Positions 1 through 64,000 of a DNA stretch of 64,000 bases are shown here, piece by piece. Source of the stretch: Procambarus clarkii (taxonomy: Eukaryota; Arthropoda; Malacostraca; Decapoda; Cambaridae); NCBI RefSeq assembly GCF_040958095.1, contig NC_091228.1, positions 6,001,700-6,065,699 on the forward strand, read 5' to 3'. Each line of letters opens with the position of its first letter. Position 1 is the stretch's first letter. The notes below the pieces were generated by a model. The model did no database searches. It saw nothing but the letters and a program-made list of their open reading frames with translations, and had not been told where the DNA came from. The position numbers were made by a program, and so were the translations under genes.

Positions 1-66
1 GTCACTCCGGTTAGGTTACCATGCCTCTCCTCTACCCTGGCTCGCTGTTGGGGTCTCACGGCTATC

Positions 67-490
67 CTCACTCACACTGGCCTTGCGTCCTCATACTCAC
101 ACTGATCTTGCGTCCTCATACTCACTCACACTGATCTTGCGTCCTCATACTCACTCACACTGATCTTGCGTCCTCATACTCACTCACACTGATCTTGCGT
201 CCTCATACTCACTCACACTGGCCTTGCGTCCTCATACTCACACTGATCTTGCGTCCTCATACTCACACTGATCTTGCGTCCTCATACTCACACTGATCTT
301 GCGTCCTCATACTCACACTGATCTTGCGTCCTCATACTCACACTGATCTTGCGTCCTCATACTCACACTGATCTTGCGTCCTCATACTCACACTGATCTT
401 GCGTCCTCATACTCACACTGATCTTGCGTCCTCATACTCACACTGATCTTGCGTCCTCATACTCACACTGATCTTGCGTCCTCATACTCA
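67..490. repeat. minisatellite, 25-bp unit
   Basis: About 17 head-to-tail copies of a unit with core CACTGATCTTGCGTCCTCAT. Some units carry an extra 4-bp CTCA. Two units read GGCCTTGCG instead of ATCTTGCG. Non-coding. Confidence 0.95.
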
Positions 491-834
491 CTACATGATA
501 TTCCCTGAGGGATCACTACATTCGTTATAATACCTAACAAATTTGTTTCGATAAGCACACGCAATTACAACTTTTTTCAAGTGACGGATCCTAAAATTCA
601 CTTGCTTTGTTTGGAATGCCATCTGTATTTGTGTAAAGTACTTTAACGCTGGCTTTATTTTATTTCAGAAATATGAGTAGCATAATAAACCCTACATTAT
701 TTGAGTTAGGAAAATACTATTTGTCAAATATAAATGCTGTTCTCAAAAAGATTCGCTCCATTTTGCACCCGCAAAAGAACTTAAATTTTTAAAGGTTGAT
801 AAATGTTAATCTTCTTGTTTTGAGGAGCTGTTCA
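491..834. other. unique-looking AT-rich spacer
   Basis: No open frame of note, no recognisable repeat and no promoter signature is visible. It may contain the promoter or a 5' non-coding exon of the receptor gene that follows, but nothing in the sequence shows this. Confidence 0.4.
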
Positions 835-975
835 CTTGAGACAGTTAAGCAAGTCCCAGCTGTGTCTGGGTCCAAGTGACAGGATGAACACCCCCAGCGG
901 GTTTTCTTCCTATTGGGGAGTGTTGTACATGCTGCTATGGCGGTGTGTTCACGACCCACCAAATCCATTAACAAC
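835..975 (-). repeat. dispersed repeat, copy 1
   Basis: Reverse-complement match to the block at 35052-35165; they share CCGCCATAGCAGCATGTACA. A short fragment is also seen near 45640-45665. Family unknown. Confidence 0.7.
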
Positions 976-988
976 CAGGTACCCATTT

Positions 989-1189
989 GTTGACCAGACC
1001 ACACACTAGAAGGTGAAGGGACGACGACGTTTCGGTCCGTCCTGGACCATTCTCAAGTCGATTGTGAGTCGATTCACAATCGACTTGAGAATAGTCCAGG
1101 ACGGACCGAAACGTCGTCGTCCCTTCACCTTCTAGTGTGTGGTCTGGTCAACATACTTTAGCCACGTTATTGTGACTCCTCGCCTGCAC
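989..1189 (+). mobile_element. FB-C hairpin-plus-tail element, copy 1
   Basis: A long near-perfect palindrome from GTTGACCAGACC to GGTCTGGTCAAC, followed on the right only by a tail of about 35 bp ending CGCCTGCAC. It is flanked by the identical 12-bp direct repeat AGGTACCCATTT (977-988 and 1190-1201). The interrupted host sequence is itself related to SINE family 2, so the pre-insertion site can be recognised. No protein is encoded. Confidence 0.85.
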
Positions 1190-1402
1190 AGGTACCCATT
1201 TTACTGTTGGATGAACAGAGGCTACAGTTAAGGCTTGGCGCCCAGTCAATCCTTCTCCTTTTCTCTCTTCTTAGGTTCCCGAAAGTAAATCCCCTATTTT
1301 CTACCTTATTACTTCCAATATTCCTCCTATTCTCCTTCACTCGTGGAGTGTCTCGAGGGATGGCATCTTCCCATCACTTACCACGAGTACCCAAGAGACC
1401 TA

Positions 1403-1662
1403 GGGCCAGATTCACGAAAGCCCTTACGCAAGCACTTACGAACGTGTACATCTTTCCTCAATCTTTGACGGCTTTGGTTACATTTATTAAACAGTTTACA
1501 AGCGTGAAAACCTCCCAATCAACTGTTGTTATTGTTATAAACAGCCTCCTGGTGCTTCGGAGCTCATTAACTGTTTAATAATTGTAAACAAAGCCGCAAA
1601 AGATTGAGAAAAGATGGACAGGTTAGTAAGTGCTCGCGTAAGTGCTTTCGTGAATCTGGGCC
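1403..1662. mobile_element. FB-A inverted-repeat element, copy 1
   Basis: Terminal arms begin with GGGCCAGATTCACGAAAG and end with its reverse complement. The interior contains the conserved stretch around AACTGTTGTTATTGTTATAA. There are six copies in the window. No coding capacity; MITE-like. Confidence 0.8.
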
Positions 1663-1800
1663 CGAGTCAGTACCCACTCGGTATACTGTAGCGGCATTGT
1701 ATACCATAGTATACCCCACTCTACACAATAGTCCAAAATTATCTCCCCATTAGGTTTTGACATTTTTCTACAAAGAGTCCCCAAACACGAGCCCCATTTC

Positions 1801-2365
1801 TATTCCCATTCTCTTATCCCTTTTACTCAGCCCCATTCTCTTACCCCCTTTATTCAGCCCCATTCTCTTACCCCCTTTACTCAGCCCCATTCTCTTACCC
1901 CCCTTTATTCAGCCCCATTCTCTTACCCCCCTTTATTCAGCCCCATTCTCTTACCCCCCTTTATTCAGCCCCATTCTCTTACCCCCTTTATTCAGCCCCA
2001 TTCTCTTACCCCCCTTTATTCAGCCCCATTCTCTTACCCCCTTTACTCAGCCCCATTCTCTTACCCCCCTTTATTCAGCCCCATTCTCTTACCCCCTTTA
2101 CTCAGCCCCATTCTCTTACCCCCTTTACTCAGCCCCATTCTCTTACCCCCTTTACTCAGCCCCATTCTCTTACCCCCCTTTATTCAGCCCCATTCTCTTA
2201 CCCCCTTTACTCAGGCCCATTCTCTTACCCCCCCCTTTATTCAGCCCCATTCTCTTACCCCCTTTACTCAGCCCCATTCTCTTACCCCCCCTTTATTCAG
2301 CCCCATTCTCTTACCCCCTTTACTCAGCCCCATTCTCTTACCCCCTTTACTCAGCCCCATTCATC
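1801..2365. repeat. pyrimidine-rich minisatellite ending in CAG, 26-28 bp unit
   Basis: About 21 copies of a unit with core CCATTCTCTTACCCCCTTTA, each ending in TTCAG or CTCAG. Every unit therefore looks like a 3' splice site (pyrimidine tract plus CAG). The array runs straight into the likely true acceptor (CAG at 2371-2373) of the first coding exon of the receptor gene. Confidence 0.95.
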
Positions 2366-2390
2366 TATTCCAGGAGTGCCTCTAGCCGCC

Positions 2391-2497
2391 ATGGAGACCC
2401 TCAGGTCGTCTGCAGACTACCCCGACTATCCTCATTTCTTCAACGACAGCTGGGACGAGCCCCCTTGGGACGAGGCGGCCGAGTCAGAGATTGCCAA
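2391..2497 (+). CDS. Tre1-like: receptor coding exon 1 (start codon)
   Basis: ATG at 2391 in context GCCGCCATGG, after a likely acceptor at 2371-2373. It encodes an acidic extracellular N-terminus rich in Asp, Glu, Tyr and Trp, with the sequon NDS. The donor AA|GTGGGT at 2498 is weak but gives the phase needed to join exon 2 just before MSRGVAR. An alternative in-frame pairing uses the stronger donor CAAG|GTATGA (2536) with a TAG acceptor at 6321-6323; it would insert 25 residues including a hydrophobic stretch. Confidence 0.75.
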
Positions 2498-5400
2498 GTG
2501 GGTGATGAGGTGGTTACTGGTGATTGTTGTGCAAGGTATGAGTAGTGTAGTCGTGCACGGTAGTTTGTCCTCGCTCAAGGTGGTAGTGTAGTCGTGCACG
2601 GTAGTTTGTCCTCGATCAAGGTGGTAGTGTAGTCGAGCACGGTAGTTTGTCCTCGCTCAAGGTGGTAGTGTAGTCGAGCACGGTAGTTTGTCCTCGCTCA
2701 AGGTGGTAGTGTAGTCGAGCACGGTAGTTTGTCCTCGCTCAAGGTGGTAGTGTAGTCGAGCACGGTAGTTTGTCCTCGCTCAAGGTGGTAGTGTAGTCGA
2801 GCACGGTAGTTTGTCCTCGATCAAGGTGGTAGTGTAGTCGAGCACGGTAGTTTGTCCTCGCTCAAGGTGGTAGTGTAGTCGAGCACGGTAGTTTGTCCTC
2901 GATCAAGGTGGTAGTGTAGTCGAGCACGGTAGTTTGTCCTCGCTCAAGGTGGTAGTGTAGTCGAGCACGGTAGTTTGTCCTCGCTCAAGGTGGTAGTGTA
3001 GTCGAGCACGGTAGTTTGTCCTCGCTCAAGGTGGTAGTGTAGTCGAGCACGGTAGTTTGTCCTCGCTCAAGGTGGTAGTGTAGTCGAGCACGGTAGTTTG
3101 TCCTCGCTCAAGGTGGTAGTGTAGTCGAGCACGGTAGTTTGTCCTCGATCAAGGTGGTAGTGTAGTCGAGCAAGGTCGCTTCAGTAAGATTCTGCCCTAT
3201 GTGTTTAACAATTTCTTCTGTGTTGATGGATCTAAGTTGAATTCTTAATGGCTTTGTAACTGCTGTCTTAGATGATGTTCCAGTGGTCTGTTGGGCATGT
3301 CTTCCCAGTGGTGACATTGGTAGTGTGGTCGTCGTTCAAGGCAGTAGTTACATCGTGTAAGCAACCCATTCTCGATCGTCTTGCAAAGTTAATTAAAAAT
3401 TCCTGGGGTAGTCTTAGTCAGCTAGTTTGAAGTAGGTGATATTTCTTGCTCATCTTGTCAAACATTGTAATGGAATTAGGCCCCCCAGATCCTTATGTGT
3501 AAACACTCAGGACTCTACTCCTTGATATGGTTGGGAGTGTTGGCTGTGTAAACACTCAGGACTCTACTCCTTGATATGGTTGGGAGTGTTGGCTGTGTAA
3601 ACACTCAGGACTCTACTCCTTGATATGGTTGGGAGTGTTGGCTGTGTAAACACTCAGGACTCTACTCCTTGATATGGTTGGGAGTGTTGGCTGTGTAAAC
3701 ACTCAGGACTCTACTCCTTGATATGGTTGGGAGTGTTGGCTGTGTAAACACTCAGGACTCTACTCCTTGATATGGTTGGGAGTGTTGGCTGTGTAAACAC
3801 TCAGGACTCTACTCCTTGATATGGTTGGGAGTGTTGGCTGTGTAAACACTCAGGACTCTACTCCTTGATATGGTTGGGAGTGTTGGCTGTGTAAACACTC
3901 AGGACTCTACTCCTTGATATGGTTGGGAGTGTTGGCTGTGTAAACACTCAGGACTCTACTCCTTGATATGGTTGGGAGTGTTGGCTGTGTAAACACTCAG
4001 GACTCTACTCCTTGATATGGTTGGGAGTGTTGGCTGTGTAAACACTCAGGACTCTACTCCTTGATATGGTTGGGAGTGTTGGCTGTGTAAACACTCAGGA
4101 CTCTACTCCTTGATATGGTTGGGAGTGTTGGCTGTGTAAACACTCAGGACTCTACTCCTTGATATGGTTGGGAGTGTTGGCTGTGTAAACACTCAGGACT
4201 CTACTCCTTGATATGGTTGGGAGTGTTGGCTGTGTAAACACTCAGGACTCTACTCCTTGATATGGTTGGGAGTGTTGGCTGTGTAAACACTCAGGACTCT
4301 ACTCCTTGATATGGTTGGGAGTGTTGGCTGTGTAAACACTCAGGACTCTACTCCTTGATATGGTTGGGAGTGTTGGCTGTGTAAACATTCGTTAAAGAAA
4401 GAGGACTATCCAGGGGGGTAGAAATAGCCTAAGCTACTCTAACCCTTTGAGATGTATTTATTGTTTATCTCAATAAACATACTTGAACTTGAGTACTATC
4501 CAAGTCGAACAATGTTTCTTGCCTCATTGCTTGATATAGCTAATGGAGAAGACAGGATAGTGGCAGCTTCTTGAGATTATCTTGAGATTATCTTGAGTTG
4601 ATTTCGGGGCTTTAGTGTCCCCGCGGCCCGGTCCTCGACCAGGCCTCCACCCCCCAGGAAGCAGCCCGTGACAGCTGACTAACACCCAGGTACCTATTTT
4701 ACTGCTAGGTAACAGGGGCATAGGGTGAAAGAACCTCTGCCCATCGTTTCTCGCAGGCGCCCGGGATCGAACCCGGGACCACAGGATCATGTGTCCAGCG
4801 TGCTGTCCGCTCGGCTGGCCTTATAGTCAATATTGGCTTATTTAATAAGCCAATATTGGCTTATTGCTTATAGTCAATATTGGCTTATTTAATAAGTACA
4901 TATGTGACATACTAATTGATTGTAAATATTTTAGTTTACCTTGAAAAGCTTCATAGAAAACACCGACCTCACCTAACCTTCTTAGTATGTTAAGATAAGC
5001 ATCTTATTGCTTCTTATTTACAATTATTACTTAATCTATACCGTTGATAGGTTAAGTAATAATAGTCACATATGCACTTATTAAATAAGCCAATATTGAC
5101 TATAAGCAAGGGCGAGAACGGGTTGCATCACCAATGTTGCCGTGCGATGTAGTGTTGTATTTGTCGTGTAGTGAAGTAGTGTTGTATTTGTCGTGTAGTG
5201 AAGTAGTGTTGTATTTGTCGTGTAGTGAAGTAGTGTTGTATTTGTCGTGTAGTGAAGTAGTGTTGTATTTGTCGTGTAGTGAAGTAGTGTTGTATTTGTC
5301 GTGTAGTGTAGTAGTGTTGTATTTGTCGTGTAGTGTAGTAGTGTTGTATTTGTCGTGTAGTGTAGTAGTGTTGTCATGGACTGTAGTCAGATTGTCGTGC

Positions 5401-8400
5401 AAGTTGAACGTATTGTCGTACAGTGATGTAGCGTTATCGTGCGATACAGTAGTGTCTAATACAGTAATCTTGTGGTCGTATACAGTATTGTTGTGAAATA
5501 TGATATAAGTATGGCGGTCTTGTCAACTACCCATAGCTCCAACCTTCCCCTGAGACTCTCATCCTTTCCCTGAGACTCTCATCCTTCCCCTGAGACTCTC
5601 ATCCTTCCTCTGAGACTCTCACCCTTCCCTGAGACCCTCCATCCCACCCCTGAGACCCTCATCCTTCCCCTGAGACCTCCCATCCCTCACCTGAGACTCT
5701 CATCCTTCCCCTGAGACTCTCATCCCTCCCCTGAGACCCTCATCCCTCCCCTGAGACTCTCATCCCTCCCCTGAGACCCTCATCCTTCCCCTGAGACTCT
5801 CATCCCTCCCCTGAGACCCTCATCCCTCCCCTGAGACTCTCATCCCTCCCCTGAGACCCTCATCCTTCCCCTGAGACTCTCATCCCTCCCCTGAGACCCT
5901 CATCCCTCCCCTGAGACCCTCATCCCTCCCCTGAGACCCTCCATCCCACCCCTGAGACCCCCATCCCTCCCCTGAGACCCTCATCCTTCCCCTGAGACCC
6001 TCATCCCTCCCCTGAGACCCTCATCCTTCCCCTGAGACTCTCATCCCTCCCCTGAGACCCTCATCCTTCCCCTGAGACTCTCATCCTTCCCCTGAGACTC
6101 TCATCCTTCCCCTGAGACTCTCATCCCTCCCCTGAGACTCTCATCCCTCCCCTGAGACCCTCCATCCCTCCCCTGAGACCCCCATCCCTACCCTGAGACC
6201 TCTCATCCCTCCCCTGAGACCCCCATCCCTCCCCTGAGACCTCCATCCCTCCCCTGAGACCCTCAACCCTCCCCTAAGACCCCCAACCCTCCCCAGACAC
6301 TCCCCCATCCCTCCCTCCCCTAGTGGCCTCCCCAGCAACGCCCTCTCCCTCCCCCCGCAGGATGTCGCGGGGCGTGGCCAGGGTCATCGCTGTGCTCTTC
6401 ATAGGCTACATGGTGTTGGGGCTGACTGGCAACTTCCTCACTATCCTGGCCCTCCTGCGCTGTCCTCGGGTCAGGAACGTCACCGCTGCTTTCATTATCA
6501 GGTAAGGCTGAGGGTAGTCTTGTTCTCAGGTAGTCACGGGTCACTTCGGGTAGTCACTGGTCCCTGTGACTACCTGAAGGACCTGTGTTCAAACACATTG
6601 CATCCCATTGTCACCAAAGGCTCACCTCACTTGCTGGAACACCATGAATGTTTTCAAAATGAAATTGACAAATATATATATATATATCCCTACAGGAAGT
6701 ACCAGATTACTGTCTCTCACGGGCTCACCATAGCCCGTGCTACTTGGAACTTTGTTCCAAGTAGCGAATCTTTAACAACAACAACAAACTGTGTCTCTCA
6801 CTTGAGTTACCTAGAGCATACCAGGTATGCTATAGATAGTTATACTTCTACATCTCTCCTCCTCGTCTCCAGCTAGCTAACGAGAGCGTTTGTGCCTTGC
6901 AGTCTGTGTGTGGCCGACTTCCTGTTCTGCGTGTTAGTACTGCCTTGGGAGGTGTCAAGATTCCTTGCTGGCAAGTGGGTCTGGGGAGAAGGCTGGATCT
7001 GCACCCTTTTCCCGCTTCTCAGGTCAGTTGCCTTCCTTACTCTGCCTCAACCTCCTACTACTACTACTACTTCCCCAACCCGTTCTCGCACTTTCTTATA
7101 GTCAATATTGACTTATTAAATACGTGCATATGTGACATACTTAACATGCTAGTTTATTGTTGACCAGACCACACACTAGAAGTTGAAGGGACGACGACGT
7201 TTCGATGGGTAAATCGAATCGACTTGAGAATGGTCCAGGACGGACCGAAACGTCGTCGTCCCTTCACCTTCTAGTGTGGTCTGGTCAACTATTACTACTA
7301 AAAACAATGATAATAGTATTAAGAGTGATAACCTGAGGGTCAATAATGTGTGTATATGGCGATCCCACAGGTACTGGAACGTTGCCGTCTCTCTACTGTC
7401 CATCGCCATGATCACTATCAACAGGTAGGTCAAACACCTGTCTGTCTGCCTGTCTTCCTGTCCCCCCCCCCCCCCCACTCTCACACCTGTCCTAACTCTC
7501 ACACACCTGTCATCTGCCTATATCATGGGCACGTAACTATTTTCTACATCATATAACTTATACAATAATTATTGGTTCGTTAATCCCCTGAAAATTTCGT
7601 TGAATAATAATAAAAATAATAAGAAAATTCAATAAGAAATGTGAAGAAAAATAATAAGTAATTGTAATGTCTTATTACAGACAAAATAACATAATTACAT
7701 AAGAAGTATTAAAAAGTACTATGTACTAGTATTACTAAAGTACTATGTACTTTATGTAAAGGTTTGAACTACACCAAAAGTCCTCCACCCTCTCTTGAAC
7801 TTCCATCTGGTCTTAAGTCTTACAAAGTCTTTTTACAAAGACTTATACACCTCGTAAGTCCAAACTCTATATATTGATACCTTGATAATGTACTCAAAAG
7901 TGCTGACTTTTCGTATAGTTCAAAAATCTTGATACAAAATACACAAATGCATTAGTTTTTTATCCTAAATGAAGATGATAATACTTGTACTAATGGGTAA
8001 CATCCACTAGGGCTGTGAGGTAGGTTCGAACCTTAAACCTAGGCATGGCCAGTAGATCACTGAAACTTCTAAAGTCATACAATCGGATTTACCTATAGTC
8101 GTAGTGGATTTACCTATAGTCGCAGTGGAGTTACCTATAGTCGCAGTGGAGTTACCTATAGTCGTAGTGGATTTACCTATAGTCGCAGTGGATTTACCTA
8201 TAGTCGCAGTGGATTTACCTATAGTCGCAGTGGAGTTACCTATAGTCGTAGTGGATTTACCTATAGTCGAAGTGGATTTACCTATAGTCGTAGTGGATTT
8301 ATCTATCGTCGTAGTGGATTTATCTAAGGTTGTAGTGGATTTTCTCCTTTGATATATATTAAGTTAATGTGATTTTTGTGTGTACTAGTATTAAATATAT

Positions 8401-11400
8401 TAATTAACAAACCTCCCCCCCCCCCTCTCTCTCTCTCTCTGCCTACAGAAAGGTAATGATTGGGTGCTTTAATAATAATTATATAGGTATCTTCAGTCTA
8501 TTGAGCTACGTATATATTTTCTTCTTTCTGAGTACGATTGCTTGACCGGATGGTCGTTTGACCCGGTGTGCGCTGCGTTCGCATGACCCGGTGTGCGCTG
8601 CGTTCGCATGACCCGGTGTGCGCTGCGTTCGCTTGACCCGGTGTTCTCTGTGTTCGCTTGATCCGGTGTTCTCTGTGTTCGCTTGGCCAGTGTTCGCTTG
8701 ATCCGGTGTTCGCTGCGTTCGCTTGACCCGGTGTTTGCTGCGTTCGTTTGACCCGGTGTTCGCTGTGTTCGCTTGACCCGGTGTTTGCTGTGTTCGCATG
8801 ACCCGGTGTTCGCTGCGTTCGCTTGACCCGGTGTTTGCTGCGTTCGTTTGACCCGGTGTTCGCTGTGTTCGCTTGACCCGGTGTTTGCTGTGTTCGCATG
8901 ACCCGGTGTTCGCTGCGTTCGCTTGACCCGGTAATCACCTAACCCAGTGACCTTATAACGCCCTACAATCACCTCTCACTTTCACGAACGAGGCAATTTC
9001 GACACCCTTAACAACCAAAATACGCTCAATACCACGGTACACATTTTAACCAAAGGCTGGCGACCGCCAAAAAAGTACAAAAGTGTAGCTCTAGCTTGTA
9101 AACTACAAGGTAAACTCGAACTAGTTCATGTACAACATTTATGACAAAAAAACCTTTCGTCCCCTGTACAGGTACATCATGATAGCCCACTTCAGCGTGT
9201 ACAAACTGGTGTACAGGAAGGGTTGGATCGCCCTTATGATCGCCTTCTGCTGGGTCTTCGCCTTCGTCATGCTTCTCCCTACCCTTCTCAGCAAGTGGGG
9301 TACGTACCCTAAGCCCCAGGTACGTCTTGGGTACACTGTGGCATGTTAGAAGAGGTTATGGTGCACTCTGGTACATTTTAGAGGAGTGGTGTTACGCTGG
9401 GATGGAGGGGAGGGGGGTTACAGGGTACTACGGTACATGGGGTTGAGATCGTGGTACACTATGGTACTTTAAAAAAGCGGTTGTGGTTTGCTGACGTTTA
9501 CTAGGAAGGCCAATGATAGCTTGTACCTTTGATGTGGTACTAAAAGTACCTCTAAAAGTATTCATGGTACGCCGGGGGGTGTCCTCGCGGTACAATGCTG
9601 TGTCCTGACGGTACACTGGTGCGTTCTGGCGGTACACTGGTGTACCTATTGAACGGTGTATATTAATTACAAACACACTATCGACATACAGCTCCACACC
9701 TCCACCAGAACCACACCACACCAGCACCACACACTACCACCAGCACCATACACCACCACACACTACCACTAAGCCCAACCGCTACCATCTTCACCTCGCA
9801 GGACGCTTTGGCTTGGACCGACGGCTACAGACCTGTTCAATCCTGGACGACAGCAACAAGTCGCCCAAGCAGGTGCTCTTCGGGTTGGGCTTCTGTGTTC
9901 CCGCCATCGTCATCGTCATCTGCTACTCCCTGATATTCTTCGTCATCCACAAGTAGGTCCAGCTTCGGGAAGGGGCCTCTAATAATTCAATCCTCTATTG
10001 AAGATTTAGATAATTCTGGCCGGGGAGGATTTACTGGGCGCAAATCCTTAACTGTAGCCTCTGTTTAACTCAACAGTAAAATGTGTACTTGGATGAAAAA
10101 ACGATTCTTCGCGGCAGGGGATCGTATTCCAGGGTCTTGCCCGAAACGCTACGCGTACTAGTGGCTGTACAAGAATGTAACAACTCTTGTATATATCTCA
10201 AAAAAATAATCTTCATTTACATTATCGATGCCAACACCCATATCCCGTTGAATTTAATAACTTAGAATAATGCTATATATGTTCGATGTGGACTTCGAGT
10301 CGGACGAAGAGGACCTTCGAAGTCAGACTCCTTCGGGAAGGGGACGAAGGTCCTATTCGTCCGACTCGAAGTCCACATCGAGTTATAGCACATAGCATTA
10401 TTCTAAGTTATCAAACTCAACGGGATATGGGTGTTGGCATCGAGGAATGTTGTAATCTAAGTCTATAATTTATATATATTTATATACTAAATAGAGTAAC
10501 CGGCGCTGCCCGGGGTTCACCCTAAAGAATTGCACCAATTCAGTGTTTGGAGCCCAATAGATAACTGGCGACGTGTCCGGTAAAAACGGGACACATAAGG
10601 TGTTTTATGTAAGCCTAGAGGTCATTTAAATAATCCTAAAAATCACTTAAGTAAGTCTACAGTCACTTAAAATACCTAAGCGGCTTCTATATCGACGTCC
10701 GTTCAGATTAATTTAAGTTAATGATCTTAATATAAGTCGCTATGCATGTTGACAGAAAATGGATGTGGAAGATTTGTTAGGACTGACTATGACATTTTGG
10801 TCTCCCAGGTCTGAGAAGCGGATGCGTCAGCACAGCACCCGAGGCATGAACGGGGCGGCGCCCCCCTCCGGACCTACCCTCCAGCCACAGTCCAGAGTCA
10901 CCACCAAGGTTAGAACCCCACCACAGGCAGCTGATAAGGGGGAAAAACCGATTTGTCATTTGTTTTTTTAACTGCATTAAAAACAGAATGTCCGGCAGGC
11001 GTGTCATGTAATGACTCCCAACCTCATTGATCCTTGTTATATCTGTTCTTAAATCTATGCTATCTCCCCTTCTAATTCATCACTGAGCTACGACATGGAA
11101 AAAGAATTGCAACCGGGAAATCATCCTGATTTACCACGGTTCCTGCAGCCTCTCAGAGACACAAACCAGGGACCAGATTCACGAAAGTACTTAAGCAAGC
11201 ACTTACGAACCTGTCCATCTTTTCTCAATCTTTGGCGGCTTTGTTTACAATTATTAAACAGTTAATGAGCTCCGAAGCACCAGGAGGCTGTTTATAACAA
11301 TAACAACAGTTGATTGGCAAGTTTTCATGCTTGTAAACTGTTTAATAAATGTAACCAAAGCCGTCAAAGATTGAGGAAAGATGTACACGTTCGTAAGTGC

Positions 11401-13744
11401 TTGTGTAACTGCTTCGTGAATCTGACCCCTGGGTCTTACGCAATTCCACCATTGCAATAAAGTAAACAAAATACATTCTACATACAGAGATAAAGTATAC
11501 AAAATATATTCCTTATCAAGGAATATATTCCTTATCAAGGAATTTATAAGGAATATATTTAGACTTCAAACACCCTTGAAGAGCTGGTCGGCCGAGCGGA
11601 CAGCACGCTGGGCTTGTGATCCTGTGGTCCCGGGTTCGACCCCGGGCGCCGGCAAGAAACAATGGGCAGAGTTTCTTTCACCTTATGCCCCTGTTACCTA
11701 GCAGTAAAATAGGTGCCTGGGTGTTAGTCAGCTGTCACGGGCTGCTTCCTGGGGGTGGAGGCCTGGTCGAGGACCGGGCCGCGGGGACACTAAAGCCCCG
11801 AAATCATCTCAAGATAACCTCCCCCACAGTCTTACTCCGATCAACTGGCATCATCTTGCCTTCACCTGATAGTTTATTATAAGACGTATTGACCAATTAT
11901 TGCTTCTTTAGGTTATCTTAAGGTTATCTTGCTCCCCAAGTAGTATTCATCTTGTACTCCGGGCAGGTGGAGCGAGAGGCCCGGCGCCGCAGGAATGAGT
12001 GGAGGATCACCAAGATGGTGCTCATCATTTTCATCGCTTTTCTCATCACCTACCTGCCCATCACCCTCGTTAAGAACCTGGACAAGAAGGTGGATTATCC
12101 AGGTAAGCTCATGGGAACCAATTGACACCAGGTACCATAGGTTATCATGGGTTTAGCTGAGACCAGGGATTATTTAAGATCAGCTAGATTCACGAAAGCA
12201 CTTACGCAAGCACTTACGAACCTGGGGCCAGATTCACGAAAGCACTTACGCGAGAACTTACGAACCTGGGGCCAGATTCACGCAAGCACTTACGAACCTG
12301 TGCATCTTTTCTCAATCTTTGGCGGCTTTGTTTACAATTATTAAACAGTTAATGAGCTCCGAAAGCACTTACGCAAGCACTTACGAACCTGGGGCTAGAT
12401 TCACGAAAGCACTTACGAACCTGTGCATCTTTTCTTAATCTTTGGCGGCTTTGTTTACATTTATTAAACAGTTAATGAGCTCCGAAGCACCAGGAGGCTG
12501 TTTATAACAATAACAACAGTTGATTGGCAAGTTTTCATGCTTGTAAACTGTTTAATAAATGTAACCAAAGCCGTCAAAGATTGAGGAAAGATGTACACGT
12601 TCGTAAGTGCTTGCGTAACTGCTTTCGTAAATCTGGCCCCAGGTTCGTAAGTACTTGAGTAACTGCTTTCGTGAATCTGGCCCCAGGTTCGTAAGTACTT
12701 GAGTAACTGCTTTCGTGAATCTGGCCACAGGTTCGTAAGTACTTGAGTAACTGCTTTCGTGAATCTGGCCCCAGGTTCGTAAGTACTTGAGTAACTGCTT
12801 TCGTGAATCTGGCCCCAGGTTCGTAAGTACTTGAGTAACTGCTTTCGTGAATCTGGCCCCAGGTTCGTAAGTACTTGAGTAACTGCTTTCGTGAATCTGG
12901 CCCCAGGTTCGTAAGTACTTGAGTAACTGCTTTCGTGAATCTGGCCCCACTGGATCAGTTGAAATCAGGGACCAGGCGAAACAAGAGACCAGGAAATGAA
13001 CAAATCCACAAGGGCCGTGACGAGGATTCGAACCTGCGTCCGGGAGCATCCCAGAGACCAGGAACCATGCAAGTGCAGATACCAAATGAGACCAGGTAAG
13101 ATTAACAACTAAGACCAATAATTATTACATCTTGACCAAGTGATGTTGTTTAAGATTCAGCTACTAGGAACAAGAAGTTCCAAGTAGCACGGGCTATGGT
13201 GAGCCCGTAGTGGACTTACCTGGCACAGGAGCGGGGCAAGTAGCACGGGCTATGGTGATCCCGTGTGTCTCAAGATTGATTGATTGATTGATGACGATTA
13301 AGCCACCCAAAATGTGGCACGGGCATGAATAGCCCGTAAGTGTTGGCCCTTTTGAGCCATTACCAGTATCAAGAGCTGATACTGGAGATCTGTGGAGGTG
13401 CGACTGCACCCTGCGTGACGGGAGATGTCTCCCGGACCAAATGGGGACCAGATGGTGGTGTCTCAAGCTATTCTCACCCCTTTATATACTGTTGTTGATG
13501 TTATTAAATAAGTTAATTAAGTGAGGTGTGTTAAGACGGTGGATGGGTGATTGTCCCGCAGGGCTCCACGTGCTCGGCTACGTACTTATCTACATCTCGG
13601 CGTGCATCAATCCTGTCATCTACGTCATCATGAACAGACAGTATCGACAGGCCTACAAGACGGTGCTGTTGTGTCGACGTCCCCGTCTCCCGTCTCTCAC
13701 CTCCTCCCACACAGGTGAGCTACTCACGTGTCTCTGTCTATCTG

Positions 13745-13820
<76 letters not shown>

Positions 13821-15417
13821 AGTTGAGAGGCGGGACCAAAGAGCAAGAGCTCAACCCCCGCAAGCATAACTAGGTGAGTAAGACAGCTTTATGCCGGAAG
13901 ATCCCACAGCAGAGCCTTCCCCGAAGCCTGGCCAGAAACCGGGCCGCGAAGGACCCTGAACCCCGGAACCACCGCAAGGTAACGGAGTCAGTGCGTTATT
14001 ACCACCATTAATAACGGTAATATTACCATTACCACCGCGGGAACAACGATATGGCCAACGTTTCTCAGTATGTCGTCAGCACTTACGTACTTGCTGACCA
14101 GACCACACACTAGAAGTTGAAAGGACGACGACGTTTCGGTCCGTCCTGGACCATTCTCAAGTCGATCACACAATCGACTTGAGAATGGTCCAGGACGGAC
14201 CGAAACGTCGTCGTCCTTTCATCTTCTAGTGTGTGGTCTGGTCAACATACTTCAGCCACGTTATTGTGACTCATCGCCTGCTTACATACTTGCACCTAAT
14301 TGAAATTGAAATTGGAATAAGTTTATTGAGGTAAAATACACACAAAGGGATGAGGTAGCTCAAGCTATTCTCACCCCGTTCAGTACATCGTGTTAATACA
14401 TACACACACACACATCACAAACAATAAACATATTACCAAACATTCCGAGAGATAAACATATACATTTCCACCTTTACACAAGTAGTATGGTATCAGACGT
14501 ACACACAAATACTTTTATGACCGAGGTATACTGTATAGACAATTTGCAAGACACCTGCAGATAATTCAACAAAATATTACAGTCTTGGTAGAGGCCAAGA
14601 TGGGAGCCGGTCGGCCGAGCGGACAGCACGTTGGACTTGTGATCCTGTGGTCCTGGGTTCGATCCCAGGCGCCGGCGAGAAACATTGGGCAGAGTTTCTT
14701 TCACCCTATGCCCCTGTTACCTAGCAGTAAAATAGGTACCTGGGTGTTAGTCAGCTGTCACGGGCTGCTTCCTGGGGGGTGGAGGCCTGGTCGATGACCG
14801 GGCCGCGGGGACACTAAAGCCCCGAAATCATCTCAAGATAACCTCAAGATTGGTGCAAAATTCTTATATCTCTCTGTATCTAATTGGCTGGCATTGGCTG
14901 TTGCCGCTAGCGTGGGAATCAGGCCTTAGCCTTCGCCATATCATCCTCTTACCTTAGCACCACCTGAGCGCCTTACCCCAAGCCTACCTACCTCCCGCCA
15001 CCTATTACTTACCCCGCGACTCAAAGTCCATCTTAGAAAGCCGAGCGCTGAGAGGGATAAGCTGGCAAGGTCTCCTCTGCTCCGTCTGATGTTAATGGGA
15101 GCCGCTTGAACATGCTTCTAATCCTCGTTAATTGCCAACAAGCTTCTTGGTGTTGGATGTTTGTCTTGCTATAGGTCTCAGGGACCCGTCTGCCTCGCCA
15201 GGGGCCCTGAGAGAACTGACACATGGTCCCTGAGGTGCATGGAAGGTGTAATTACCTAAGTGTAGTTACAGGATGAGAGCTACACTCGTGGTGTCCCGTC
15301 TTCCCAGCACTCTTTGTCATATAACGCTTTGAAACTACTGACGGTCTTGGCCTCCACCACCTTCTCACTTAACTTTTTCCAACCGTCTACCACTCTGTTT
15401 TCGAAAGTGAATTTTCT

Positions 15418-15507
<90 letters not shown>

Positions 15508-15566
15508 CACCTATATGTGCTTGCAGGATCGAGCATTGACTCTTGGATCCCGCCACACACATCCCG

Positions 15567-15643
<77 letters not shown>

Positions 15644-18600
15644 TGGTTTGCTGCGAGACGGGCACCTTTCTCAAACCTTAAAATTACCATTTTAAAAAAC
15701 CATTTTAAGAACCTTGTTCTTAAAATGTTCTCAGAGGCATCTTCCATGGGGCTATCTTGAGGTTATCTTGAGATGATTTCGGGGCTTCAGTGTCCCCGCG
15801 GCCCGGTCCTCGACCAGGCCTCCACCCCCCAGGAAGCAGCCCGTGACAGCTGACTAACACCCAGGTACCTATTTACTGCTAGGTAACAGGGGCATAGGGT
15901 GAAAGAAACTCTGGCCATTGTTTCTCGCCGGCGCCCAGGATCGAACCCAGGACCACAGGATCACGCGCCCAGTGTGCTGTCCGCTCAGCCGCCGGATGAT
16001 GTTGATTTTGTTTTGTTTTTAAATCATCGTTATTCATCTTCTTAGAACAGTGGAAATTTGATGAGACATTTGATGAAAGATCCCAGAAAATAATTGCTAA
16101 AAAACATTGATGTTAAATATGTTATTTTTGTTAATTATAAGGAAACCGAAACCAACTTCCAAGCTGGAGTTGTGTACTCACCTACTTGTGCTAGCGGGGG
16201 GTTGAGCTCTAGCTCTTTGGTCCCTGGTGAACGATCACCGGTGACGCAGCCGTCAGCCACACTACGCTCACCCTATAGTCTGAACACTCACGGCCTTAGG
16301 CCTATACTCTTCATTGTCAAACACGAAAAAAAGAGGTCTATGTACGATAGTAAAATAATTCTTACTACTCAATACAAATCGTGGGGGAAAAAATATTCAG
16401 AGTTTTGAGAAAATATTCAGAGTTTTGAGAATATTTTGACGTCCTCAGTCAAATCTTCAGACTTCAGACAATCAGAAGTCCTCACTTCTGATTGACAGAG
16501 CACAGTAAATAATGGCAATGTTTACTTTGAATGTGGTGAACATCTCTCCTCACAGTACTAACTCACCGTACTGGTAACCTCATAAGAAGGTTCTATCTCA
16601 CCTCACAGTACAGGTAATTCATCTTGTAGTTAATGCCCTGAACCAGGGTTATCTTGAGGTTATCTTGAGGTTATCGTGAGACTATCGCGAGGTTATCTTG
16701 AGGTTATCTTGAGATGATTTCGGGGCTTAGCGTCCCCGCGGCCCGGTCCTCAACCAGGCCTCCTTTTTGTTAAACCCCTGGAAGCAGCCCGTAGCAGCTG
16801 TCTAACTCCCAGGTACCTATTTACTGCTAGTTGAACAGGGGGGCATCGGGGTGAAAGAAACTCTGTTCATTTGTTTCCACCTCCACCGGGGATCGAACCC
16901 GGAACCTCAGGACTACGAATCCAGAACGCTGTCCACTCAGCCGTCAGGCAAGTGTGTTCGGACAAGTTGTTCGAACAAATTCGTAAAGAGGACCTTAAGG
17001 GTCATATTCAATGCTAGAACCAAAGATTCTAGCCCAAATCTTCCATATTATATGTTTTTCTTTACTTACAAACTTAAACTTTTGGAGAGTTAAAGTTTAT
17101 CACGTATTAACAAATTAACATTATACACACCTTGTATCATACTGCAAAGCATGAATGTTAACCGTAAAGTATGAGGAGAATGTTAATGGTAGTAGTAGTA
17201 GTAGTAGTATCAGTAGTATCAGTAAAAAGTATTAATAGCTAGACTACTAACAACTGGTAGCCCCCTGGGCATGGAGACTAGGGGGGAAGGGGGAAAGGGG
17301 AAGGGGGCTACACTAGAGAGTAACAGCATGGTTAAGCATGATTCGTCTTCCTTTGCAGAGCTCAACAAAGCTGCCTCGTGTCGCAAGTATGCCCACCTCA
17401 GGTGCAACTCCTGCATGTCCCAGCAGCCCTCCTCCAACACGCCCACACCCCGCCCACAAACACGCCCACACACACTGCATGACCTCTCTTTTCCAAACAG
17501 AAACACCACTTTCCCAATCCGGCATCTGGGGTTCGACACCCCAGACACACAGAGTCTGGACACCCTATCTGTAGATACCAACAGAGATACCAGTACCTGC
17601 AAGGATTGTGAGCTGATAAGAAGACACCACAAGCTCTCGTGTGTCGAATGCCTTACAGCTAAGAACACCAGACGGAACACCTTTCAAAGTCTTAGCGAGG
17701 CTCTGGCTACTCGAGGGCGATCTATTGAGAGCTTCGCTATGCAACACGTTGTCGATCATCTCCCTCATCCAATCCTCAACCGGTTCATCCAAGTTGAATC
17801 ATCCGTATCCCTTGAAAATGCTTCCTTGAGAAGCAATACCCCAGCTCTAGCTGAAGTGTCTAAGTCTGCTAAAGAAAGTTCCCCAAACAATTCCTTTGAC
17901 GAAGAAACTGATACGTGCAGCAATAAAAATACATTAGCCAAATACATTAGTCTGACAACAACACAAGAAATTGACCCACTCAGAAGCAAGGGAGAGTCTA
18001 AGACTCCTGATCAAAACGGCATCTGTTCCTTCATAAACCCGACTTACACTCAAAGTCAAACAATAGAACACAACCAGGACCAACACAACACAAGGATCAA
18101 CTTTAGACAACAGAACACAACCAGGGGTCAACAGTACACCATGGAACATAACCACGACCAACACAACAACACTACAGAACACAACCAGGACCAACACCAT
18201 ACTACACAACACAAGGATCAACTTTAGACAACAGAACACAACCAGGGGTCAACACCAGATAGCATAACACAAGGGGTCAAGACTAAATAACACAACACAA
18301 TAAGGGGTCATCACCAAACAACACAACACATCCCAGATGTATGACAAACTACAAGACACAAACACAACATCAAACCCATACACGACTACCAGGATGGAAC
18401 ACCACAACAGTCAGAATAACATTGACTACACCACAACGACTGAATTCAGCAGTAGGCTTCACCCAACCTCTTAAAACACACTATCTTGAGGTTATCTTGA
18501 GATGATTTCGGGGCTTTTAGTGTCCCCGACCAGGCCTCCACCCCCAGGAAGCAGCCCGTGACAGCTGACTAACACCCAAGTGCCTATTTTACTGCTAGGT

Positions 18601-19847
18601 AACAGGGGCATAGGGTGAAAGAAACTCTGCCCATTGTTTCTCGCCTGGGATCGAACCCAGGACCACAGGATCACAAGTGCAGCGTGCTGTCCGCTCAGCC
18701 GATCGGCTCCCACTATACGATAAATCCGATACAAATTCTTTCTTGAGGAAAGGAATCGAGACATTTAAAGTCAAAGACTGGACGACTTTTTTTCCCAATC
18801 TCAAACACAGAACTGAAACCAATCTTACCCCCAACTCAAGATGGAGTTTTCACCCTAAGAGGATGCCCCAAATCAAGATATACCCCCCCCCTCCCCTACC
18901 TTCGGTTCAAACACAACCCATCACCCTGATTTCTAGACGAGGCTGCGACAAGAGAGCATCTTCAGGAAGAAACGTTTCAAGTTCTCCGTCGAAGTCTTCA
19001 GTCTCGGAATGACGGAGAAGCCCGCCTTCTGGGGCTCCATGCGTCGAAGTCTTCAGTCTCGGAATGACGGAGAAGCCCGCCTTCTGGGGCTCCATGCGTC
19101 GATGTCTTCAATCTCGGAATGACGGAGAAGCCCGCCTTCTGGGGCTCCATGCGTCGATGTCTTCAATCTCGGAATGACGGAGAAGCCTGCCTTCTGGGGC
19201 TCTATGCGGTCCCAGTGCCAGCCGTGCATGCTAAGCTTTGAGTGCCAAGACTGAGACTGCATGATCAGTATGCTTTCTGCATGCGAGTCATCTTTTGCAC
19301 CGTCAGGTAATCTTCATGCATGTGAGTAGTTTCAATATGTTTCCACTAAAGCCTCTATTTAGTGGCTTTAGTAAAGCCACTATTTGTAGCGGCTTTAATT
19401 TCCTTTCCTAATGTATGGTATTGCCACCGGCATAGGTGATTAATGAATGCTGATATCTTGTTTGCAATACCGTGTGTTGGGAGCAGCTGCGCATCTATCC
19501 TGTCCTGGCATGATAATTCTAGTGTGACTTATTGTGAGAACTGTTTATCTGTTCCTGAAACACAGTGATTACTTTAGTGTATGTCTGTTATGTCTCGTTT
19601 TCTATGTGTGTGTTATCGTTTTCTTTTATTAAAAGGAACAGGATTATTCTTTCAAGCTCAACATTATTTTGCTTTCAGCTTCCAGACGACGATGTTGCTG
19701 CTCATATCCCTTCAGCATTTGAGCTTTATAAGTAATTTCACTAATTTCTCTCACGTGAAGATGTTGATCATTCCTTCTAAATGGTGGTCATCTGGCCCCC
19801 CCCCCCCCCACCATTTCCAATTTTAGAGACTTAGCTAAACACCAAAT

Positions 19848-19915
<68 letters not shown>

Positions 19916-20539
19916 ATATTAATTTATATACGAGAAAATATTCATTTTGAATATAAAGTACGTTCAAAATGTTTTTTTAAATGCTCCTCCCCCCCCCAAT
20001 TGTTCTTTTTTCGGGGGGGGGGGGGAGGGGAGAGTGGCCGCCGCTTGAATCCCCCTAGAACCCAAATTAACACCGGCCATGATAGCCTAGGCCGAGCCCG
20101 CTTAAATAAGTTAAATTTACATTTTTGAACGGCGCTGTTTACATTTCTAATTACCCTACATGGCAGTTTCTATTGGGTTTGAAATAACGTGTAGCTAGAA
20201 AACCCATTATGTATAAAATCTCTATAATATTAAGTTATATACCTAAATAATTCATCACGTGAAATGCGATTTCCTAACTGTGGAAAACTGCAGATATTTT
20301 CATAGTCTTAAATTATTCATCCTCTCATTCAATATTATTTCGAGACGTTGATAAATAGTTTGATTTCGAAGACGAGACAGGAACATGTAATGTTTACTTT
20401 TGCAGAGCGCGGGAAGGGTCGGAACAAGATGGTGATGGAGGAGCTGAATGATAAGACCATGATGTCTCAAGTCTCTCTCTCCGACGCCGGCCCCTTGCCC
20501 GAGTGCCACGAGCTTCCTGAGGTCTTCCTCGACAAGTGA
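2391..20539 (+). CDS. Tre1-like: Tre1/moody-like rhodopsin-family GPCR, whole gene
   Basis: Membrane receptor of the insect Tre1 (trapped in endoderm 1)/moody group, which in Drosophila acts in germ-cell migration and in blood-brain-barrier septate junctions. Spliced exons: 2391-2497, 6361-6501, 6903-7022, 7371-7424, 9172-9299, 9802-9952, 10809-10908, 11967-12102, 13562-13714, then 17359-18227 or 20406-20539. All introns are GT-AG and both versions stay in frame (652 or 407 residues). Landmarks: N-glycosylation sequon NDS in the acidic N-terminus, TM1 GN (N60), TM2 D88, C116 and C195 for the extracellular disulfide, NRY 140-142 in place of DRY, W168 in TM4, P217 and Y225 in TM5, TYLP (P298) in TM6, NPVIY 329-333 in TM7. 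The GRFGLD and LQTCSIL segments in loop 2 fit this family. From memory Drosophila Tre1 is about 390 residues, close to the 407-residue form; ligand not known from sequence. Confidence 0.9.
2540..3175. repeat. minisatellite, 41-bp unit, inside intron 1
   Basis: About 15 copies with core GTGGTAGTGTAGTCGAGCAC, beginning about 40 bp after the first coding exon. Each unit contains CAAG|GTGGTAGT, resembling a 5' splice site and echoing the CAAG|GTATG at the exon edge. Confidence 0.95.
3495..4386. repeat. very homogeneous minisatellite, 47-bp unit
   Basis: About 19 copies, almost without variation, of a unit with core CACTCAGGACTCTACTCCTT. Such homogeneity points to recent expansion, gene conversion, or possibly an assembly artefact. 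No spacer differs between units, so it is not a CRISPR array. Confidence 0.95.
4425..4500. mobile_element. retroelement 3' tail fragment
   Basis: Contains CTCAATAAACATACTTGAAC; matches 42318-42392 in inverted orientation. This kind of A-rich tail is typical of LINE or SINE 3' ends. No coding part is left. Confidence 0.5.
4570..4821 (-). mobile_element. tRNA-derived SINE family 1, minus copy
   Basis: Read on the minus strand it starts with a tRNA-like head (GGCCGAGCGGACAGCACGCT, then a B box GGGTTCGATCCCGGG) and continues with a conserved body (CTGTTACCTAGCAGTAAAAT, then GACCGGGCCGCGGGGACACT) and a tail of repeated CTCAAGATAAT. Pol III internal promoter boxes are recognisable. Lies in intron 1 of the receptor gene. 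Confidence 0.9.
4828..5125. mobile_element. FB-B foldback element, diverged copy
   Basis: Shares TTCATAGAAAACACCGACCT, TTAGTATGTTAAGATAAGCA and the GAGAACGGGTTG end with the intact copies at 22550 and 52907. The left end is rearranged and duplicated. Confidence 0.7.
5140..5375. repeat. minisatellite, 27-bp unit
   Basis: About 9 copies with core TGTTGTATTTGTCGTGTAGT. The unit length is a multiple of three, so frames stay open on both strands; not a gene. Confidence 0.9.
5545..6290. repeat. pyrimidine-rich minisatellite, 20-bp unit, before exon 2
   Basis: About 37 copies of CCCTGAGACTCTCATCCCTC and variants. The pyrimidine-rich strand is the transcribed sense of the receptor gene, and the array ends about 70 bp before the acceptor of exon 2. 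Confidence 0.95.
6361..6501 (+). CDS. Tre1-like: receptor exon 2: TM1 and start of TM2
   Basis: Acceptor CCCCCCGCAG|G; donor CAG|GTAAGG. Encodes residues 36-83 with TM1 (VIAVLFIGYMVLGLTGNFLT), the conserved GN pair, an arginine-rich first intracellular loop and the start of TM2. Confidence 0.95.
6715..6775. repeat. fragment of dispersed palindrome FB-F
   Basis: Contains CACGGGCTCACCATAGCCCG followed by GTGCTACTTGGAAC. The same family appears at 13163-13270, 48262-48340 and 57802-57895, and is tandemly expanded at 48757-49135. Lies in intron 2. Confidence 0.7.
6903..7022 (+). CDS. Tre1-like: receptor exon 3: TM2 to start of TM3
   Basis: Acceptor CCTTGCAG|T; donor TCAG|GTCAGT. Encodes LCVADFLFCVLVLPWEV (D88 in TM2), the first extracellular loop with its Trp, and C116, the TM3 partner of the loop-2 disulfide. 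Confidence 0.95.
7077..7158. mobile_element. FB-B fragment
   Basis: Begins CAACCCGTTCTCGCA and runs through CAATATTGACTTATTAAATA. It is cut off by the FB-C copy that follows. In intron 3. Confidence 0.7.
7159..7289. mobile_element. FB-C hairpin element, copy 2 (no tail)
   Basis: Palindrome from GTTGACCAGACC to GGTCTGGTCAAC with a shortened loop region. Unlike the other copies it has no tail on either side and I find no matching direct repeats, so it is probably a deleted copy. Confidence 0.75.
7371..7424 (+). CDS. Tre1-like: receptor exon 4: TM3 with NR of NRY
   Basis: A 54-bp micro-exon with acceptor CCCACAG|G and donor AACAG|GTAGGT. Encodes YWNVAVSLLSIAMITIN. The arginine of NRY is split across the next junction. 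Confidence 0.95.
8084..8345. repeat. minisatellite, 21-bp unit
   Basis: About 12 copies with core TGGATTTACCTATAGTCG. The unit is a multiple of three, so it gives a spurious Val/Pro/Asp repeat frame. In intron 4. Confidence 0.9.
8548..8935. repeat. minisatellite, 25-bp unit
   Basis: About 15 copies with core TTGACCCGGTGTTCGCTGCG, with ordered variants (CGCATGACC, TGCGTTCGT) and one shortened unit near 8690. In intron 4. Confidence 0.9.
9172..9299 (+). CDS. Tre1-like: receptor exon 5: end of NRY, loop 2, TM4
   Basis: Acceptor CTGTACAG|G; donor GTGGG|GTACGT. Encodes YIMIAHFSVYKLVYRKGW, then TM4 (IALMIAFCWVFAFVMLLPTL) with W168 and P177. Confidence 0.95.
9802..9952 (+). CDS. Tre1-like: receptor exon 6: extracellular loop 2 and TM5
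   Basis: Acceptor CCTCGCAG|GA; donor CACAA|GTAGGT. Encodes GRFGLDRRLQTCSILDD, the family-typical loop 2 with C195, and TM5 with P217 and Y225. Confidence 0.95.
10016..10206 (+). mobile_element. SINE family 2, plus copy lacking its tRNA head
   Basis: Matches the body CTGGCCGGGGAGGATTTACT through CGAAACGCTACGCGTACTAG and ends ATATATCTCAAAAAAATAA. Four other copies or fragments are in the window. Inside intron 6. Confidence 0.9.
10227..10441. mobile_element. FB-D foldback element
   Basis: A 215-bp near-perfect inverted repeat from GATGCCAACACCCATATCCC to its reverse complement, with a short central loop. Sits just after the SINE tail in intron 6. No coding capacity. Confidence 0.85.
10809..10908 (+). 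CDS. Tre1-like: receptor exon 7: intracellular loop 3
   Basis: Acceptor TCTCCCAG|G; donor CCAAG|GTTAGA. Encodes the basic end of TM5 (KSEKRMRQHSTRG) and a Pro/Gln-rich third cytoplasmic loop. Confidence 0.9.
11169..11429. mobile_element. FB-A inverted-repeat element, copy 2
   Basis: Arms start GGACCAGATTCACGAAAG and end GTGAATCTGACCCC. The interior is the same as in the other copies but in the opposite orientation to copy 1. In intron 7. Confidence 0.8.
11583..11820 (+). mobile_element. tRNA-derived SINE family 1, plus copy
   Basis: tRNA-like head GGTCGGCCGAGCGGACAGCA, B box GGGTTCGACCCCGGG, body and tail as in the copy at 4570. In intron 7. Confidence 0.9.
11967..12102 (+). CDS. Tre1-like: receptor exon 8: TM6
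   Basis: Acceptor CGGGCAG|G; donor CCAG|GTAAGC. Encodes REARRRRNEWRITKMV, then TM6 ending ITYLPITLVKNL; the family's YLP replaces the usual CWxP. Confidence 0.95.
12181..12948. mobile_element. FB-A element, copy 3, with expanded arms
   Basis: The core is as in other copies, but the right arm is amplified into about 7 tandem 44-bp units (core GTAAGTACTTGAGTAACTGC) between 12641 and 12948, and the left arm has three partial units. Variable arm repeats recall Foldback-type transposons. In intron 8. Confidence 0.8.
13163..13270 (-). repeat. dispersed palindrome FB-F, tandem pair
   Basis: Two partial copies of the unit with GCACGGGCTATGGTGAGCCC and GACTTACCTGGCACAGGAGC. In intron 8. Confidence 0.7.
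13562..13714 (+). CDS. Tre1-like: receptor exon 9: TM7 and proximal tail
   Basis: Acceptor TCCCGCAG|G; donor CACAG|GTGAGC. Encodes TM7 YVLIYISACINPVIYVIM with the NPxxY motif, a cationic helix 8 (NRQYRQAYKTVLLCRR) with a possible palmitoylation Cys, and ends in phase 1, compatible with both terminal exons. Confidence 0.95.
13757..13814. repeat. (CA)n microsatellite
   Basis: About 29 CA units, followed at 13817-13880 by a LINE-tail-associated sequence (GACAGTTGAGAGGCGGGACC) that also follows the (CA)n at 37275. Confidence 0.95.
14093..14280 (+). mobile_element. FB-C hairpin-plus-tail element, copy 3
   Basis: Palindrome plus right-hand tail ending CATCGCCTG, flanked by CTTACGTACTT (14082-14092) and CTTACATACTT (14281-14291), an 11-bp duplication with one difference. 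In intron 9. Confidence 0.85.
14286..14478. mobile_element. retroelement fragment, copy 1 of 2
   Basis: Contains ATAAGTTTATTGAGGTAAAA and CTATTCTCACCCCGTTCAGT. A second copy is at 29531-29716. Family unknown; no coding part. Confidence 0.7.
14604..14849 (+). mobile_element. tRNA-derived SINE family 1, plus copy
   Basis: Complete copy: tRNA-like head with B box GGGTTCGATCCCAGG, body, and tail CTCAAGATAACCTCAAGAT. In intron 9. Confidence 0.9.
15280..15419 (-). pseudogene. LINE reverse-transcriptase C-terminal fragment
   Basis: On the minus strand the frame reads KFTFENRVVDGWKKLSEK followed by VVEAKTVSSFKALYDK and a stop. This is the recognisable C-terminal end of LINE ORF2 proteins (RVVxxWNxL...VVxAxSxxxFK). 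It is fused upstream to a (GT)n microsatellite, so only the last 46 or so codons remain. Confidence 0.75.
15420..15504. repeat. (GT)n microsatellite
   Basis: About 42 GT units, directly adjoining the LINE fragment. Confidence 0.98.
15571..15639. repeat. (GT)n microsatellite
   Basis: Second GT tract, about 34 units, separated from the first by a 66-bp LINE-like piece. Confidence 0.98.
15753..15998 (-). mobile_element. tRNA-derived SINE family 1, minus copy
   Basis: Tail repeats at the left, tRNA-like head at the right (GGCTGAGCGGACAGCACACT on the minus strand). In intron 9. Confidence 0.9.
16648..16949 (-). mobile_element. SINE family 1 variant, minus copy
   Basis: Same tail and body, but the head reads ACGGCTGAGTGGACAGCGTT and the segment between body and head differs. 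This subtype is shared with the copies at 48365 and 53768. The tail carries at least five TTATCTTGAGG-like repeats. Confidence 0.85.
17359..18227 (+). CDS. Tre1-like: alternative long terminal exon of the receptor
   Basis: After the acceptor CTTCCTTTGCAG an open frame of 289 codons runs to TAG (18225-18227) in exactly the phase left by exon 9 (G|AG, Glu364). It would give a 289-residue Ser/Thr/Asn-rich cytoplasmic tail with paired cysteines (CRKYAHLRCNSC, CKDCELI, CVECLTA). The last 60 residues come from a degenerate repeat (EHNQDQHNT). A frame this long in an intron, exactly phased on an acceptor, is unlikely by chance. Moody in Drosophila is also known to have alternative long tails. No clear polyadenylation signal was found. 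It could be chance plus repeat. Confidence 0.65.
18060..18320. repeat. degenerate minisatellite overlapping the long-tail exon
   Basis: Loose repeats of AACACAACCAGGACCAACAC. They encode the Asn/Gln/His-rich end of the putative long tail and continue past its stop codon. Confidence 0.75.
18483..18715 (-). mobile_element. tRNA-derived SINE family 1, minus copy with internal deletion
   Basis: Body and tail as usual, but the GCGGCCCGGTCCTCG block is reduced to GACCAGG and the B-box arm is shortened. Lies just after the long-tail exon. Confidence 0.9.
19002..19205. repeat. minisatellite, 55-bp unit
   Basis: Just under four copies with core GAATGACGGAGAAGCCCGCC. In the last intron. Confidence 0.9.
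19853..19913. repeat. (TA)n microsatellite
   Basis: About 30 TA units. Confidence 0.98.
20406..20539 (+). CDS. Tre1-like: alternative short terminal exon of the receptor
   Basis: Acceptor TACTTTTGCAG|AG, 44 codons to TGA (20537-20539). It joins exon 9 in frame (Glu364) and gives a 407-residue receptor with tail GERGKGRNKMVMEELNDKTM, then SQVSLSDAGPLPECHELPEV and FLDK. The total length is close to Drosophila Tre1, so this is probably the ancestral end. A (CA)9 tract follows within 20 bp. Confidence 0.85.
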
Positions 20540-20675
20540 CCCTCCACACACACACACACACACACACAAGTTAATCTGTGTGGTTACTTCAAGCAAAACA
20601 AGAAACAAACGCAACGACTTAATACAAGAAAATTAAGTAAATGCTAATTTACAAGAGAATATTGGTGGAAGACTT

Positions 20676-20848
20676 GCAGGCGATGAGCCACAATAACGTG
20701 GCTAAAGTATGTTGACCAGACCACACACTAGAAGGTGAAGGGACGACGACGACGTTTCGGTCCGTCCTGGACCATTCTCAAGTCGATTGTGAGAATGGTC
20801 CAGGACGGACCGAAACGTCGTCGTCCCTTCACCTTCTAGTGTATGGCT
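20676..20848 (-). mobile_element. FB-C hairpin-plus-tail element, copy 4
   Basis: Inverted orientation: the tail (GCAGGCGATGAGCCACAATA) is on the left. The right arm is clipped. Flanks GGTGGAAGACTT and TGGGGAAGACTT share their last nine bases. Confidence 0.8.
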
Positions 20849-21771
20849 TGGGGAAGACTTACCTTTAGCAACTGTGTGAAAGAAGAGAATTAGCAAAACA
20901 AAACAAAAAAAAATATCTTATCTGTCCAGCAAATATCAGTTGGAGAGCGAAAGATGCAATAGAGAGCTTCAACTTGTAATTTATATAATTTTCCTTTAGC
21001 TGTACTAACATTGTGTATATATCTATACCCATAAGAGAATGTCGGTCTGTATGTCCAAAGTTGGAGACGAGACGCTTTGGGCTAGGCTTCCCCAAATATT
21101 TGCAGGGGGAATGGTCTGCTGTATGGAACGGACATAGGCTGGTTGAGGTAGGTCTAAGTTAAATGCTTTAGGAAATATTAACAATTATAAACACCCTCCT
21201 ATAGGACGTTTTCATGGAGACTTTTTGGGGGGATTCAAGTGTGAAAAATACCATGTGATTGATGTGTTGTCATAATATAATTTATTAGATCCATATAGTT
21301 GTTTCAGTGGTTCTTAATAATATATTTTATGAGAGAAGGGGGAAGGGGAGATAGATGGATACATGAATATAGAGATGGATAGATGTATTGATAAATGGAT
21401 AGATGGATGAATAAATGGGTGCATAAATTGGATAGGCTGAGGAAAGATTGATATGGTAGAAAGATAGATGGACTGCAATCGTGATTATCTTCATATATAT
21501 CTGTTTTCAATTTTTCCACTCCTAACAATTGTATATTAAAAACATGTTTTCCAAACTCAGCAATGTATAGTTTTTCCTTGTGTTATACAGCATTGAGAAA
21601 TAATCGGCATATTTAGGGTTAGGTTAGATTTAAAATAAGTTTTGATTCAAATTAAACAAATCATTATCATGTAGGTTACATGAACGTTGTCATTCCATAG
21701 AAGAAAATATCTGAAAGATCTAATATAGGAAGAAAATTCAGCTAGATAAACATCTGTGGCTATTGCATATA

Positions 21772-21774
<3 letters not shown>

Positions 21775-21846
<72 letters not shown>
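21775..21846. repeat. (TA)n microsatellite
   Basis: About 36 TA units. The surrounding 20.9-22.4 kb is AT-rich spacer in which I see no gene. Confidence 0.98.
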
Positions 21847-21848
<2 letters not shown>

Positions 21849-22461
21849 GTGTGTGTGTATTTAAGCTTTATGCACACTTGATTCCCATTGAAGTGAAGTG
21901 ATTTGGATATTGAATAGGATATTCAAGTGATTTGATGACTTGATGAAATATCTGTGCCCAATCATGCCACGAGTGTTGCCGGGTTTATGTAGGTCCCAAT
22001 GAGACTTCCCAACACTTTTAAACAGTTGGTTAAGACCGAGTGGTTAAGCACTGGACAGCTGAGAGGCATGGAGACCCTGGTTGACTGAGTTCGAATCCTT
22101 CAGGGGGATCAATATTTTTCAGATATATAATGATAGCCTTAGCCAAATTTGCAGAGGGAACGGTCTGAGGTACGGGATGAACATAGGCTGGTCATTTTTT
22201 TCTTATAGAAATATACACCATTATTCAAAGATAACGGAAAAAATAAAAAAATTAATTCTTGCTATTTAAACTAAACACCTAATTTCCAAAAACACACAAA
22301 TTGAAATCTGAACCTCCCTCCTCCCATAGAAAACTGAAGGCCAACCCACAAATTCTAATGAGGGGAACTTTGACATTCTTTATGAATGTCATTTAATATT
22401 ATATGACCCTTGCTCTTAGATGTCAACGACCAGTAGAGCTTGTGTCGCCCCCTAACGACCA

Positions 22462-23272
22462 GGGGCCAGATTCACGAAGCAGTTACGTCAGTACTTACGA
22501 ACCTGGGGCCAGATTCACGAAGCAGTTACGCAAGCACTTACGAACGTGTCAACCCGTTCTCGCAAATTTAATAAGTCAATATTGACTTATTAAATATGTG
22601 CATAGGTGACATACTTAACATAATAGATACCCTTAAAAAGATTCATAGAAAACACCGACCTTACCTAACCTACTTAGTATGTTAAGATAAGCAACTTATT
22701 GCTTCGTAATTACAATTATTACCTAACCTATAATAGGTATAGGTTAAGTAATAATTGTAATTACGAAGCAATAAGATGCTTATCTTAAGATACTAACAAG
22801 GTTAGGTAAGGTCGGTGTTTTCTATGAATCTTTTTAAGGCTATCTATTATGTTTAGTATATCACCTATGCACGTAGTTAATAAATCAATATTGACTTTAC
22901 GAATTTGCGAGAACGGGTTGGAACGTGTACATCTTTCTTCAATCTTTGACGGCTTTGGTTACATTTATTAAACAGTTTACAAGCATGAAAACTTGCCAAT
23001 CAACTGTTGTTATTGTTATAAACAGCCTCCTGGTGCTTCGGAGCTCATTAACTGTTTAATAATTGTAAACAAAGCCGCCAAAGATTGAGAAAAGATGGAC
23101 AGGTTCGTAAGTGCTAACGTACCTGCTTCGTCAATCTGGCCCCAGGTTCGTAAGTGCTGACGTAACTGCTTCGTGAATCTGGCCCCAGGTTCGTAAGTGC
23201 TGACGTAACTGCTTCGTGAATCTGGCCCCAGGTTCGTAAGTGCTGACGTAACTGCTTCGTGAATCTGGCCCC
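22462..23272. mobile_element. FB-A element, copy 4, split by an FB-B insertion
   Basis: Left arm from GGGGCCAGATTCACGAAGCA with two arm units; right arm with four 43-bp units ending CGTGAATCTGGCCCC. FB-B interrupts it at 22550-22920. Confidence 0.85.
22550..22920. mobile_element. FB-B foldback element, intact copy
   Basis: A 371-bp almost complete palindrome from CAACCCGTTCTCGCAAATT to its reverse complement, flanked by the 8-bp duplication GAACGTGT (22542-22549 and 22921-22928). Deleting it and one duplication restores the FB-A arm. An 8-bp duplication fits hAT-, P- or Merlin-type transposases. Confidence 0.9.
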
Positions 23273-23604
23273 AGGGACCAATCAAGAGTTTCATGTGATC
23301 AAACTTGCCACAGGCTTATCAGTCCGTCCTCTCGAGTTTTCACCTCACAAAATTGTATTAAACTACCCGAACCTAACCCAACCCAGCGTAACCGACGACC
23401 ACGTATAGAAAACGTGAACTTTGGCGAGCGGCAATAATATACAGCCCATGTACTTTGCTCCATTGGGGGATTTTGACGTCAAAATACATTATTATACATG
23501 CATTATTCGAGAGAGCTGGTCGGGTATACATTGTATTAATTCCCCTCACATTTATATATCTAGATATAAATTATTTTTCTAACGATTTATGGTAGCCTAA
23601 TAGG

Positions 23605-23665
23605 AGGCCTGGTCGACGACCGGGCCGCGGGGACGCTAAGCCCCGGAAGCACCTCAAGGTAAGCC
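23605..23665 (+). mobile_element. SINE tail fragment
   Basis: Contains GGAGGCCTGGTCGACGACCG and GGGACGCTAAGCCCCGGAAG, the 3' body of SINE family 1; the head is absent. Confidence 0.7.
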
Positions 23666-24171
23666 TTTAAGTTTAAGGGTAAAATATGACCACATGGCAA
23701 TTAGTCCAAGTATATTAGTATTGCTATGTGGTTAAGTCCAAGTGATTAAGTCCAAGTGGTTAAGTCCAAGTGGTAATATGTTTGTAAAATTCGCCACAGC
23801 GTAGACAAAGTTGTATCAAAATTGTATCAAAGTTGTATTAAAGTGCACTTGCATATTTGCGATGCTGTGGTCTACACTGTGATATAAACTCTTGTGTATA
23901 ATAAATCTTATGATAGACCCTACATTCACGGCTATATTTCCATTTAGAAAGGCTATATGAGTGCGAGTCTACCAGTTACAGGTTTAGTTGAAGTGTCGTA
24001 GTTCGAATATATATTTGTGTTGCTCCTTGTTTTAATCTCCATTTCCCTTTGTCGGAATTAACCAATTTAGGTGTGAAAAATGAATCAGATGTAACCAAGA
24101 ACGTCAACGGGTGTGTTGACCCCATCGACACACTCATTAGGTTCACACACACACACACACACACAAAATGG

Positions 24172-24715
24172 CCTGGTGATCTGGTCGGCTGCTGGCCTGG
24201 CCTGGTATCCTGGTCGGCTGCTGGCCTGGCCTGGTATCCTGGTCGGCTGCTGGCCTCGCCTGGTATCCTGGTCGGCTGCTGGCCTCGCCTGGTATCCTGG
24301 TCGGCTGCTGGCCTCGCCTGGTATCCTGGTCGGCTGCTGGCCTCGCCTGGTATCCTGGTCGGATGCTGGCCTCGCCTGGTATCCTGGTCGGCTGCTGGCC
24401 TCGCCTGGTATCCTGGTCGGCTGCTGGCCTCGCCTGGTATCCTGGTCGGCTGCTGACCTCGCCTGGTATCCTGGTCGGCTGCTGGCCTCGCCTGGTATCC
24501 TGGTCGGCTGCTGGCCTCGCCTGGTATCCTGGTCGGCTGCTGGCCTCGCCTGGTATCCTGGTCGGCTGCTGGCCTGGCCTGGTATCCTGGTCGGCTGCTG
24601 GCCTCGCCTGGTATCCTGGTCGGCTGCTGGCCTCGCCTGGTATCCTGGTCGGCTGCTGGCCTCGCCTGGTATCCTGGTCGGCTGCTGGCCTCGCCTGGTA
24701 TCCTGGTCGGCTGAC
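24172..24715. repeat. minisatellite, 29-bp unit
   Basis: About 19 copies with core GGTATCCTGGTCGGCTGCTG. It has no stop codon in any of three frames on either strand, so it produces several long artefactual frames. Confidence 0.95.
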
Positions 24716-24748
24716 AGGACAGTAAATATGACCTCTTTCTTGTACGAC

Positions 24749-24750
<2 letters not shown>

Positions 24751-24779
<29 letters not shown>

Positions 24780-24995
24780 GAGATATATACAAGAGTTGTT
24801 ACATTCTTGTAGAGCCACTAGTACGCGTAGCGTTTCGGGCAAGTCCTTAATCCTATGGTCCCTGGAATACGATCCCCTGCCGCGAAGAATCGTTTTTTCA
24901 TCCAAGTACACATTTTACTGTTGCGTTAAACAGAGGCTACAGTTAAGGAATTGCGCCCAGTAAATCCTCCCCGGCCAGGATACGAACCCATGACA
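24751..24995 (-). mobile_element. SINE family 2, minus copy with poly-T
   Basis: Starts with a run of about 29 T (the poly-A tail on the minus strand), then GAGATATATACAAGAGTTGT to TTTGCGCCCAGT-like body and ATACGAACCCATGACATAGC (part of the tRNA-like head). Confidence 0.9.
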
Positions 24996-25039
24996 TAGCG
25001 CTTCTTTGGCCTTATGGAACGCATACGAGCGAAAAGCGA

Positions 25040-26130
25040 CGTTCTTTTTAGGAGGACTGGCTGCTTGCTGAATACTTTAATAACAACTTTGAATAATAGC
25101 AAAGTAGGTAAAGTGACAAAATTAATTACTTCTACCGTATACAGGTTTTAACAGTCGTTTAATATTATTAAACATGCAAAGGGATTTAATGCACACAAAA
25201 TATACAGTACTAACCTTCCTTCAATTTGCTTTCCATTATACATGAGAAGTTTGAGAGTTTTTCAACAGAAAAATGTACAAAAATATTAAAACCAAATATT
25301 TATGTTATACAACATTGTTAGGCTTCTTAGCATTGATAAATTGATAATAAGAACTAATGTAAACTGTTCACCAAGAGTTGCCTAATGATTTTATGTTAAT
25401 CTACATAGTAAAGTTTACAACAAAAACTGATGATACTTTAACTAACCAAAACGCCAAAACTTCATAATCTTACGAAATGGGAAAAATAGGAAAATTTTGA
25501 AAAATTAATGACAAAATGTTGAACGGAATAGATTTCCATGTCATTACATTAAACGCAGAATATATAAGAAACTCGTACGCATGATATCATTGTTAACAAA
25601 ATCACTGGCTAAATAACTCACCTGCAGAGAAGTGCTGACCAGAAGTGCTGACCAGCAGTGCTGACCTGAAGTGCTGACCTGAAGTGCTGACTAGAAGAGC
25701 TGACCAACTGTGGAGCCTAAGAAAAAGAGAACATGTAAATATCAAACGGTATGGAATGTTGAATAGGAAAAAATAGATCACAATCTTAAATTACGTGAAA
25801 AATCTTTAAACTCAGATAAAGAAAGATATATAAGTGTGATTCATTATAGAAAACTCACACGAGGACCACAGAGAGCATTTTTGGGAGGAGCCTAAGCAAT
25901 GCTAACTCCAAGATTTTAATTATTTGGATGGTGAAATTTTAACTTAATTATTTACAACCTTTGAGATCAAAATTAGACTATGTAACGGGTGTAAGGTGTC
26001 TATATATCAAGATGCATAAAACACTGGATAAGATGCAAGGCCATTCAACTAAAAGGTTTCCGGAACTGAAAAACATATATATATAACATATTATGCTGTG
26101 GGTCCCTATAATTGCACCAGAGGTGGTACC
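25040..26130. other. AT-rich spacer, no gene seen
   Basis: No long frame or splice-bounded exon stands out. A short array of AGTGCTGACC units lies at 25628-25705. Confidence 0.4.
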
Positions 26131-26232
<102 letters not shown>

Positions 26233-26514
26233 TCATCTGCTAAACAAACTAATTTGGTAATAGATAACATTAATACTACAAAACACACAAACCTTAAGAT
26301 ACCTTGAAGGTGTTACCAGTAAAGGCAATTGTGACTTTAATGCCAAGTGCAGCAACGATGCCTATTGTTGAGCCCCAGGAGTCCCTCAGGGTGACAAGCA
26401 CCGGCCCCCACACACACACACACAACACTGGGGAGCAAAACCAAACACTCGGCCCCCCCAAATTAAACGCAAAAGTTATTCGGTGGTCCCCGGCAGAGCA
26501 GATGCCAGCCGCCC

Positions 26515-26800
26515 ACCACGGCTGAGGGCCCACCAGGAGCCCATCACGGCTGAGGGCCCACCAGGAACCCATCACGGCTGAGGGGCCCACCAGGAACCCA
26601 TCACGGCTGAGGGCACACCAGGAGCCCATCACGGCTGAGGTCACACCAGGAGCCCACCACGGCTGAAGGCACACCTGGAGCCCCCCACGGCTGAGGGCCC
26701 ACTAGGAGCTCACCTCAGCTAAGGGCCCACCAGGGCTGAGGGTCCACCAGGAGCCCACCCCAGCTAAGGGCCCACCAGGAGCCCACCCAAGACCCACCAA
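26515..26800. repeat. minisatellite, about 27-bp unit
   Basis: About 10 degenerate copies with core CCACCAGGAGCCCATCACGG. Confidence 0.9.
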
Positions 26801-27616
26801 CTCCCTGCCCCTCCCGGCCAAGCCGCACGATGCCAGCCCTCATTGCCTTCACTGTAAACAAAAACATTTACCGCAGACTGTGGAAGAAGGATAAGAAAGC
26901 TCACTATAAATATATAAATCATGTATCCCGCAACCCCAACTCTCTCTCAACCTAACAGCGACATCTATTGACCGGAACCTCAACTACAGGAGAAACTGGC
27001 ACAGTAATATCACTGACTTTCTCGAATCAAAGTTGTCTGTATCTGAAATATCTGTCTTTTTTAAATAGTTTTGAAGATGCAGCATTAATGACAATATTTT
27101 CCCATTTTTATCTTGTTCTGGATACTATATAAATGTAAATATTAAACACATGATTCCATAATGTCGTGAAACAAATCAAATTACGAATCTCACGGGGTAA
27201 CTCTTTTATAACTAACGAAGACGAGATTATTTGTGGAATATTAAAGAAGATTGAGAGTACGGGAAGTGCTTATTTGTCCATCACATTCATATCCCGAGTG
27301 CTTACGACGGGGGGACAGGAAGCCCGTGGTTTGTCAAACGTCTCCCCATTTTACCGAGGACTCTCCATTTTATCCAACTCAGTTTTGAACTGTCCAGTAT
27401 GGAATGACAGTTGCCTAAAAGCCAGAGATCTGTTTACAGCTAGGTGAACAGCAGCATAAGGTGAAAGAAAACGTACCCAGACTTCCGCATCGCGCGTGTA
27501 GAATGCCTGCGCAGACCATTGCGCCTCGCTGCGCGATATTATGAAGAATTCAACGAGGATAATGAAAACTCATTTGTTTAAATGTGCTTCAAGTATATGA
27601 AAGCAACCAGTAGACT

Positions 27617-27818
27617 GCAGGCGATGAGTCACAATAACGTGGCTAAAGTATGTTGACCAGACCACGCACTAGAAGGTGAAGGGACGACGACGTTTCGGTC
27701 CGTCCTGGACCATTTTCATGTTGATTGTCGATTCAAACAAGACAATCGACTTGAGAATGGTCCAGGACGGACCGAAACGTCGTCGTCCCTTCACCGTCTA
27801 GTATGTGGTCTGGTCAAC
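27617..27818 (-). mobile_element. FB-C hairpin-plus-tail element, copy 5
   Basis: Tail on the left (GCAGGCGATGAGTCACAATA), hairpin on the right ending GGTCTGGTCAAC. Flanks AACCAGTAGACT (27605-27616) and AACCAATAGACT (27819-27830) form a 12-bp duplication with one difference. Confidence 0.85.
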
Positions 27819-27893
27819 AACCAATAGACTCTTTATAGGACGATATAATATACCCAGCAGATAAGAAGCCGTGAGGTTGCTCCCTGTGCCTGA

Positions 27894-27932
27894 TATATAA
27901 AGGTGGTATGAGGCTAAGGGTCCAGTCTCAGT
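27894..27932 (+). promoter_or_regulatory. TATA box and initiator of the small secreted-peptide gene
   Basis: TATATAAAGG starts at 27894. TCCAGTC puts a start-site A at 27924, 30 bp downstream, and TCAGT (27928-27932) is a second arthropod-type initiator. The spacing fits a focused TATA promoter. Confidence 0.65.
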
Positions 27933-27984
27933 GTGGTGTCAGCACTCATCACATCAGGGTCACTCTCTCTCTCGCACTACAAAA
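27924..27984 (+). other. non-coding exon 1 of the small secreted-peptide gene
   Basis: About 60 nt with no ATG, ending CTACAAAA before donor GTAAGA. Its last base is the A of the start codon, completed by TG of the next exon. Confidence 0.65.
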
Positions 27985-29830
27985 GTAAGATGTAATAATT
28001 TTCAATATTCTAGTTGCAGGGCACAAATGCCTTGATGAAGCCTGAGCATCAGGTCCGACACGAGCAAGACCCGCCCGTTTGAAGTTTTTTTTGAAGACCC
28101 TACAACCCATAGAATGGTCTTCTTCCAAGGGGACCATTCCATGGTCCAAGTACCGGTGATCTTAACCCATTAACAAACGCATAATCTCCCTACTATACGT
28201 ATATTTCGAAAAAAAATATATATGAGAAGGTAAAGGTAATCAATAATCTAGCTGAGAAAAAGTGATGATTCTTGTCACTTGACAGTGCTGAGGAAGCTGA
28301 CGCTGGTGGCTGTGCTGACGGCGGTGATGGCGGCGAAAGTAACGAAAAATGACCAAGCTGGAAATGTCCAAACTGTCAGTCACAGTGTACACATCGAGGG
28401 CACTGACACGTGAGTATCTTGGTTCCTGAGGCACCATGACCCCATCCAGGACACAGGTAGGTGAGTACAGCTGCCACTTACTCATCTTGAGTAAAGAATA
28501 GTGCATATCAGAGTCTGGAGCCTAATTCACGAATCAGTTACGCAAGCACTTACGAACGTGTACGTCTTTCTTCAATCTTATTAAACAGTTAACAAGCATG
28601 AAAACTTGCCAACCAACTGTTGGTATTGTTATAAACAGCCTCCTGGTGCTTCGGAGCTCATTAACTGTTTAATAATTGTAAACAAAGCCGCCAAGGATTG
28701 AGAAAAGATGGACAGGTTCGTAAGTGCTTGCGTAAGTGCTTCGTGAATCTGGCCCCCTGATCCTTTGGCTGCGATACTAAACCTCTACTCCAAGCCTGGC
28801 TTGCTGTGCGTAATAATCTACTCCAAGCCTGGCTTGCTGTGCGTAATAATCTACTCCAAGCCTGGCTTGCTGTGCGTAATAATCTACTCCAAGCCTAGCT
28901 TGCTGTGCGTAATAATCTACTCCAATCCTAGCTTGCTGTGCGTAATAATCTACTCCAAGACTAACTTGCTGTGCGTAATAATCTACTCCAAGCCTAGCTT
29001 GCTGTGCGTAATAATCTACTCCAAGCCTAGCTTGCTGTGCGTAATAATCTACTCCAAGACTAGCTTGCTGTGCATAATAATCTACTCCAAGCCTAGCTTG
29101 ATGTGCATAATAATCTACTCCAAGCCTAGCTTGCTGTGCGTAATAATCTACTCCAAGCCTAGCCTGTTATGCGTAATAATAATCTCTCGGACAAATTAAT
29201 CCCAGGTAATTTAAATTTAATCCCAAATTAATCCTCGGCGTCTCCACCAGGGTAACTAGGACCTGGAGGTAATCCTCGTGTTAAGGATTACATTAAGTAA
29301 CCTGTGGTGGCTGGCTATTGATATTGTTAATGAATTGTTAATTATAATTTTAAATAACATTCAGTTTTTCTCCTTTATCAATAATACCAATTTATCTTAC
29401 CAAACATTCTTTGTTGGTCTTCTTTTACCTCTTTGTTGCGTCAAAACATGGGTGAGTATAATGAGTATGAATAAATGTGAGTATAAACATCACGTGCGCT
29501 GAATCTAACTGTTCTCGCCTTAAGCCTAAACATTGAAATTGAAAATTGAAATAAGTTTATTGAGGTAAAATACACACAAAGGGATGAGGTAGTTCAAGCT
29601 ATTCTCACCCCGTTCAGTACATCGTGTTAATACATACATAGACACACATTACAAGCAATAAACGTATTACCAAACATTCTGAGAGATAAACACATACATT
29701 TCCTCCTTTACACAAGCCTAAACATCGTTTCTCTTTCAGGGATGAATCTAAAATGCCTGACGGTGAAGACAGCGATGTTACCATTAAATATAGCGTCAAA
29801 TCCGATAAAGTGAGCACTAGACAGCGCTAG
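27984..29830 (+). CDS. small secreted peptide, three-exon gene, 71 residues
   Basis: Coding parts: A at 27984, 28286-28409, 29740-29830. The ATG is split by intron 1 (A|TG). The product begins MLRKLTLVAVLTAVMAA, a clear signal peptide (n-region with Arg and Lys, hydrophobic core, small residues at the cleavage site), followed by about 54 mature residues that are acidic and polar, without Cys, ending KVSTRQR. The joins are A|TG (phase 1) and AC|G (phase 2) with GT-AG borders (GTGAGT donor; TCTCTTTCAG acceptor). The assembled start context ACAAAATG fits arthropod usage. Intron 2 holds an FB-A copy, a 33-bp minisatellite and a retroelement piece. No family recognised; a secreted hormone, cuticle, mineralisation or defence peptide are all possible. 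Confidence 0.7.
28286..28409 (+). CDS. secreted-peptide exon 2 (signal peptide)
   Basis: Acceptor CACTTGACAG|TG; donor GACAC|GTGAGT. Encodes residues 1-41 except the first base of the ATG. Confidence 0.7.
28517..28755. mobile_element. FB-A inverted-repeat element, copy 5
   Basis: Arms GGAGCCTAATTCACGAATCA and CGTGAATCTGGCCCC. The left inner arm has lost the TTGACGGCTTTGGTTAC block. In intron 2 of the secreted-peptide gene. Confidence 0.8.
28775..29185. repeat. minisatellite, 33-bp unit
   Basis: About 12.5 copies with core CCAAGCCTAGCTTGCTGTGC. The unit is a multiple of three and gives an artefactual open frame. In intron 2 of the secreted-peptide gene. Confidence 0.95.
29531..29716. mobile_element. 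retroelement fragment, copy 2 of 2
   Basis: Second copy of the block at 14286-14478. Its right end (CACAAG at about 29715) is only about 25 bp before the acceptor of exon 3 of the secreted-peptide gene. Confidence 0.75.
29740..29830 (+). CDS. secreted-peptide exon 3 (C-terminus and stop)
   Basis: Acceptor CTCTTTCAG|G. Encodes DESKMPDGEDSDVTIKYS and the basic end; TAG at 29828-29830. Confidence 0.7.
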
Positions 29831-29898
29831 AAGACGCCGTCAGTTACATCCAAGAACTTCATAATATAGAACATGAATAACATGTTCTCGTAGCACGT

Positions 29899-29904
29899 AA
29901 TAAA
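29899..29904 (+). terminator. polyadenylation signal AATAAA
   Basis: Lies 69 bp after the stop of the secreted-peptide gene, with a TGTGTCT-rich stretch about 25 bp further on as expected downstream of a cleavage site. Confidence 0.7.
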
Positions 29905-29931
29905 GATTATAATAAGTTCCTGAACAGATTA

Positions 29932-30103
29932 TGTGTCTCTGTAACTTCTGATTATGTGTCTCTGTAACCTCTGATTATGTGTCTCTGTAACCTCTGATTA
30001 TGTGTATCTGTAACCTCTGATTATGTGTCTCTGTAACCTCTGATTATGTGTCTCTGTAACCTCTGATTATGTGTCTCTGTAACCTCTGATTATGTGTCTC
30101 TGT
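29932..30103. repeat. minisatellite, 23-bp unit
   Basis: About 7.5 copies with core ATTATGTGTCTCTGTAACCT. It begins at the predicted mRNA 3' end and so duplicates its GT-rich downstream element. Confidence 0.95.
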
Positions 30104-30104
30104 A

Positions 30105-30420
30105 TATATATATATATTGGTAGCAGTCTTTCTTGTAAACATATGTTGTTGAATATGACCAAAAGGGTAAGATTCTAACACGAATCTTCTCAATATTTCT
30201 TACGTTTTCTTCACTGTCGAGGGTAATTGAAAAATTAACTCTCCAAAGTTCATTTTCACATTTTATTTATGGTCTGACGTCTAGAAGCGTTTCGCAAGAG
30301 ATCTCTTACATTTTCAAAAACACTTTTACATACTCTGTTTCATGCTTATATTCGTTTTTGGGTGAGGTGACAGGATATCAATGGGTAAAGAAAATTTTAC
30401 CTACTCGGAACACGAATCAA
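30105..30420 (-). mobile_element. Penelope-like element, solo 3' end
   Basis: After a short (TA)n it aligns with 39702-39960, the non-coding end of the Penelope-like element: TTGGTAGCAGTCTTTC, AATATGACC, ATTCTAACACGAAT, AGTTCATTTT, GGTCTGACG. No reverse-transcriptase frame follows. Confidence 0.8.
30272..30321 (-). ncRNA. hammerhead-like fold, copy 1
   Basis: On the minus strand: stem I GUUU/AGAC, internal loop UUGAAAAU, stem II GUAAGA/UCUUGC, then GAAA, a short stem III, and GUC before AGAC. The layout is that of a type I hammerhead, but the loop that should read CUGANGA is UUGAAAAU, so self-cleavage is doubtful. Confidence 0.45.
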
Positions 30421-30429
30421 TGAGTATAT

Positions 30430-31170
30430 TGCGTGTTTTCTCTTGCTTCTATTTATTGCTAGGTTAACAAGAGACATCGGGTGAAATTAAACTTGCCCAA
30501 TCATATCTGTCGTGTCCACTAATCGAACCGTGGAGTGAATCCCGATCACGGGTCGAAAACGTAGACCATTGAACTACAGGACACAACAGATTTCCGAGAC
30601 TACATGATATATGAGAGGGAAGTATAGTGACTTGTGCCGCATTTAATTGTTTAGTCTAACATTAATTGAAAAGAAACTGAGAATTATCATTTGTATTCAC
30701 ATTTGCATTCATCATTTGCTAGCTACTAAGACAAAAAATACTTGTATCCAACACAAGTTGGGTAATATTAAAATTGTCTTTTTACTTGTGCTCAATCATT
30801 GCTGAATTTCAAAATCCTGGCCGGTAAAATCGTCAGGATAAAATAAGGGGGTCCTTTGACAAGCCGCCGGCTTCCCGTCGTCGTCGAGGACACTAGGTAG
30901 TGGCCCTCATGGAAACTCAGGTAAATAAACAGTGGGGGAGGAAGCCACAAATGCTCCTGCCCGCCGACAGGAGCATTTCCTCCCTCAAGATTATGGCCGA
31001 CGGTGATTGGCTGCGCCACCCCCGGGGCAGCGCGCCTCCAGAAGAACGAACATCCCACACTATACTGGACAGATTCCAGAGGCTCATATACCTCCGAAGC
31101 CTAGGGGTCGTTTCTGCCTCTACCTCGTAAGACCTCAAACACATAAACCCACAGACCTACATAAACACCG
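30430..31170. other. spacer with short repeat remnants, no gene seen
   Basis: A block near 30845-30905 (GCCGCCGGCTTCCCGTCGTC) is the reverse complement of part of 33845-33905. No splice-bounded coding exon is evident. Confidence 0.35.
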
Positions 31171-31185
31171 AAGACCTCTGTTTAT

Positions 31186-31327
31186 GTTGACCAGACCTGG
31201 ACCATTCTCAAGTCGATTGTCGACTTGAGAATGGTCCAGGATGGACCGAAACGTCGTCGTCCCTTCACCTTCTAGTGTGTGGTCTGGTCAACATACTTCA
31301 GCCACGTTATTGTGACTCATCGCCTGC
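31186..31327 (+). mobile_element. FB-C hairpin-plus-tail element, copy 6
   Basis: Internally deleted left arm, complete right arm and tail ending CGCCTGC. Flanked by an exact 12-bp duplication ACCTCTGTTTAT (31174-31185 and 31328-31339). Confidence 0.85.
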
Positions 31328-31692
31328 ACCTCTGTTTATGTAGGAGAGAGGTAAATTTGTGTATTTATGTATGTAGGTTAGCTTAGCATTTTTACAAGCA
31401 CTACAATCACCTTCTGTGGATGATTGTTCAATAAATCACTGAATTATATGTCTAACAGATCTCTAACCCTGTCCATGGAGGACAGAAGAAAATGTATATA
31501 TTCAAATGGTTAGCATTGTAAATGTGTGGCCACGTCTGCGGTAGAAAATAATAATAATAATAATAAACTCTGAACACTACAAACTCAAGGTGAGCCACTT
31601 ATTAATTCTTCACACCATATGCTCACACAAACACTGCAAATACTCCATGCAAAACACTATCTGCGCCGCAGACTTTGACGTCATGGGGGCGA

Positions 31693-32045
31693 CGCCTAAA
31701 TGTTTATACTCGTTTCAGTTTTCTCGCCTTGATTCCGGTGCTACGTCGCTCGTTTTGGTATCATTGTGTTCCCAATTAAATTCCCTGCAAATGTATATGC
31801 ATGCAATGTCCAAAAGCCTGGCGAGACTCCCCACAGCAAAGCCTAAAGCCCGAAAAGTTACCCGTGAGAGCCCAAAATCAGTCAAATGTTTATACTCGTT
31901 ACTGGTTTCTCGCCTTAATTCTGGTGCTACGTCGCTCGTTTTGGTATCATTGTGTTCCCAATTAAATTCCCTACAAATGTATATGCATGTAATGTCCAAA
32001 AGCCTGGCGTGCCTCCCCACAGGAAAGCCTAAAGTTACCCGCAGC
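31693..32045. repeat. direct duplication of about 160 bp
   Basis: Two tandem, slightly diverged copies (about 31697-31858 and 31887-32042) sharing GTTTATACTCGTT and CCAATTAAATTCCCT. The open frames through them are by-products. Confidence 0.85.
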
Positions 32046-32337
32046 TTTTGTCTGTGCTTTAAAATGAAAAATGTTTCCCCGTTAAATATTCTATAAATCA
32101 TTTTCTATGAATATCAGGAATAAAGAAAATGGTATCGAAGGGCTAACTATAGTAAATGTACAGAAATCGTTTCTAATAATTGGTTTCCTATTGTCGATGA
32201 TAGGATAACAGTATAGGCTTGTCGAGAAGCACACGACTAACCTTTCATAGCAAGCAACTATAGTAAGCTACTAACCTTTCCCAAAAGATGCAACCTGTAA
32301 CAGTTGTCTAACTCCTGGTAGGACAGAAGCATCTAAA

Positions 32338-32425
32338 TCCAGTCTCCGTGGTGTAGTGGTAAGACACTCGCCTGGCGTTCCGTGAGCGCTTTGTCCTGGG
32401 TTCGTATCTGTGGTGTTGTGTGTTG
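32338..32425 (+). mobile_element. SINE family 2, tRNA-like head only
   Basis: AGTCTCCGTGGTGTAGTGGT, then CACTCGCCTGGCGTTCCG and B box GGGTTCGTATC. Resembles a tRNA 5' half with A and B boxes, but has a long insert at the anticodon arm and no acceptor closure. Confidence 0.8.
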
Positions 32426-32925
32426 GTGGGGAAGTCTTGGTTGTAGGGTTGATATAAAGCCATTGCTTGGTTACTGACATTAATACTTATAAAGATAAAA
32501 TAGCAGCATCCAAGCTTGGCGGGCGTCTTGTACGCGCTCTGTTGTTTACATACTGCTGGCGTATGAAACGCAGCGCATACAAACGGACGGTGCCGTTTGC
32601 TATGTTTTTGATTGTTGCCGCCGAAGACGGCTAGTTTATTGTGCACCCCATACTCATCCTGTGAGCGGTAGCGTAAAAGCATTACAGAGGGCACAAAAGG
32701 TCTTTATCAGACCTCATCTTAGATTATTACATAAACAATTTCATCTATCCTTCACACCTTATAGTAACAATGTCAGCTAGTTACAGAGAAAGTGCTATTA
32801 CAAGAGCTACATATTTACAGTAAGTCATCATACATTAATGGTAGCTAATATCGCTAATACATAATAGTTTGACCAATGAGGATATTACAGAGTCAGAGGG
32901 GAGCTTTTGTTTATTTTTTTTTTTT

Positions 32926-33183
32926 GAGATATATACAAGAGTTGTTACATTCTTGTACAGCCACTAGTACGCGTAGCGTTTCGGGCAAGTCCTTAATCCT
33001 ATGGTCCCTGGATCCCCTGCCGCGAAGAATCGTTTTTTCATCCAAGTACACATTTTACTGTTGCGTTAAACAGAGGCTACAGTTAAGGATTTGCGCCCAG
33101 TAAATCCTCCCCGGCCAGGATACGAACCCATGACATAGCGCTCGCGGAACGCCAGGCGAGTGTCTTACCACTACACCACGGAG
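32926..33183 (-). mobile_element. SINE family 2, full-length minus copy
   Basis: Poly-T at the left, body, and complete tRNA-like head at the right (GAACGCCAGGCGAGTGTCTT, ACCACTACACCACGGAGACT). Head-to-head with the copy at 33318. Confidence 0.9.
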
Positions 33184-33201
33184 ACTGCCTTTATTATTAG
33201 T

Positions 33202-33298
33202 CCTCACAATACACTACTTGTTTCTGAATCTCATATGTGGTTCATCTACTGGAAGCGAACGACATATGAGATTCAGAAACAAGTAGTGTATTGTGAGG
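33202..33298. repeat. 97-bp palindrome between two SINEs
   Basis: Arms of about 36 bp from CCTCACAATACACTACTTGT to its reverse complement, with a 25-bp loop. Confidence 0.9.
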
Positions 33299-33317
33299 TT
33301 TGCTATGAACATGACGG

Positions 33318-33660
33318 TATCCTGGCCGGGGAGGATTTACTGGGCACAAATCCTTAACTGTCCAAAACGCTTTGCGTAATAGTGGCTTTAGGCATTGTAT
33401 GTACTAGCTCTATCTATAAATCCATCAACCTTTTTAGCTCACCTTGTATGTATGTACTTTACCTGAATAAATATTTGTATTTGTATTTTTTAACTGTAGC
33501 CTCTGTTTAACCCAACAGTAAAATGGGTACTTGGTTGTAAAAACGATTCTTCGTGGGGGTCGTATTCCAGGGACCATAGGATTAAGAACTTGCCCGAAAC
33601 GCTACGCGTACTAGTGGCTGTACAAGAACGTAACAACTCTTGTATATATCTCAAAAAAAA
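33318..33660 (+). mobile_element. SINE family 2, plus copy with nested insertion
   Basis: Starts ATCCTGGCCGGGGAGGATTT and ends TATATATCTCAAAAAAAAA. Interrupted at 33362-33489 by a 128-bp retroelement tail (ACCTGAATAAATATTTGTAT, T-rich end) flanked by TTAACTGT at 33354-33361 and 33490-33497. Confidence 0.9.
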
Positions 33661-34560
33661 AATAATAATTAAGAAAATCTGAAAAGAAACCTTCTCTATC
33701 GTGTACGACTTGGGAAGGAATCGAACTGTTGCTATTTAGGAGAACCTATTTTAATATTTTAAGAACTGACTGCTCTAAAATCTTTAATTATGATGAAGTG
33801 ATCATTCAACATGGTTGACGTGTGTGGGTTTATACCTGATTTACCTGAGGGCCACTAACTCTAGTGGCCTCGACGAGGACAGGAAGCCGGCGGCTTCCAG
33901 CTTCCTAAATGGTGTTCCGAAGAGTGTACACCATTTATCTCCGTGTATACAACTGAGTTTACTCAAGTTCTGTATTAAATTTGAACAAAATTGTACTTGC
34001 TGGTGGTTAGGAAACTATTGTACTCCCGTCCTTAGTTTCCCTCCAGTGGTTGATGGTCTCAAGCCAGATACCGGCCACGTCACATCAGCAATATCATTAA
34101 TGTGGATAATGTGATATATATTCGGTGCAGTAAGGACATGTTGTGCAACCCGTCCTCCTAATAGAACGTCGCATTTTGACGGAAACTCCTCCTAAGGCCA
34201 GAACGGTTGTATTTGAAAATGATAGCGGCTTCCGCTTTCAGTTTTTTGGGTTCTCTGTAAGTTTGGATAAGGGGGAACTTTAGTACGACTGTTTCTTGAC
34301 GTTTGGAAACCTTAGGAGGACGAGCTGGTTATCAACATTCTCACAAAGCCACTAACAAGCTAAAGGTTTCGGCCGTGACACTTACATAATGATTGCCAGA
34401 TTTGTTCAGAATTTACAGTTGTTTAGAAGTTAACTTTTTGATAGAACAAACTATAGGAAAGTTGTACGTGTCTGCGTCTTGCGCTGTGGCCAATAATTCC
34501 CACATATTTAGTGATGGATAATAGTTCTTGTTAGAATAGAGTTATGTAAAATCCAGTGAT
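33660..34560. other. repeat-remnant spacer, no gene seen
   Basis: Contains a pair of inverted CCTCCTAA-rich blocks near 34150-34200 and 34290-34330. The open frame at 33815-34114 overlaps a dispersed repeat and has no splice or family support. Confidence 0.35.
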
Positions 34561-34565
34561 CAAGA

Positions 34566-34660
34566 GCCAGCTAGGCTGCCAGCTTGACTGCCAGCTTGGC
34601 TGCCAGCTTGGCTGCCAGCTAGGCTGCCAGCTTGGCTGCCAGCTCGACTGCCAGATCGGC
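34566..34660. repeat. short minisatellite, GCTGCCAGCTTG unit
   Basis: About 8 copies of a 12-bp unit. Confidence 0.9.
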
Positions 34661-35051
34661 TGCCATGATTGCAGACACAATGGCATGGGTCTCCACCGTG
34701 TTCAGAATTCTGATTACTGATGGGGTGGAAGGGAATATTCTAGGAGAGAGATGCATCGTCAAGACCGGTCTCTCTCTCTCTCTCCAGATAGTCGTTATCT
34801 TGGCTTCTCTTCCACTTTATCTTCGAGGAGGGACCTAAGAACGCCCCCTCCCCCCAGGAAGGAGAACCATGGTAAGGGGGGACCAGGAGGAAATCCCTCC
34901 CTCCACACGGAAGAAAGACTCAAGGCAAGGGACCGGGTAGGAGGAGACCTTAGACCTTTGTTATATCAGAGCTTTTTGTTTCACATTTTCTAATTTTTCC
35001 AGAAAATCGAAGTCTGGGACAGAGAATAAGTTGGTGGAGGAGAGCCTTTAA

Positions 35052-35165
35052 TTTTCAATTTTGCCCCGAGGGGCGAGTTTATTGGGCAGCGCCACTCATC
35101 TTGTGAGTGGACACACCGCCATAGCAGCATGTACAACAATCCCCAATAGGAAGAAAACCCGCGCC
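35052..35165 (+). repeat. dispersed repeat, copy 2
   Basis: Contains GCCCCGAGGGGCGAGTTTAT and CCGCCATAGCAGCATGTACA; the inverted partner is at 835-975. Confidence 0.7.
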
Positions 35166-35328
35166 TTGTGCATGGGTGTCAGATCCCTATAGTGTGCACG
35201 GTACAGTAGGCTTGACGTCTCATGCTTGACCAGTCCCCAGGAGGTCACAGCCCCCAGGAGGTCCCAGCCCCCAGGAGGTCCCAGCTGTGTGACGCTGCTG
35301 TGATGCTCGAATACACAGTGGCTAGATT

Positions 35329-35577
35329 CACGAAGCAGTTACGCAAGCACTTACGAACCTGTCCATCTTTTCTCCATCTTTGGCGGCTTTGTTTACAATT
35401 ATTAAACAGTTAATGAGCTCCGAAGCACCAGGAGGCTGTTTATAACAATAACAACAGGTGATTGGCAAGTTTTCATGCTTGTAAACTGTTTAATAAATGT
35501 AACCAAAGCCGTCAAAGATTGAGGAAAGATGTACACGTTCGTAAGTGCTTGCGTAACTGCTTCGTAAATCAAGCTCC
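35329..35577. mobile_element. FB-A inverted-repeat element, copy 6
   Basis: Arms TGGCTAGATTCACGAAGCAG and AACTGCTTCGTAAATC with the standard interior (CTCCGAAGCACCAGGAGGCT). Confidence 0.8.
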
Positions 35578-35954
35578 AGGTTCGCTTCCCTGAGTGAACG
35601 AGGTGGGGAGGGGGGGCACGCCCCCATTACCCCCCTCCAATGTTTACCTTACGTGACGGTCGAGGTGTAGGAGCCTATTAGCCCGGGAGCTGCAGGTGTT
35701 TGAGTTACCGTGTGTGGACACAGCTGAAAACAACACCGAGCTGTTATTGTACCCCCGTTAACAAGGGTGTTGAGTCTCGTGTGTCCCCCCCCCACCCCCC
35801 TTCGTGTCTGAGTGGGCGACACTACCACTCACACCAGCCTCCGGAATATCTTACTAGGGGGGTGTCAGAGGACACACGTTCAACACTCACACCAGAGGCA
35901 GACATAGACAGGGTGACATCAGCGGCGTATGGGTCGCTGGCCAGCATTAGAACG

Positions 35955-36235
35955 TCGTTTAGAAACCTAAACGTTTTGAAACCTAAATCGTTAGAAACCT
36001 AAACGTTTTGAAACCTAAACCGTTAGAAACCTAAACGTTTTGAAACCTAAACCGTTAGAAACCTAAACCGTTAGAAACCTAAACATTTTGAAACCTAAAC
36101 CGTTAGAAACCTAAACGTTTTGAAACCTAAACCGTTAGAAACCTAAACGTTTTGAAACCTAAACTGTTAGAAACTTAAACGTTTAGAAACCTAAACGTTT
36201 AGAAACCTAAACGTTTAGAAACCTAAACGTTTTTG
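35955..36235. repeat. minisatellite, AGAAACCTAAACGTTTTGAA unit
   Basis: About 18 short units of GAAACCTAAACSKTT type, alternating two forms (CGTTTTG and CGTTA). Confidence 0.9.
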
Positions 36236-36489
36236 GCGTGTATTGGCCATTTGAGGTTTGAGAAAGCTGCCAGATACCGTCTGTATCGCAGGCGTCTTCT
36301 GGCCCCTACAACCTCACGTTGTCTGGGTTCTGCTCTCTCTAGTTCCATGCTTGCCTCACAACTTCGTGGTAATGATTACTCAAAGCTGATGCAAAATAGC
36401 GTTGATATCCCGCTAATTATACGTTATCAAGCCTGCTTTGTCCATCATCCCTCTCTGGACACTTTCCTGCCTGCCTACAATGCTACACA

Positions 36490-36770
36490 CCAGAATACAG
36501 CACTACCTAACTCCAGATTACAGTACTACGCTCTAGAATACAGTGCTACACTCCAGAATACAGTGCTACACTCCAGAATACAATGCTACACTCCAGAATA
36601 CAATGCTACACTCCAGAATACAGTGCTACACTCCAGAATACAGCACTACCTAACTCCAGATTACAGTACTACGCTCCAGAATACAGTACTATGCTCTAGA
36701 ATACAATGCTACACTCCAGAATACAATGCTACACTCTAGAATACAATGCTACACTCAAGAATACATTACT
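36490..36770. repeat. minisatellite, 20-bp unit
   Basis: About 14 copies of CTCCAGAATACAGTGCTACA and variants. Confidence 0.9.
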
Positions 36771-37163
36771 CCACTCCGGAAGTCGATCAACCCCAACTAG
36801 AGGAATCAATGTTTTGTCTTTTGATAACCTGATGATTAACAGTCTTGTGCTGACGTCATCTGCGCTTTCCATGCAAGAAATTGATGTCTCTGTGGCGTCA
36901 TAGGCTACCGGGAAGCCGGGAAGCTCCCCCAATCCGGATTCAACTCAACAGCAGCTCTCAAAAACAGATCAATATCTTGGCGTTCAAGAACGCCTGCGTG
37001 AATCTCATGGAGGACATCTAGGTGTAGTGTGGATGACAACAACGTTTCGTTGAATATCTTAGTGTGATTTATATGAAGAGTTGGGGCAGTGTTGGAGAGG
37101 AGGTGGTGGAGATGGCACTGGTGTAGGGTGTCGGTGCCAGCTCCTGCATACCTGACTTACTCA

Positions 37164-37325
<162 letters not shown>

Positions 37326-37477
37326 GGCGTGGAGCCCAGTAGGCTCAGGAACCTGTACACCAGTTGATTGACAGTTGAGAGGCGAGACCAAAGAGCCAGA
37401 GCTCAACCCTCGCAAGCACAACTAGGAGAGTACACACACACATACAAAAAAGTTGATTGTGTGTGTGTGTGTGCAAC

Positions 37478-38378
37478 CTCACAGGATGAGTATGTGTTCA
37501 CAACAAACTACCACACACAGGATGAGTATGTGTTCACAACAAACTACCACTCACAGGATGAGTATGTGTTCACAACAAACTACCACTCACAGGATGAGTA
37601 TGTGTTCACAACAAACTACCACTCACAGGATGAGTATGTGTTCACAACAAACTACCACTCACAGGATGAGTATGAGTTCACAACAAACTACCACTCACAG
37701 GATGAGTATGAGTTCACAACAAACTACCACTCACAGGATGAGTATGTGTTCACAACAAACTACCACTCACAGGATGAGTATGTGTTCACAACAAACTACC
37801 ACTCACAGGATGAGTATGTGTTCACAACAAACTACCACTCACAGGATGAGTATGAGTTCACAACAAACTACCACTCACAGGATGAGTATGAGTTCACAAC
37901 AAACTACCACTCACAGGATGAGTATGTGTTCACAACAAACTACCACTCACAGGATGAGTATGTGTTCACAACAAACTACCACTCACAGGATGAGTATGGG
38001 GTACACAACAAACTACCACTCACAGGATGAGTATGGGGTACACAACAAACTACCACTCACAGGATGAGTATGTGTTCACAACAAACTACCACTCACAGGA
38101 TGAGTATGAGTTCACAACAAACTACCACTCACAGGATGAGTATGAGTTCACAACAAACTACCACTCACAGGATGAGTATGGGGTGCACAACAAACTACCA
38201 CTCACAGGATGAGTATGGGGTACACAACAAACTACCACACACAGGATGAGTATGGGGTACACAACAAACTACCACACACAGGATGAGTATAGGGTGCACA
38301 ACAAACTACCACTCACAGGATGAGTATGGGGTACACAACAAACTACCACACACAGGATGAGTATGGGGTGCACAACAA
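37478..38378. repeat. minisatellite, 36-bp unit
   Basis: About 25 copies with core ACAGGATGAGTATGTGTTCA. Subtypes: GTGTTC, GAGTTC, and a 37-bp GGGGTAC or GGGGTGC form that shifts frame toward the right end. A single dispersed relative lies at 32637-32668 in inverted orientation. Confidence 0.95.
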
Positions 38379-38515
38379 ACACCCAGCTGGGCTAACACTG
38401 GAGCGTATTTACACAGGAGTATTGCAAGCATTGCTGCCAATTGTTGCAACACTAAAGCGGCGAGAGCAGAGCCGCTGAAGCCATTGCAATAGTTAAAGAA
38501 ACAGGTGGAGGAGAA

Positions 38516-38785
38516 GTAGCTAGTAGCACTATATAGCGGAGAGGAAGTACCAGCACTATATAGCGGAGAGGAAGTACCAGCACTATATAGCGGAGAGGAA
38601 GTACCAGGAAGTACCAGCAGTATATAGCGGAGAGGAAGTACCAGGAAGTACCAGCAGTATATAGCGGAGAGGAAGTACCAGCAGTATATAGCGGAGAGGA
38701 AGTACCAGCAGTATATAGCGGAGAGGAAGTACCAGCACTATATATCAGGAGAGGAAGTACCAGTAGTATCAGGGGAGGAAGTACC
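38516..38785. repeat. minisatellite, 27-bp unit
   Basis: About 10 copies with core TATATAGCGGAGAGGAAGTA and two inserted AGGAAGTACC blocks. Confidence 0.9.
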
Positions 38786-38997
38786 AATAACAATAACAAT
38801 TGTATTACATGTAGGAGCAAATGTAACACAATTATTGAACTTCAGAGCTGGAATAAATATCAAAGGGGTCGTAATAGTGAAAATTATTATCATTAAAAGT
38901 AATAATTTACATTTTTATTATTAATTAAATGTATTAATATTACTATTTGCACTGGCAAGACGGTGCATTAGACGTAAACCGTCTTTCTCCGTCAGAT

Positions 38998-39069
38998 TCC
39001 TCGGTAGTATAGTGGTGAGTATCCCCGCCTGTCACGCGGGAGACCGGGGTTCGATTCCCCGCCGGGGAG
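38998..39069 (+). tRNA. tRNA-Asp-GTC: tRNA-Asp (GUC)
   Basis: A 72-nt cloverleaf: acceptor TCCTCGG pairs with CCGGGGA, D arm GTATAGTGGTGAGTAT, anticodon arm CCCGCCTGTCACGCGGG with anticodon GTC, T arm CCGGGGTTCGATTCCCCG. A run of about 18 T from 39073 serves as the Pol III terminator. No intron. Unlike the SINE heads it folds completely, so it is probably functional. Confidence 0.95.
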
Positions 39070-39604
39070 GATCTTTTTTTTTTTTTTTTTTGGTGCTACT
39101 TATACATTGTATTCCGTTTATTCTGTCTTGAAGAACAGCACCATGAAGAACATGGTACTCTTCTTCATCCCCAGGTGTTCTGGGGAGAAGTTTAGTTGTT
39201 ATAATAGCCTATGGAGACTGTTGTGTCAGCGTTGATAGCCTCATATAACGTCATAATACACGTATAATGAGTGCCCACACCAGAATAGAAGTTCTGGAAT
39301 TTATGCATAGTTAAAGAACATCATTTCCACTCGAACAAGAATATCAATAGGTTTTGGGGGGTTGTACAGGCTAACTGAAACAAACTCCAATTCCTCCTCT
39401 TTGTCCCTGCCAGACACAACACATCTATTTGGTATAGCTCACACGAGTCCTTGTGCCTAGACATGCTTCCAGCACGACAAACATGTGTACTCATCGTCCT
39501 GAATTATATCAGGGAGGATGAATGTTCACCAATCCTTGTTTGAGAGCACCAACATTGGCAATGATGTTCGCGAAGCTGGCAGACAGCATTGCTGATGTGG
39601 TGCT

Positions 39605-39705
<101 letters not shown>

Positions 39706-39858
39706 GTAGCAGTCTTTCCTGTAGACATATTTTATTAAATATGACCGAAAAAGTAAGATTAATAATTCTAACACGAATTTTCTCAATCTTTCGTACATTA
39801 TGCTTCACTGTTGGAGGTAAATCAAAAATCACTTCTCCAAAATTCATTTTTATTTCTA

Positions 39859-39910
39859 GTCTGACGCGACACGGGCGCGTTTCGTAAAACTTATTACATT
39901 TTCAAAGACT
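39859..39910 (-). ncRNA. hammerhead-like fold, copy 2 (Penelope 3' region)
   Basis: On the minus strand: stem I GUCU/AGAC, loop UUGAAAAU, stem II GUAA/UUAC, GAAA, stem III CGCG/CGCG closed by an A-U pair, then C17 of GUC. Compared with 30272-30321, stems I and II differ in sequence but stay paired, and the unpaired parts are unchanged. The expected CUGANGA is replaced by UUGAAAAU. Confidence 0.5.
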
Positions 39911-40114
39911 TCACAAATACACAACTGATTAGAACTTGCGTTTCCCTGATTTTATATCTACATTTGAGTGAGGTGGGAAGGGTGATGTGGCATTACATTT
40001 GAGTAAGGTGGGAAGGATGATGTGGCATTAGAGGATATTAATAGGGTATTAAAAGTATCAACACAAGACAGAACACGAAACAATGGATATTGAATAGAAG
40101 TGTTTGTAGAAAGC

Positions 40115-41530
40115 CTATTGGTCCATATTTCTTGATGCTTCTATATTGGAGCGGAGTCTTGAGGTGGGTAGAATATAGTTGTGCAATAATTGGCTGTTGA
40201 TTGCTGGTGTTGACTTCTTGATGTGTAGTGCCTCGCAAACGTCGAGCCGCCTGCTATCGCTGTATCTATCGATGATTTCTGTGTTGTTTACTAGGATTTC
40301 TCTGGCGATGGTTTGGTTATGGGAAGAGATTATATGTTCCTTAATGGAGCCCTGTTGTTTATGCATCGTTAAACGCCTAGAAAGAGATGTTGTTGTCTTG
40401 CCTATATACTGGGTTTTTTGGAGCTTACAGTCCCCAAGTGGGCATTTGAAGGCATAGACGACGTTAGTCTCTTTTAAAGCGTTCTGTTTCGTGTCTGGAG
40501 AGTTTCTCATGAGTAGGCTGGCCGTTTTTCTGGTTTTATAGTAAATCGTCAGTTGTATCCTCTGATTTTTGTCTGTAGGGATAACGTTTCTATTAACAAT
40601 ATCTTTCAGGACCCTTTCCTCTGTTTTATGAGCTGTGGAAAAGAAGTTCCTGTAAAATAGTCTAATAGGGGGTATAGGTGTTGTGTTAGTTGTCTCTTCG
40701 GAGGTTGCATGGCTTTTCACTTTCCTTCTTATGATGTCTTCGATGAAACCATTGGAGAAGCCGTTATTGACTAGAACCTGCCTTACCCTACAGAGTTCTT
40801 CGTCGACTTGCTTCCATTCTGAGCTGTGGCTGAGAGCACGGTCGACGTATGCGTTAACAACACTCCTCTTGTACCTGTCAGGGCAGTCGCTGTTGGCATT
40901 TAGGCACATTCCTATGTTTGTTTCCTTTGTGTAGACTGCAGTGTGGAAACCTCCGCCCTTTTCCATGACTGTTACATCTAGAAAAGGCAGCTTCCCATCC
41001 TTTTCCGTCTCGTAAGTGAAACGCAGCACGGAACTCTGCTCAAATGCCTCCTTCAGCTCCTGCAGATGTCTGACATCAGGTACCTGTGTAAAAATGTCGT
41101 CAACATACCTGCAGTATATGGCCGGTTTCAAGTTCATGTCGACTAAGACTTTTTGCTCGATGGTACCCATGTAGAAGTTTGCAAACAGGACACCTAGGGG
41201 AGAACCCATAGCGACCCCATCTACTTGCTTATACATGTGCCCATCCGGGCTCAAGAAGGGTGCCTCTTTAGTACAAGCTTGGAGTAGTTTCCTCAGAATA
41301 CTTTCTGGCATGTCAAGAGGAGTACAGGCTGGATCACGATACACTCTGTCGGCTATCATTCCGATTGTCTCGTCCACAGGTACGTTGGTAAACAGCGATT
41401 CTACGTCCAACGAGGCTCTTATCCCTGTGGCCCGTGCGCCCCGCAGTAAGTCCACAAATTCCTTTGGAGACTTCAGGCTGAAGGCGCAAGGAACATAAGG
41501 AGTCAGCAGGCCGTTGAGTCGCTTCGCCAA
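40115..41530 (-). CDS. Penelope reverse transcriptase / GIY-YIG endonuclease, N-terminally truncated
   Basis: An uninterrupted frame of about 470 codons beginning (P)TYRLAKRLNGLLTPYVPC, which is internal to the family's RT, so the N-terminal part is missing and the first TTG is not a true start. RT motifs: SLDVESLFTNVP (A), VDGVAMGSPLG (B), YCRYVDDIF (catalytic YVDD, C), LPFLDVTV (D). The C-terminal GIY-YIG nuclease: VVYAFKCPLGDC, TQYIGKTTTSLSRRL. The intact frame implies a recent insertion. Not mobile by itself without the N-terminus. Confidence 0.92.
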   Translation of the reverse strand: MAKRLNGLLTPYVPCAFSLKSPKEFVDLLRGARATGIRASLDVESLFTNVPVDETIGMIADRVYRDPACTPLDMPESILRKLLQACTKEAPFLSPDGHMYKQVDGVAMGSPLGVLFANFYMGTIEQKVLVDMNLKPAIYCRYVDDIFTQVPDVRHLQELKEAFEQSSVLRFTYETEKDGKLPFLDVTVMEKGGGFHTAVYTKETNIGMCLNANSDCPDRYKRSVVNAYVDRALSHSSEWKQVDEELCRVRQVLVNNGFSNGFIEDIIRRKVKSHATSEETTNTTPIPPIRLFYRNFFSTAHKTEERVLKDIVNRNVIPTDKNQRIQLTIYYKTRKTASLLMRNSPDTKQNALKETNVVYAFKCPLGDCKLQKTQYIGKTTTSLSRRLTMHKQQGSIKEHIISSHNQTIAREILVNNTEIIDRYSDSRRLDVCEALHIKKSTPAINSQLLHNYILPTSRLRSNIEASRNMDQ

Positions 41531-41622
41531 TCTGTACGTGGGTGTGGGTGTACAAACATGTACGAAAGATTGAGAAAATTCGTGTTAGAATTATTAATCT
41601 TACTTTTTCGGTCATATTTAAT

Positions 41623-41626
<4 letters not shown>

Positions 41627-41705
<79 letters not shown>
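41627..41705. repeat. (TA)n microsatellite
   Basis: About 39 TA units between the Penelope element and FB-E. Confidence 0.98.
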
Positions 41706-41708
<3 letters not shown>

Positions 41709-42091
41709 GTACCTAGTAGCCAGAACTCACTTTTCAGCCTACAATGCAAGGCCCAATTTGCCTAATAAGCCAAGTTTTCATGAATTAATATATTTTCTCT
41801 AATTTTTTTCTTATGCAATGATAAAGCAACCTATTTCATTATGTAAGAGGTCAATTTTTTTTTATTGGAGTTAAAATTAACGTAGATATATGACCGAACC
41901 TAACCAACCCTACCTAACCTAACCTAACCTATCTTTATAGGTTAGGTTAGGTTAGGAAGCCGAAAAAGTTAGGTTAGGTTAGGTTAGGTAGGTTAGGTAG
42001 TCGAAAAGCAATTAATTCATGAAAACTTGGCTTATTAGGCAAATCGGGCCTTGCATAGTAGGCTCAGAAGTGAGTTCTGGCTACTAGGTAC

Positions 42092-42094
<3 letters not shown>
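41706..42094. mobile_element. FB-E foldback with internal telomere-like repeats
   Basis: Arms of about 95 bp from GTCGTACCTAGTAGCCAGAA to its reverse complement, embedded in (TA)n on both sides. The interior has CCTAACCTAACCTAACC (41913-41930), then GGTTAGGTTAGGTTAGG (41940-41956) and a further TTAGG tract at 41968-41997, so arthropod telomere motifs lie in opposite orientation around the centre. Confidence 0.85.

Positions 42095-42126
<32 letters not shown>
42095..42126. repeat. (TA)n microsatellite, continuation
   Basis: Right-hand part of the TA tract split by FB-E. Confidence 0.95.
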
Positions 42127-42129
<3 letters not shown>

Positions 42130-42317
42130 CTGTTGTCCTCGACAAAGTAAAATGCTACCTGCAGGGCTTCAGATAGCCACTAAGCACCTGAATCCGGCCC
42201 CAGATCTGAGCATTTCTATATCTGTTCACAGATTATATCTTCCTGGATTATAATAGATAATCTGTAGATAATCTTCCTAGATCATCTGTAGATTATCTCT
42301 ACAGATTATATCTACAT

Positions 42318-42392
42318 ATCAAGTTCAAGTACGTTTATTGAGAAAATAAAGTATATCTCAAGAGGATAGAGTAGCTTAGGCTATTTCTATCT
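42318..42392. mobile_element. retroelement 3' tail fragment
   Basis: Inverted relative of 4425-4500 (AAGTTCAAGTACGTTTATTG). Confidence 0.5.
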
Positions 42393-43000
42393 TCCAATCT
42401 GTATATCTTTCTATATTTGATCAAAACTCTCCAAATCCTTTTCGCATCGACAAGTGGCCTTCCCTGTTTCATGGCTATACTTGATGTCAAGCCCGTAATT
42501 GTGAAAAGTGTAAAAAAAATGTAATAAAAGTGAGAAGTGTGGAACTTTAGCTGGAGCAGGACCTATAGTTCACAGGTACGGAGGTTGTCTTGTCTCGTTA
42601 CGATGCAATCTTTGGCACTAATTTGGTAGATGAGTAGCACCTTGTTGAGTGCTGTTGATGTTATTTAGGTCGACGCCGAGTTTGGCGGTGCAGAACTTGG
42701 CGATATTGCTGATTACACAGCTCTCTTTTTAGAGCGCGCTAGGCTTGCCCTATATCTACCCATCGAGCCTCACCTGCCCCTTACCCACGGCAGCCTTCCC
42801 GTCCCCTCCCTCTCCACCCCCCGTGGCTTCCTGTGGGCGCCCCTGGGCTATTTCTGGGAGAGCAGCGTGCCCAGCTATGTCGAAGAGGGGGAAGGGAAGA
42901 GTGTGACGAGGCACTTGGACCTACAACACCTACCACCCACACGCCCCCGAGCCTAATCACTCGGCCTGCGAGGAAGTGGAAAGGTCCCTGGCACTGCCAG

Positions 43001-43465
43001 GTGAGTCTGGTATTGGGGAAATCCTTGGCACTGCTTGGAGGTGAGTCGTGGTGCTGGGAAGATCCCTAGCACTGCTTGGAGGTGGGTCGTGGTACTGGGA
43101 AGGTCCCTGGCACTGCCAGAAGGCGAGTCCTAGGTCCTTGGCACTGCCAGAAGGTGAGCCCTAGGTCCTTGGCACTGCCAGAAGGTGAGTCGTAGGTCCT
43201 TGGCACTACCAGAAGGTGAGTCGTAGGTCCTTGGCACTACCAGAAGGCGAGTCCTAGGTCCTTGGCACTGCCAGAAGGTGAGCCCTAGGTCCTTGGCACT
43301 GCCAGAAGGTGAGTCGTAGGTCCTTGGCACTACCAGAAGGTGAGTCGTAGGTCCTTGGCACTGCCAGAAGGTGAGTCCTAGGTCCTTGGCACTGCCAGAA
43401 GGTGAGTCGTAGGTCCTTGGCACTGCCAGAAGGTGAGTCGTAGGTCCTTGGCACTGTCCACAGGT
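43001..43465. repeat. minisatellite with a perfect 5' splice-site motif, about 30-bp unit
   Basis: About 14 units with core GGCACTGCCAGAAGGTGAGT. AG|GTGAGT is a near-ideal splice donor. The leftmost unit reads CTGCCAG|GTGAGTC at 43000/43001 and follows an open stretch that begins after a TAG acceptor-like site at 42730-42732. Confidence 0.9.
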
Positions 43466-43684
43466 GAGGTGTAAGAGCGGGGGGACAGGGAGGAAGGCAA
43501 CATTCCTCACCGGCGGTGCCCGGGGGCGATGGAGGTGATGTCATGCAGCCCCTCCCTGTAGTCACCTTAAAAACCTGGTGACGTGAGCGATAATTCTGGC
43601 CGGTGGCTATAAGTGCTGCTGGCTAGCTTGGCGAGTCCCCTGGCCGGGCTTGGCGGGGCGACTGGCGACGGAGGAGGCTGACAG

Positions 43685-44045
43685 GAGCCTAAAAGTAGCG
43701 GGACTGCCAAAAGGTTGAAAGTAGCGGGACTCCCAGAAGGCTGAAAGTAGCGGGACTCCCAGAAGGCTGAAAGTAGCGGGACTCCCAGAAGGCTGAAAGT
43801 AGCGGGACTCCCAGAAGGCTGAAAGTAGCGGGACTCCCAGAAGGCTGAAAGTAGCGGGACTCCCAGAAGGCTGAAAGTAGCGGGACTCCCAGAAGGCTGA
43901 AAGTAGCGGGACTCCCAGAAGGCTGAAAGTAGCGGGACTCCCAGAAGGCTGAAAGTAGCGGGATTCCCAGAAGGCTGAAAGTAGCGGGACTCCCAGAAGG
44001 CTGAAAGTAGCGGGACTCCCAGATGGCTGAAAGTAGCGGGACTGG
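43685..44045. repeat. minisatellite, 26-bp unit
   Basis: About 14 highly similar copies with core GGGACTCCCAGAAGGCTGAA. Confidence 0.95.
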
Positions 44046-44315
44046 CGGAGAGGGATAACGGGGCAAGATCGAAAATATTCATTTATAGATATTACCATCA
44101 ATAAACGTCGACCACTCTGTTTGCAAAAGAAAACTTTCTAAAACAAAATTTCCACCTTAAGGGTCCATGATAATAATGTAAACAGTTATCATGGACCCTA
44201 GTTATCATGGACCCCAGCAGTTATCACAGAGCGAGATAATGAGATACTGCGCATGACTTAGGTTAGCGAGGTAGTTAAGAACCATCACTGGGGTTTAACT
44301 AAACCCCAGTTCGGC

Positions 44316-44373
44316 CAGTTGTCACGGCCTAATTAAACCAACTGGACAGTTGGTTTAATTAGGCCGTGACAAG
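44316..44373. repeat. perfect short hairpin
   Basis: Inverted repeat GTCACGGCCTAATTAAACCA...; about 25-bp arms around a short loop. Could fold as RNA, but no transcription signal is seen. Confidence 0.8.
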
Positions 44374-45209
44374 GAACAAGGGTACCTCCCACGGCGAGCG
44401 GCTTGTGTAATCGAACAATGTTTTATATAACTGTTTCGCGCTGTTATGAACCAGACATTTTAGTGTGTGCGTGTGGGTGTGAGTGTGGGCGGTGTGCGGG
44501 CGTGGGTGTGGAGGCCCGCCCTCAGCTCGGCCTCTGCAGGTATATATATATATAACTCTTGTTCCCGCCACACACAGTGACGTCACTCACCTCCCGCCGA
44601 ACAACAAATGTCTCAAGGTTCATATCCACAAAAGTTACACAAAATCGCAACGCTGTTTTTGTATTCCTGATATTTATTAAACACATTCTCGCTCCCCACA
44701 ACCCCTCAGCTAGCTCAAAACAGCTCCATGTTTTGTTTTATTTTACAAAAGTTGAGTGCGAACGCACCCAGTTGTGGCGCGCTCTGGCGGCTGTGGCGGG
44801 AACTTCGTCTGTGTCCTGCATCTTCCTCTACAGTTCAACACACTCCCCCTCATTCATCACAATCCTCCTTACTCATCACAATCCTCCTTACTCATCACAC
44901 TCCCTCACTCATCACACTCCCCCCCACTAAACAAATTTCCTCACTTCGACGCTGAGTGAACTTCCGGGTTGATAATAAAATCTTGTGGCGAGTCTGTCTC
45001 TGCCTGTCTGTCTGTCTGTCTCTGTCTCTCTCTCTCTCTCTCACACACACACATCCGCTCAGATAAAAAGGCCGTAAGGAAGGCCATGACAGCTAGACAA
45101 GAGCAAGGAGCTCATATAAACCGGACAACGTCAGCGGCAACATTGCAACACTGGCACACAAGGCGAGCCTTCAGTAGCCTCAATAAGGCGTCATTCACGA
45201 CCTGAGAAA

Positions 45210-47475
45210 CCAGCGTGTAGCGTCACCTTCTCACGCCTGTAGACGTCCAGAGATTCACATACAAACTGGTCCCAAAGATAAATGCCGCGGGCTGCAGGAG
45301 CAGACTGCAAGGATCTAAAGTTAAGCATAAGGTAGAAGAATGTAAACACAGAAGGGACATGATTCTGACATACGTGATTGATGTATCGGCAATGAAGGTG
45401 GAGGGACTTAAGCTGTTGTGCACGGTGTGGAACCCGGACCTGTAGCCACACACACAATCCCAGATCAGAAAACATGTCTTGATGTGTTTTAAAACAATAT
45501 TTTTCACTTCTCTGGCGATTTTAATGCTAAACCGAAACATTAGGGAATCGATTTACTAACACTAACGGTAGAGCATTAATCGGACATCTCGAGGAATATG
45601 ACAATGCTCAAATTATCAGTAAGAATCAACCAGGGCCCAATAAACTCGCCCCTCGGGGCAAAATTTAAATTTACCTCCAAAAGTGGAGGACTTGTCGATA
45701 CTGGTCGATAGGTAGTATTAGGCTTTAACATTTCAAACTGGTCGATAGGTAGTATTAGGCTTTAACCTGTCATACACAACTCAAGAGACTGATATTATGG
45801 CCATAGAGTGCTTGTTCTGGCACTTTCGCCTCGACTCCCGAGCCAAGACACTCTTAATGCGCACCTCCCCCTACCCCCTCCCAACCTCCTGTGGAGACAA
45901 CAACAAAAGGGTTACTTCATCATTGTATCTAAGGGGTCTCCGTAGTGCAGTTGGCTTCAATTTCAATCTGGGCACTAGGAGACTCGAAGACAGTCTCTGT
46001 ATGACGTGGGTGTGGAATCCTAATTCCTACAAGCTTTAGTAGCAGTCAGGGGAAAGTCTGACATTCCAGTTGGGTAGCGGTTAGTTGCTTCTGGAATCTT
46101 TCCTTGTTAAAGGTTAATTCATAGCATGGTGGATAGTGCTTGTCTTGGGAGAGGGAGAGAGGAGGTGGAGCAGGCAGCCACAGCTTGGGTATCTGGTGTC
46201 ACCACTAGCGACACACGACCCCAACCACAGGCTCAGTGGTGGGGCCCTCGGAGCTTCTCCTTGCTACCAGACAACCACACGGCTCAACTAGTGACTCACT
46301 AGGCATTACTCACGTAGTAATGAATGTCTGCGAGTGAGTCTCCATTCACTAACGCTCCCCCCCCTACCCCCTTGAACAACAATAACTGAATGAGAGGTGT
46401 TTGTACCTTCGTGGTTTTATGGTAGCCTCATTGTAAACACGACAGCAGTGAGATAACTGGTTGTTATGGCTCTGACCAACTGACCAAATAGCTGGACAAC
46501 AGACTGTAGTGGGTGTAACAAACTGGCCAACTTGGTACCAGAGGACTCAAAAACTCAATTCCATGACACTCTTCACATCAGTAAGGTTTGACGATTTGAC
46601 TTCTATTGAAAAAAATAACAAATTGGTCCCTATGTCCCTTCCAAATATCCAGCCATTTTTCACCAGGGGGCCCTCTTCAAGATGGTTTCCGGAGCCCTCT
46701 TCAACAAATCAGTTATGAACCAGCGTACCTGCAGTCATGTACAAGATCACTTTTTTTCGAGTAAGTTGACCACGAGGATTCTGAATGTCATTAGTTTGAC
46801 GGTATGACATCGTTTTGATCCAGAAATCCAAGATGTCCGCCCTATTGCCTAGGCGCAATATTGTGCATACCCCTCTCTCCCTCCTGTTAAAGTGACAATG
46901 ACAAAGGTGACAACGTTTATTTAGGGAAAAGTACATACGTACAAAATGAGTTACAGGCAGAATGTTGGGTTTCTAACTAGTAAGGTTACTAGTACGCACA
47001 GCCTAAGGCTTCTAGTAACGCCAGGCGAGTGTCTTGAGCACCTTCCTGGGTCTACCAGCGGCTTGACAGTGGGAGTGCGGCTTCCACTTGACAGTGCTCC
47101 TCCCCGCAGAGAACTAGGTCCCCCGTGGCAAAGATAGCAGGGGAAACTTCGTGAAACCTCCGCGGAGGCGCAATCAGGAATGTCACCATTTTGAAGTCAC
47201 TGACAACCTCCTATTGTCTCAAATAATTCTCCATATTACCTTTAGAGGCGTAAGCTATTAGGAAATGACACTTAACAAACCAGGAATAAAAATAAATGTA
47301 CATTTATGTGTAATGTACACTACATTACACTGTAATGGGTGACCTCAATCACAGAGATAGATTGGAAATCGAGAACACCCACCTCCACCCCAACCTCCAT
47401 GGTGGGGGAAGATACGTCTTCCTCCCCGGAGAGCCCCTGGAGTCCAGCATACCAGGGACCGTAGGAAAGAGTTCC
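45210..47475. other. low-repeat spacer, no gene seen
   Basis: I find no recognisable domain or convincing exon. Open frames here are under 110 codons with no family match. Confidence 0.35.
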
Positions 47476-47479
47476 CTTA

Positions 47480-47640
47480 CCTTGAGGTTACCTTGAGATG
47501 GTCTCGGGGCTTAGCGTCCCCGCGGCCCGGTCCTCGACCAGGCCTCCTGGTTGCTGGACTGATCAACCAGGCTGCTGGACGCGGCTGCTCGCAGCCTGAC
47601 CTATGTATCGCAGCCTGGTTGACCAGGTCTTGGACGAGTA
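47480..47640 (-). mobile_element. SINE family 1-related tail
   Basis: Contains GGGGCTTAGCGTCCCCGCGG and then CCTCCTGGTTGCTGGACTGA, CGCGGCTGCTCGCAGCCTGA; a variant also found at 49368-49520 and 50676-50812. Confidence 0.75.
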
Positions 47641-48364
47641 ATATAGAGCACACTCAGTCCAACCACCAACGTCACTAAAAACCAACGAACACCGCCTATC
47701 AACGAAAGCTAAAACAGCCCCAAAAGTAACAAATAGCGCGCCTCTAATAACAAGAAACCAATCTGAAAGAAAGAAAGAGAGTGAGAGAGAGAGAGAGGCG
47801 GGGCACCAGCATTGATCTGGGAAGGAGGAAGGCTAACCTTGGCGTCAAGGTGACCACGCACTCCTCAGTGTCTCGGATCCCAACAACTTATACGCCTCTA
47901 GTTCACTTGGGTAATTAAGGGATATAACTGTCAGGTCACAGACTGACAGTAGGTCACAGTATGACGCTCTGTGCCACGCAGAGACCTCTGCTGCGGTACA
48001 CTGCGTCATCCAAGGCCACACATGTTTGCTAGTACGGTCCAAGGCCTTGCTACATGCGCAAAGGTTGCACTTTGACCCATGAGATCAGGTCTTGTGGTCA
48101 ACACTTAATGTCCAATTAAGTCAGCCACCGCGACCTGCTAGTTACCGTCTCCCAACAATGATCAACAGTAAGGTGGCCCCAGGCTATGTCAATGGGTTGA
48201 GCTTAGCTCCTTGGCTCCCAGATCAATAGCGGAGCAAGTTTAAGGAGGACATCCGATCTACAGCGCCGCTCCTGTGCCAGGTAAGTTCACTACGGGCTCG
48301 CCATAGCCCGTGCTACTTGGAACTTTTTGTTCCCAGTAGCTGAATCTAAAACAACAGATAGGGA

Positions 48365-48622
48365 CAGCCTGACAGCTGAGTGGACAGCGCTCGGGATTCG
48401 AAGTCCTGAGGTTCCGGGTTCGACCACCGGTGGAGGCGGAAACAAATGGGCAGCTTCTTTCACCCTGATGCCCCTGTTCATCTAGCAGTATATAAGTACT
48501 TGGGAGTTAGACAGCTGCTACGGGCTGCTTCCTGGGGGTGTGTAACAAAAAGGAGGCCTAGTCGAAGACCGGGCCGCGGGGACGCTAAGCTCCGAAATCA
48601 TCTCAAGATAACCTCAAGGTAA
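48365..48622 (+). mobile_element. SINE family 1 variant, plus copy
   Basis: Head CCTGACAGCTGAGTGGACAG, B box GGGTTCGACCACCGG, body CTGTTCATCTAGCAGTATAT, tail CTCAAGATAACCTCAAGGT. Confidence 0.85.
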
Positions 48623-48756
48623 AGGAGTCATTCAGGATCCAAAACTCTGGTTTTGATCCTGAAATCGAGAGATTATTGATTGAGATCTCGCCAAGCCCAG
48701 TGTGTGGTTTTTGCTATTCTAAACCTTGTGAGTGTAAGTGTGGTAGTTTAGATTTA

Positions 48757-49135
48757 GCTACTAGCACGGGCTATAGTGAGCCCGTAGTGAACTTACCTGG
48801 CACAGGAGCGGCAAGTAGCACGGGCTATGGTGAGCCCGTAGTGTACTTACCTGGCATAGGAGCGGCAAGTAGCACGGGCTATAGTGAGCCCGTAGTGGAC
48901 TTACCTGGCACAGGAGCGGCAAGTAGCACGGGCTATGGTGAGCCCGTAGTGTACTTACCTGGCACAGGAGCGGGGCAAGTAGCAAGGGCTATAGTGAGCC
49001 CGTAGTGGACTTACCTGGCACAGGAGCGGCAAGTAGCACGGGCTATGGTGAGCCCGTAGTGTACTTACCTGGCACAGGAGCGGCAAGTAGCACGGGCTAT
49101 AGTGAGCCCGAAGTGTACTTACCTGGCACAGGAGC
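48757..49135 (-). repeat. tandem expansion of FB-F, about 53-bp unit
   Basis: About 7 copies containing GTACTTACCTGGCACAGGAG. CTTACCTGG is the reverse complement of a strong splice donor (CCAG|GTAAG). Singletons of the same unit are at 48262, 57802 and 13163. Confidence 0.9.
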
Positions 49136-49367
49136 ACTTGCCTTGAAGTGTAAATAGTTGATGAAACCTTGTTTCAGGTTAACATTCGTTACACGCCAAA
49201 TATTAAGTAAAACTGATATATGTAACAGAGTAATACTCTGTTACAGAGCAGTACTATGTAACAGATTACACTCTATTATATGTAATTAATAGTCTTAGGG
49301 CGTCACCAGCATTCGTCTATGAGCCACAGAGATTCTCAAGGTCTGATGAGCTAGGCTACACGCTACC

Positions 49368-49520
49368 TTACCTTGAGGTTACCTTGAGGTGCTTCCGGGG
49401 CTTAGTGTCCCCGCGGCCCGGTCGTCGACCAGGCCTCCTGGTTGCTGGACTGATCAACCAGGCTGTTAGACGCGGCTGCTCGCAGCCTGACGTATGAGTC
49501 ACAGCCTGGTTGATCAGGTA
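49368..49520 (-). mobile_element. SINE family 1-related tail
   Basis: Near-identical to 47480-47640, including the GATCAACCAGGCTG segment. Confidence 0.75.
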
Positions 49521-50099
49521 TTCAAGTCAGCTAACTCACATCGCTGACTTGAAGCGATAATCCTGAAAAAGGGGAAAGAAGGAAGGGGTGTAGGAAGGAG
49601 GAAGGCGGAAAGGAATGATGAGGATGAAGGGAAGAACACGAAAAAAAGGCGGGAGAGGAGGAGGTGGAGCCGCACGCAGACTGCTATCACCCGGCAACGC
49701 TATTGATTCTTGCCGCCACCGACACCCCTACCAAGCCCCTCAGCCTCTCTCCCCCCAACCCCACAATCCCCCCCCCCCCTGTACGGCCTCTTCAGCTCCC
49801 CACCCCATCTGTAACCCCCAACGACACCCTCTTTTAAACACCTCAATTACAATTACCAATCACCCTTCAACATCCCCTCTTTACATACCCTCCCCGGCCC
49901 CAAGTCCCTCATCAATGTAAACATGTTCATTCAAAACAGGAATTTTCTCAAATATAAATGAATATTGTTATATATAATAACATTGTGCATCAAATGATAA
50001 AAACCACAGGTCTTGCTTTAAATACTTAGTTCCTTGCTGGGACTATAGAATCTCTGCCCGCGTGATGCAAAGCCTAGTGCTGTACCACCACACTTTGTA

Positions 50100-50228
50100 G
50101 TGTGGTGGTGCAGCACTGGGCTTTGTTAGGTGGTGGTACAGTGAAACAGCAATTTGCTTTGTTAGGTGGTGGTACAGTGAAACAGCACTTTGCTTTGTTG
50201 GGTGGTGGTACAGCACTTTGCTTTGCAT
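50100..50228. repeat. short tandem repeat, about 34-bp unit
   Basis: Three to four copies with core TAGGTGGTGGTACAGTGAAA, flanked by an inverted fragment (GCAAAGCCTAGTGCTGTACC at 50068). Confidence 0.8.
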
Positions 50229-50675
50229 CATACGGGCGGAGGTTCTAATCCCAGCAAGGGGGGTTTCCTCCTTTTTCCCCTCTTTCTTTTTCGCTTCTGT
50301 TTTAGTCTTGTTTTAATAACATTATCTTGGCGACGGATGTAGGTGCAGAATGTTAACTTTCAAGGATATATTATGCATATATAGGCATAGGTTAGGTTAG
50401 GTGTTTAGGTTCTGTTGGCGATTATTTGTATTTGTAGTACGTGGGTGAAGCATTTACATCATTTAGGTTCGAACACAAGTCGTCAGTGGTTGTTCCGGAG
50501 GTGTTCGAACGTCATCAGTTATGAGTCATGTGTAAACAGTTTTTCATTCATAAACAGCTGGGGTTTGGCGGGTGGATGGAATAGTCTTTGGGCCTTTGTT
50601 TATGAGGACGGGCTGCCTCTTGTGGGCTCTTACAGTGTTCAAGACAGAACTTGATGAAATACCTTCAGAGGATAC

Positions 50676-50812
50676 CTGATCAACCAGGCTGTGATCCATA
50701 CATCAGACTGTGAGCAGCCGCATCCAACAGCCTGGTTGACCAGACCAGCTTAAGAGGCCTGATCAGAAACCGGGCCGCGGGGTCGTTGATTCTCGGAATC
50801 GTCGACAGGTAA
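50676..50812 (+). mobile_element. SINE family 1-related tail, plus strand
   Basis: Starts CTGATCAACCAGGCTGTGAT and ends CGGGCCGCGGGGTCGTTGAT with a diverged end. Confidence 0.7.
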
Positions 50813-51035
50813 ATGACAGTTAAATGTAGTAATTTGTACCATAAATCAGCATTGTTTTGCTGATTTATATATATTTGTCCAGGTCGCTTCTGTCTGGAAA
50901 CTTTTGTCATTTGTATCGTTTGTGACGATATTTGAACACCCTATTAATAACCCCTTTGTTTACCCTTTTCCTCCCTATGTATACTTCACGAGGGAGGCCT
51001 TCTTTGTCCCTGTATAGTGAAGAGACAGAGACAAA

Positions 51036-51154
<119 letters not shown>

Positions 51155-51584
51155 CAGAGACAGAGACGTGGGGTGGAAGATAGCAGGTACAGAGCTCGTC
51201 GTACACCGTCACGTGATTCAGAACTCGTCACAAGGTACAAATAGGTCGTTCCATACACCGACACGACCCAACCTACCACCTCTCACAATTCCACATTCAC
51301 AATACTCGCTCCTACTTCCTGTTGCTCTGCCAGCTCTCTCTCACTCATATCGCTGTTATTTGGTCATTGTTCACTCTCAATTCCCGTCATGCATGACACG
51401 TGAAGTTGCATTTTTGTCAAAACTTTTGCCAGAAATTCGAAAAAAGTTACTTTTTTTATATTGTGCACCCTTTTTTAATGGCTTGTGTGGGTTTGTTGAG
51501 GGGAAATGGTGGTTATGGTGGTTACGCCCACGTTAAAGGTGAGATGTTAATTGGTGGGAGAGACAGGTGTGGCGTCAGCTTACA

Positions 51585-51755
51585 CCTGTGCCCTCAGCCC
51601 ACACCTTTGCCTTCAGTCCATACCTGCGCTCTCAGCCCACACCTGTGCCTTCAGTCCATACCTGCGCTCTCAGCCCATACCTGTGCCTTCAGTCCATACC
51701 TGCGCTCTCAGGCCACACCTGCACTCTCAGGCCACACCTGCACCTTCAGCCACAC
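51585..51755. repeat. minisatellite, 19/38-bp unit
   Basis: About 9 half-units alternating CACACCTGTGCCTTCAGTC and CATACCTGCGCTCTCAGCC. Confidence 0.9.
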
Positions 51756-51864
51756 CTGAAACACCTGACTGCGACTTAAGTTAAGCCCTAGTTATTTGAG
51801 GCGTCTCCATGGCAACCAAACTGTTGATGTCTCTCTTGTTACAGAAGAGAGAGAGAGCACTTAC

Positions 51865-52906
51865 GCTGTCAAGTAGCCCCACATGGCAGTCAAGTAGCCC
51901 CACATGGCAGTCAAGTAGCCCCACATGGCTGTGAAGTAGCCCCACATGGCAGTCAAGTAGCCCCACATGGCAGTCAAGTAGCCCCACATGGCAGTCAAGT
52001 AGCCCCACATGGCAGTCAAGTAGTCCCACAAGACAGTCAAGTAGCCCCACAAGCTTATCAAGTAGCCCCACAAGCCTGTCAAGTAGCCCCACAAGCTTAT
52101 CAAGTAGCCCCACAAGCCAGTCAAGTAACCCCACACGTCAGTCAAGAAGCCCCACAAGCTTGTCAAGTAGCCCCACACGCAAGTCAAGTAGCCTTACAAG
52201 CCAGTCAAGTAGCCCCACAAGCCAGTCAAGTAGCCCCACACGCTAGTCAAGTAGCCCCCACAATCCAGTCAAGTAGCCCCACAAGTCAGTCAAGTAGCCC
52301 CACAAGCCAGTCAAGTAGCCCCACAAGCCAGTCAAGTAGTCCCACAAGCCAGTCAAGTAGCCCCCACAAGCCAGTCAAGTAGCCCCCACAAGCTAGTCAA
52401 GTAGCCCCACAAGCCAGTCAAGTAGCCCCACAAGCCAGTCAAATAGCCCCACAAGCCAGTCAAATAGCCCCACAAGCCAGTCAAGTAGCCCCACAAGCCA
52501 GTCAAGTAGCCCAAGCCAGTCAAGTGGCCCCCACAAGCCAGTCAAGTAGCCCCACAAGCCAGTCAAGTAGTCCCACAAGCCAGTCAAGTAGCCCCCACAA
52601 GCCAGTCAAGTAGCCCCCACAAGCGAGTCAAGTAGCCCCGCAAGCCAGTCAAGCAGCCCCACAAGCCAGTCAAATAGCCCCACACGCCAGTCAAGTAGCC
52701 CCACAAGATTGTCAAGTAGCCCCAACACAAGCCAGTCAAGTAGCCCCCACAAGCCAGTCAAGTAGCCCAACAAGCCAGTCAAGTAGCCCAACAAGCCAGT
52801 CAAGTAGCCCCACAAGATAGTCAAGAAGCCCCACAAGCCAGTCAAGTAGCCCCACAAGCCAGTCAAGTAGCCCCACAAGCCAGTCAAGTAGCCCCACAAG
52901 CCTGTC
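51865..52906. repeat. minisatellite, 21-bp unit, split by FB-B
   Basis: About 50 copies of CCACAAGCCAGTCAAGTAGC and variants (CATGGCAG subtype at the left end). It resumes at 53278-53325 after the FB-B insertion. Confidence 0.95.
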
Positions 52907-53277
52907 CAACCCGTTCTCGCAAATTTAATAAGTCAATATTGACTTATTAAATATGTGCATAGGTGACATACTTAACATAATAGATACCCTTAAAAAGATT
53001 CATAGAAAACACCGACCTTACCTAACCTTGTTAGTATCTTAAGATAAGCATCTTATTGCTTCGTAATTACAATTATTACCTAACCTATAATAGGTATAGG
53101 TTAAGTAATAATTGTAATTACGAAGCAATAAGATGCTTATCTTAAGATACTAACAAGGTTAGGTAAGGTCGGGGTTTTCTATGAATCTTTTTAAGGGTAT
53201 CTATTATGTTTAGTATATCACCTATGCACGTAGTTAATAAGTCAATATTGACTTTACGAATTTGCGAGAACGGGTTG
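52907..53277. mobile_element. FB-B foldback element, second intact copy
   Basis: 371 bp, nearly identical to 22550-22920, inserted in the 21-bp minisatellite. GCCTGTC lies on both sides (52900-52906 and 53278-53284). Confidence 0.9.
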
Positions 53278-53767
53278 GCCTGTCAAGTAGCCCCACAAGC
53301 CTGTCAAGTAGCCCCACAAGCCAGCTAATGCCAACATATTACCTTCTTGCCCAAACAAGGTGCCTTGACACTCCACCTGTGGTGTGTGGGCGGCTGGGGG
53401 GTGTGTGGCAGGGGGGGGGGTCAGGGGGAGGTGCCAGGGGTGGCTTGCCTCATACAGGGTAAACTGGTCCCCCCTGGAGCCCCCCTGCATGGGGGGGGGG
53501 AGGGGAGGCACTTGTTCACCAGGGGGCCTTCTTCAAGCAGGCGTTGGCACCTCCTTCCCTCACCCCCTGTGGAGAGGAATGTCGCGTGGGGGTTATGGGG
53601 TTAGTCCCTCACCCCCCCCCCCCCTTACACACTAGAACCCCACACCCCCTTCCCCACCAGACCCCTTGGAACCCCTTCCTGAACCCCCTCCGTCTTCAAG
53701 GCACCCCAAGCCTCCACGGTAATTAACAGATTCAATAATAATGTTTAACGATAGCATGGTTTAAGGG

Positions 53768-54013
53768 GCCTGACAGCTGAGTAAACAGCGCTCGGGATTC
53801 GTAGTCCTGAGGTTCAGGGTTCGATCCCCGGTGGGGGCGGAAACAAATGGGCAGAGTTTCTTTCACCCCTGATGTCCCCCTGTTCACCTAGCAGTAAATA
53901 GGTACCTGGGTGTTGGCCAGCTGTCACGGGCTGCTTCCTGGGGGGTGGAGGCCTAGTCGAGGACCGGGCCGCGGGGACGCTAAGCCCCAAAATCATCTCA
54001 AGATAACCTGAAG
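53768..54013 (+). mobile_element. SINE family 1 variant, plus copy
   Basis: Head GCCTGACAGCTGAGTAAACA, B box GGGTTCGATCCCCGG, complete body and tail. Confidence 0.88.
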
Positions 54014-54844
54014 ATGATGGGTAGTGGTGTAGGAAGGGTCCCTGTGGGTGGGGGGGAAGGGGGAGGTATTAGGTGAGAGGTGAGGCAGCCTCACTGGGAA
54101 AGGTCAGACCTCCCTCATAAATGAGTTGTGTGCTGCAGTGCATAAGAGCCGCCTGGGGAAACCAGGTCTTTCGGTCACAGTTCACCGCGTGGGAAGGTCC
54201 TGGGTCATATAGAGGTCGCAGCAGCCAAATGTCGCGGTGTAGTCTAGATATTAGGTCATAGGGCACGCTGCGTGTGTCGGCCGTTAGGTCAAGGGTCATG
54301 GACCAGCGCCAAGCATGACCTCCCCCTCACCTCTGGTTACCTGGTTGACCTCTGACCTCTGACCTCAGATATGTCATTATGGGTGACCTTTGACCTCTGT
54401 TAACAAAAACCCAAAGACCCAACAGCACAGATGTGTTACGAGTGCTGGGCGTGTAATAGGTATACGCAGGTGTATGTTACATATCTGTACTATGTACATA
54501 TCTGCAAACAATGCAATCTTTGCTGTTGCAGGTCTCGCTTCATGCAGGTCGGTGTTCAATCCCCGACCATCCAAGTGGTTTTGCACCATTCCTTCCCTTC
54601 CATCCCATCCCAAATCCTTATCCTGACCCCTTCCCCAGTGCTATATAGTCGTAATGGCTTGGTGCTCTCTCTTGGTGGTTCCCTGCCCCTGTCTATCCTC
54701 CCCCTTCCCTGTCCATCTGTCCTATCCGGCTCCTGTTTACTGTCAGCGGCTTCAGCAGAACTCCTATCCTCCTGCAGGTGGCGCGGTGGGGACGCGGCCG
54801 GATAGAGGTCAGTGTGGCGCAGAGATCAATACTTAGTAAGACGC

Positions 54845-55725
54845 AATTCACACACCTGTCGTGGTGTCTGGCACTCCTTACACACCTGTCGTGGTGTCTG
54901 GCACTCCTTACACACCTGTCGTGGTGTCTGGCACTCCTCACACACCTGTCGTGGTGTCTGGCACTCCCCACACACCTGTCGTGGTGAGTGTCTGACACAC
55001 CTGTCATGGTGAGTGTCTGGCACACCTGTCATGGTGAGTGTCTGACACACCTGTCATGGTGAGTGTCTGACACACCTGTCATGGTAATTGCCAGGCACAC
55101 CTGCCATGGTGAGTGCCAGGCACACCTGCCATGGTGAGTGCCAGGCACACCTGCCATGGTGAGTGTCTAACACACCTGCCATGGTAATTGCCAGGCACAC
55201 CTGCCATGGTGAGTGCCAGGCACACCTGCCATGGTGAGTGCCAGGCACACCTGCCATGGTGAGTGCCAGGCACACCTGCCATGGTGAGTGCCAGACACAC
55301 CTGCCATGGTGAGTGTCTGACACACCTGTCATGGTAATTGCCAGGCACACCTGCCATGGTGAGTGCCAGGCACACCTGCCATGGTGAGTGCCAGGCACAC
55401 CTGCCATGGTGAGTGCCAGGCACACCTGCCATGGTGAGTGTGACACACCTGCCATGGTGAGTGCCAGGCACACCTGCCATGGTGAGTGTCTGACACACCT
55501 GCCATGGTGAGTGTGACACACCTGCCATGGTGAGTGTGACACACCTGCCATGGTGAGTGCCAGGCACACCTGCCATGGTGAGTGTCTGACACACCTGCCA
55601 TGGTGAGTGTGACACACCTGCCATGGTGAGTGCCAGGCACACCTGCCATGGTGAGTGTGACACACCTGCCATGGTGAGTGCCAGGCACACCTGCCATGGT
55701 GAGTGTCTGACACACCTGCCATGGC
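54845..55725. repeat. minisatellite with splice-donor motif, 25-bp unit
   Basis: About 35 copies with core CACCTGCCATGGTGAGTGCC. ATG|GTGAGTG resembles a 5' splice site in nearly every unit. The left part is a CACACCTGTCGTGGTGTCTG subtype. Long open frames on the minus strand are artefacts. Confidence 0.95.
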
Positions 55726-56096
55726 ACCACCTGGCACTCTCTCTACCTTTCCCCAGTCCGGTAATTATCTCCTAACTGCCCAATTGGTTATAAAATCTTC
55801 ACCGTGTAATGAGACTGAATTTTCACGGCGTGAGGTTTTAAAGGTGTTGGGAGAGGATTGGGAGATCGGAGGCGGGTGTGGCCTGCGCAGGAGCTGTCTG
55901 CTCTTGCTGTCTGCTCTTGCTGTCTGCGCTGACACGAGACGACAATGACATCCTCCTGTCTGCTGACAGGAGTCGTGGACATCCCTGTATGCTGTCATAG
56001 TTATTGGCTGACAGCCGTGGTCTTACGGGAGTACTGATGGAACTGATTTCCTGCGTCATTCAGAACCTCTTGTGTTCCGTCCCCTTGATTGCTTGC

Positions 56097-56240
56097 TTGT
56101 CACGTGGCGCTGGGGCGTGTGTTGCAGGCACGGCTGAGGCCCTCGACCAATCGCTGACGCTCTCCGTGTTTCTCCTAGGAAAGTGAGGACCAATGAGCGT
56201 CCTCCGCCTGTTTACTGGTAGGGCGACTGGCCAATGAGGG
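56097..56240 (+). promoter_or_regulatory. CCAAT/E-box cluster, possible promoter
   Basis: CACGTG at 56101-56106 and three same-strand CCAAT motifs (56147, 56190, 56231) in about 90 bp. A GCCTGCGCAGGCGCC motif resembling an NRF-1 site lies near 56462. No gene can be assigned. Confidence 0.25.
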
Positions 56241-57059
56241 AGCAGGGGCGGCCAGGAGTACGACGGGCGGCTCCTGCAACGCAGACAATTTGAGATCAAT
56301 ACGGTGGTCCAGATGTACGGTTGCCGTTGATGAATTAATATACAACTCATCACCAATGATGGAAACTGAACCGACATACTTCAAAAAATATAATTAGTAA
56401 ATAAATAAAAAGACTAGCGTTGAATAGAGCATTAAGGAGAGCACTGCAGTGGGGTTAAGTGCCTGCGCAGGCGCCAGTTCCTGGAGCGGTGAAGGTCGTG
56501 TCTGTGGCGGGTCTTGGAGCCTCAGATGACGGCGTGTGTACTCCTGGTGCCTTCTGCACCCACCTGATTTCAATCCAAAATGTCTTCACCTTTTTCTGAC
56601 GACGATTGCGATGCCTAAGATAGGGGGGAGAGACGCCCCCCGTGTTGGCGGACGTATGGGTGTTGCCAGGGGGTCCTCATCTTTATGGAAGATGGCTCAT
56701 TAACTGGTACTGCAGTCCTCATTTTCCTCTGTCAACATTATCTTCCTCACCAGCTCATCCCATGTAGGAACACCAGATTATATGGGATCCACATCCATCA
56801 GTCTCAGGAGACTATGGAGTTACGCTCTGGTTGTCGGTCTGGAGTGGCCTCTCCAAGGTGCAAAGCCAGGGTAGGTTGATATGGAGGAGAAGCTGTTACC
56901 CATGCAGCAGGTCCCCCCACCCCATCTCCATGGCGCCGAAAATCTCCAAAGGAAAGGCAAAGAGTTGTAGGGCATATTATATGAATTCGGTCTGGAACTA
57001 GTCACAAAGTAATGGCTTGATGACAGTTATTTTGGATCCTGTTGAAGTCTGGTCTATGT

Positions 57060-57232
57060 TGTATGAGGTGTGTGTGTTTGAAGTATGAGGTGTGTGTGTT
57101 TGGAGTATGAGGTGTGTGTGTTTGGAGTATGAGGTGTGTGTGTTTGAAGTATGAGGTGTGTGTGTTTGAAGTATGAGGTGTGTGTGTTTGAAGTATGGGG
57201 TGTGTGTGTTTGGAGTATGAGGTATGTGTCTT
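57060..57232. repeat. minisatellite, 23-24 bp unit
   Basis: About 7 copies with core TATGAGGTGTGTGTGTTTGG. Confidence 0.9.
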
Positions 57233-57801
57233 TGGAGTGATATTCATCCTGGTTAGTCCCAGAATGCTGAAAATGTGATATTTTTGTATAACTTGAGGGT
57301 ATGATTAGTGAATATTAGTTCTTTAAATTGTCTTCTCAACATCATCCTAATTTTCTGTAAATTGTGGCAATATCGGTCATACCGATTTATTGGCAATTCA
57401 TATATATTTTTGTTCCAATATATTATCCCCTATCAAATTGTACCAGTTTTCACTTTATGTCGGACATAGTAGTTTAATTTCACCAGCTGTACAACCGTTT
57501 AGTCCATCCGTAATTGTCATATTGTGTATAAGCTATTATGAATAAAGCTTTTGAATCTGAATCTGACAATTTTTTTAAATCACTGATTAATGAAGCTTCT
57601 ATATCTAAATCTAATTCTAGATATAGAGTCTATAACTACAGTGGCTACATGTTATTATAATGACTTTCCCAAATATAAACGTACATACAAGGTTTTAGAA
57701 TTTTAATTTGGAACATCAACACATCGACCAACCCACATTATTTTGTCACGACAAATCCTTCCAGTCCAATCGACGGGTCTGTCTGTGACTCCTGTCAGTT
57801 A

Positions 57802-57895
57802 CAGCACCGCTCCTGTGCCAGGTAAGTCCACTACGGGCTCACCATAGCCCGTGCTACTTGGAACTTCTTGTTCCCAGCACCTGAATCTTAAACAA
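57802..57895 (+). repeat. dispersed palindrome FB-F, single copy
   Basis: CAGCACCGCTCCTGTGCCAG, GTAAGTCCACTACGGGCTCA and CCCGTGCTACTTGGAACTTC; same layout at 48262-48340. Confidence 0.75.
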
Positions 57896-58799
57896 CAACA
57901 GACGGGTCTGTGAGAGTGTGGGAACACGGCACCAACTTCCTCCCAAGTCATGGGAAGCCGAATTGCGTTCACGGTGGTCGTCCGTCTCTGGCCACTGGAC
58001 CCCATGGACTTTTACGAGGAATCGGAATTGATATTGAAAGAGAAATCTAAGTACTGGGAATGACGTCTCTTAATGAGACTACCAAACACAGTGCTGTAGA
58101 GGCTATATACTAACGTAGACCGCATGACGCCTCCAAGGTCAATGGGGTAGCTTACTGGAAGATCAATGCTTGTGCTTAATTTCCAGGAAAGGGGTCTGGA
58201 AGCACATGATCCATTTTAATATATCATGAGAGCGCACTGGACAAGCACGACCTGGATTGTTTTCCAGGATCTGGAGCTAGAAGAGTATGGTCGGGGCCTT
58301 GCGTTCCAGAATAGAGGTACTGGAAATGTACATGATTGGGGCTGGTGTTCCAGGAAGCTGACCGGTGGATGGCTTAGAAGGTCCCCGTCTCCCACTTGCA
58401 CTCTCCTGAGTACCGGATGTCTTGTCGAGTGGAGGACGCGCCTTTGTGATGAACACGAGTGGAAGAACTCCCTGGTTAGGCGGGGTTGCTGGCAAAAGCC
58501 TCTCTGGTTGTGAGATCAATGGGTGATAAAAAAAAAACCTTTTCAGTGAGCACTTATCTCTATATTGCTGCTCACTTCTTTTGTTCAACCTCTGATAAAT
58601 TCATGACATTGGTGTATATATATTTTTGTATGCATTTGGGCCATTTTTTTATTATCTAGTTGAGTGTTTACACCCACGTGTTGGAGCTTAATCGTTACCT
58701 TCAACGATAACGCCTTCCTCCCTGCCCCCACAGTGTTCCCATGTGGGCAATAATATGCCATCCAACACACATATATATTCATTACACTTCACATCCTGT

Positions 58800-59020
58800 A
58801 AGCCAGGAAGCTCTTCACACTCTCCACACCCTGTAAGCCACTCTCACACTCCACACCCTGTAAAGCACTCTCACACTCCACACCCTGTAAAGCACTCTCA
58901 CACTCCACACCCTGTAAAGCACTCTCACACTCCACACCCTGTAAAGCACTCTCACACTCCACACCCTGTAAAGCACTCTCACACTCCACACCCTGTAAGT
59001 CACTCACACTCCACACCCTT
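58800..59020. repeat. minisatellite, 27-bp unit
   Basis: About 8 copies with core CTCCACACCCTGTAAAGCAC. Confidence 0.95.
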
Positions 59021-59172
59021 GGAGGACAGTGAGAGTTGAGTGCATCGAGTCAGGTAAGATATTACTCCCTTGAGGGTATTACTGCCCCCAAGAAAGGTCG
59101 GGGGCCTCACACACTACGGTAGAGTCCTGCTGGAAGGAGGAGCTGCTTCGCATGGGCAATGGGAATGACCTC

Positions 59173-59880
59173 TACTACGGCCACAACGACCACCACTACC
59201 ATAACGACCACCACTACCATAACGACCACCACTACCACAACGACCACCACTACCATAACGACCACCACTACCATAACGACCACCACTACCATAACGACCA
59301 CCACTACCATAACGACCACCACTACCATAACGACCACCACTACCACCACTACCATAACGACCACCACTACCACCACTACCATAACGACCACCACTACCAT
59401 AACGACCACCACTACCATAACGACCACCACTACCACCACTACCATAACGACCACCACTACCATAACGACCACCACTACCATAACGACCACCACTACCACC
59501 ACTACCATAACGACCACCACTACCACCACTACCATAACGACCACCACTACCATAACGACCACCACTACCATAACGACCACCACTACCACCACTACCATAA
59601 CGACCACCACTACCACCACTACCATAACGACCACCACTACCATAACGACCACCACTACCATAACGACCACCACTACCATAACGACCACCACTACCACCAC
59701 TACCATAACGACCACCACTACCATAACGACCACCACTACCATAACGACCACCACTACCACCACTACCATAACGACCACCACTACCATAACGACCACCACT
59801 ACCATAACGACCACCACTACCACCACTACCATAACGACCACCACTACCATAACGACCACCACTACCACAACGACCACTAC
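59173..59880. repeat. higher-order minisatellite, 18-bp and 27-bp units
   Basis: About 35 copies of CATAACGACCACCACTAC, some extended by CACCACTAC. Open in several frames (HNDHHY, ITTTTT, GSGGRY, VVVVVM), so not evidence for a protein. Confidence 0.95.
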
Positions 59881-59944
59881 TACGGTCTGAACATAAGCTG
59901 GCGGTGCTGGACTTTTTGATGCAGCGGTGATCTAGGTAACGGAG

Positions 59945-60110
59945 GAAGCCGCCTAGCCCCTCAGCATTCCCCTGACGCCTAGCCCCCTCAGCATTCCCCT
60001 GACGCCTAGCCCCCCCTGCCACCTAGCCCCTCAGCACCCCGTGACGCCTAGCCCCCCTCAGCACCCCCTGCCACCTAGCCCCTCAGCACCCCGTGACGCC
60101 TAGCCCCGTC
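59945..60110. repeat. short minisatellite, about 24-bp unit
   Basis: About 7 degenerate copies around CCTGACGCCTAGCCCCTCAG. Confidence 0.85.
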
Positions 60111-61240
60111 AGCAGCACCTGTCTGGGACTGCAGGTAGCGGGTTGGCTGGGAGTGCTGGGCCTGGCACTCAGCTCCCTATCCCAGTCTGCCTCTGCAGTA
60201 CTGAGCGGCCCCATAGCGCTCCAGTGACAGGGTGGGGGGTATATGCCCCCCTCCTAACACCCCCCTACTCTGATTCACCCCCTCCTCCTCCCGTCCCCCG
60301 TTGCGGCTGCGGCTGCAGAAGCAACCACAGCGGTCCTTTGCTGTGTCCCGCTGTCCCACAGGCTGTGGCGCCGACAAATCTCGCGCTGAGACGCTGTAGA
60401 TGATTGAAAAATAAACTAGTGGTAGAATGTCAGTATGAAATATCAATCCGGCTTCTCTCTGGAGTCTGGCGCCCTCAACGTGGTCGTCCTTAAAGCAGAG
60501 TGGTCCTGCTGGAGCCGGCGGCGCCTGGCTGCCTGATGTCTGGCCACACCCTCCTGCAGGAGTTCCACCACACTTGTGTCACAGGCAGCCGACCTGAACT
60601 TTGTGAGCCCTGAAGTCGACCCTTAAAAATAAGAATTTAGGGCTCAAAAAGCCCCCAATCTTTACATTCTTTAAGCATTCCGGCAAATACTTCGTCGCCT
60701 GGGGGGACTTTTCTGGCATTCATTTTGTTATATTTATTTTGGTGGGAACTGATCCGCCATAAGATCTGATCCACCAACCATATGTGAAGTCCCCCAGGGG
60801 CCTCCTCACCCTTCCCATCTGTCCCGGACGGGAGGGGGGCGTGCAGGCCAACCGGACAGCAGAACTCTCTCTCCCTCTTGATCCACTCCACATGAGACAC
60901 AGCGGCACACCCTTCCCATCCCATGGTGGTTACAAAGAGACAACACAGAAGCGCCCCTCCCACCTCCGTCCCACCCCACACACACACACAGCCAACATAG
61001 GCTAAGCCTCCCTACCTGAAACAGGCTCCCCTCTCTGCCTCCTTTCGACTTTGTAATGAAAACTGTTTTCTCTCAAACTTTATTTAATATTGAATAATGA
61101 AATCACAATAGCCTGATGTTATGGCAATAGTTCGCGGGTCTTCGGGTAGGTTAGTTTCGGGTTAATGCTTGAGAGGGCGGGGTGCTGGAACAAGCACCCC
61201 TACCTCTGCTCCCTCCCCCCCCCCCCCCTCCCACCACAGG
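60110..61240. other. GC-rich spacer, no gene confirmed
   Basis: An acceptor-like CCGCTGTCCCACAG at 60361 is followed by a short open stretch, TAG and AATAAA near 60409. This could be a small terminal exon, but no upstream partner was found. Confidence 0.25.
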
Positions 61241-61249
61241 ACTGGCTGA

Positions 61250-61315
61250 TGACGTCAGCTGGTCCTAAGTGGTGATTCACTGAGAGTGACGTCACTGAGT
61301 CTCTCAGTGACGTCA
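61250..61315. promoter_or_regulatory. three perfect CRE palindromes
   Basis: TGACGTCA at 61250-61257, 61287-61294 and 61308-61315. The last two form an inverted arrangement with CACTGAGT/ACTCAG. A further GACGTCAC lies near 61835. The motif is the binding site of CREB/ATF bZIP factors. No adjacent gene is identified. Confidence 0.45.
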
Positions 61316-61849
61316 CTCAGACACTGAGTCACCCACCACAGCACACTACCTTTGTTGGTAGTACTTCCTCTCACTTACACTAGAGTTACAGGTGAACATT
61401 ACAGGTACAGAATGGAGCACAATTAGAATCCACGAAGGAGTTAGAATGTGAAGGCAGTTCAGAGGCGGGTCCCAAGAACCGTAGTTCAACAAAAAACTAG
61501 ATGAGTAAAACTATGTGAATACTCCCCTCACTTTTACTCCACCAGAAACACATTCCTTCCCCCTCCCCAGCACACACCAACCATCCCTCACACGGCTAAG
61601 TCATGAGTACCTCATGTCGTGAGTGACAGGCGGGGTGTGGAGGTGGCTGTGAGTGACAGGCCGCCTCAGGAGGTGGCTGTGAGTGACAGGCGCCGTGAGC
61701 AACTCCCCAACAGGTGTTCACGTAGCCTCCATGGTCTAATCACCACGACCAAGAGGTCAAAGACTTCTCAGGTATTTTGTGGTCAGACGTTCCGTTTCAG
61801 AGGACCGATTTCCTGAACCGTGAAACGTCTTGGAAGACGTCACGTTCGT

Positions 61850-63300
61850 GTACAAGTCGCGTTCAGTTAAAGTAATAATTCACAAATGAATATTTTTGTT
61901 CCCTGTCTGAAGGGAACTATCCACCTGGCAGGCCCTGAAGTTCCATTTTTTCAGGCATTCACGGGTCATTGGCTCGTCTCCCTTTGCCAGAAATATCAAA
62001 TTGATTGTAGGAAAAGGGAACTTTTAGGAATGAGTGGTGTGTGAGTAATTGTGAGGCTGGCCTCACAAGGGGAGGATAACCCATCAAATGAGCAGGAATC
62101 ATCCCTCTCTCAGATAGATTCCTGATATAATTAGGGAAACACACATAAAGCTGGCGCCGTTTTTGAAGTCTCTGTAAAAAATGTATTTTTTAAACCTCTG
62201 TGAAGCTGTTGTTTTGTATGAGAGAAAGAAGCTGTTTTGAGCCTCTGTGTAACCCAGATATGGGTCCCTTTGGCAATAAAGATATCCTCATCTCGTGGCT
62301 CGTCCTGTAATGCTTATGGTGATAGCGGAGCTCCCTGGGGACCGTAGGAGAGGCCAAACAATATGACAGCTCCATGCAGGTCGCCCATCCTGGTATATAC
62401 GGTGGGCATGGCGACCCCTTGAGTGGCTGTACCCGGCTGTATATGGTGTGGAAGGCGACGACCCCGTGAGAAACTGACCACCACCACAGTCTACCACAGT
62501 CTACCACCGCAGTGTGGCGGGATGAAAGCCGCCACAGGTATGGTATTTCCTTGGCGCCGGCTTTGACGCAGGATACATCACTGCTAGTTCAGTCCCGTGA
62601 GCAGAGAGGATCACTGTAGGCCAGAAGGCAGATACGGGTAGAGATACAATTATTAAAATATGAGGCAAAACTGTCCTCCTGGCCTTGAGGACTTCGTTCA
62701 CTGATGGTGAGACTATGAGGGTGAGTTGCTAGAGGGTGGTGATGGTGAGGAGTGATGGTGCTCGCTGGGGGGATGGGAGGTAGGATAGTGGTGATGGCAT
62801 ATATAATGGTGGAATGCGTCATGTCAGTTGCAGCCACCATAAAACCTGACTGTCAGTTGGTGGTGTCAGCTAACATGAAAACATCAAGCTCCTTACGTGA
62901 GGGAACCTGAGGAGGAGGCAAGGTAGGAGAGTTGTGGGATGGAGGGGGGGATAGGTCGCTCCCCTGGGGGAGGGGGGGGGGAGGGGGGAGGGGGAACATT
63001 CTTGAACACACCCGTGACTTAACAGTGCGGCTGGTGATAAGGTCTGATACTCTCTTATCATACCACCCACGTCGCTCCCCCTTATCTTTCCCCCTCCCCC
63101 TCCCAGCCTTTCCCTGCCCTTCCCCTTCCCTCCCCCCGCAGTGATGTAATTACGAACTGTAACTGCCTTGTACTAGCGTGGAGATTCTCTCTGATCTGCC
63201 CTTTCCACCACGCTTTCCTCTGCTGCCTCGTCTCAGGTGCTGTTTTTGCCTGTAACTTGCCATTAACTTGAAGACGTTTTGGAGGGTTGGAGAATTCGAT
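61850..63300. other. spacer, no gene seen
   Basis: Short frames only. An AATAAA at about 62274 and GGT-rich and poly-G stretches (62940-62995) are present. No domain is recognisable. Confidence 0.35.
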
Positions 63301-63413
63301 ATGGTCTCCGCTGCCAGGAGCTGTACTCACTTAGTTGTACTTGCGGGGGTTGAGCTCTGGCTCTTTGGTCCCGCCTCTCAACTGTCAATCAACAGGTGTA
63401 CAGGTTCCTGAGC

Positions 63414-63579
63414 CTACTGGGCTCTATCATATTTACATTTGAAACTGTGTATGGAGTCGGCTTCCACCACATCACTGCCTAATGCATTCCATTTTTCTAA
63501 CTACTCTGACACTGAAAAAGCTATTTCTAATGCCTCTGTGGCTCATTTGGTTACTCAGCTTCCACCTGTGTCCCCTTGT
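63414..63579 (-). pseudogene. LINE reverse-transcriptase C-terminal fragment, frameshifted
   Basis: On the minus strand the reading is RNSFFSVRVVRK in one frame, then WNALGSDVVEADSIHSFK and CKYDRAQ-stop after a one-base shift. This is the same conserved LINE C-terminus as at 15280. The sequence to the left (63320-63413) is its 3' untranslated part, pieces of which also occur at 13817, 16170 and 37371. Confidence 0.75.
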
Positions 63580-64000
63580 TCGTGTACCACCCGTGTTAAT
63601 TATGTAAATAATTAACCCGGCACAGATTGCTGTCATCCATCCTTTTACAGGTACAGGTCAATTTACAGGACCCTTAACCACCCTTATAGCCTCGCCTGGT
63701 TTACATAAGTGGTTTACAGTGATTCTCTGAAACATTGTGTGTGGGGGCGTGGTGGTTCCTCTTGGATCTTTCTTCGACACCACTATTTCAAGGGATAGTA
63801 TTTTAATACTAGGGTGAGGATGATTAGGTCCGACCTTGCGGGGGGGGAGGGCTATGGGAGAGGTAAGGGTAGCCTGATGCACCCGTCGGCGTCTCCTGCA
63901 GCACTATTCAGAGGGAGTGAGGGGGGGAGCAGGCAGCCCTCCCAGCCTCATGCAGCTGTGGGGCGCGGATCGAACGTAGCTGGCCTCTCCCGCCGCCCTG

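What the first reader, a model, noticed from the sequence alone, without database searches (positions are those of the whole stretch)
989..31327. FB-C: a hairpin element with a one-sided tail and a constant 11-12 bp target duplication
Six copies (989, 7159, 14093, 20676, 27617, 31186) share a long palindrome bounded by GTTGACCAGACC and its complement. Five also carry a tail of about 35 bp (CATACTTTAGCCACGTTATT...CGCCTGC) on one side only: right in 989, 14093 and 31186; left, inverted, in 20676 and 27617. So it is a directional element, not a symmetric MITE. Flanking duplications: AGGTACCCATTT (12, exact), CTTACRTACTT (11), GGTGGAAGACTT/TGGGGAAGACTT (12 with differences), AACCARTAGACT (12), ACCTCTGTTTAT (12, exact). 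At 989 the target is SINE-2-like sequence whose uninterrupted form is visible elsewhere (about 33512). A near-constant 12-bp stagger does not match the common cut-and-paste superfamilies I know (2-10 bp), and LINE-driven SINEs give variable lengths and A-rich tails, which are absent here.
Basis: partly seen in the sequence, partly recalled or inferred. Interest (0 to 1): 0.7.

Follow-up and report, generated by a model that had tools for sequence, protein, structure and literature searches.

The report
Hairpin footprints of Penelope-like retrotransposons
The six hairpins are tiny insertion products of a Penelope-like jumping gene whose protein-coding copies lie elsewhere in the same genome with the same ends, and the fact that they carry an end tail on one side only gives a clue to how this poorly understood class of jumping genes inserts itself.

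Summary
In detail: six hairpins, five with a one-sided ~35-nt tail, these five with target duplications. The duplication is not a constant 12 bp: in 39 independent two-armed copies it is detectable in 34 and spans 9-14 bp. This is no DNA transposon or LINE-driven SINE. Genomic copies with the same pLTR and tail carry the protein of a Penelope-like element (PLE): L017 has a 797-codon frame starting 2 nt after a tail relic, with a reverse transcriptase domain above Pfam's cut-off and a sub-threshold GIY-YIG match. FB-C arms are PLE pseudo-LTRs; the tail is the known PLE 'tail'. New regularities: 37 of 39 carry one full tail, one a partial tail, one none, none two (in 3 of the 37 the other end is truncated); in 64 of 74 hairpin arms the inner end lies at pLTR -2 to +10, none beyond -2; 23 of 23 readable turnarounds are distinct strings. 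Best reading: PLE protein nicks both strands about 12 bp apart, both ends prime copying of the RNA's 5' part from two adjacent start sites, both copies run off and are joined head to head. Identity is near certain; the mechanism is inferred.

The parts
976..988 (.). target duplication, left copy (CAGGTACCCATTT) of element 989
989..1187 (+). FB-C copy 1: inverted pLTR arm 989-1070, sense pLTR arm 1071-1152, tail 1153-1187
1189..1201 (.). target duplication, right copy of element 989
7159..7289 (.). FB-C copy 2: two pLTR arms, the left one reaching inward only to pLTR position 31, no tail, no target duplication found
14082..14092 (.). target duplication, left copy of element 14093 (one difference between copies)
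14093..14281 (+). FB-C copy 3: inverted arm, sense arm to 14246, tail 14247-14281
14281..14291 (.). target duplication, right copy of element 14093 (first base shared with the tail end)
20667..20675 (.). target duplication (exact part GGAAGACTT), left copy of element 20676
20676..20846 (-). FB-C copy 4: inverted tail 20676-20710, arm, second arm truncated at its outer end
20852..20860 (.). target duplication (exact part), right copy of element 20676
27604..27616 (.). target duplication, left copy of element 27617 (one difference)
27617..27818 (-). FB-C copy 5: inverted tail 27617-27651, inverted arm, sense arm without tail
27818..27830 (.). target duplication, right copy of element 27617 (first base shared with element end)
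31174..31185 (.). target duplication, left copy of element 31186
31186..31327 (+). FB-C copy 6: left arm internally deleted (12-bp end kept), sense arm to 31292, tail 31293-31327
31328..31339 (.). target duplication, right copy of element 31186

Best explanation
FB-C is a short non-autonomous insertion product of a Penelope-like retroelement (PLE). Each arm is the element's pseudo-LTR (pLTR) and the tail is the stretch between pLTR and ORF start, known in PLEs as the tail. The PLE protein (RT plus probable GIY-YIG endonuclease) cuts both strands of the target about 11-13 bp apart. Both target ends prime copying of the 5' part of PLE RNA, starting at one of two adjacent internal sites: after the tail or at the pLTR/tail border. 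With the first pLTR of the RNA as template, each copy runs off the RNA 5' end (pLTR position about -2) after about 79 or 114 nt. The two copies are joined head to head, often through short homologies, giving a hairpin with one tail and a target duplication. If copying starts on a downstream pLTR instead, the insert carries PLE coding sequence. Shown: shared ends and tail with PLE copies; RT domain; duplications; one-tail regularity; fixed inner limit; varied turnarounds. Inferred: priming from both strands, use of two start sites in one event, RNA 5' end at -2, the joining step, and that the GIY-YIG match is the endonuclease at work.
For: Same ends on PLE-coding copies: L009/L010 (2.4 kb, duplication TTTGAGTACTT), L018 (845 bp, endonuclease fragment, duplication of 13), L012 (about 2.3 kb, CCCCTGGTGAAG), L023 (about 0.67 kb, ATGTGAAATGAAG), L017 (797-codon frame starting 2 nt after a tail relic). 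Pfam RVT_1 E=7.7e-8 (32.7 bits, cut-off 29.6); GIY-YIG E=0.0013 (19.4 bits, cut-off 22.6). Duplication found in 34 of 39 two-armed copies, 2 of 2970 control pairs. One full tail in 37 of 39, partial in 1, none in 1, two in 0; P about 7e-11 for 38 or more of 39 if ends chose independently. Inner arm ends in the 37 hairpins lie at pLTR -2 to +10 in 64 of 74, none upstream, whereas 7 one-armed copies continue into PLE 3' UTR, all 7 tailed. Published in-vitro PLE work: two adjacent internal RT start sites that delimit the tail, cleavage and extension of both strands (PMC11167929, main text read).
Against: [quoted passage not shown] In 3 of the 37 one-tail copies (L038, L051, window 20676) the other end is truncated inside the pLTR, so it says nothing on the second start site. 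GIY-YIG lies below Pfam's cut-off. The best solved-structure matches of the protein are group II intron-like RTs (E=0.0011), telomerase only E=0.033. Of 7 one-armed PLE-bearing copies an upstream search found a clean duplication in 2 (L012, L023); L017 lies in a repeat; 4 gave none in the stretch held. Only 5 of 16 other one-armed copies have a duplication. No RNA 5' end was measured. Arms of one hairpin tend to share a subfamily triplet (20 of 28 against 13.6 expected), which snap-back of one copy would also give. No Rfam hammerhead; the arm folds no better than shuffles. The sample is one contig plus the window.
Confidence: 0.6

Rival explanations
1. PLE origin is right, but the hairpin forms by snap-back: one cDNA, started after the tail, reaches the RNA 5' end, folds back on itself and copies itself; synthesis or ligation stops at the pLTR/tail border, so only one arm carries the tail.
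For: Palindromic bits at turnarounds; arms of a hairpin share a subfamily triplet in 20 of 28; self-priming, on an antisense template, was proposed for A. vaga Penelopes (PMC3846280).
Against: Copying back would be expected to run through the tail to the target, giving two tails; 0 of 39 have two. L057 has arms that differ by two bases of the triplet (AGG and AAT); 7 further copies differ by one base, which later mutation can explain. The tail-less end is at the border at which tail-less one-armed copies also end (pLTR 74-85), except in the 3 truncated copies.
Confidence: 0.27
2. The hairpin is a self-perpetuating family: an existing hairpin with one tail is transcribed and copied as a unit by PLE protein.
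For: Would explain one tail and high copy number (15,272 exact 35-base arm matches).
Against: 23 of 23 readable turnarounds are different strings, about 20 structures when substitutions are ignored; arms differ in length from copy to copy. 16 of 39 turnarounds were not readable by the script.
Confidence: 0.08
3. A foldback or MITE-type DNA transposon with an unusual 12-bp stagger.
For: Long inverted repeats and target duplications.
Against: Duplications vary from 9 to 14 bp; tail on one side; one-armed copies exist; same ends border RT-coding PLE copies.
Confidence: 0.02
4. A metazoan retrozyme (small hammerhead-ribozyme repeat that may use PLE protein).
For: The arm contains GGTCC-AGGAC-GGACC-GAAACGTC, which by eye resembles stem II and core of a PLE hammerhead (pattern recalled, not from a call).
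Against: No Rfam hammerhead match; fold not better than shuffles; the inverted arrangement is not the tandem one described for retrozymes (PMC7229834, passages).
Confidence: 0.03

Closest known systems
Penelope elements of the rotifer Adineta vaga (PMC3846280)
   Same: Inverted pLTRs head to head, optional 31-bp tail on one inverted pLTR, target duplications of 8, 9 and 10 bp in examples (none in others), palindromes at inverted junctions, solo pLTRs (passages and Discussion read)
   Different: There the inverted pLTR accompanies an ORF or captured DNA in a few copies; here two pLTRs alone form hairpins of 119-217 bp in the 37 examined, with one-tail rule and fixed inner limit, and the arm occurs thousands of times
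Poseidon PAc of Anolis carolinensis (PMC11167929)
   Same: pLTR, tail delimited by two internal RT start sites, RT plus GIY-YIG protein, cuts and extends both strands (main text read)
   Different: Its ORF begins in the hammerhead, upstream of the RT start sites; here the L017 frame begins just after the tail. In-vitro start sites did not differ by strand
Metazoan retrozymes (PMC7229834, passages)
   Same: Small non-autonomous repeats; said elsewhere to rely possibly on PLEs (PMC8969392, passage)
   Different: No recognised hammerhead here, inverted not tandem

Membership tests
Penelope-like elements (as the source of FB-C) | single ORF with a PLE/telomerase-like reverse transcriptase | tested here: inconclusive
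   Reverse transcriptase shown: L017 frame of 797 codons, RVT_1 above cut-off. PLE type not shown by a tree: no reference PLE protein was compared; PDB matches are weak, best to group II intron-like RTs E=0.0011, telomerase E=0.033. PLE assignment rests on the combination with the other rows
Penelope-like elements (as the source of FB-C) | C-terminal GIY-YIG endonuclease | tested here: inconclusive
   PF01541 E=0.0013, 19.4 bits against cut-off 22.6, at residues 717-757 of 831; also sub-threshold in L012
Penelope-like elements (as the source of FB-C) | pLTR with optional 30-40 nt tail, inverted pLTRs | tested here: met
Penelope-like elements (as the source of FB-C) | short, variable target duplications | tested here: met
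   9-14 bp, 34 of 39 two-armed copies; PLE-coding copies L009 11, L012 12, L018 13, L023 13, but none found for 4 of 7 one-armed PLE-bearing copies
Penelope-like elements (as the source of FB-C) | hammerhead ribozyme motif | tested here: inconclusive
   no Rfam match; motif-like core by eye only, ACTTGAGA before the stem in 81 of 99 arms, duplicate loci included
MITE / DNA transposon | fixed-length target duplication and symmetric ends | tested here: not met
LINE-mobilised SINE | A-rich end | tested here: not met
   element ends and flanks printed show no A-rich end
LINE-mobilised SINE | Pol III promoter | tested here: inconclusive
   only an Rfam scan at gathering scores: one tRNA match in the window, 38998-39069, none in the hairpins; box A and B were not searched
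Retrozyme | recognisable hammerhead, tandem arrangement | tested here: not met

The most novel reading that the evidence does not exclude
PLE insertion is built on a two-site, two-strand rule: one RNA, two adjacent internal start sites, one used for each nicked strand, so every two-armed insert has exactly one tail. FB-C hairpins are the genome-wide footprint of this reaction when it takes the RNA's 5'-proximal pLTR as template and runs off the 5' end; PLEs with coding sequence arise only when a downstream pLTR is the template.
Probability: 0.42. Interest if true: 0.75.

Novelty: new variant of a known kind. Interest (0 to 1): 0.5.

Why it matters
How Penelope-like elements integrate is still open: the in-vitro study that reports the first active PLE protein says later steps are yet to be validated (PMC11167929). 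Hairpins that record both insertion ends give a statistical footprint of the reaction: one tail per insert, a fixed template end, and a staggered cut of about 12 bp. With an arm that occurs thousands of times, this turns a mechanism question into a counting exercise in assembled genomes and a defined in-vitro test.

Tried and rejected
Hammerhead search with Rfam on the window, one element and one arm: no hammerhead; the matches are mostly microRNA families with long hairpins, all below their gathering scores. RNA folds of arm, arm plus tail, and tail: not better than shuffles; the antisense tail z=-1.6, 14 of 200 shuffles as good. Six arm and tail strings searched as text in the literature library: 0 papers, which says little because most papers do not print sequences. 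Solo arms in an 18-bp minisatellite (L003-L008) were taken as one insertion amplified with its array and counted once. Rows dropped before the counts: 20 loci as the same place, the same flanks, or a minisatellite array (L002, L004-L008, L010, L014-L016, L033, L034, L041, L045-L047, L053, L063-L065; L045 also held one tailed one-armed copy), and L024, whose tail runs on into the ORF and so is no insertion end. After that no two of the 39 two-armed copies share flanks. How places were chosen: from the 100 listed I passed over minisatellite runs and second members of pairs (40 stretches); of 79 further elements that I counted in the list, 30 were fetched, the first 20 in order and then 7 with both arms listed plus 3 singles, chosen without sight of the tails. 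A first triplet-concordance script had a wrong pattern and gave n=0; one search replaces it. A genome search for tail positions, to count two-tail hairpins by coordinate, did not complete.
Full report
1. Checking the observation. The window holds six hairpins at the stated places. BLAST of one copy finds these six and no other in the window; apart from the target duplication itself, the only further hit is a 13-base one at 50735, in another repeat. Five have the tail on one side, 7159 has none. The palindrome at 989 has 83-nt arms, 98% complementary. Duplications flank the five tailed copies. The target of 989 is seen uninterrupted at 10026-10095, 24899-24968, 33039-33108 and 33490-33541 (52-70 bp, 86-90% identity across the junction); the other five copies gave no empty site in the sequence held at that point.

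2. The genome. The window is part of a 4.03-Gb assembly. Which animal it is was not tested; that it is a decapod crustacean is my recollection of such repeats and of genome sizes. The 12-base end occurs 51,278 times, against 1,050 for the reversed control, but part of these are minisatellite units. The 35-base arm GTTGACC...GGGACG occurs 15,272 times, control 0.

3. An autonomous relative. Among 20 stretches of 9.9 kb around listed places, L009 and L010 (same flanks, counted as one insertion) hold a 2.4-kb element. It begins with the inverted arm GTTGACC..., ends with the tail, and is flanked by TTTGAGTACTT; inside is an RT frame on the other strand. L018 is an 845-bp internally deleted form with inverted 3' UTR and pLTR, an endonuclease fragment and a 13-bp duplication. 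L012 is 5'-truncated, about 2.3 kb, with duplication CCCCTGGTGAAG; L023 is about 0.67 kb with ATGTGAAATGAAG. L017 has an open frame of 831 codons from stop to stop. Its ATG 2 nt after an 18-nt relic of the tail gives 797 codons; L024 shows the series pLTR-tail-ORF start. Pfam finds RVT_1 above its cut-off and GIY-YIG below it; the best solved structures by sequence are group II intron-like RTs (E=0.0011) and, weaker, telomerase (E=0.033). The order of parts, put together from several copies, is: pLTR, tail, ORF (RT, GIY-YIG), 3' UTR, pLTR, tail. In the two PLE-bearing two-armed copies (L009, L018) the tail sits on the inverted arm upstream of the coding part and the downstream pLTR has none, whereas the one-armed PLE-bearing copies have the tail downstream. 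I do not explain this difference; n is 2.

4. Numbers. I took all loci with a pLTR hit, dropped 20 as the same place or flanks or as a minisatellite array, and dropped L024. This leaves 37 hairpins (6 of them in the window) and 2 PLE-bearing two-armed copies, 39 in all. No two share flanks. Tails: 37 one full tail, 1 partial tail on one side (L013), 1 none (7159), 0 two. If each end chose freely with equal chance, 38 or more of 39 would have P about 7e-11. In 3 of the 37 (L038, L051, window 20676) the other end is truncated inside the pLTR; without them 34 of 36 have one full tail. Duplications: 34 of 39 score 7 or more, 2 of 2970 mismatched pairs do. Best-match lengths are 9 (3), 10 (2), 11 (4), 12 (5), 13 (11), 14 (9). 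With bases that may belong to the element ends left out, the range is 5-14, mean 10.7. Of 16 one-armed copies tested the same way, 5 have a duplication. In an upstream search of one-armed copies, of 7 that carry PLE 3' UTR, 2 gave a clean duplication (L012, L023), L017 lies in a repeated target, and L022, L025, L026 and L030 gave none in the stretch held. A+T is 64% in the duplications and 59% in their flanks, so target preference is weak at best.

5. Inner ends. With a query that includes 120 bp of PLE 3' UTR, the arms of the 37 hairpins begin at pLTR -2 to +10 in 64 of 74 cases, deeper inside in 10, and never upstream of -2 (counted from its lists without L024). Seven one-armed copies (L012, L017, L022, L023, L025, L026, L030) run on upstream into the 3' UTR, and all seven end in the tail. 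Fourteen one-armed copies begin at -9 to +10, six tailed and eight not; a few others are shorter fragments. So there are two classes: copying stops at one point near the pLTR start, or it runs on through the element. The first is what a copy running off the 5' end of an RNA would look like. That an RNA starts there is inference.

6. Turnarounds. In 23 of 39 copies the script could read the stretch between the arms; all 23 strings differ, about 20 structures if single substitutions are ignored (the last number is my reading). The other 16 were not readable by that script. The hairpins therefore seem to have arisen many times over rather than by copying one hairpin. In 28 of 39 copies a three-base subfamily mark could be read in both arms: 20 of 28 agree, against 13.6 in shuffles, 3 of 20,000 shuffles as high. 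The seed pattern behind favours one mark, so this test is soft. Of the 8 that disagree, 7 differ by one base and L057 by two.

7. Mechanism. In vitro, a PLE protein starts reverse transcription at two adjacent sites inside its RNA. The stretch between them is the genomic tail, and both target strands are cut and extended (PMC11167929, main text read). Put together with sections 4-6: both target ends prime, one copy starts after the tail, the other at the pLTR border, both run off, and the two are joined. One RNA that offers each start site once would give exactly one tail. Against this, the same study saw no strand difference in start site. Snap-back, proposed in another form for A. vaga (PMC3846280), remains the main rival, but would be expected to copy the tail into both arms.

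8. Known or new. Inverted pLTRs, a one-sided optional tail, short duplications and palindromic junctions are known for Penelope elements (PMC3846280; inverted pLTRs and 3' extensions also in PMC8969392, passages). Penelope elements were reported at a mean of 2.3% in Astacidea genomes (PMC10454600, passages). I found no description of a high-copy hairpin made of two pLTRs alone, nor of the one-tail rule, in the searches (listings, and the papers named here); the library lacks most subscription papers, and two central PLE papers were not held. I therefore call it a new variant of a known kind.

9. Ribozyme. The arm contains a core that by eye resembles the PLE hammerhead, with the two core bases recalled as C3 and G8 read as T and A, which could still pair. 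Rfam and folding give no support. I make no claim of activity.

Noticed in passing
window 40301-41584 (-): A second, distinct Penelope-like element: 428-codon open frame with RT motifs (37% identity to the FB-C helper over query residues 220-371) and a GIY-YIG-like end; Pfam RVT_1 27.5 bits and GIY-YIG 16.9 bits, both below cut-off.
   Followed up: partly
window 22544-22926 and 52881-53303: Another foldback family: arms of 189 and 209 nt, 5 nt apart, 91% and 89% complementary; the left flank of hairpin 7159 resembles it.
   Followed up: no
window, many places, e.g. 59039-59700, 3349-4530, 24055-24837: The window is crowded with minisatellite arrays, units of about 9-49 bp among the 20 largest families shown.
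   Followed up: no
L003-L008 around 1434-1547: A solo pLTR with tail sits in an 18-bp minisatellite and appears to have been amplified together with it.
   Followed up: partly
L045 1821-2392: A ~26-bp piece of the pLTR end has itself become a tandem array of about 20 units.
   Followed up: no
L009, L018 against L012, L017, L022, L023, L025, L026, L030: In two-armed PLE-bearing copies the tail is on the inverted upstream arm (2 of 2); in one-armed PLE-bearing copies it is at the downstream end (7 of 7).
   Followed up: no
window 38998-39069 (+): A tRNA-like match (60.4 bits) to Rfam RF00005, not tested for being a gene or a SINE head.
   Followed up: no
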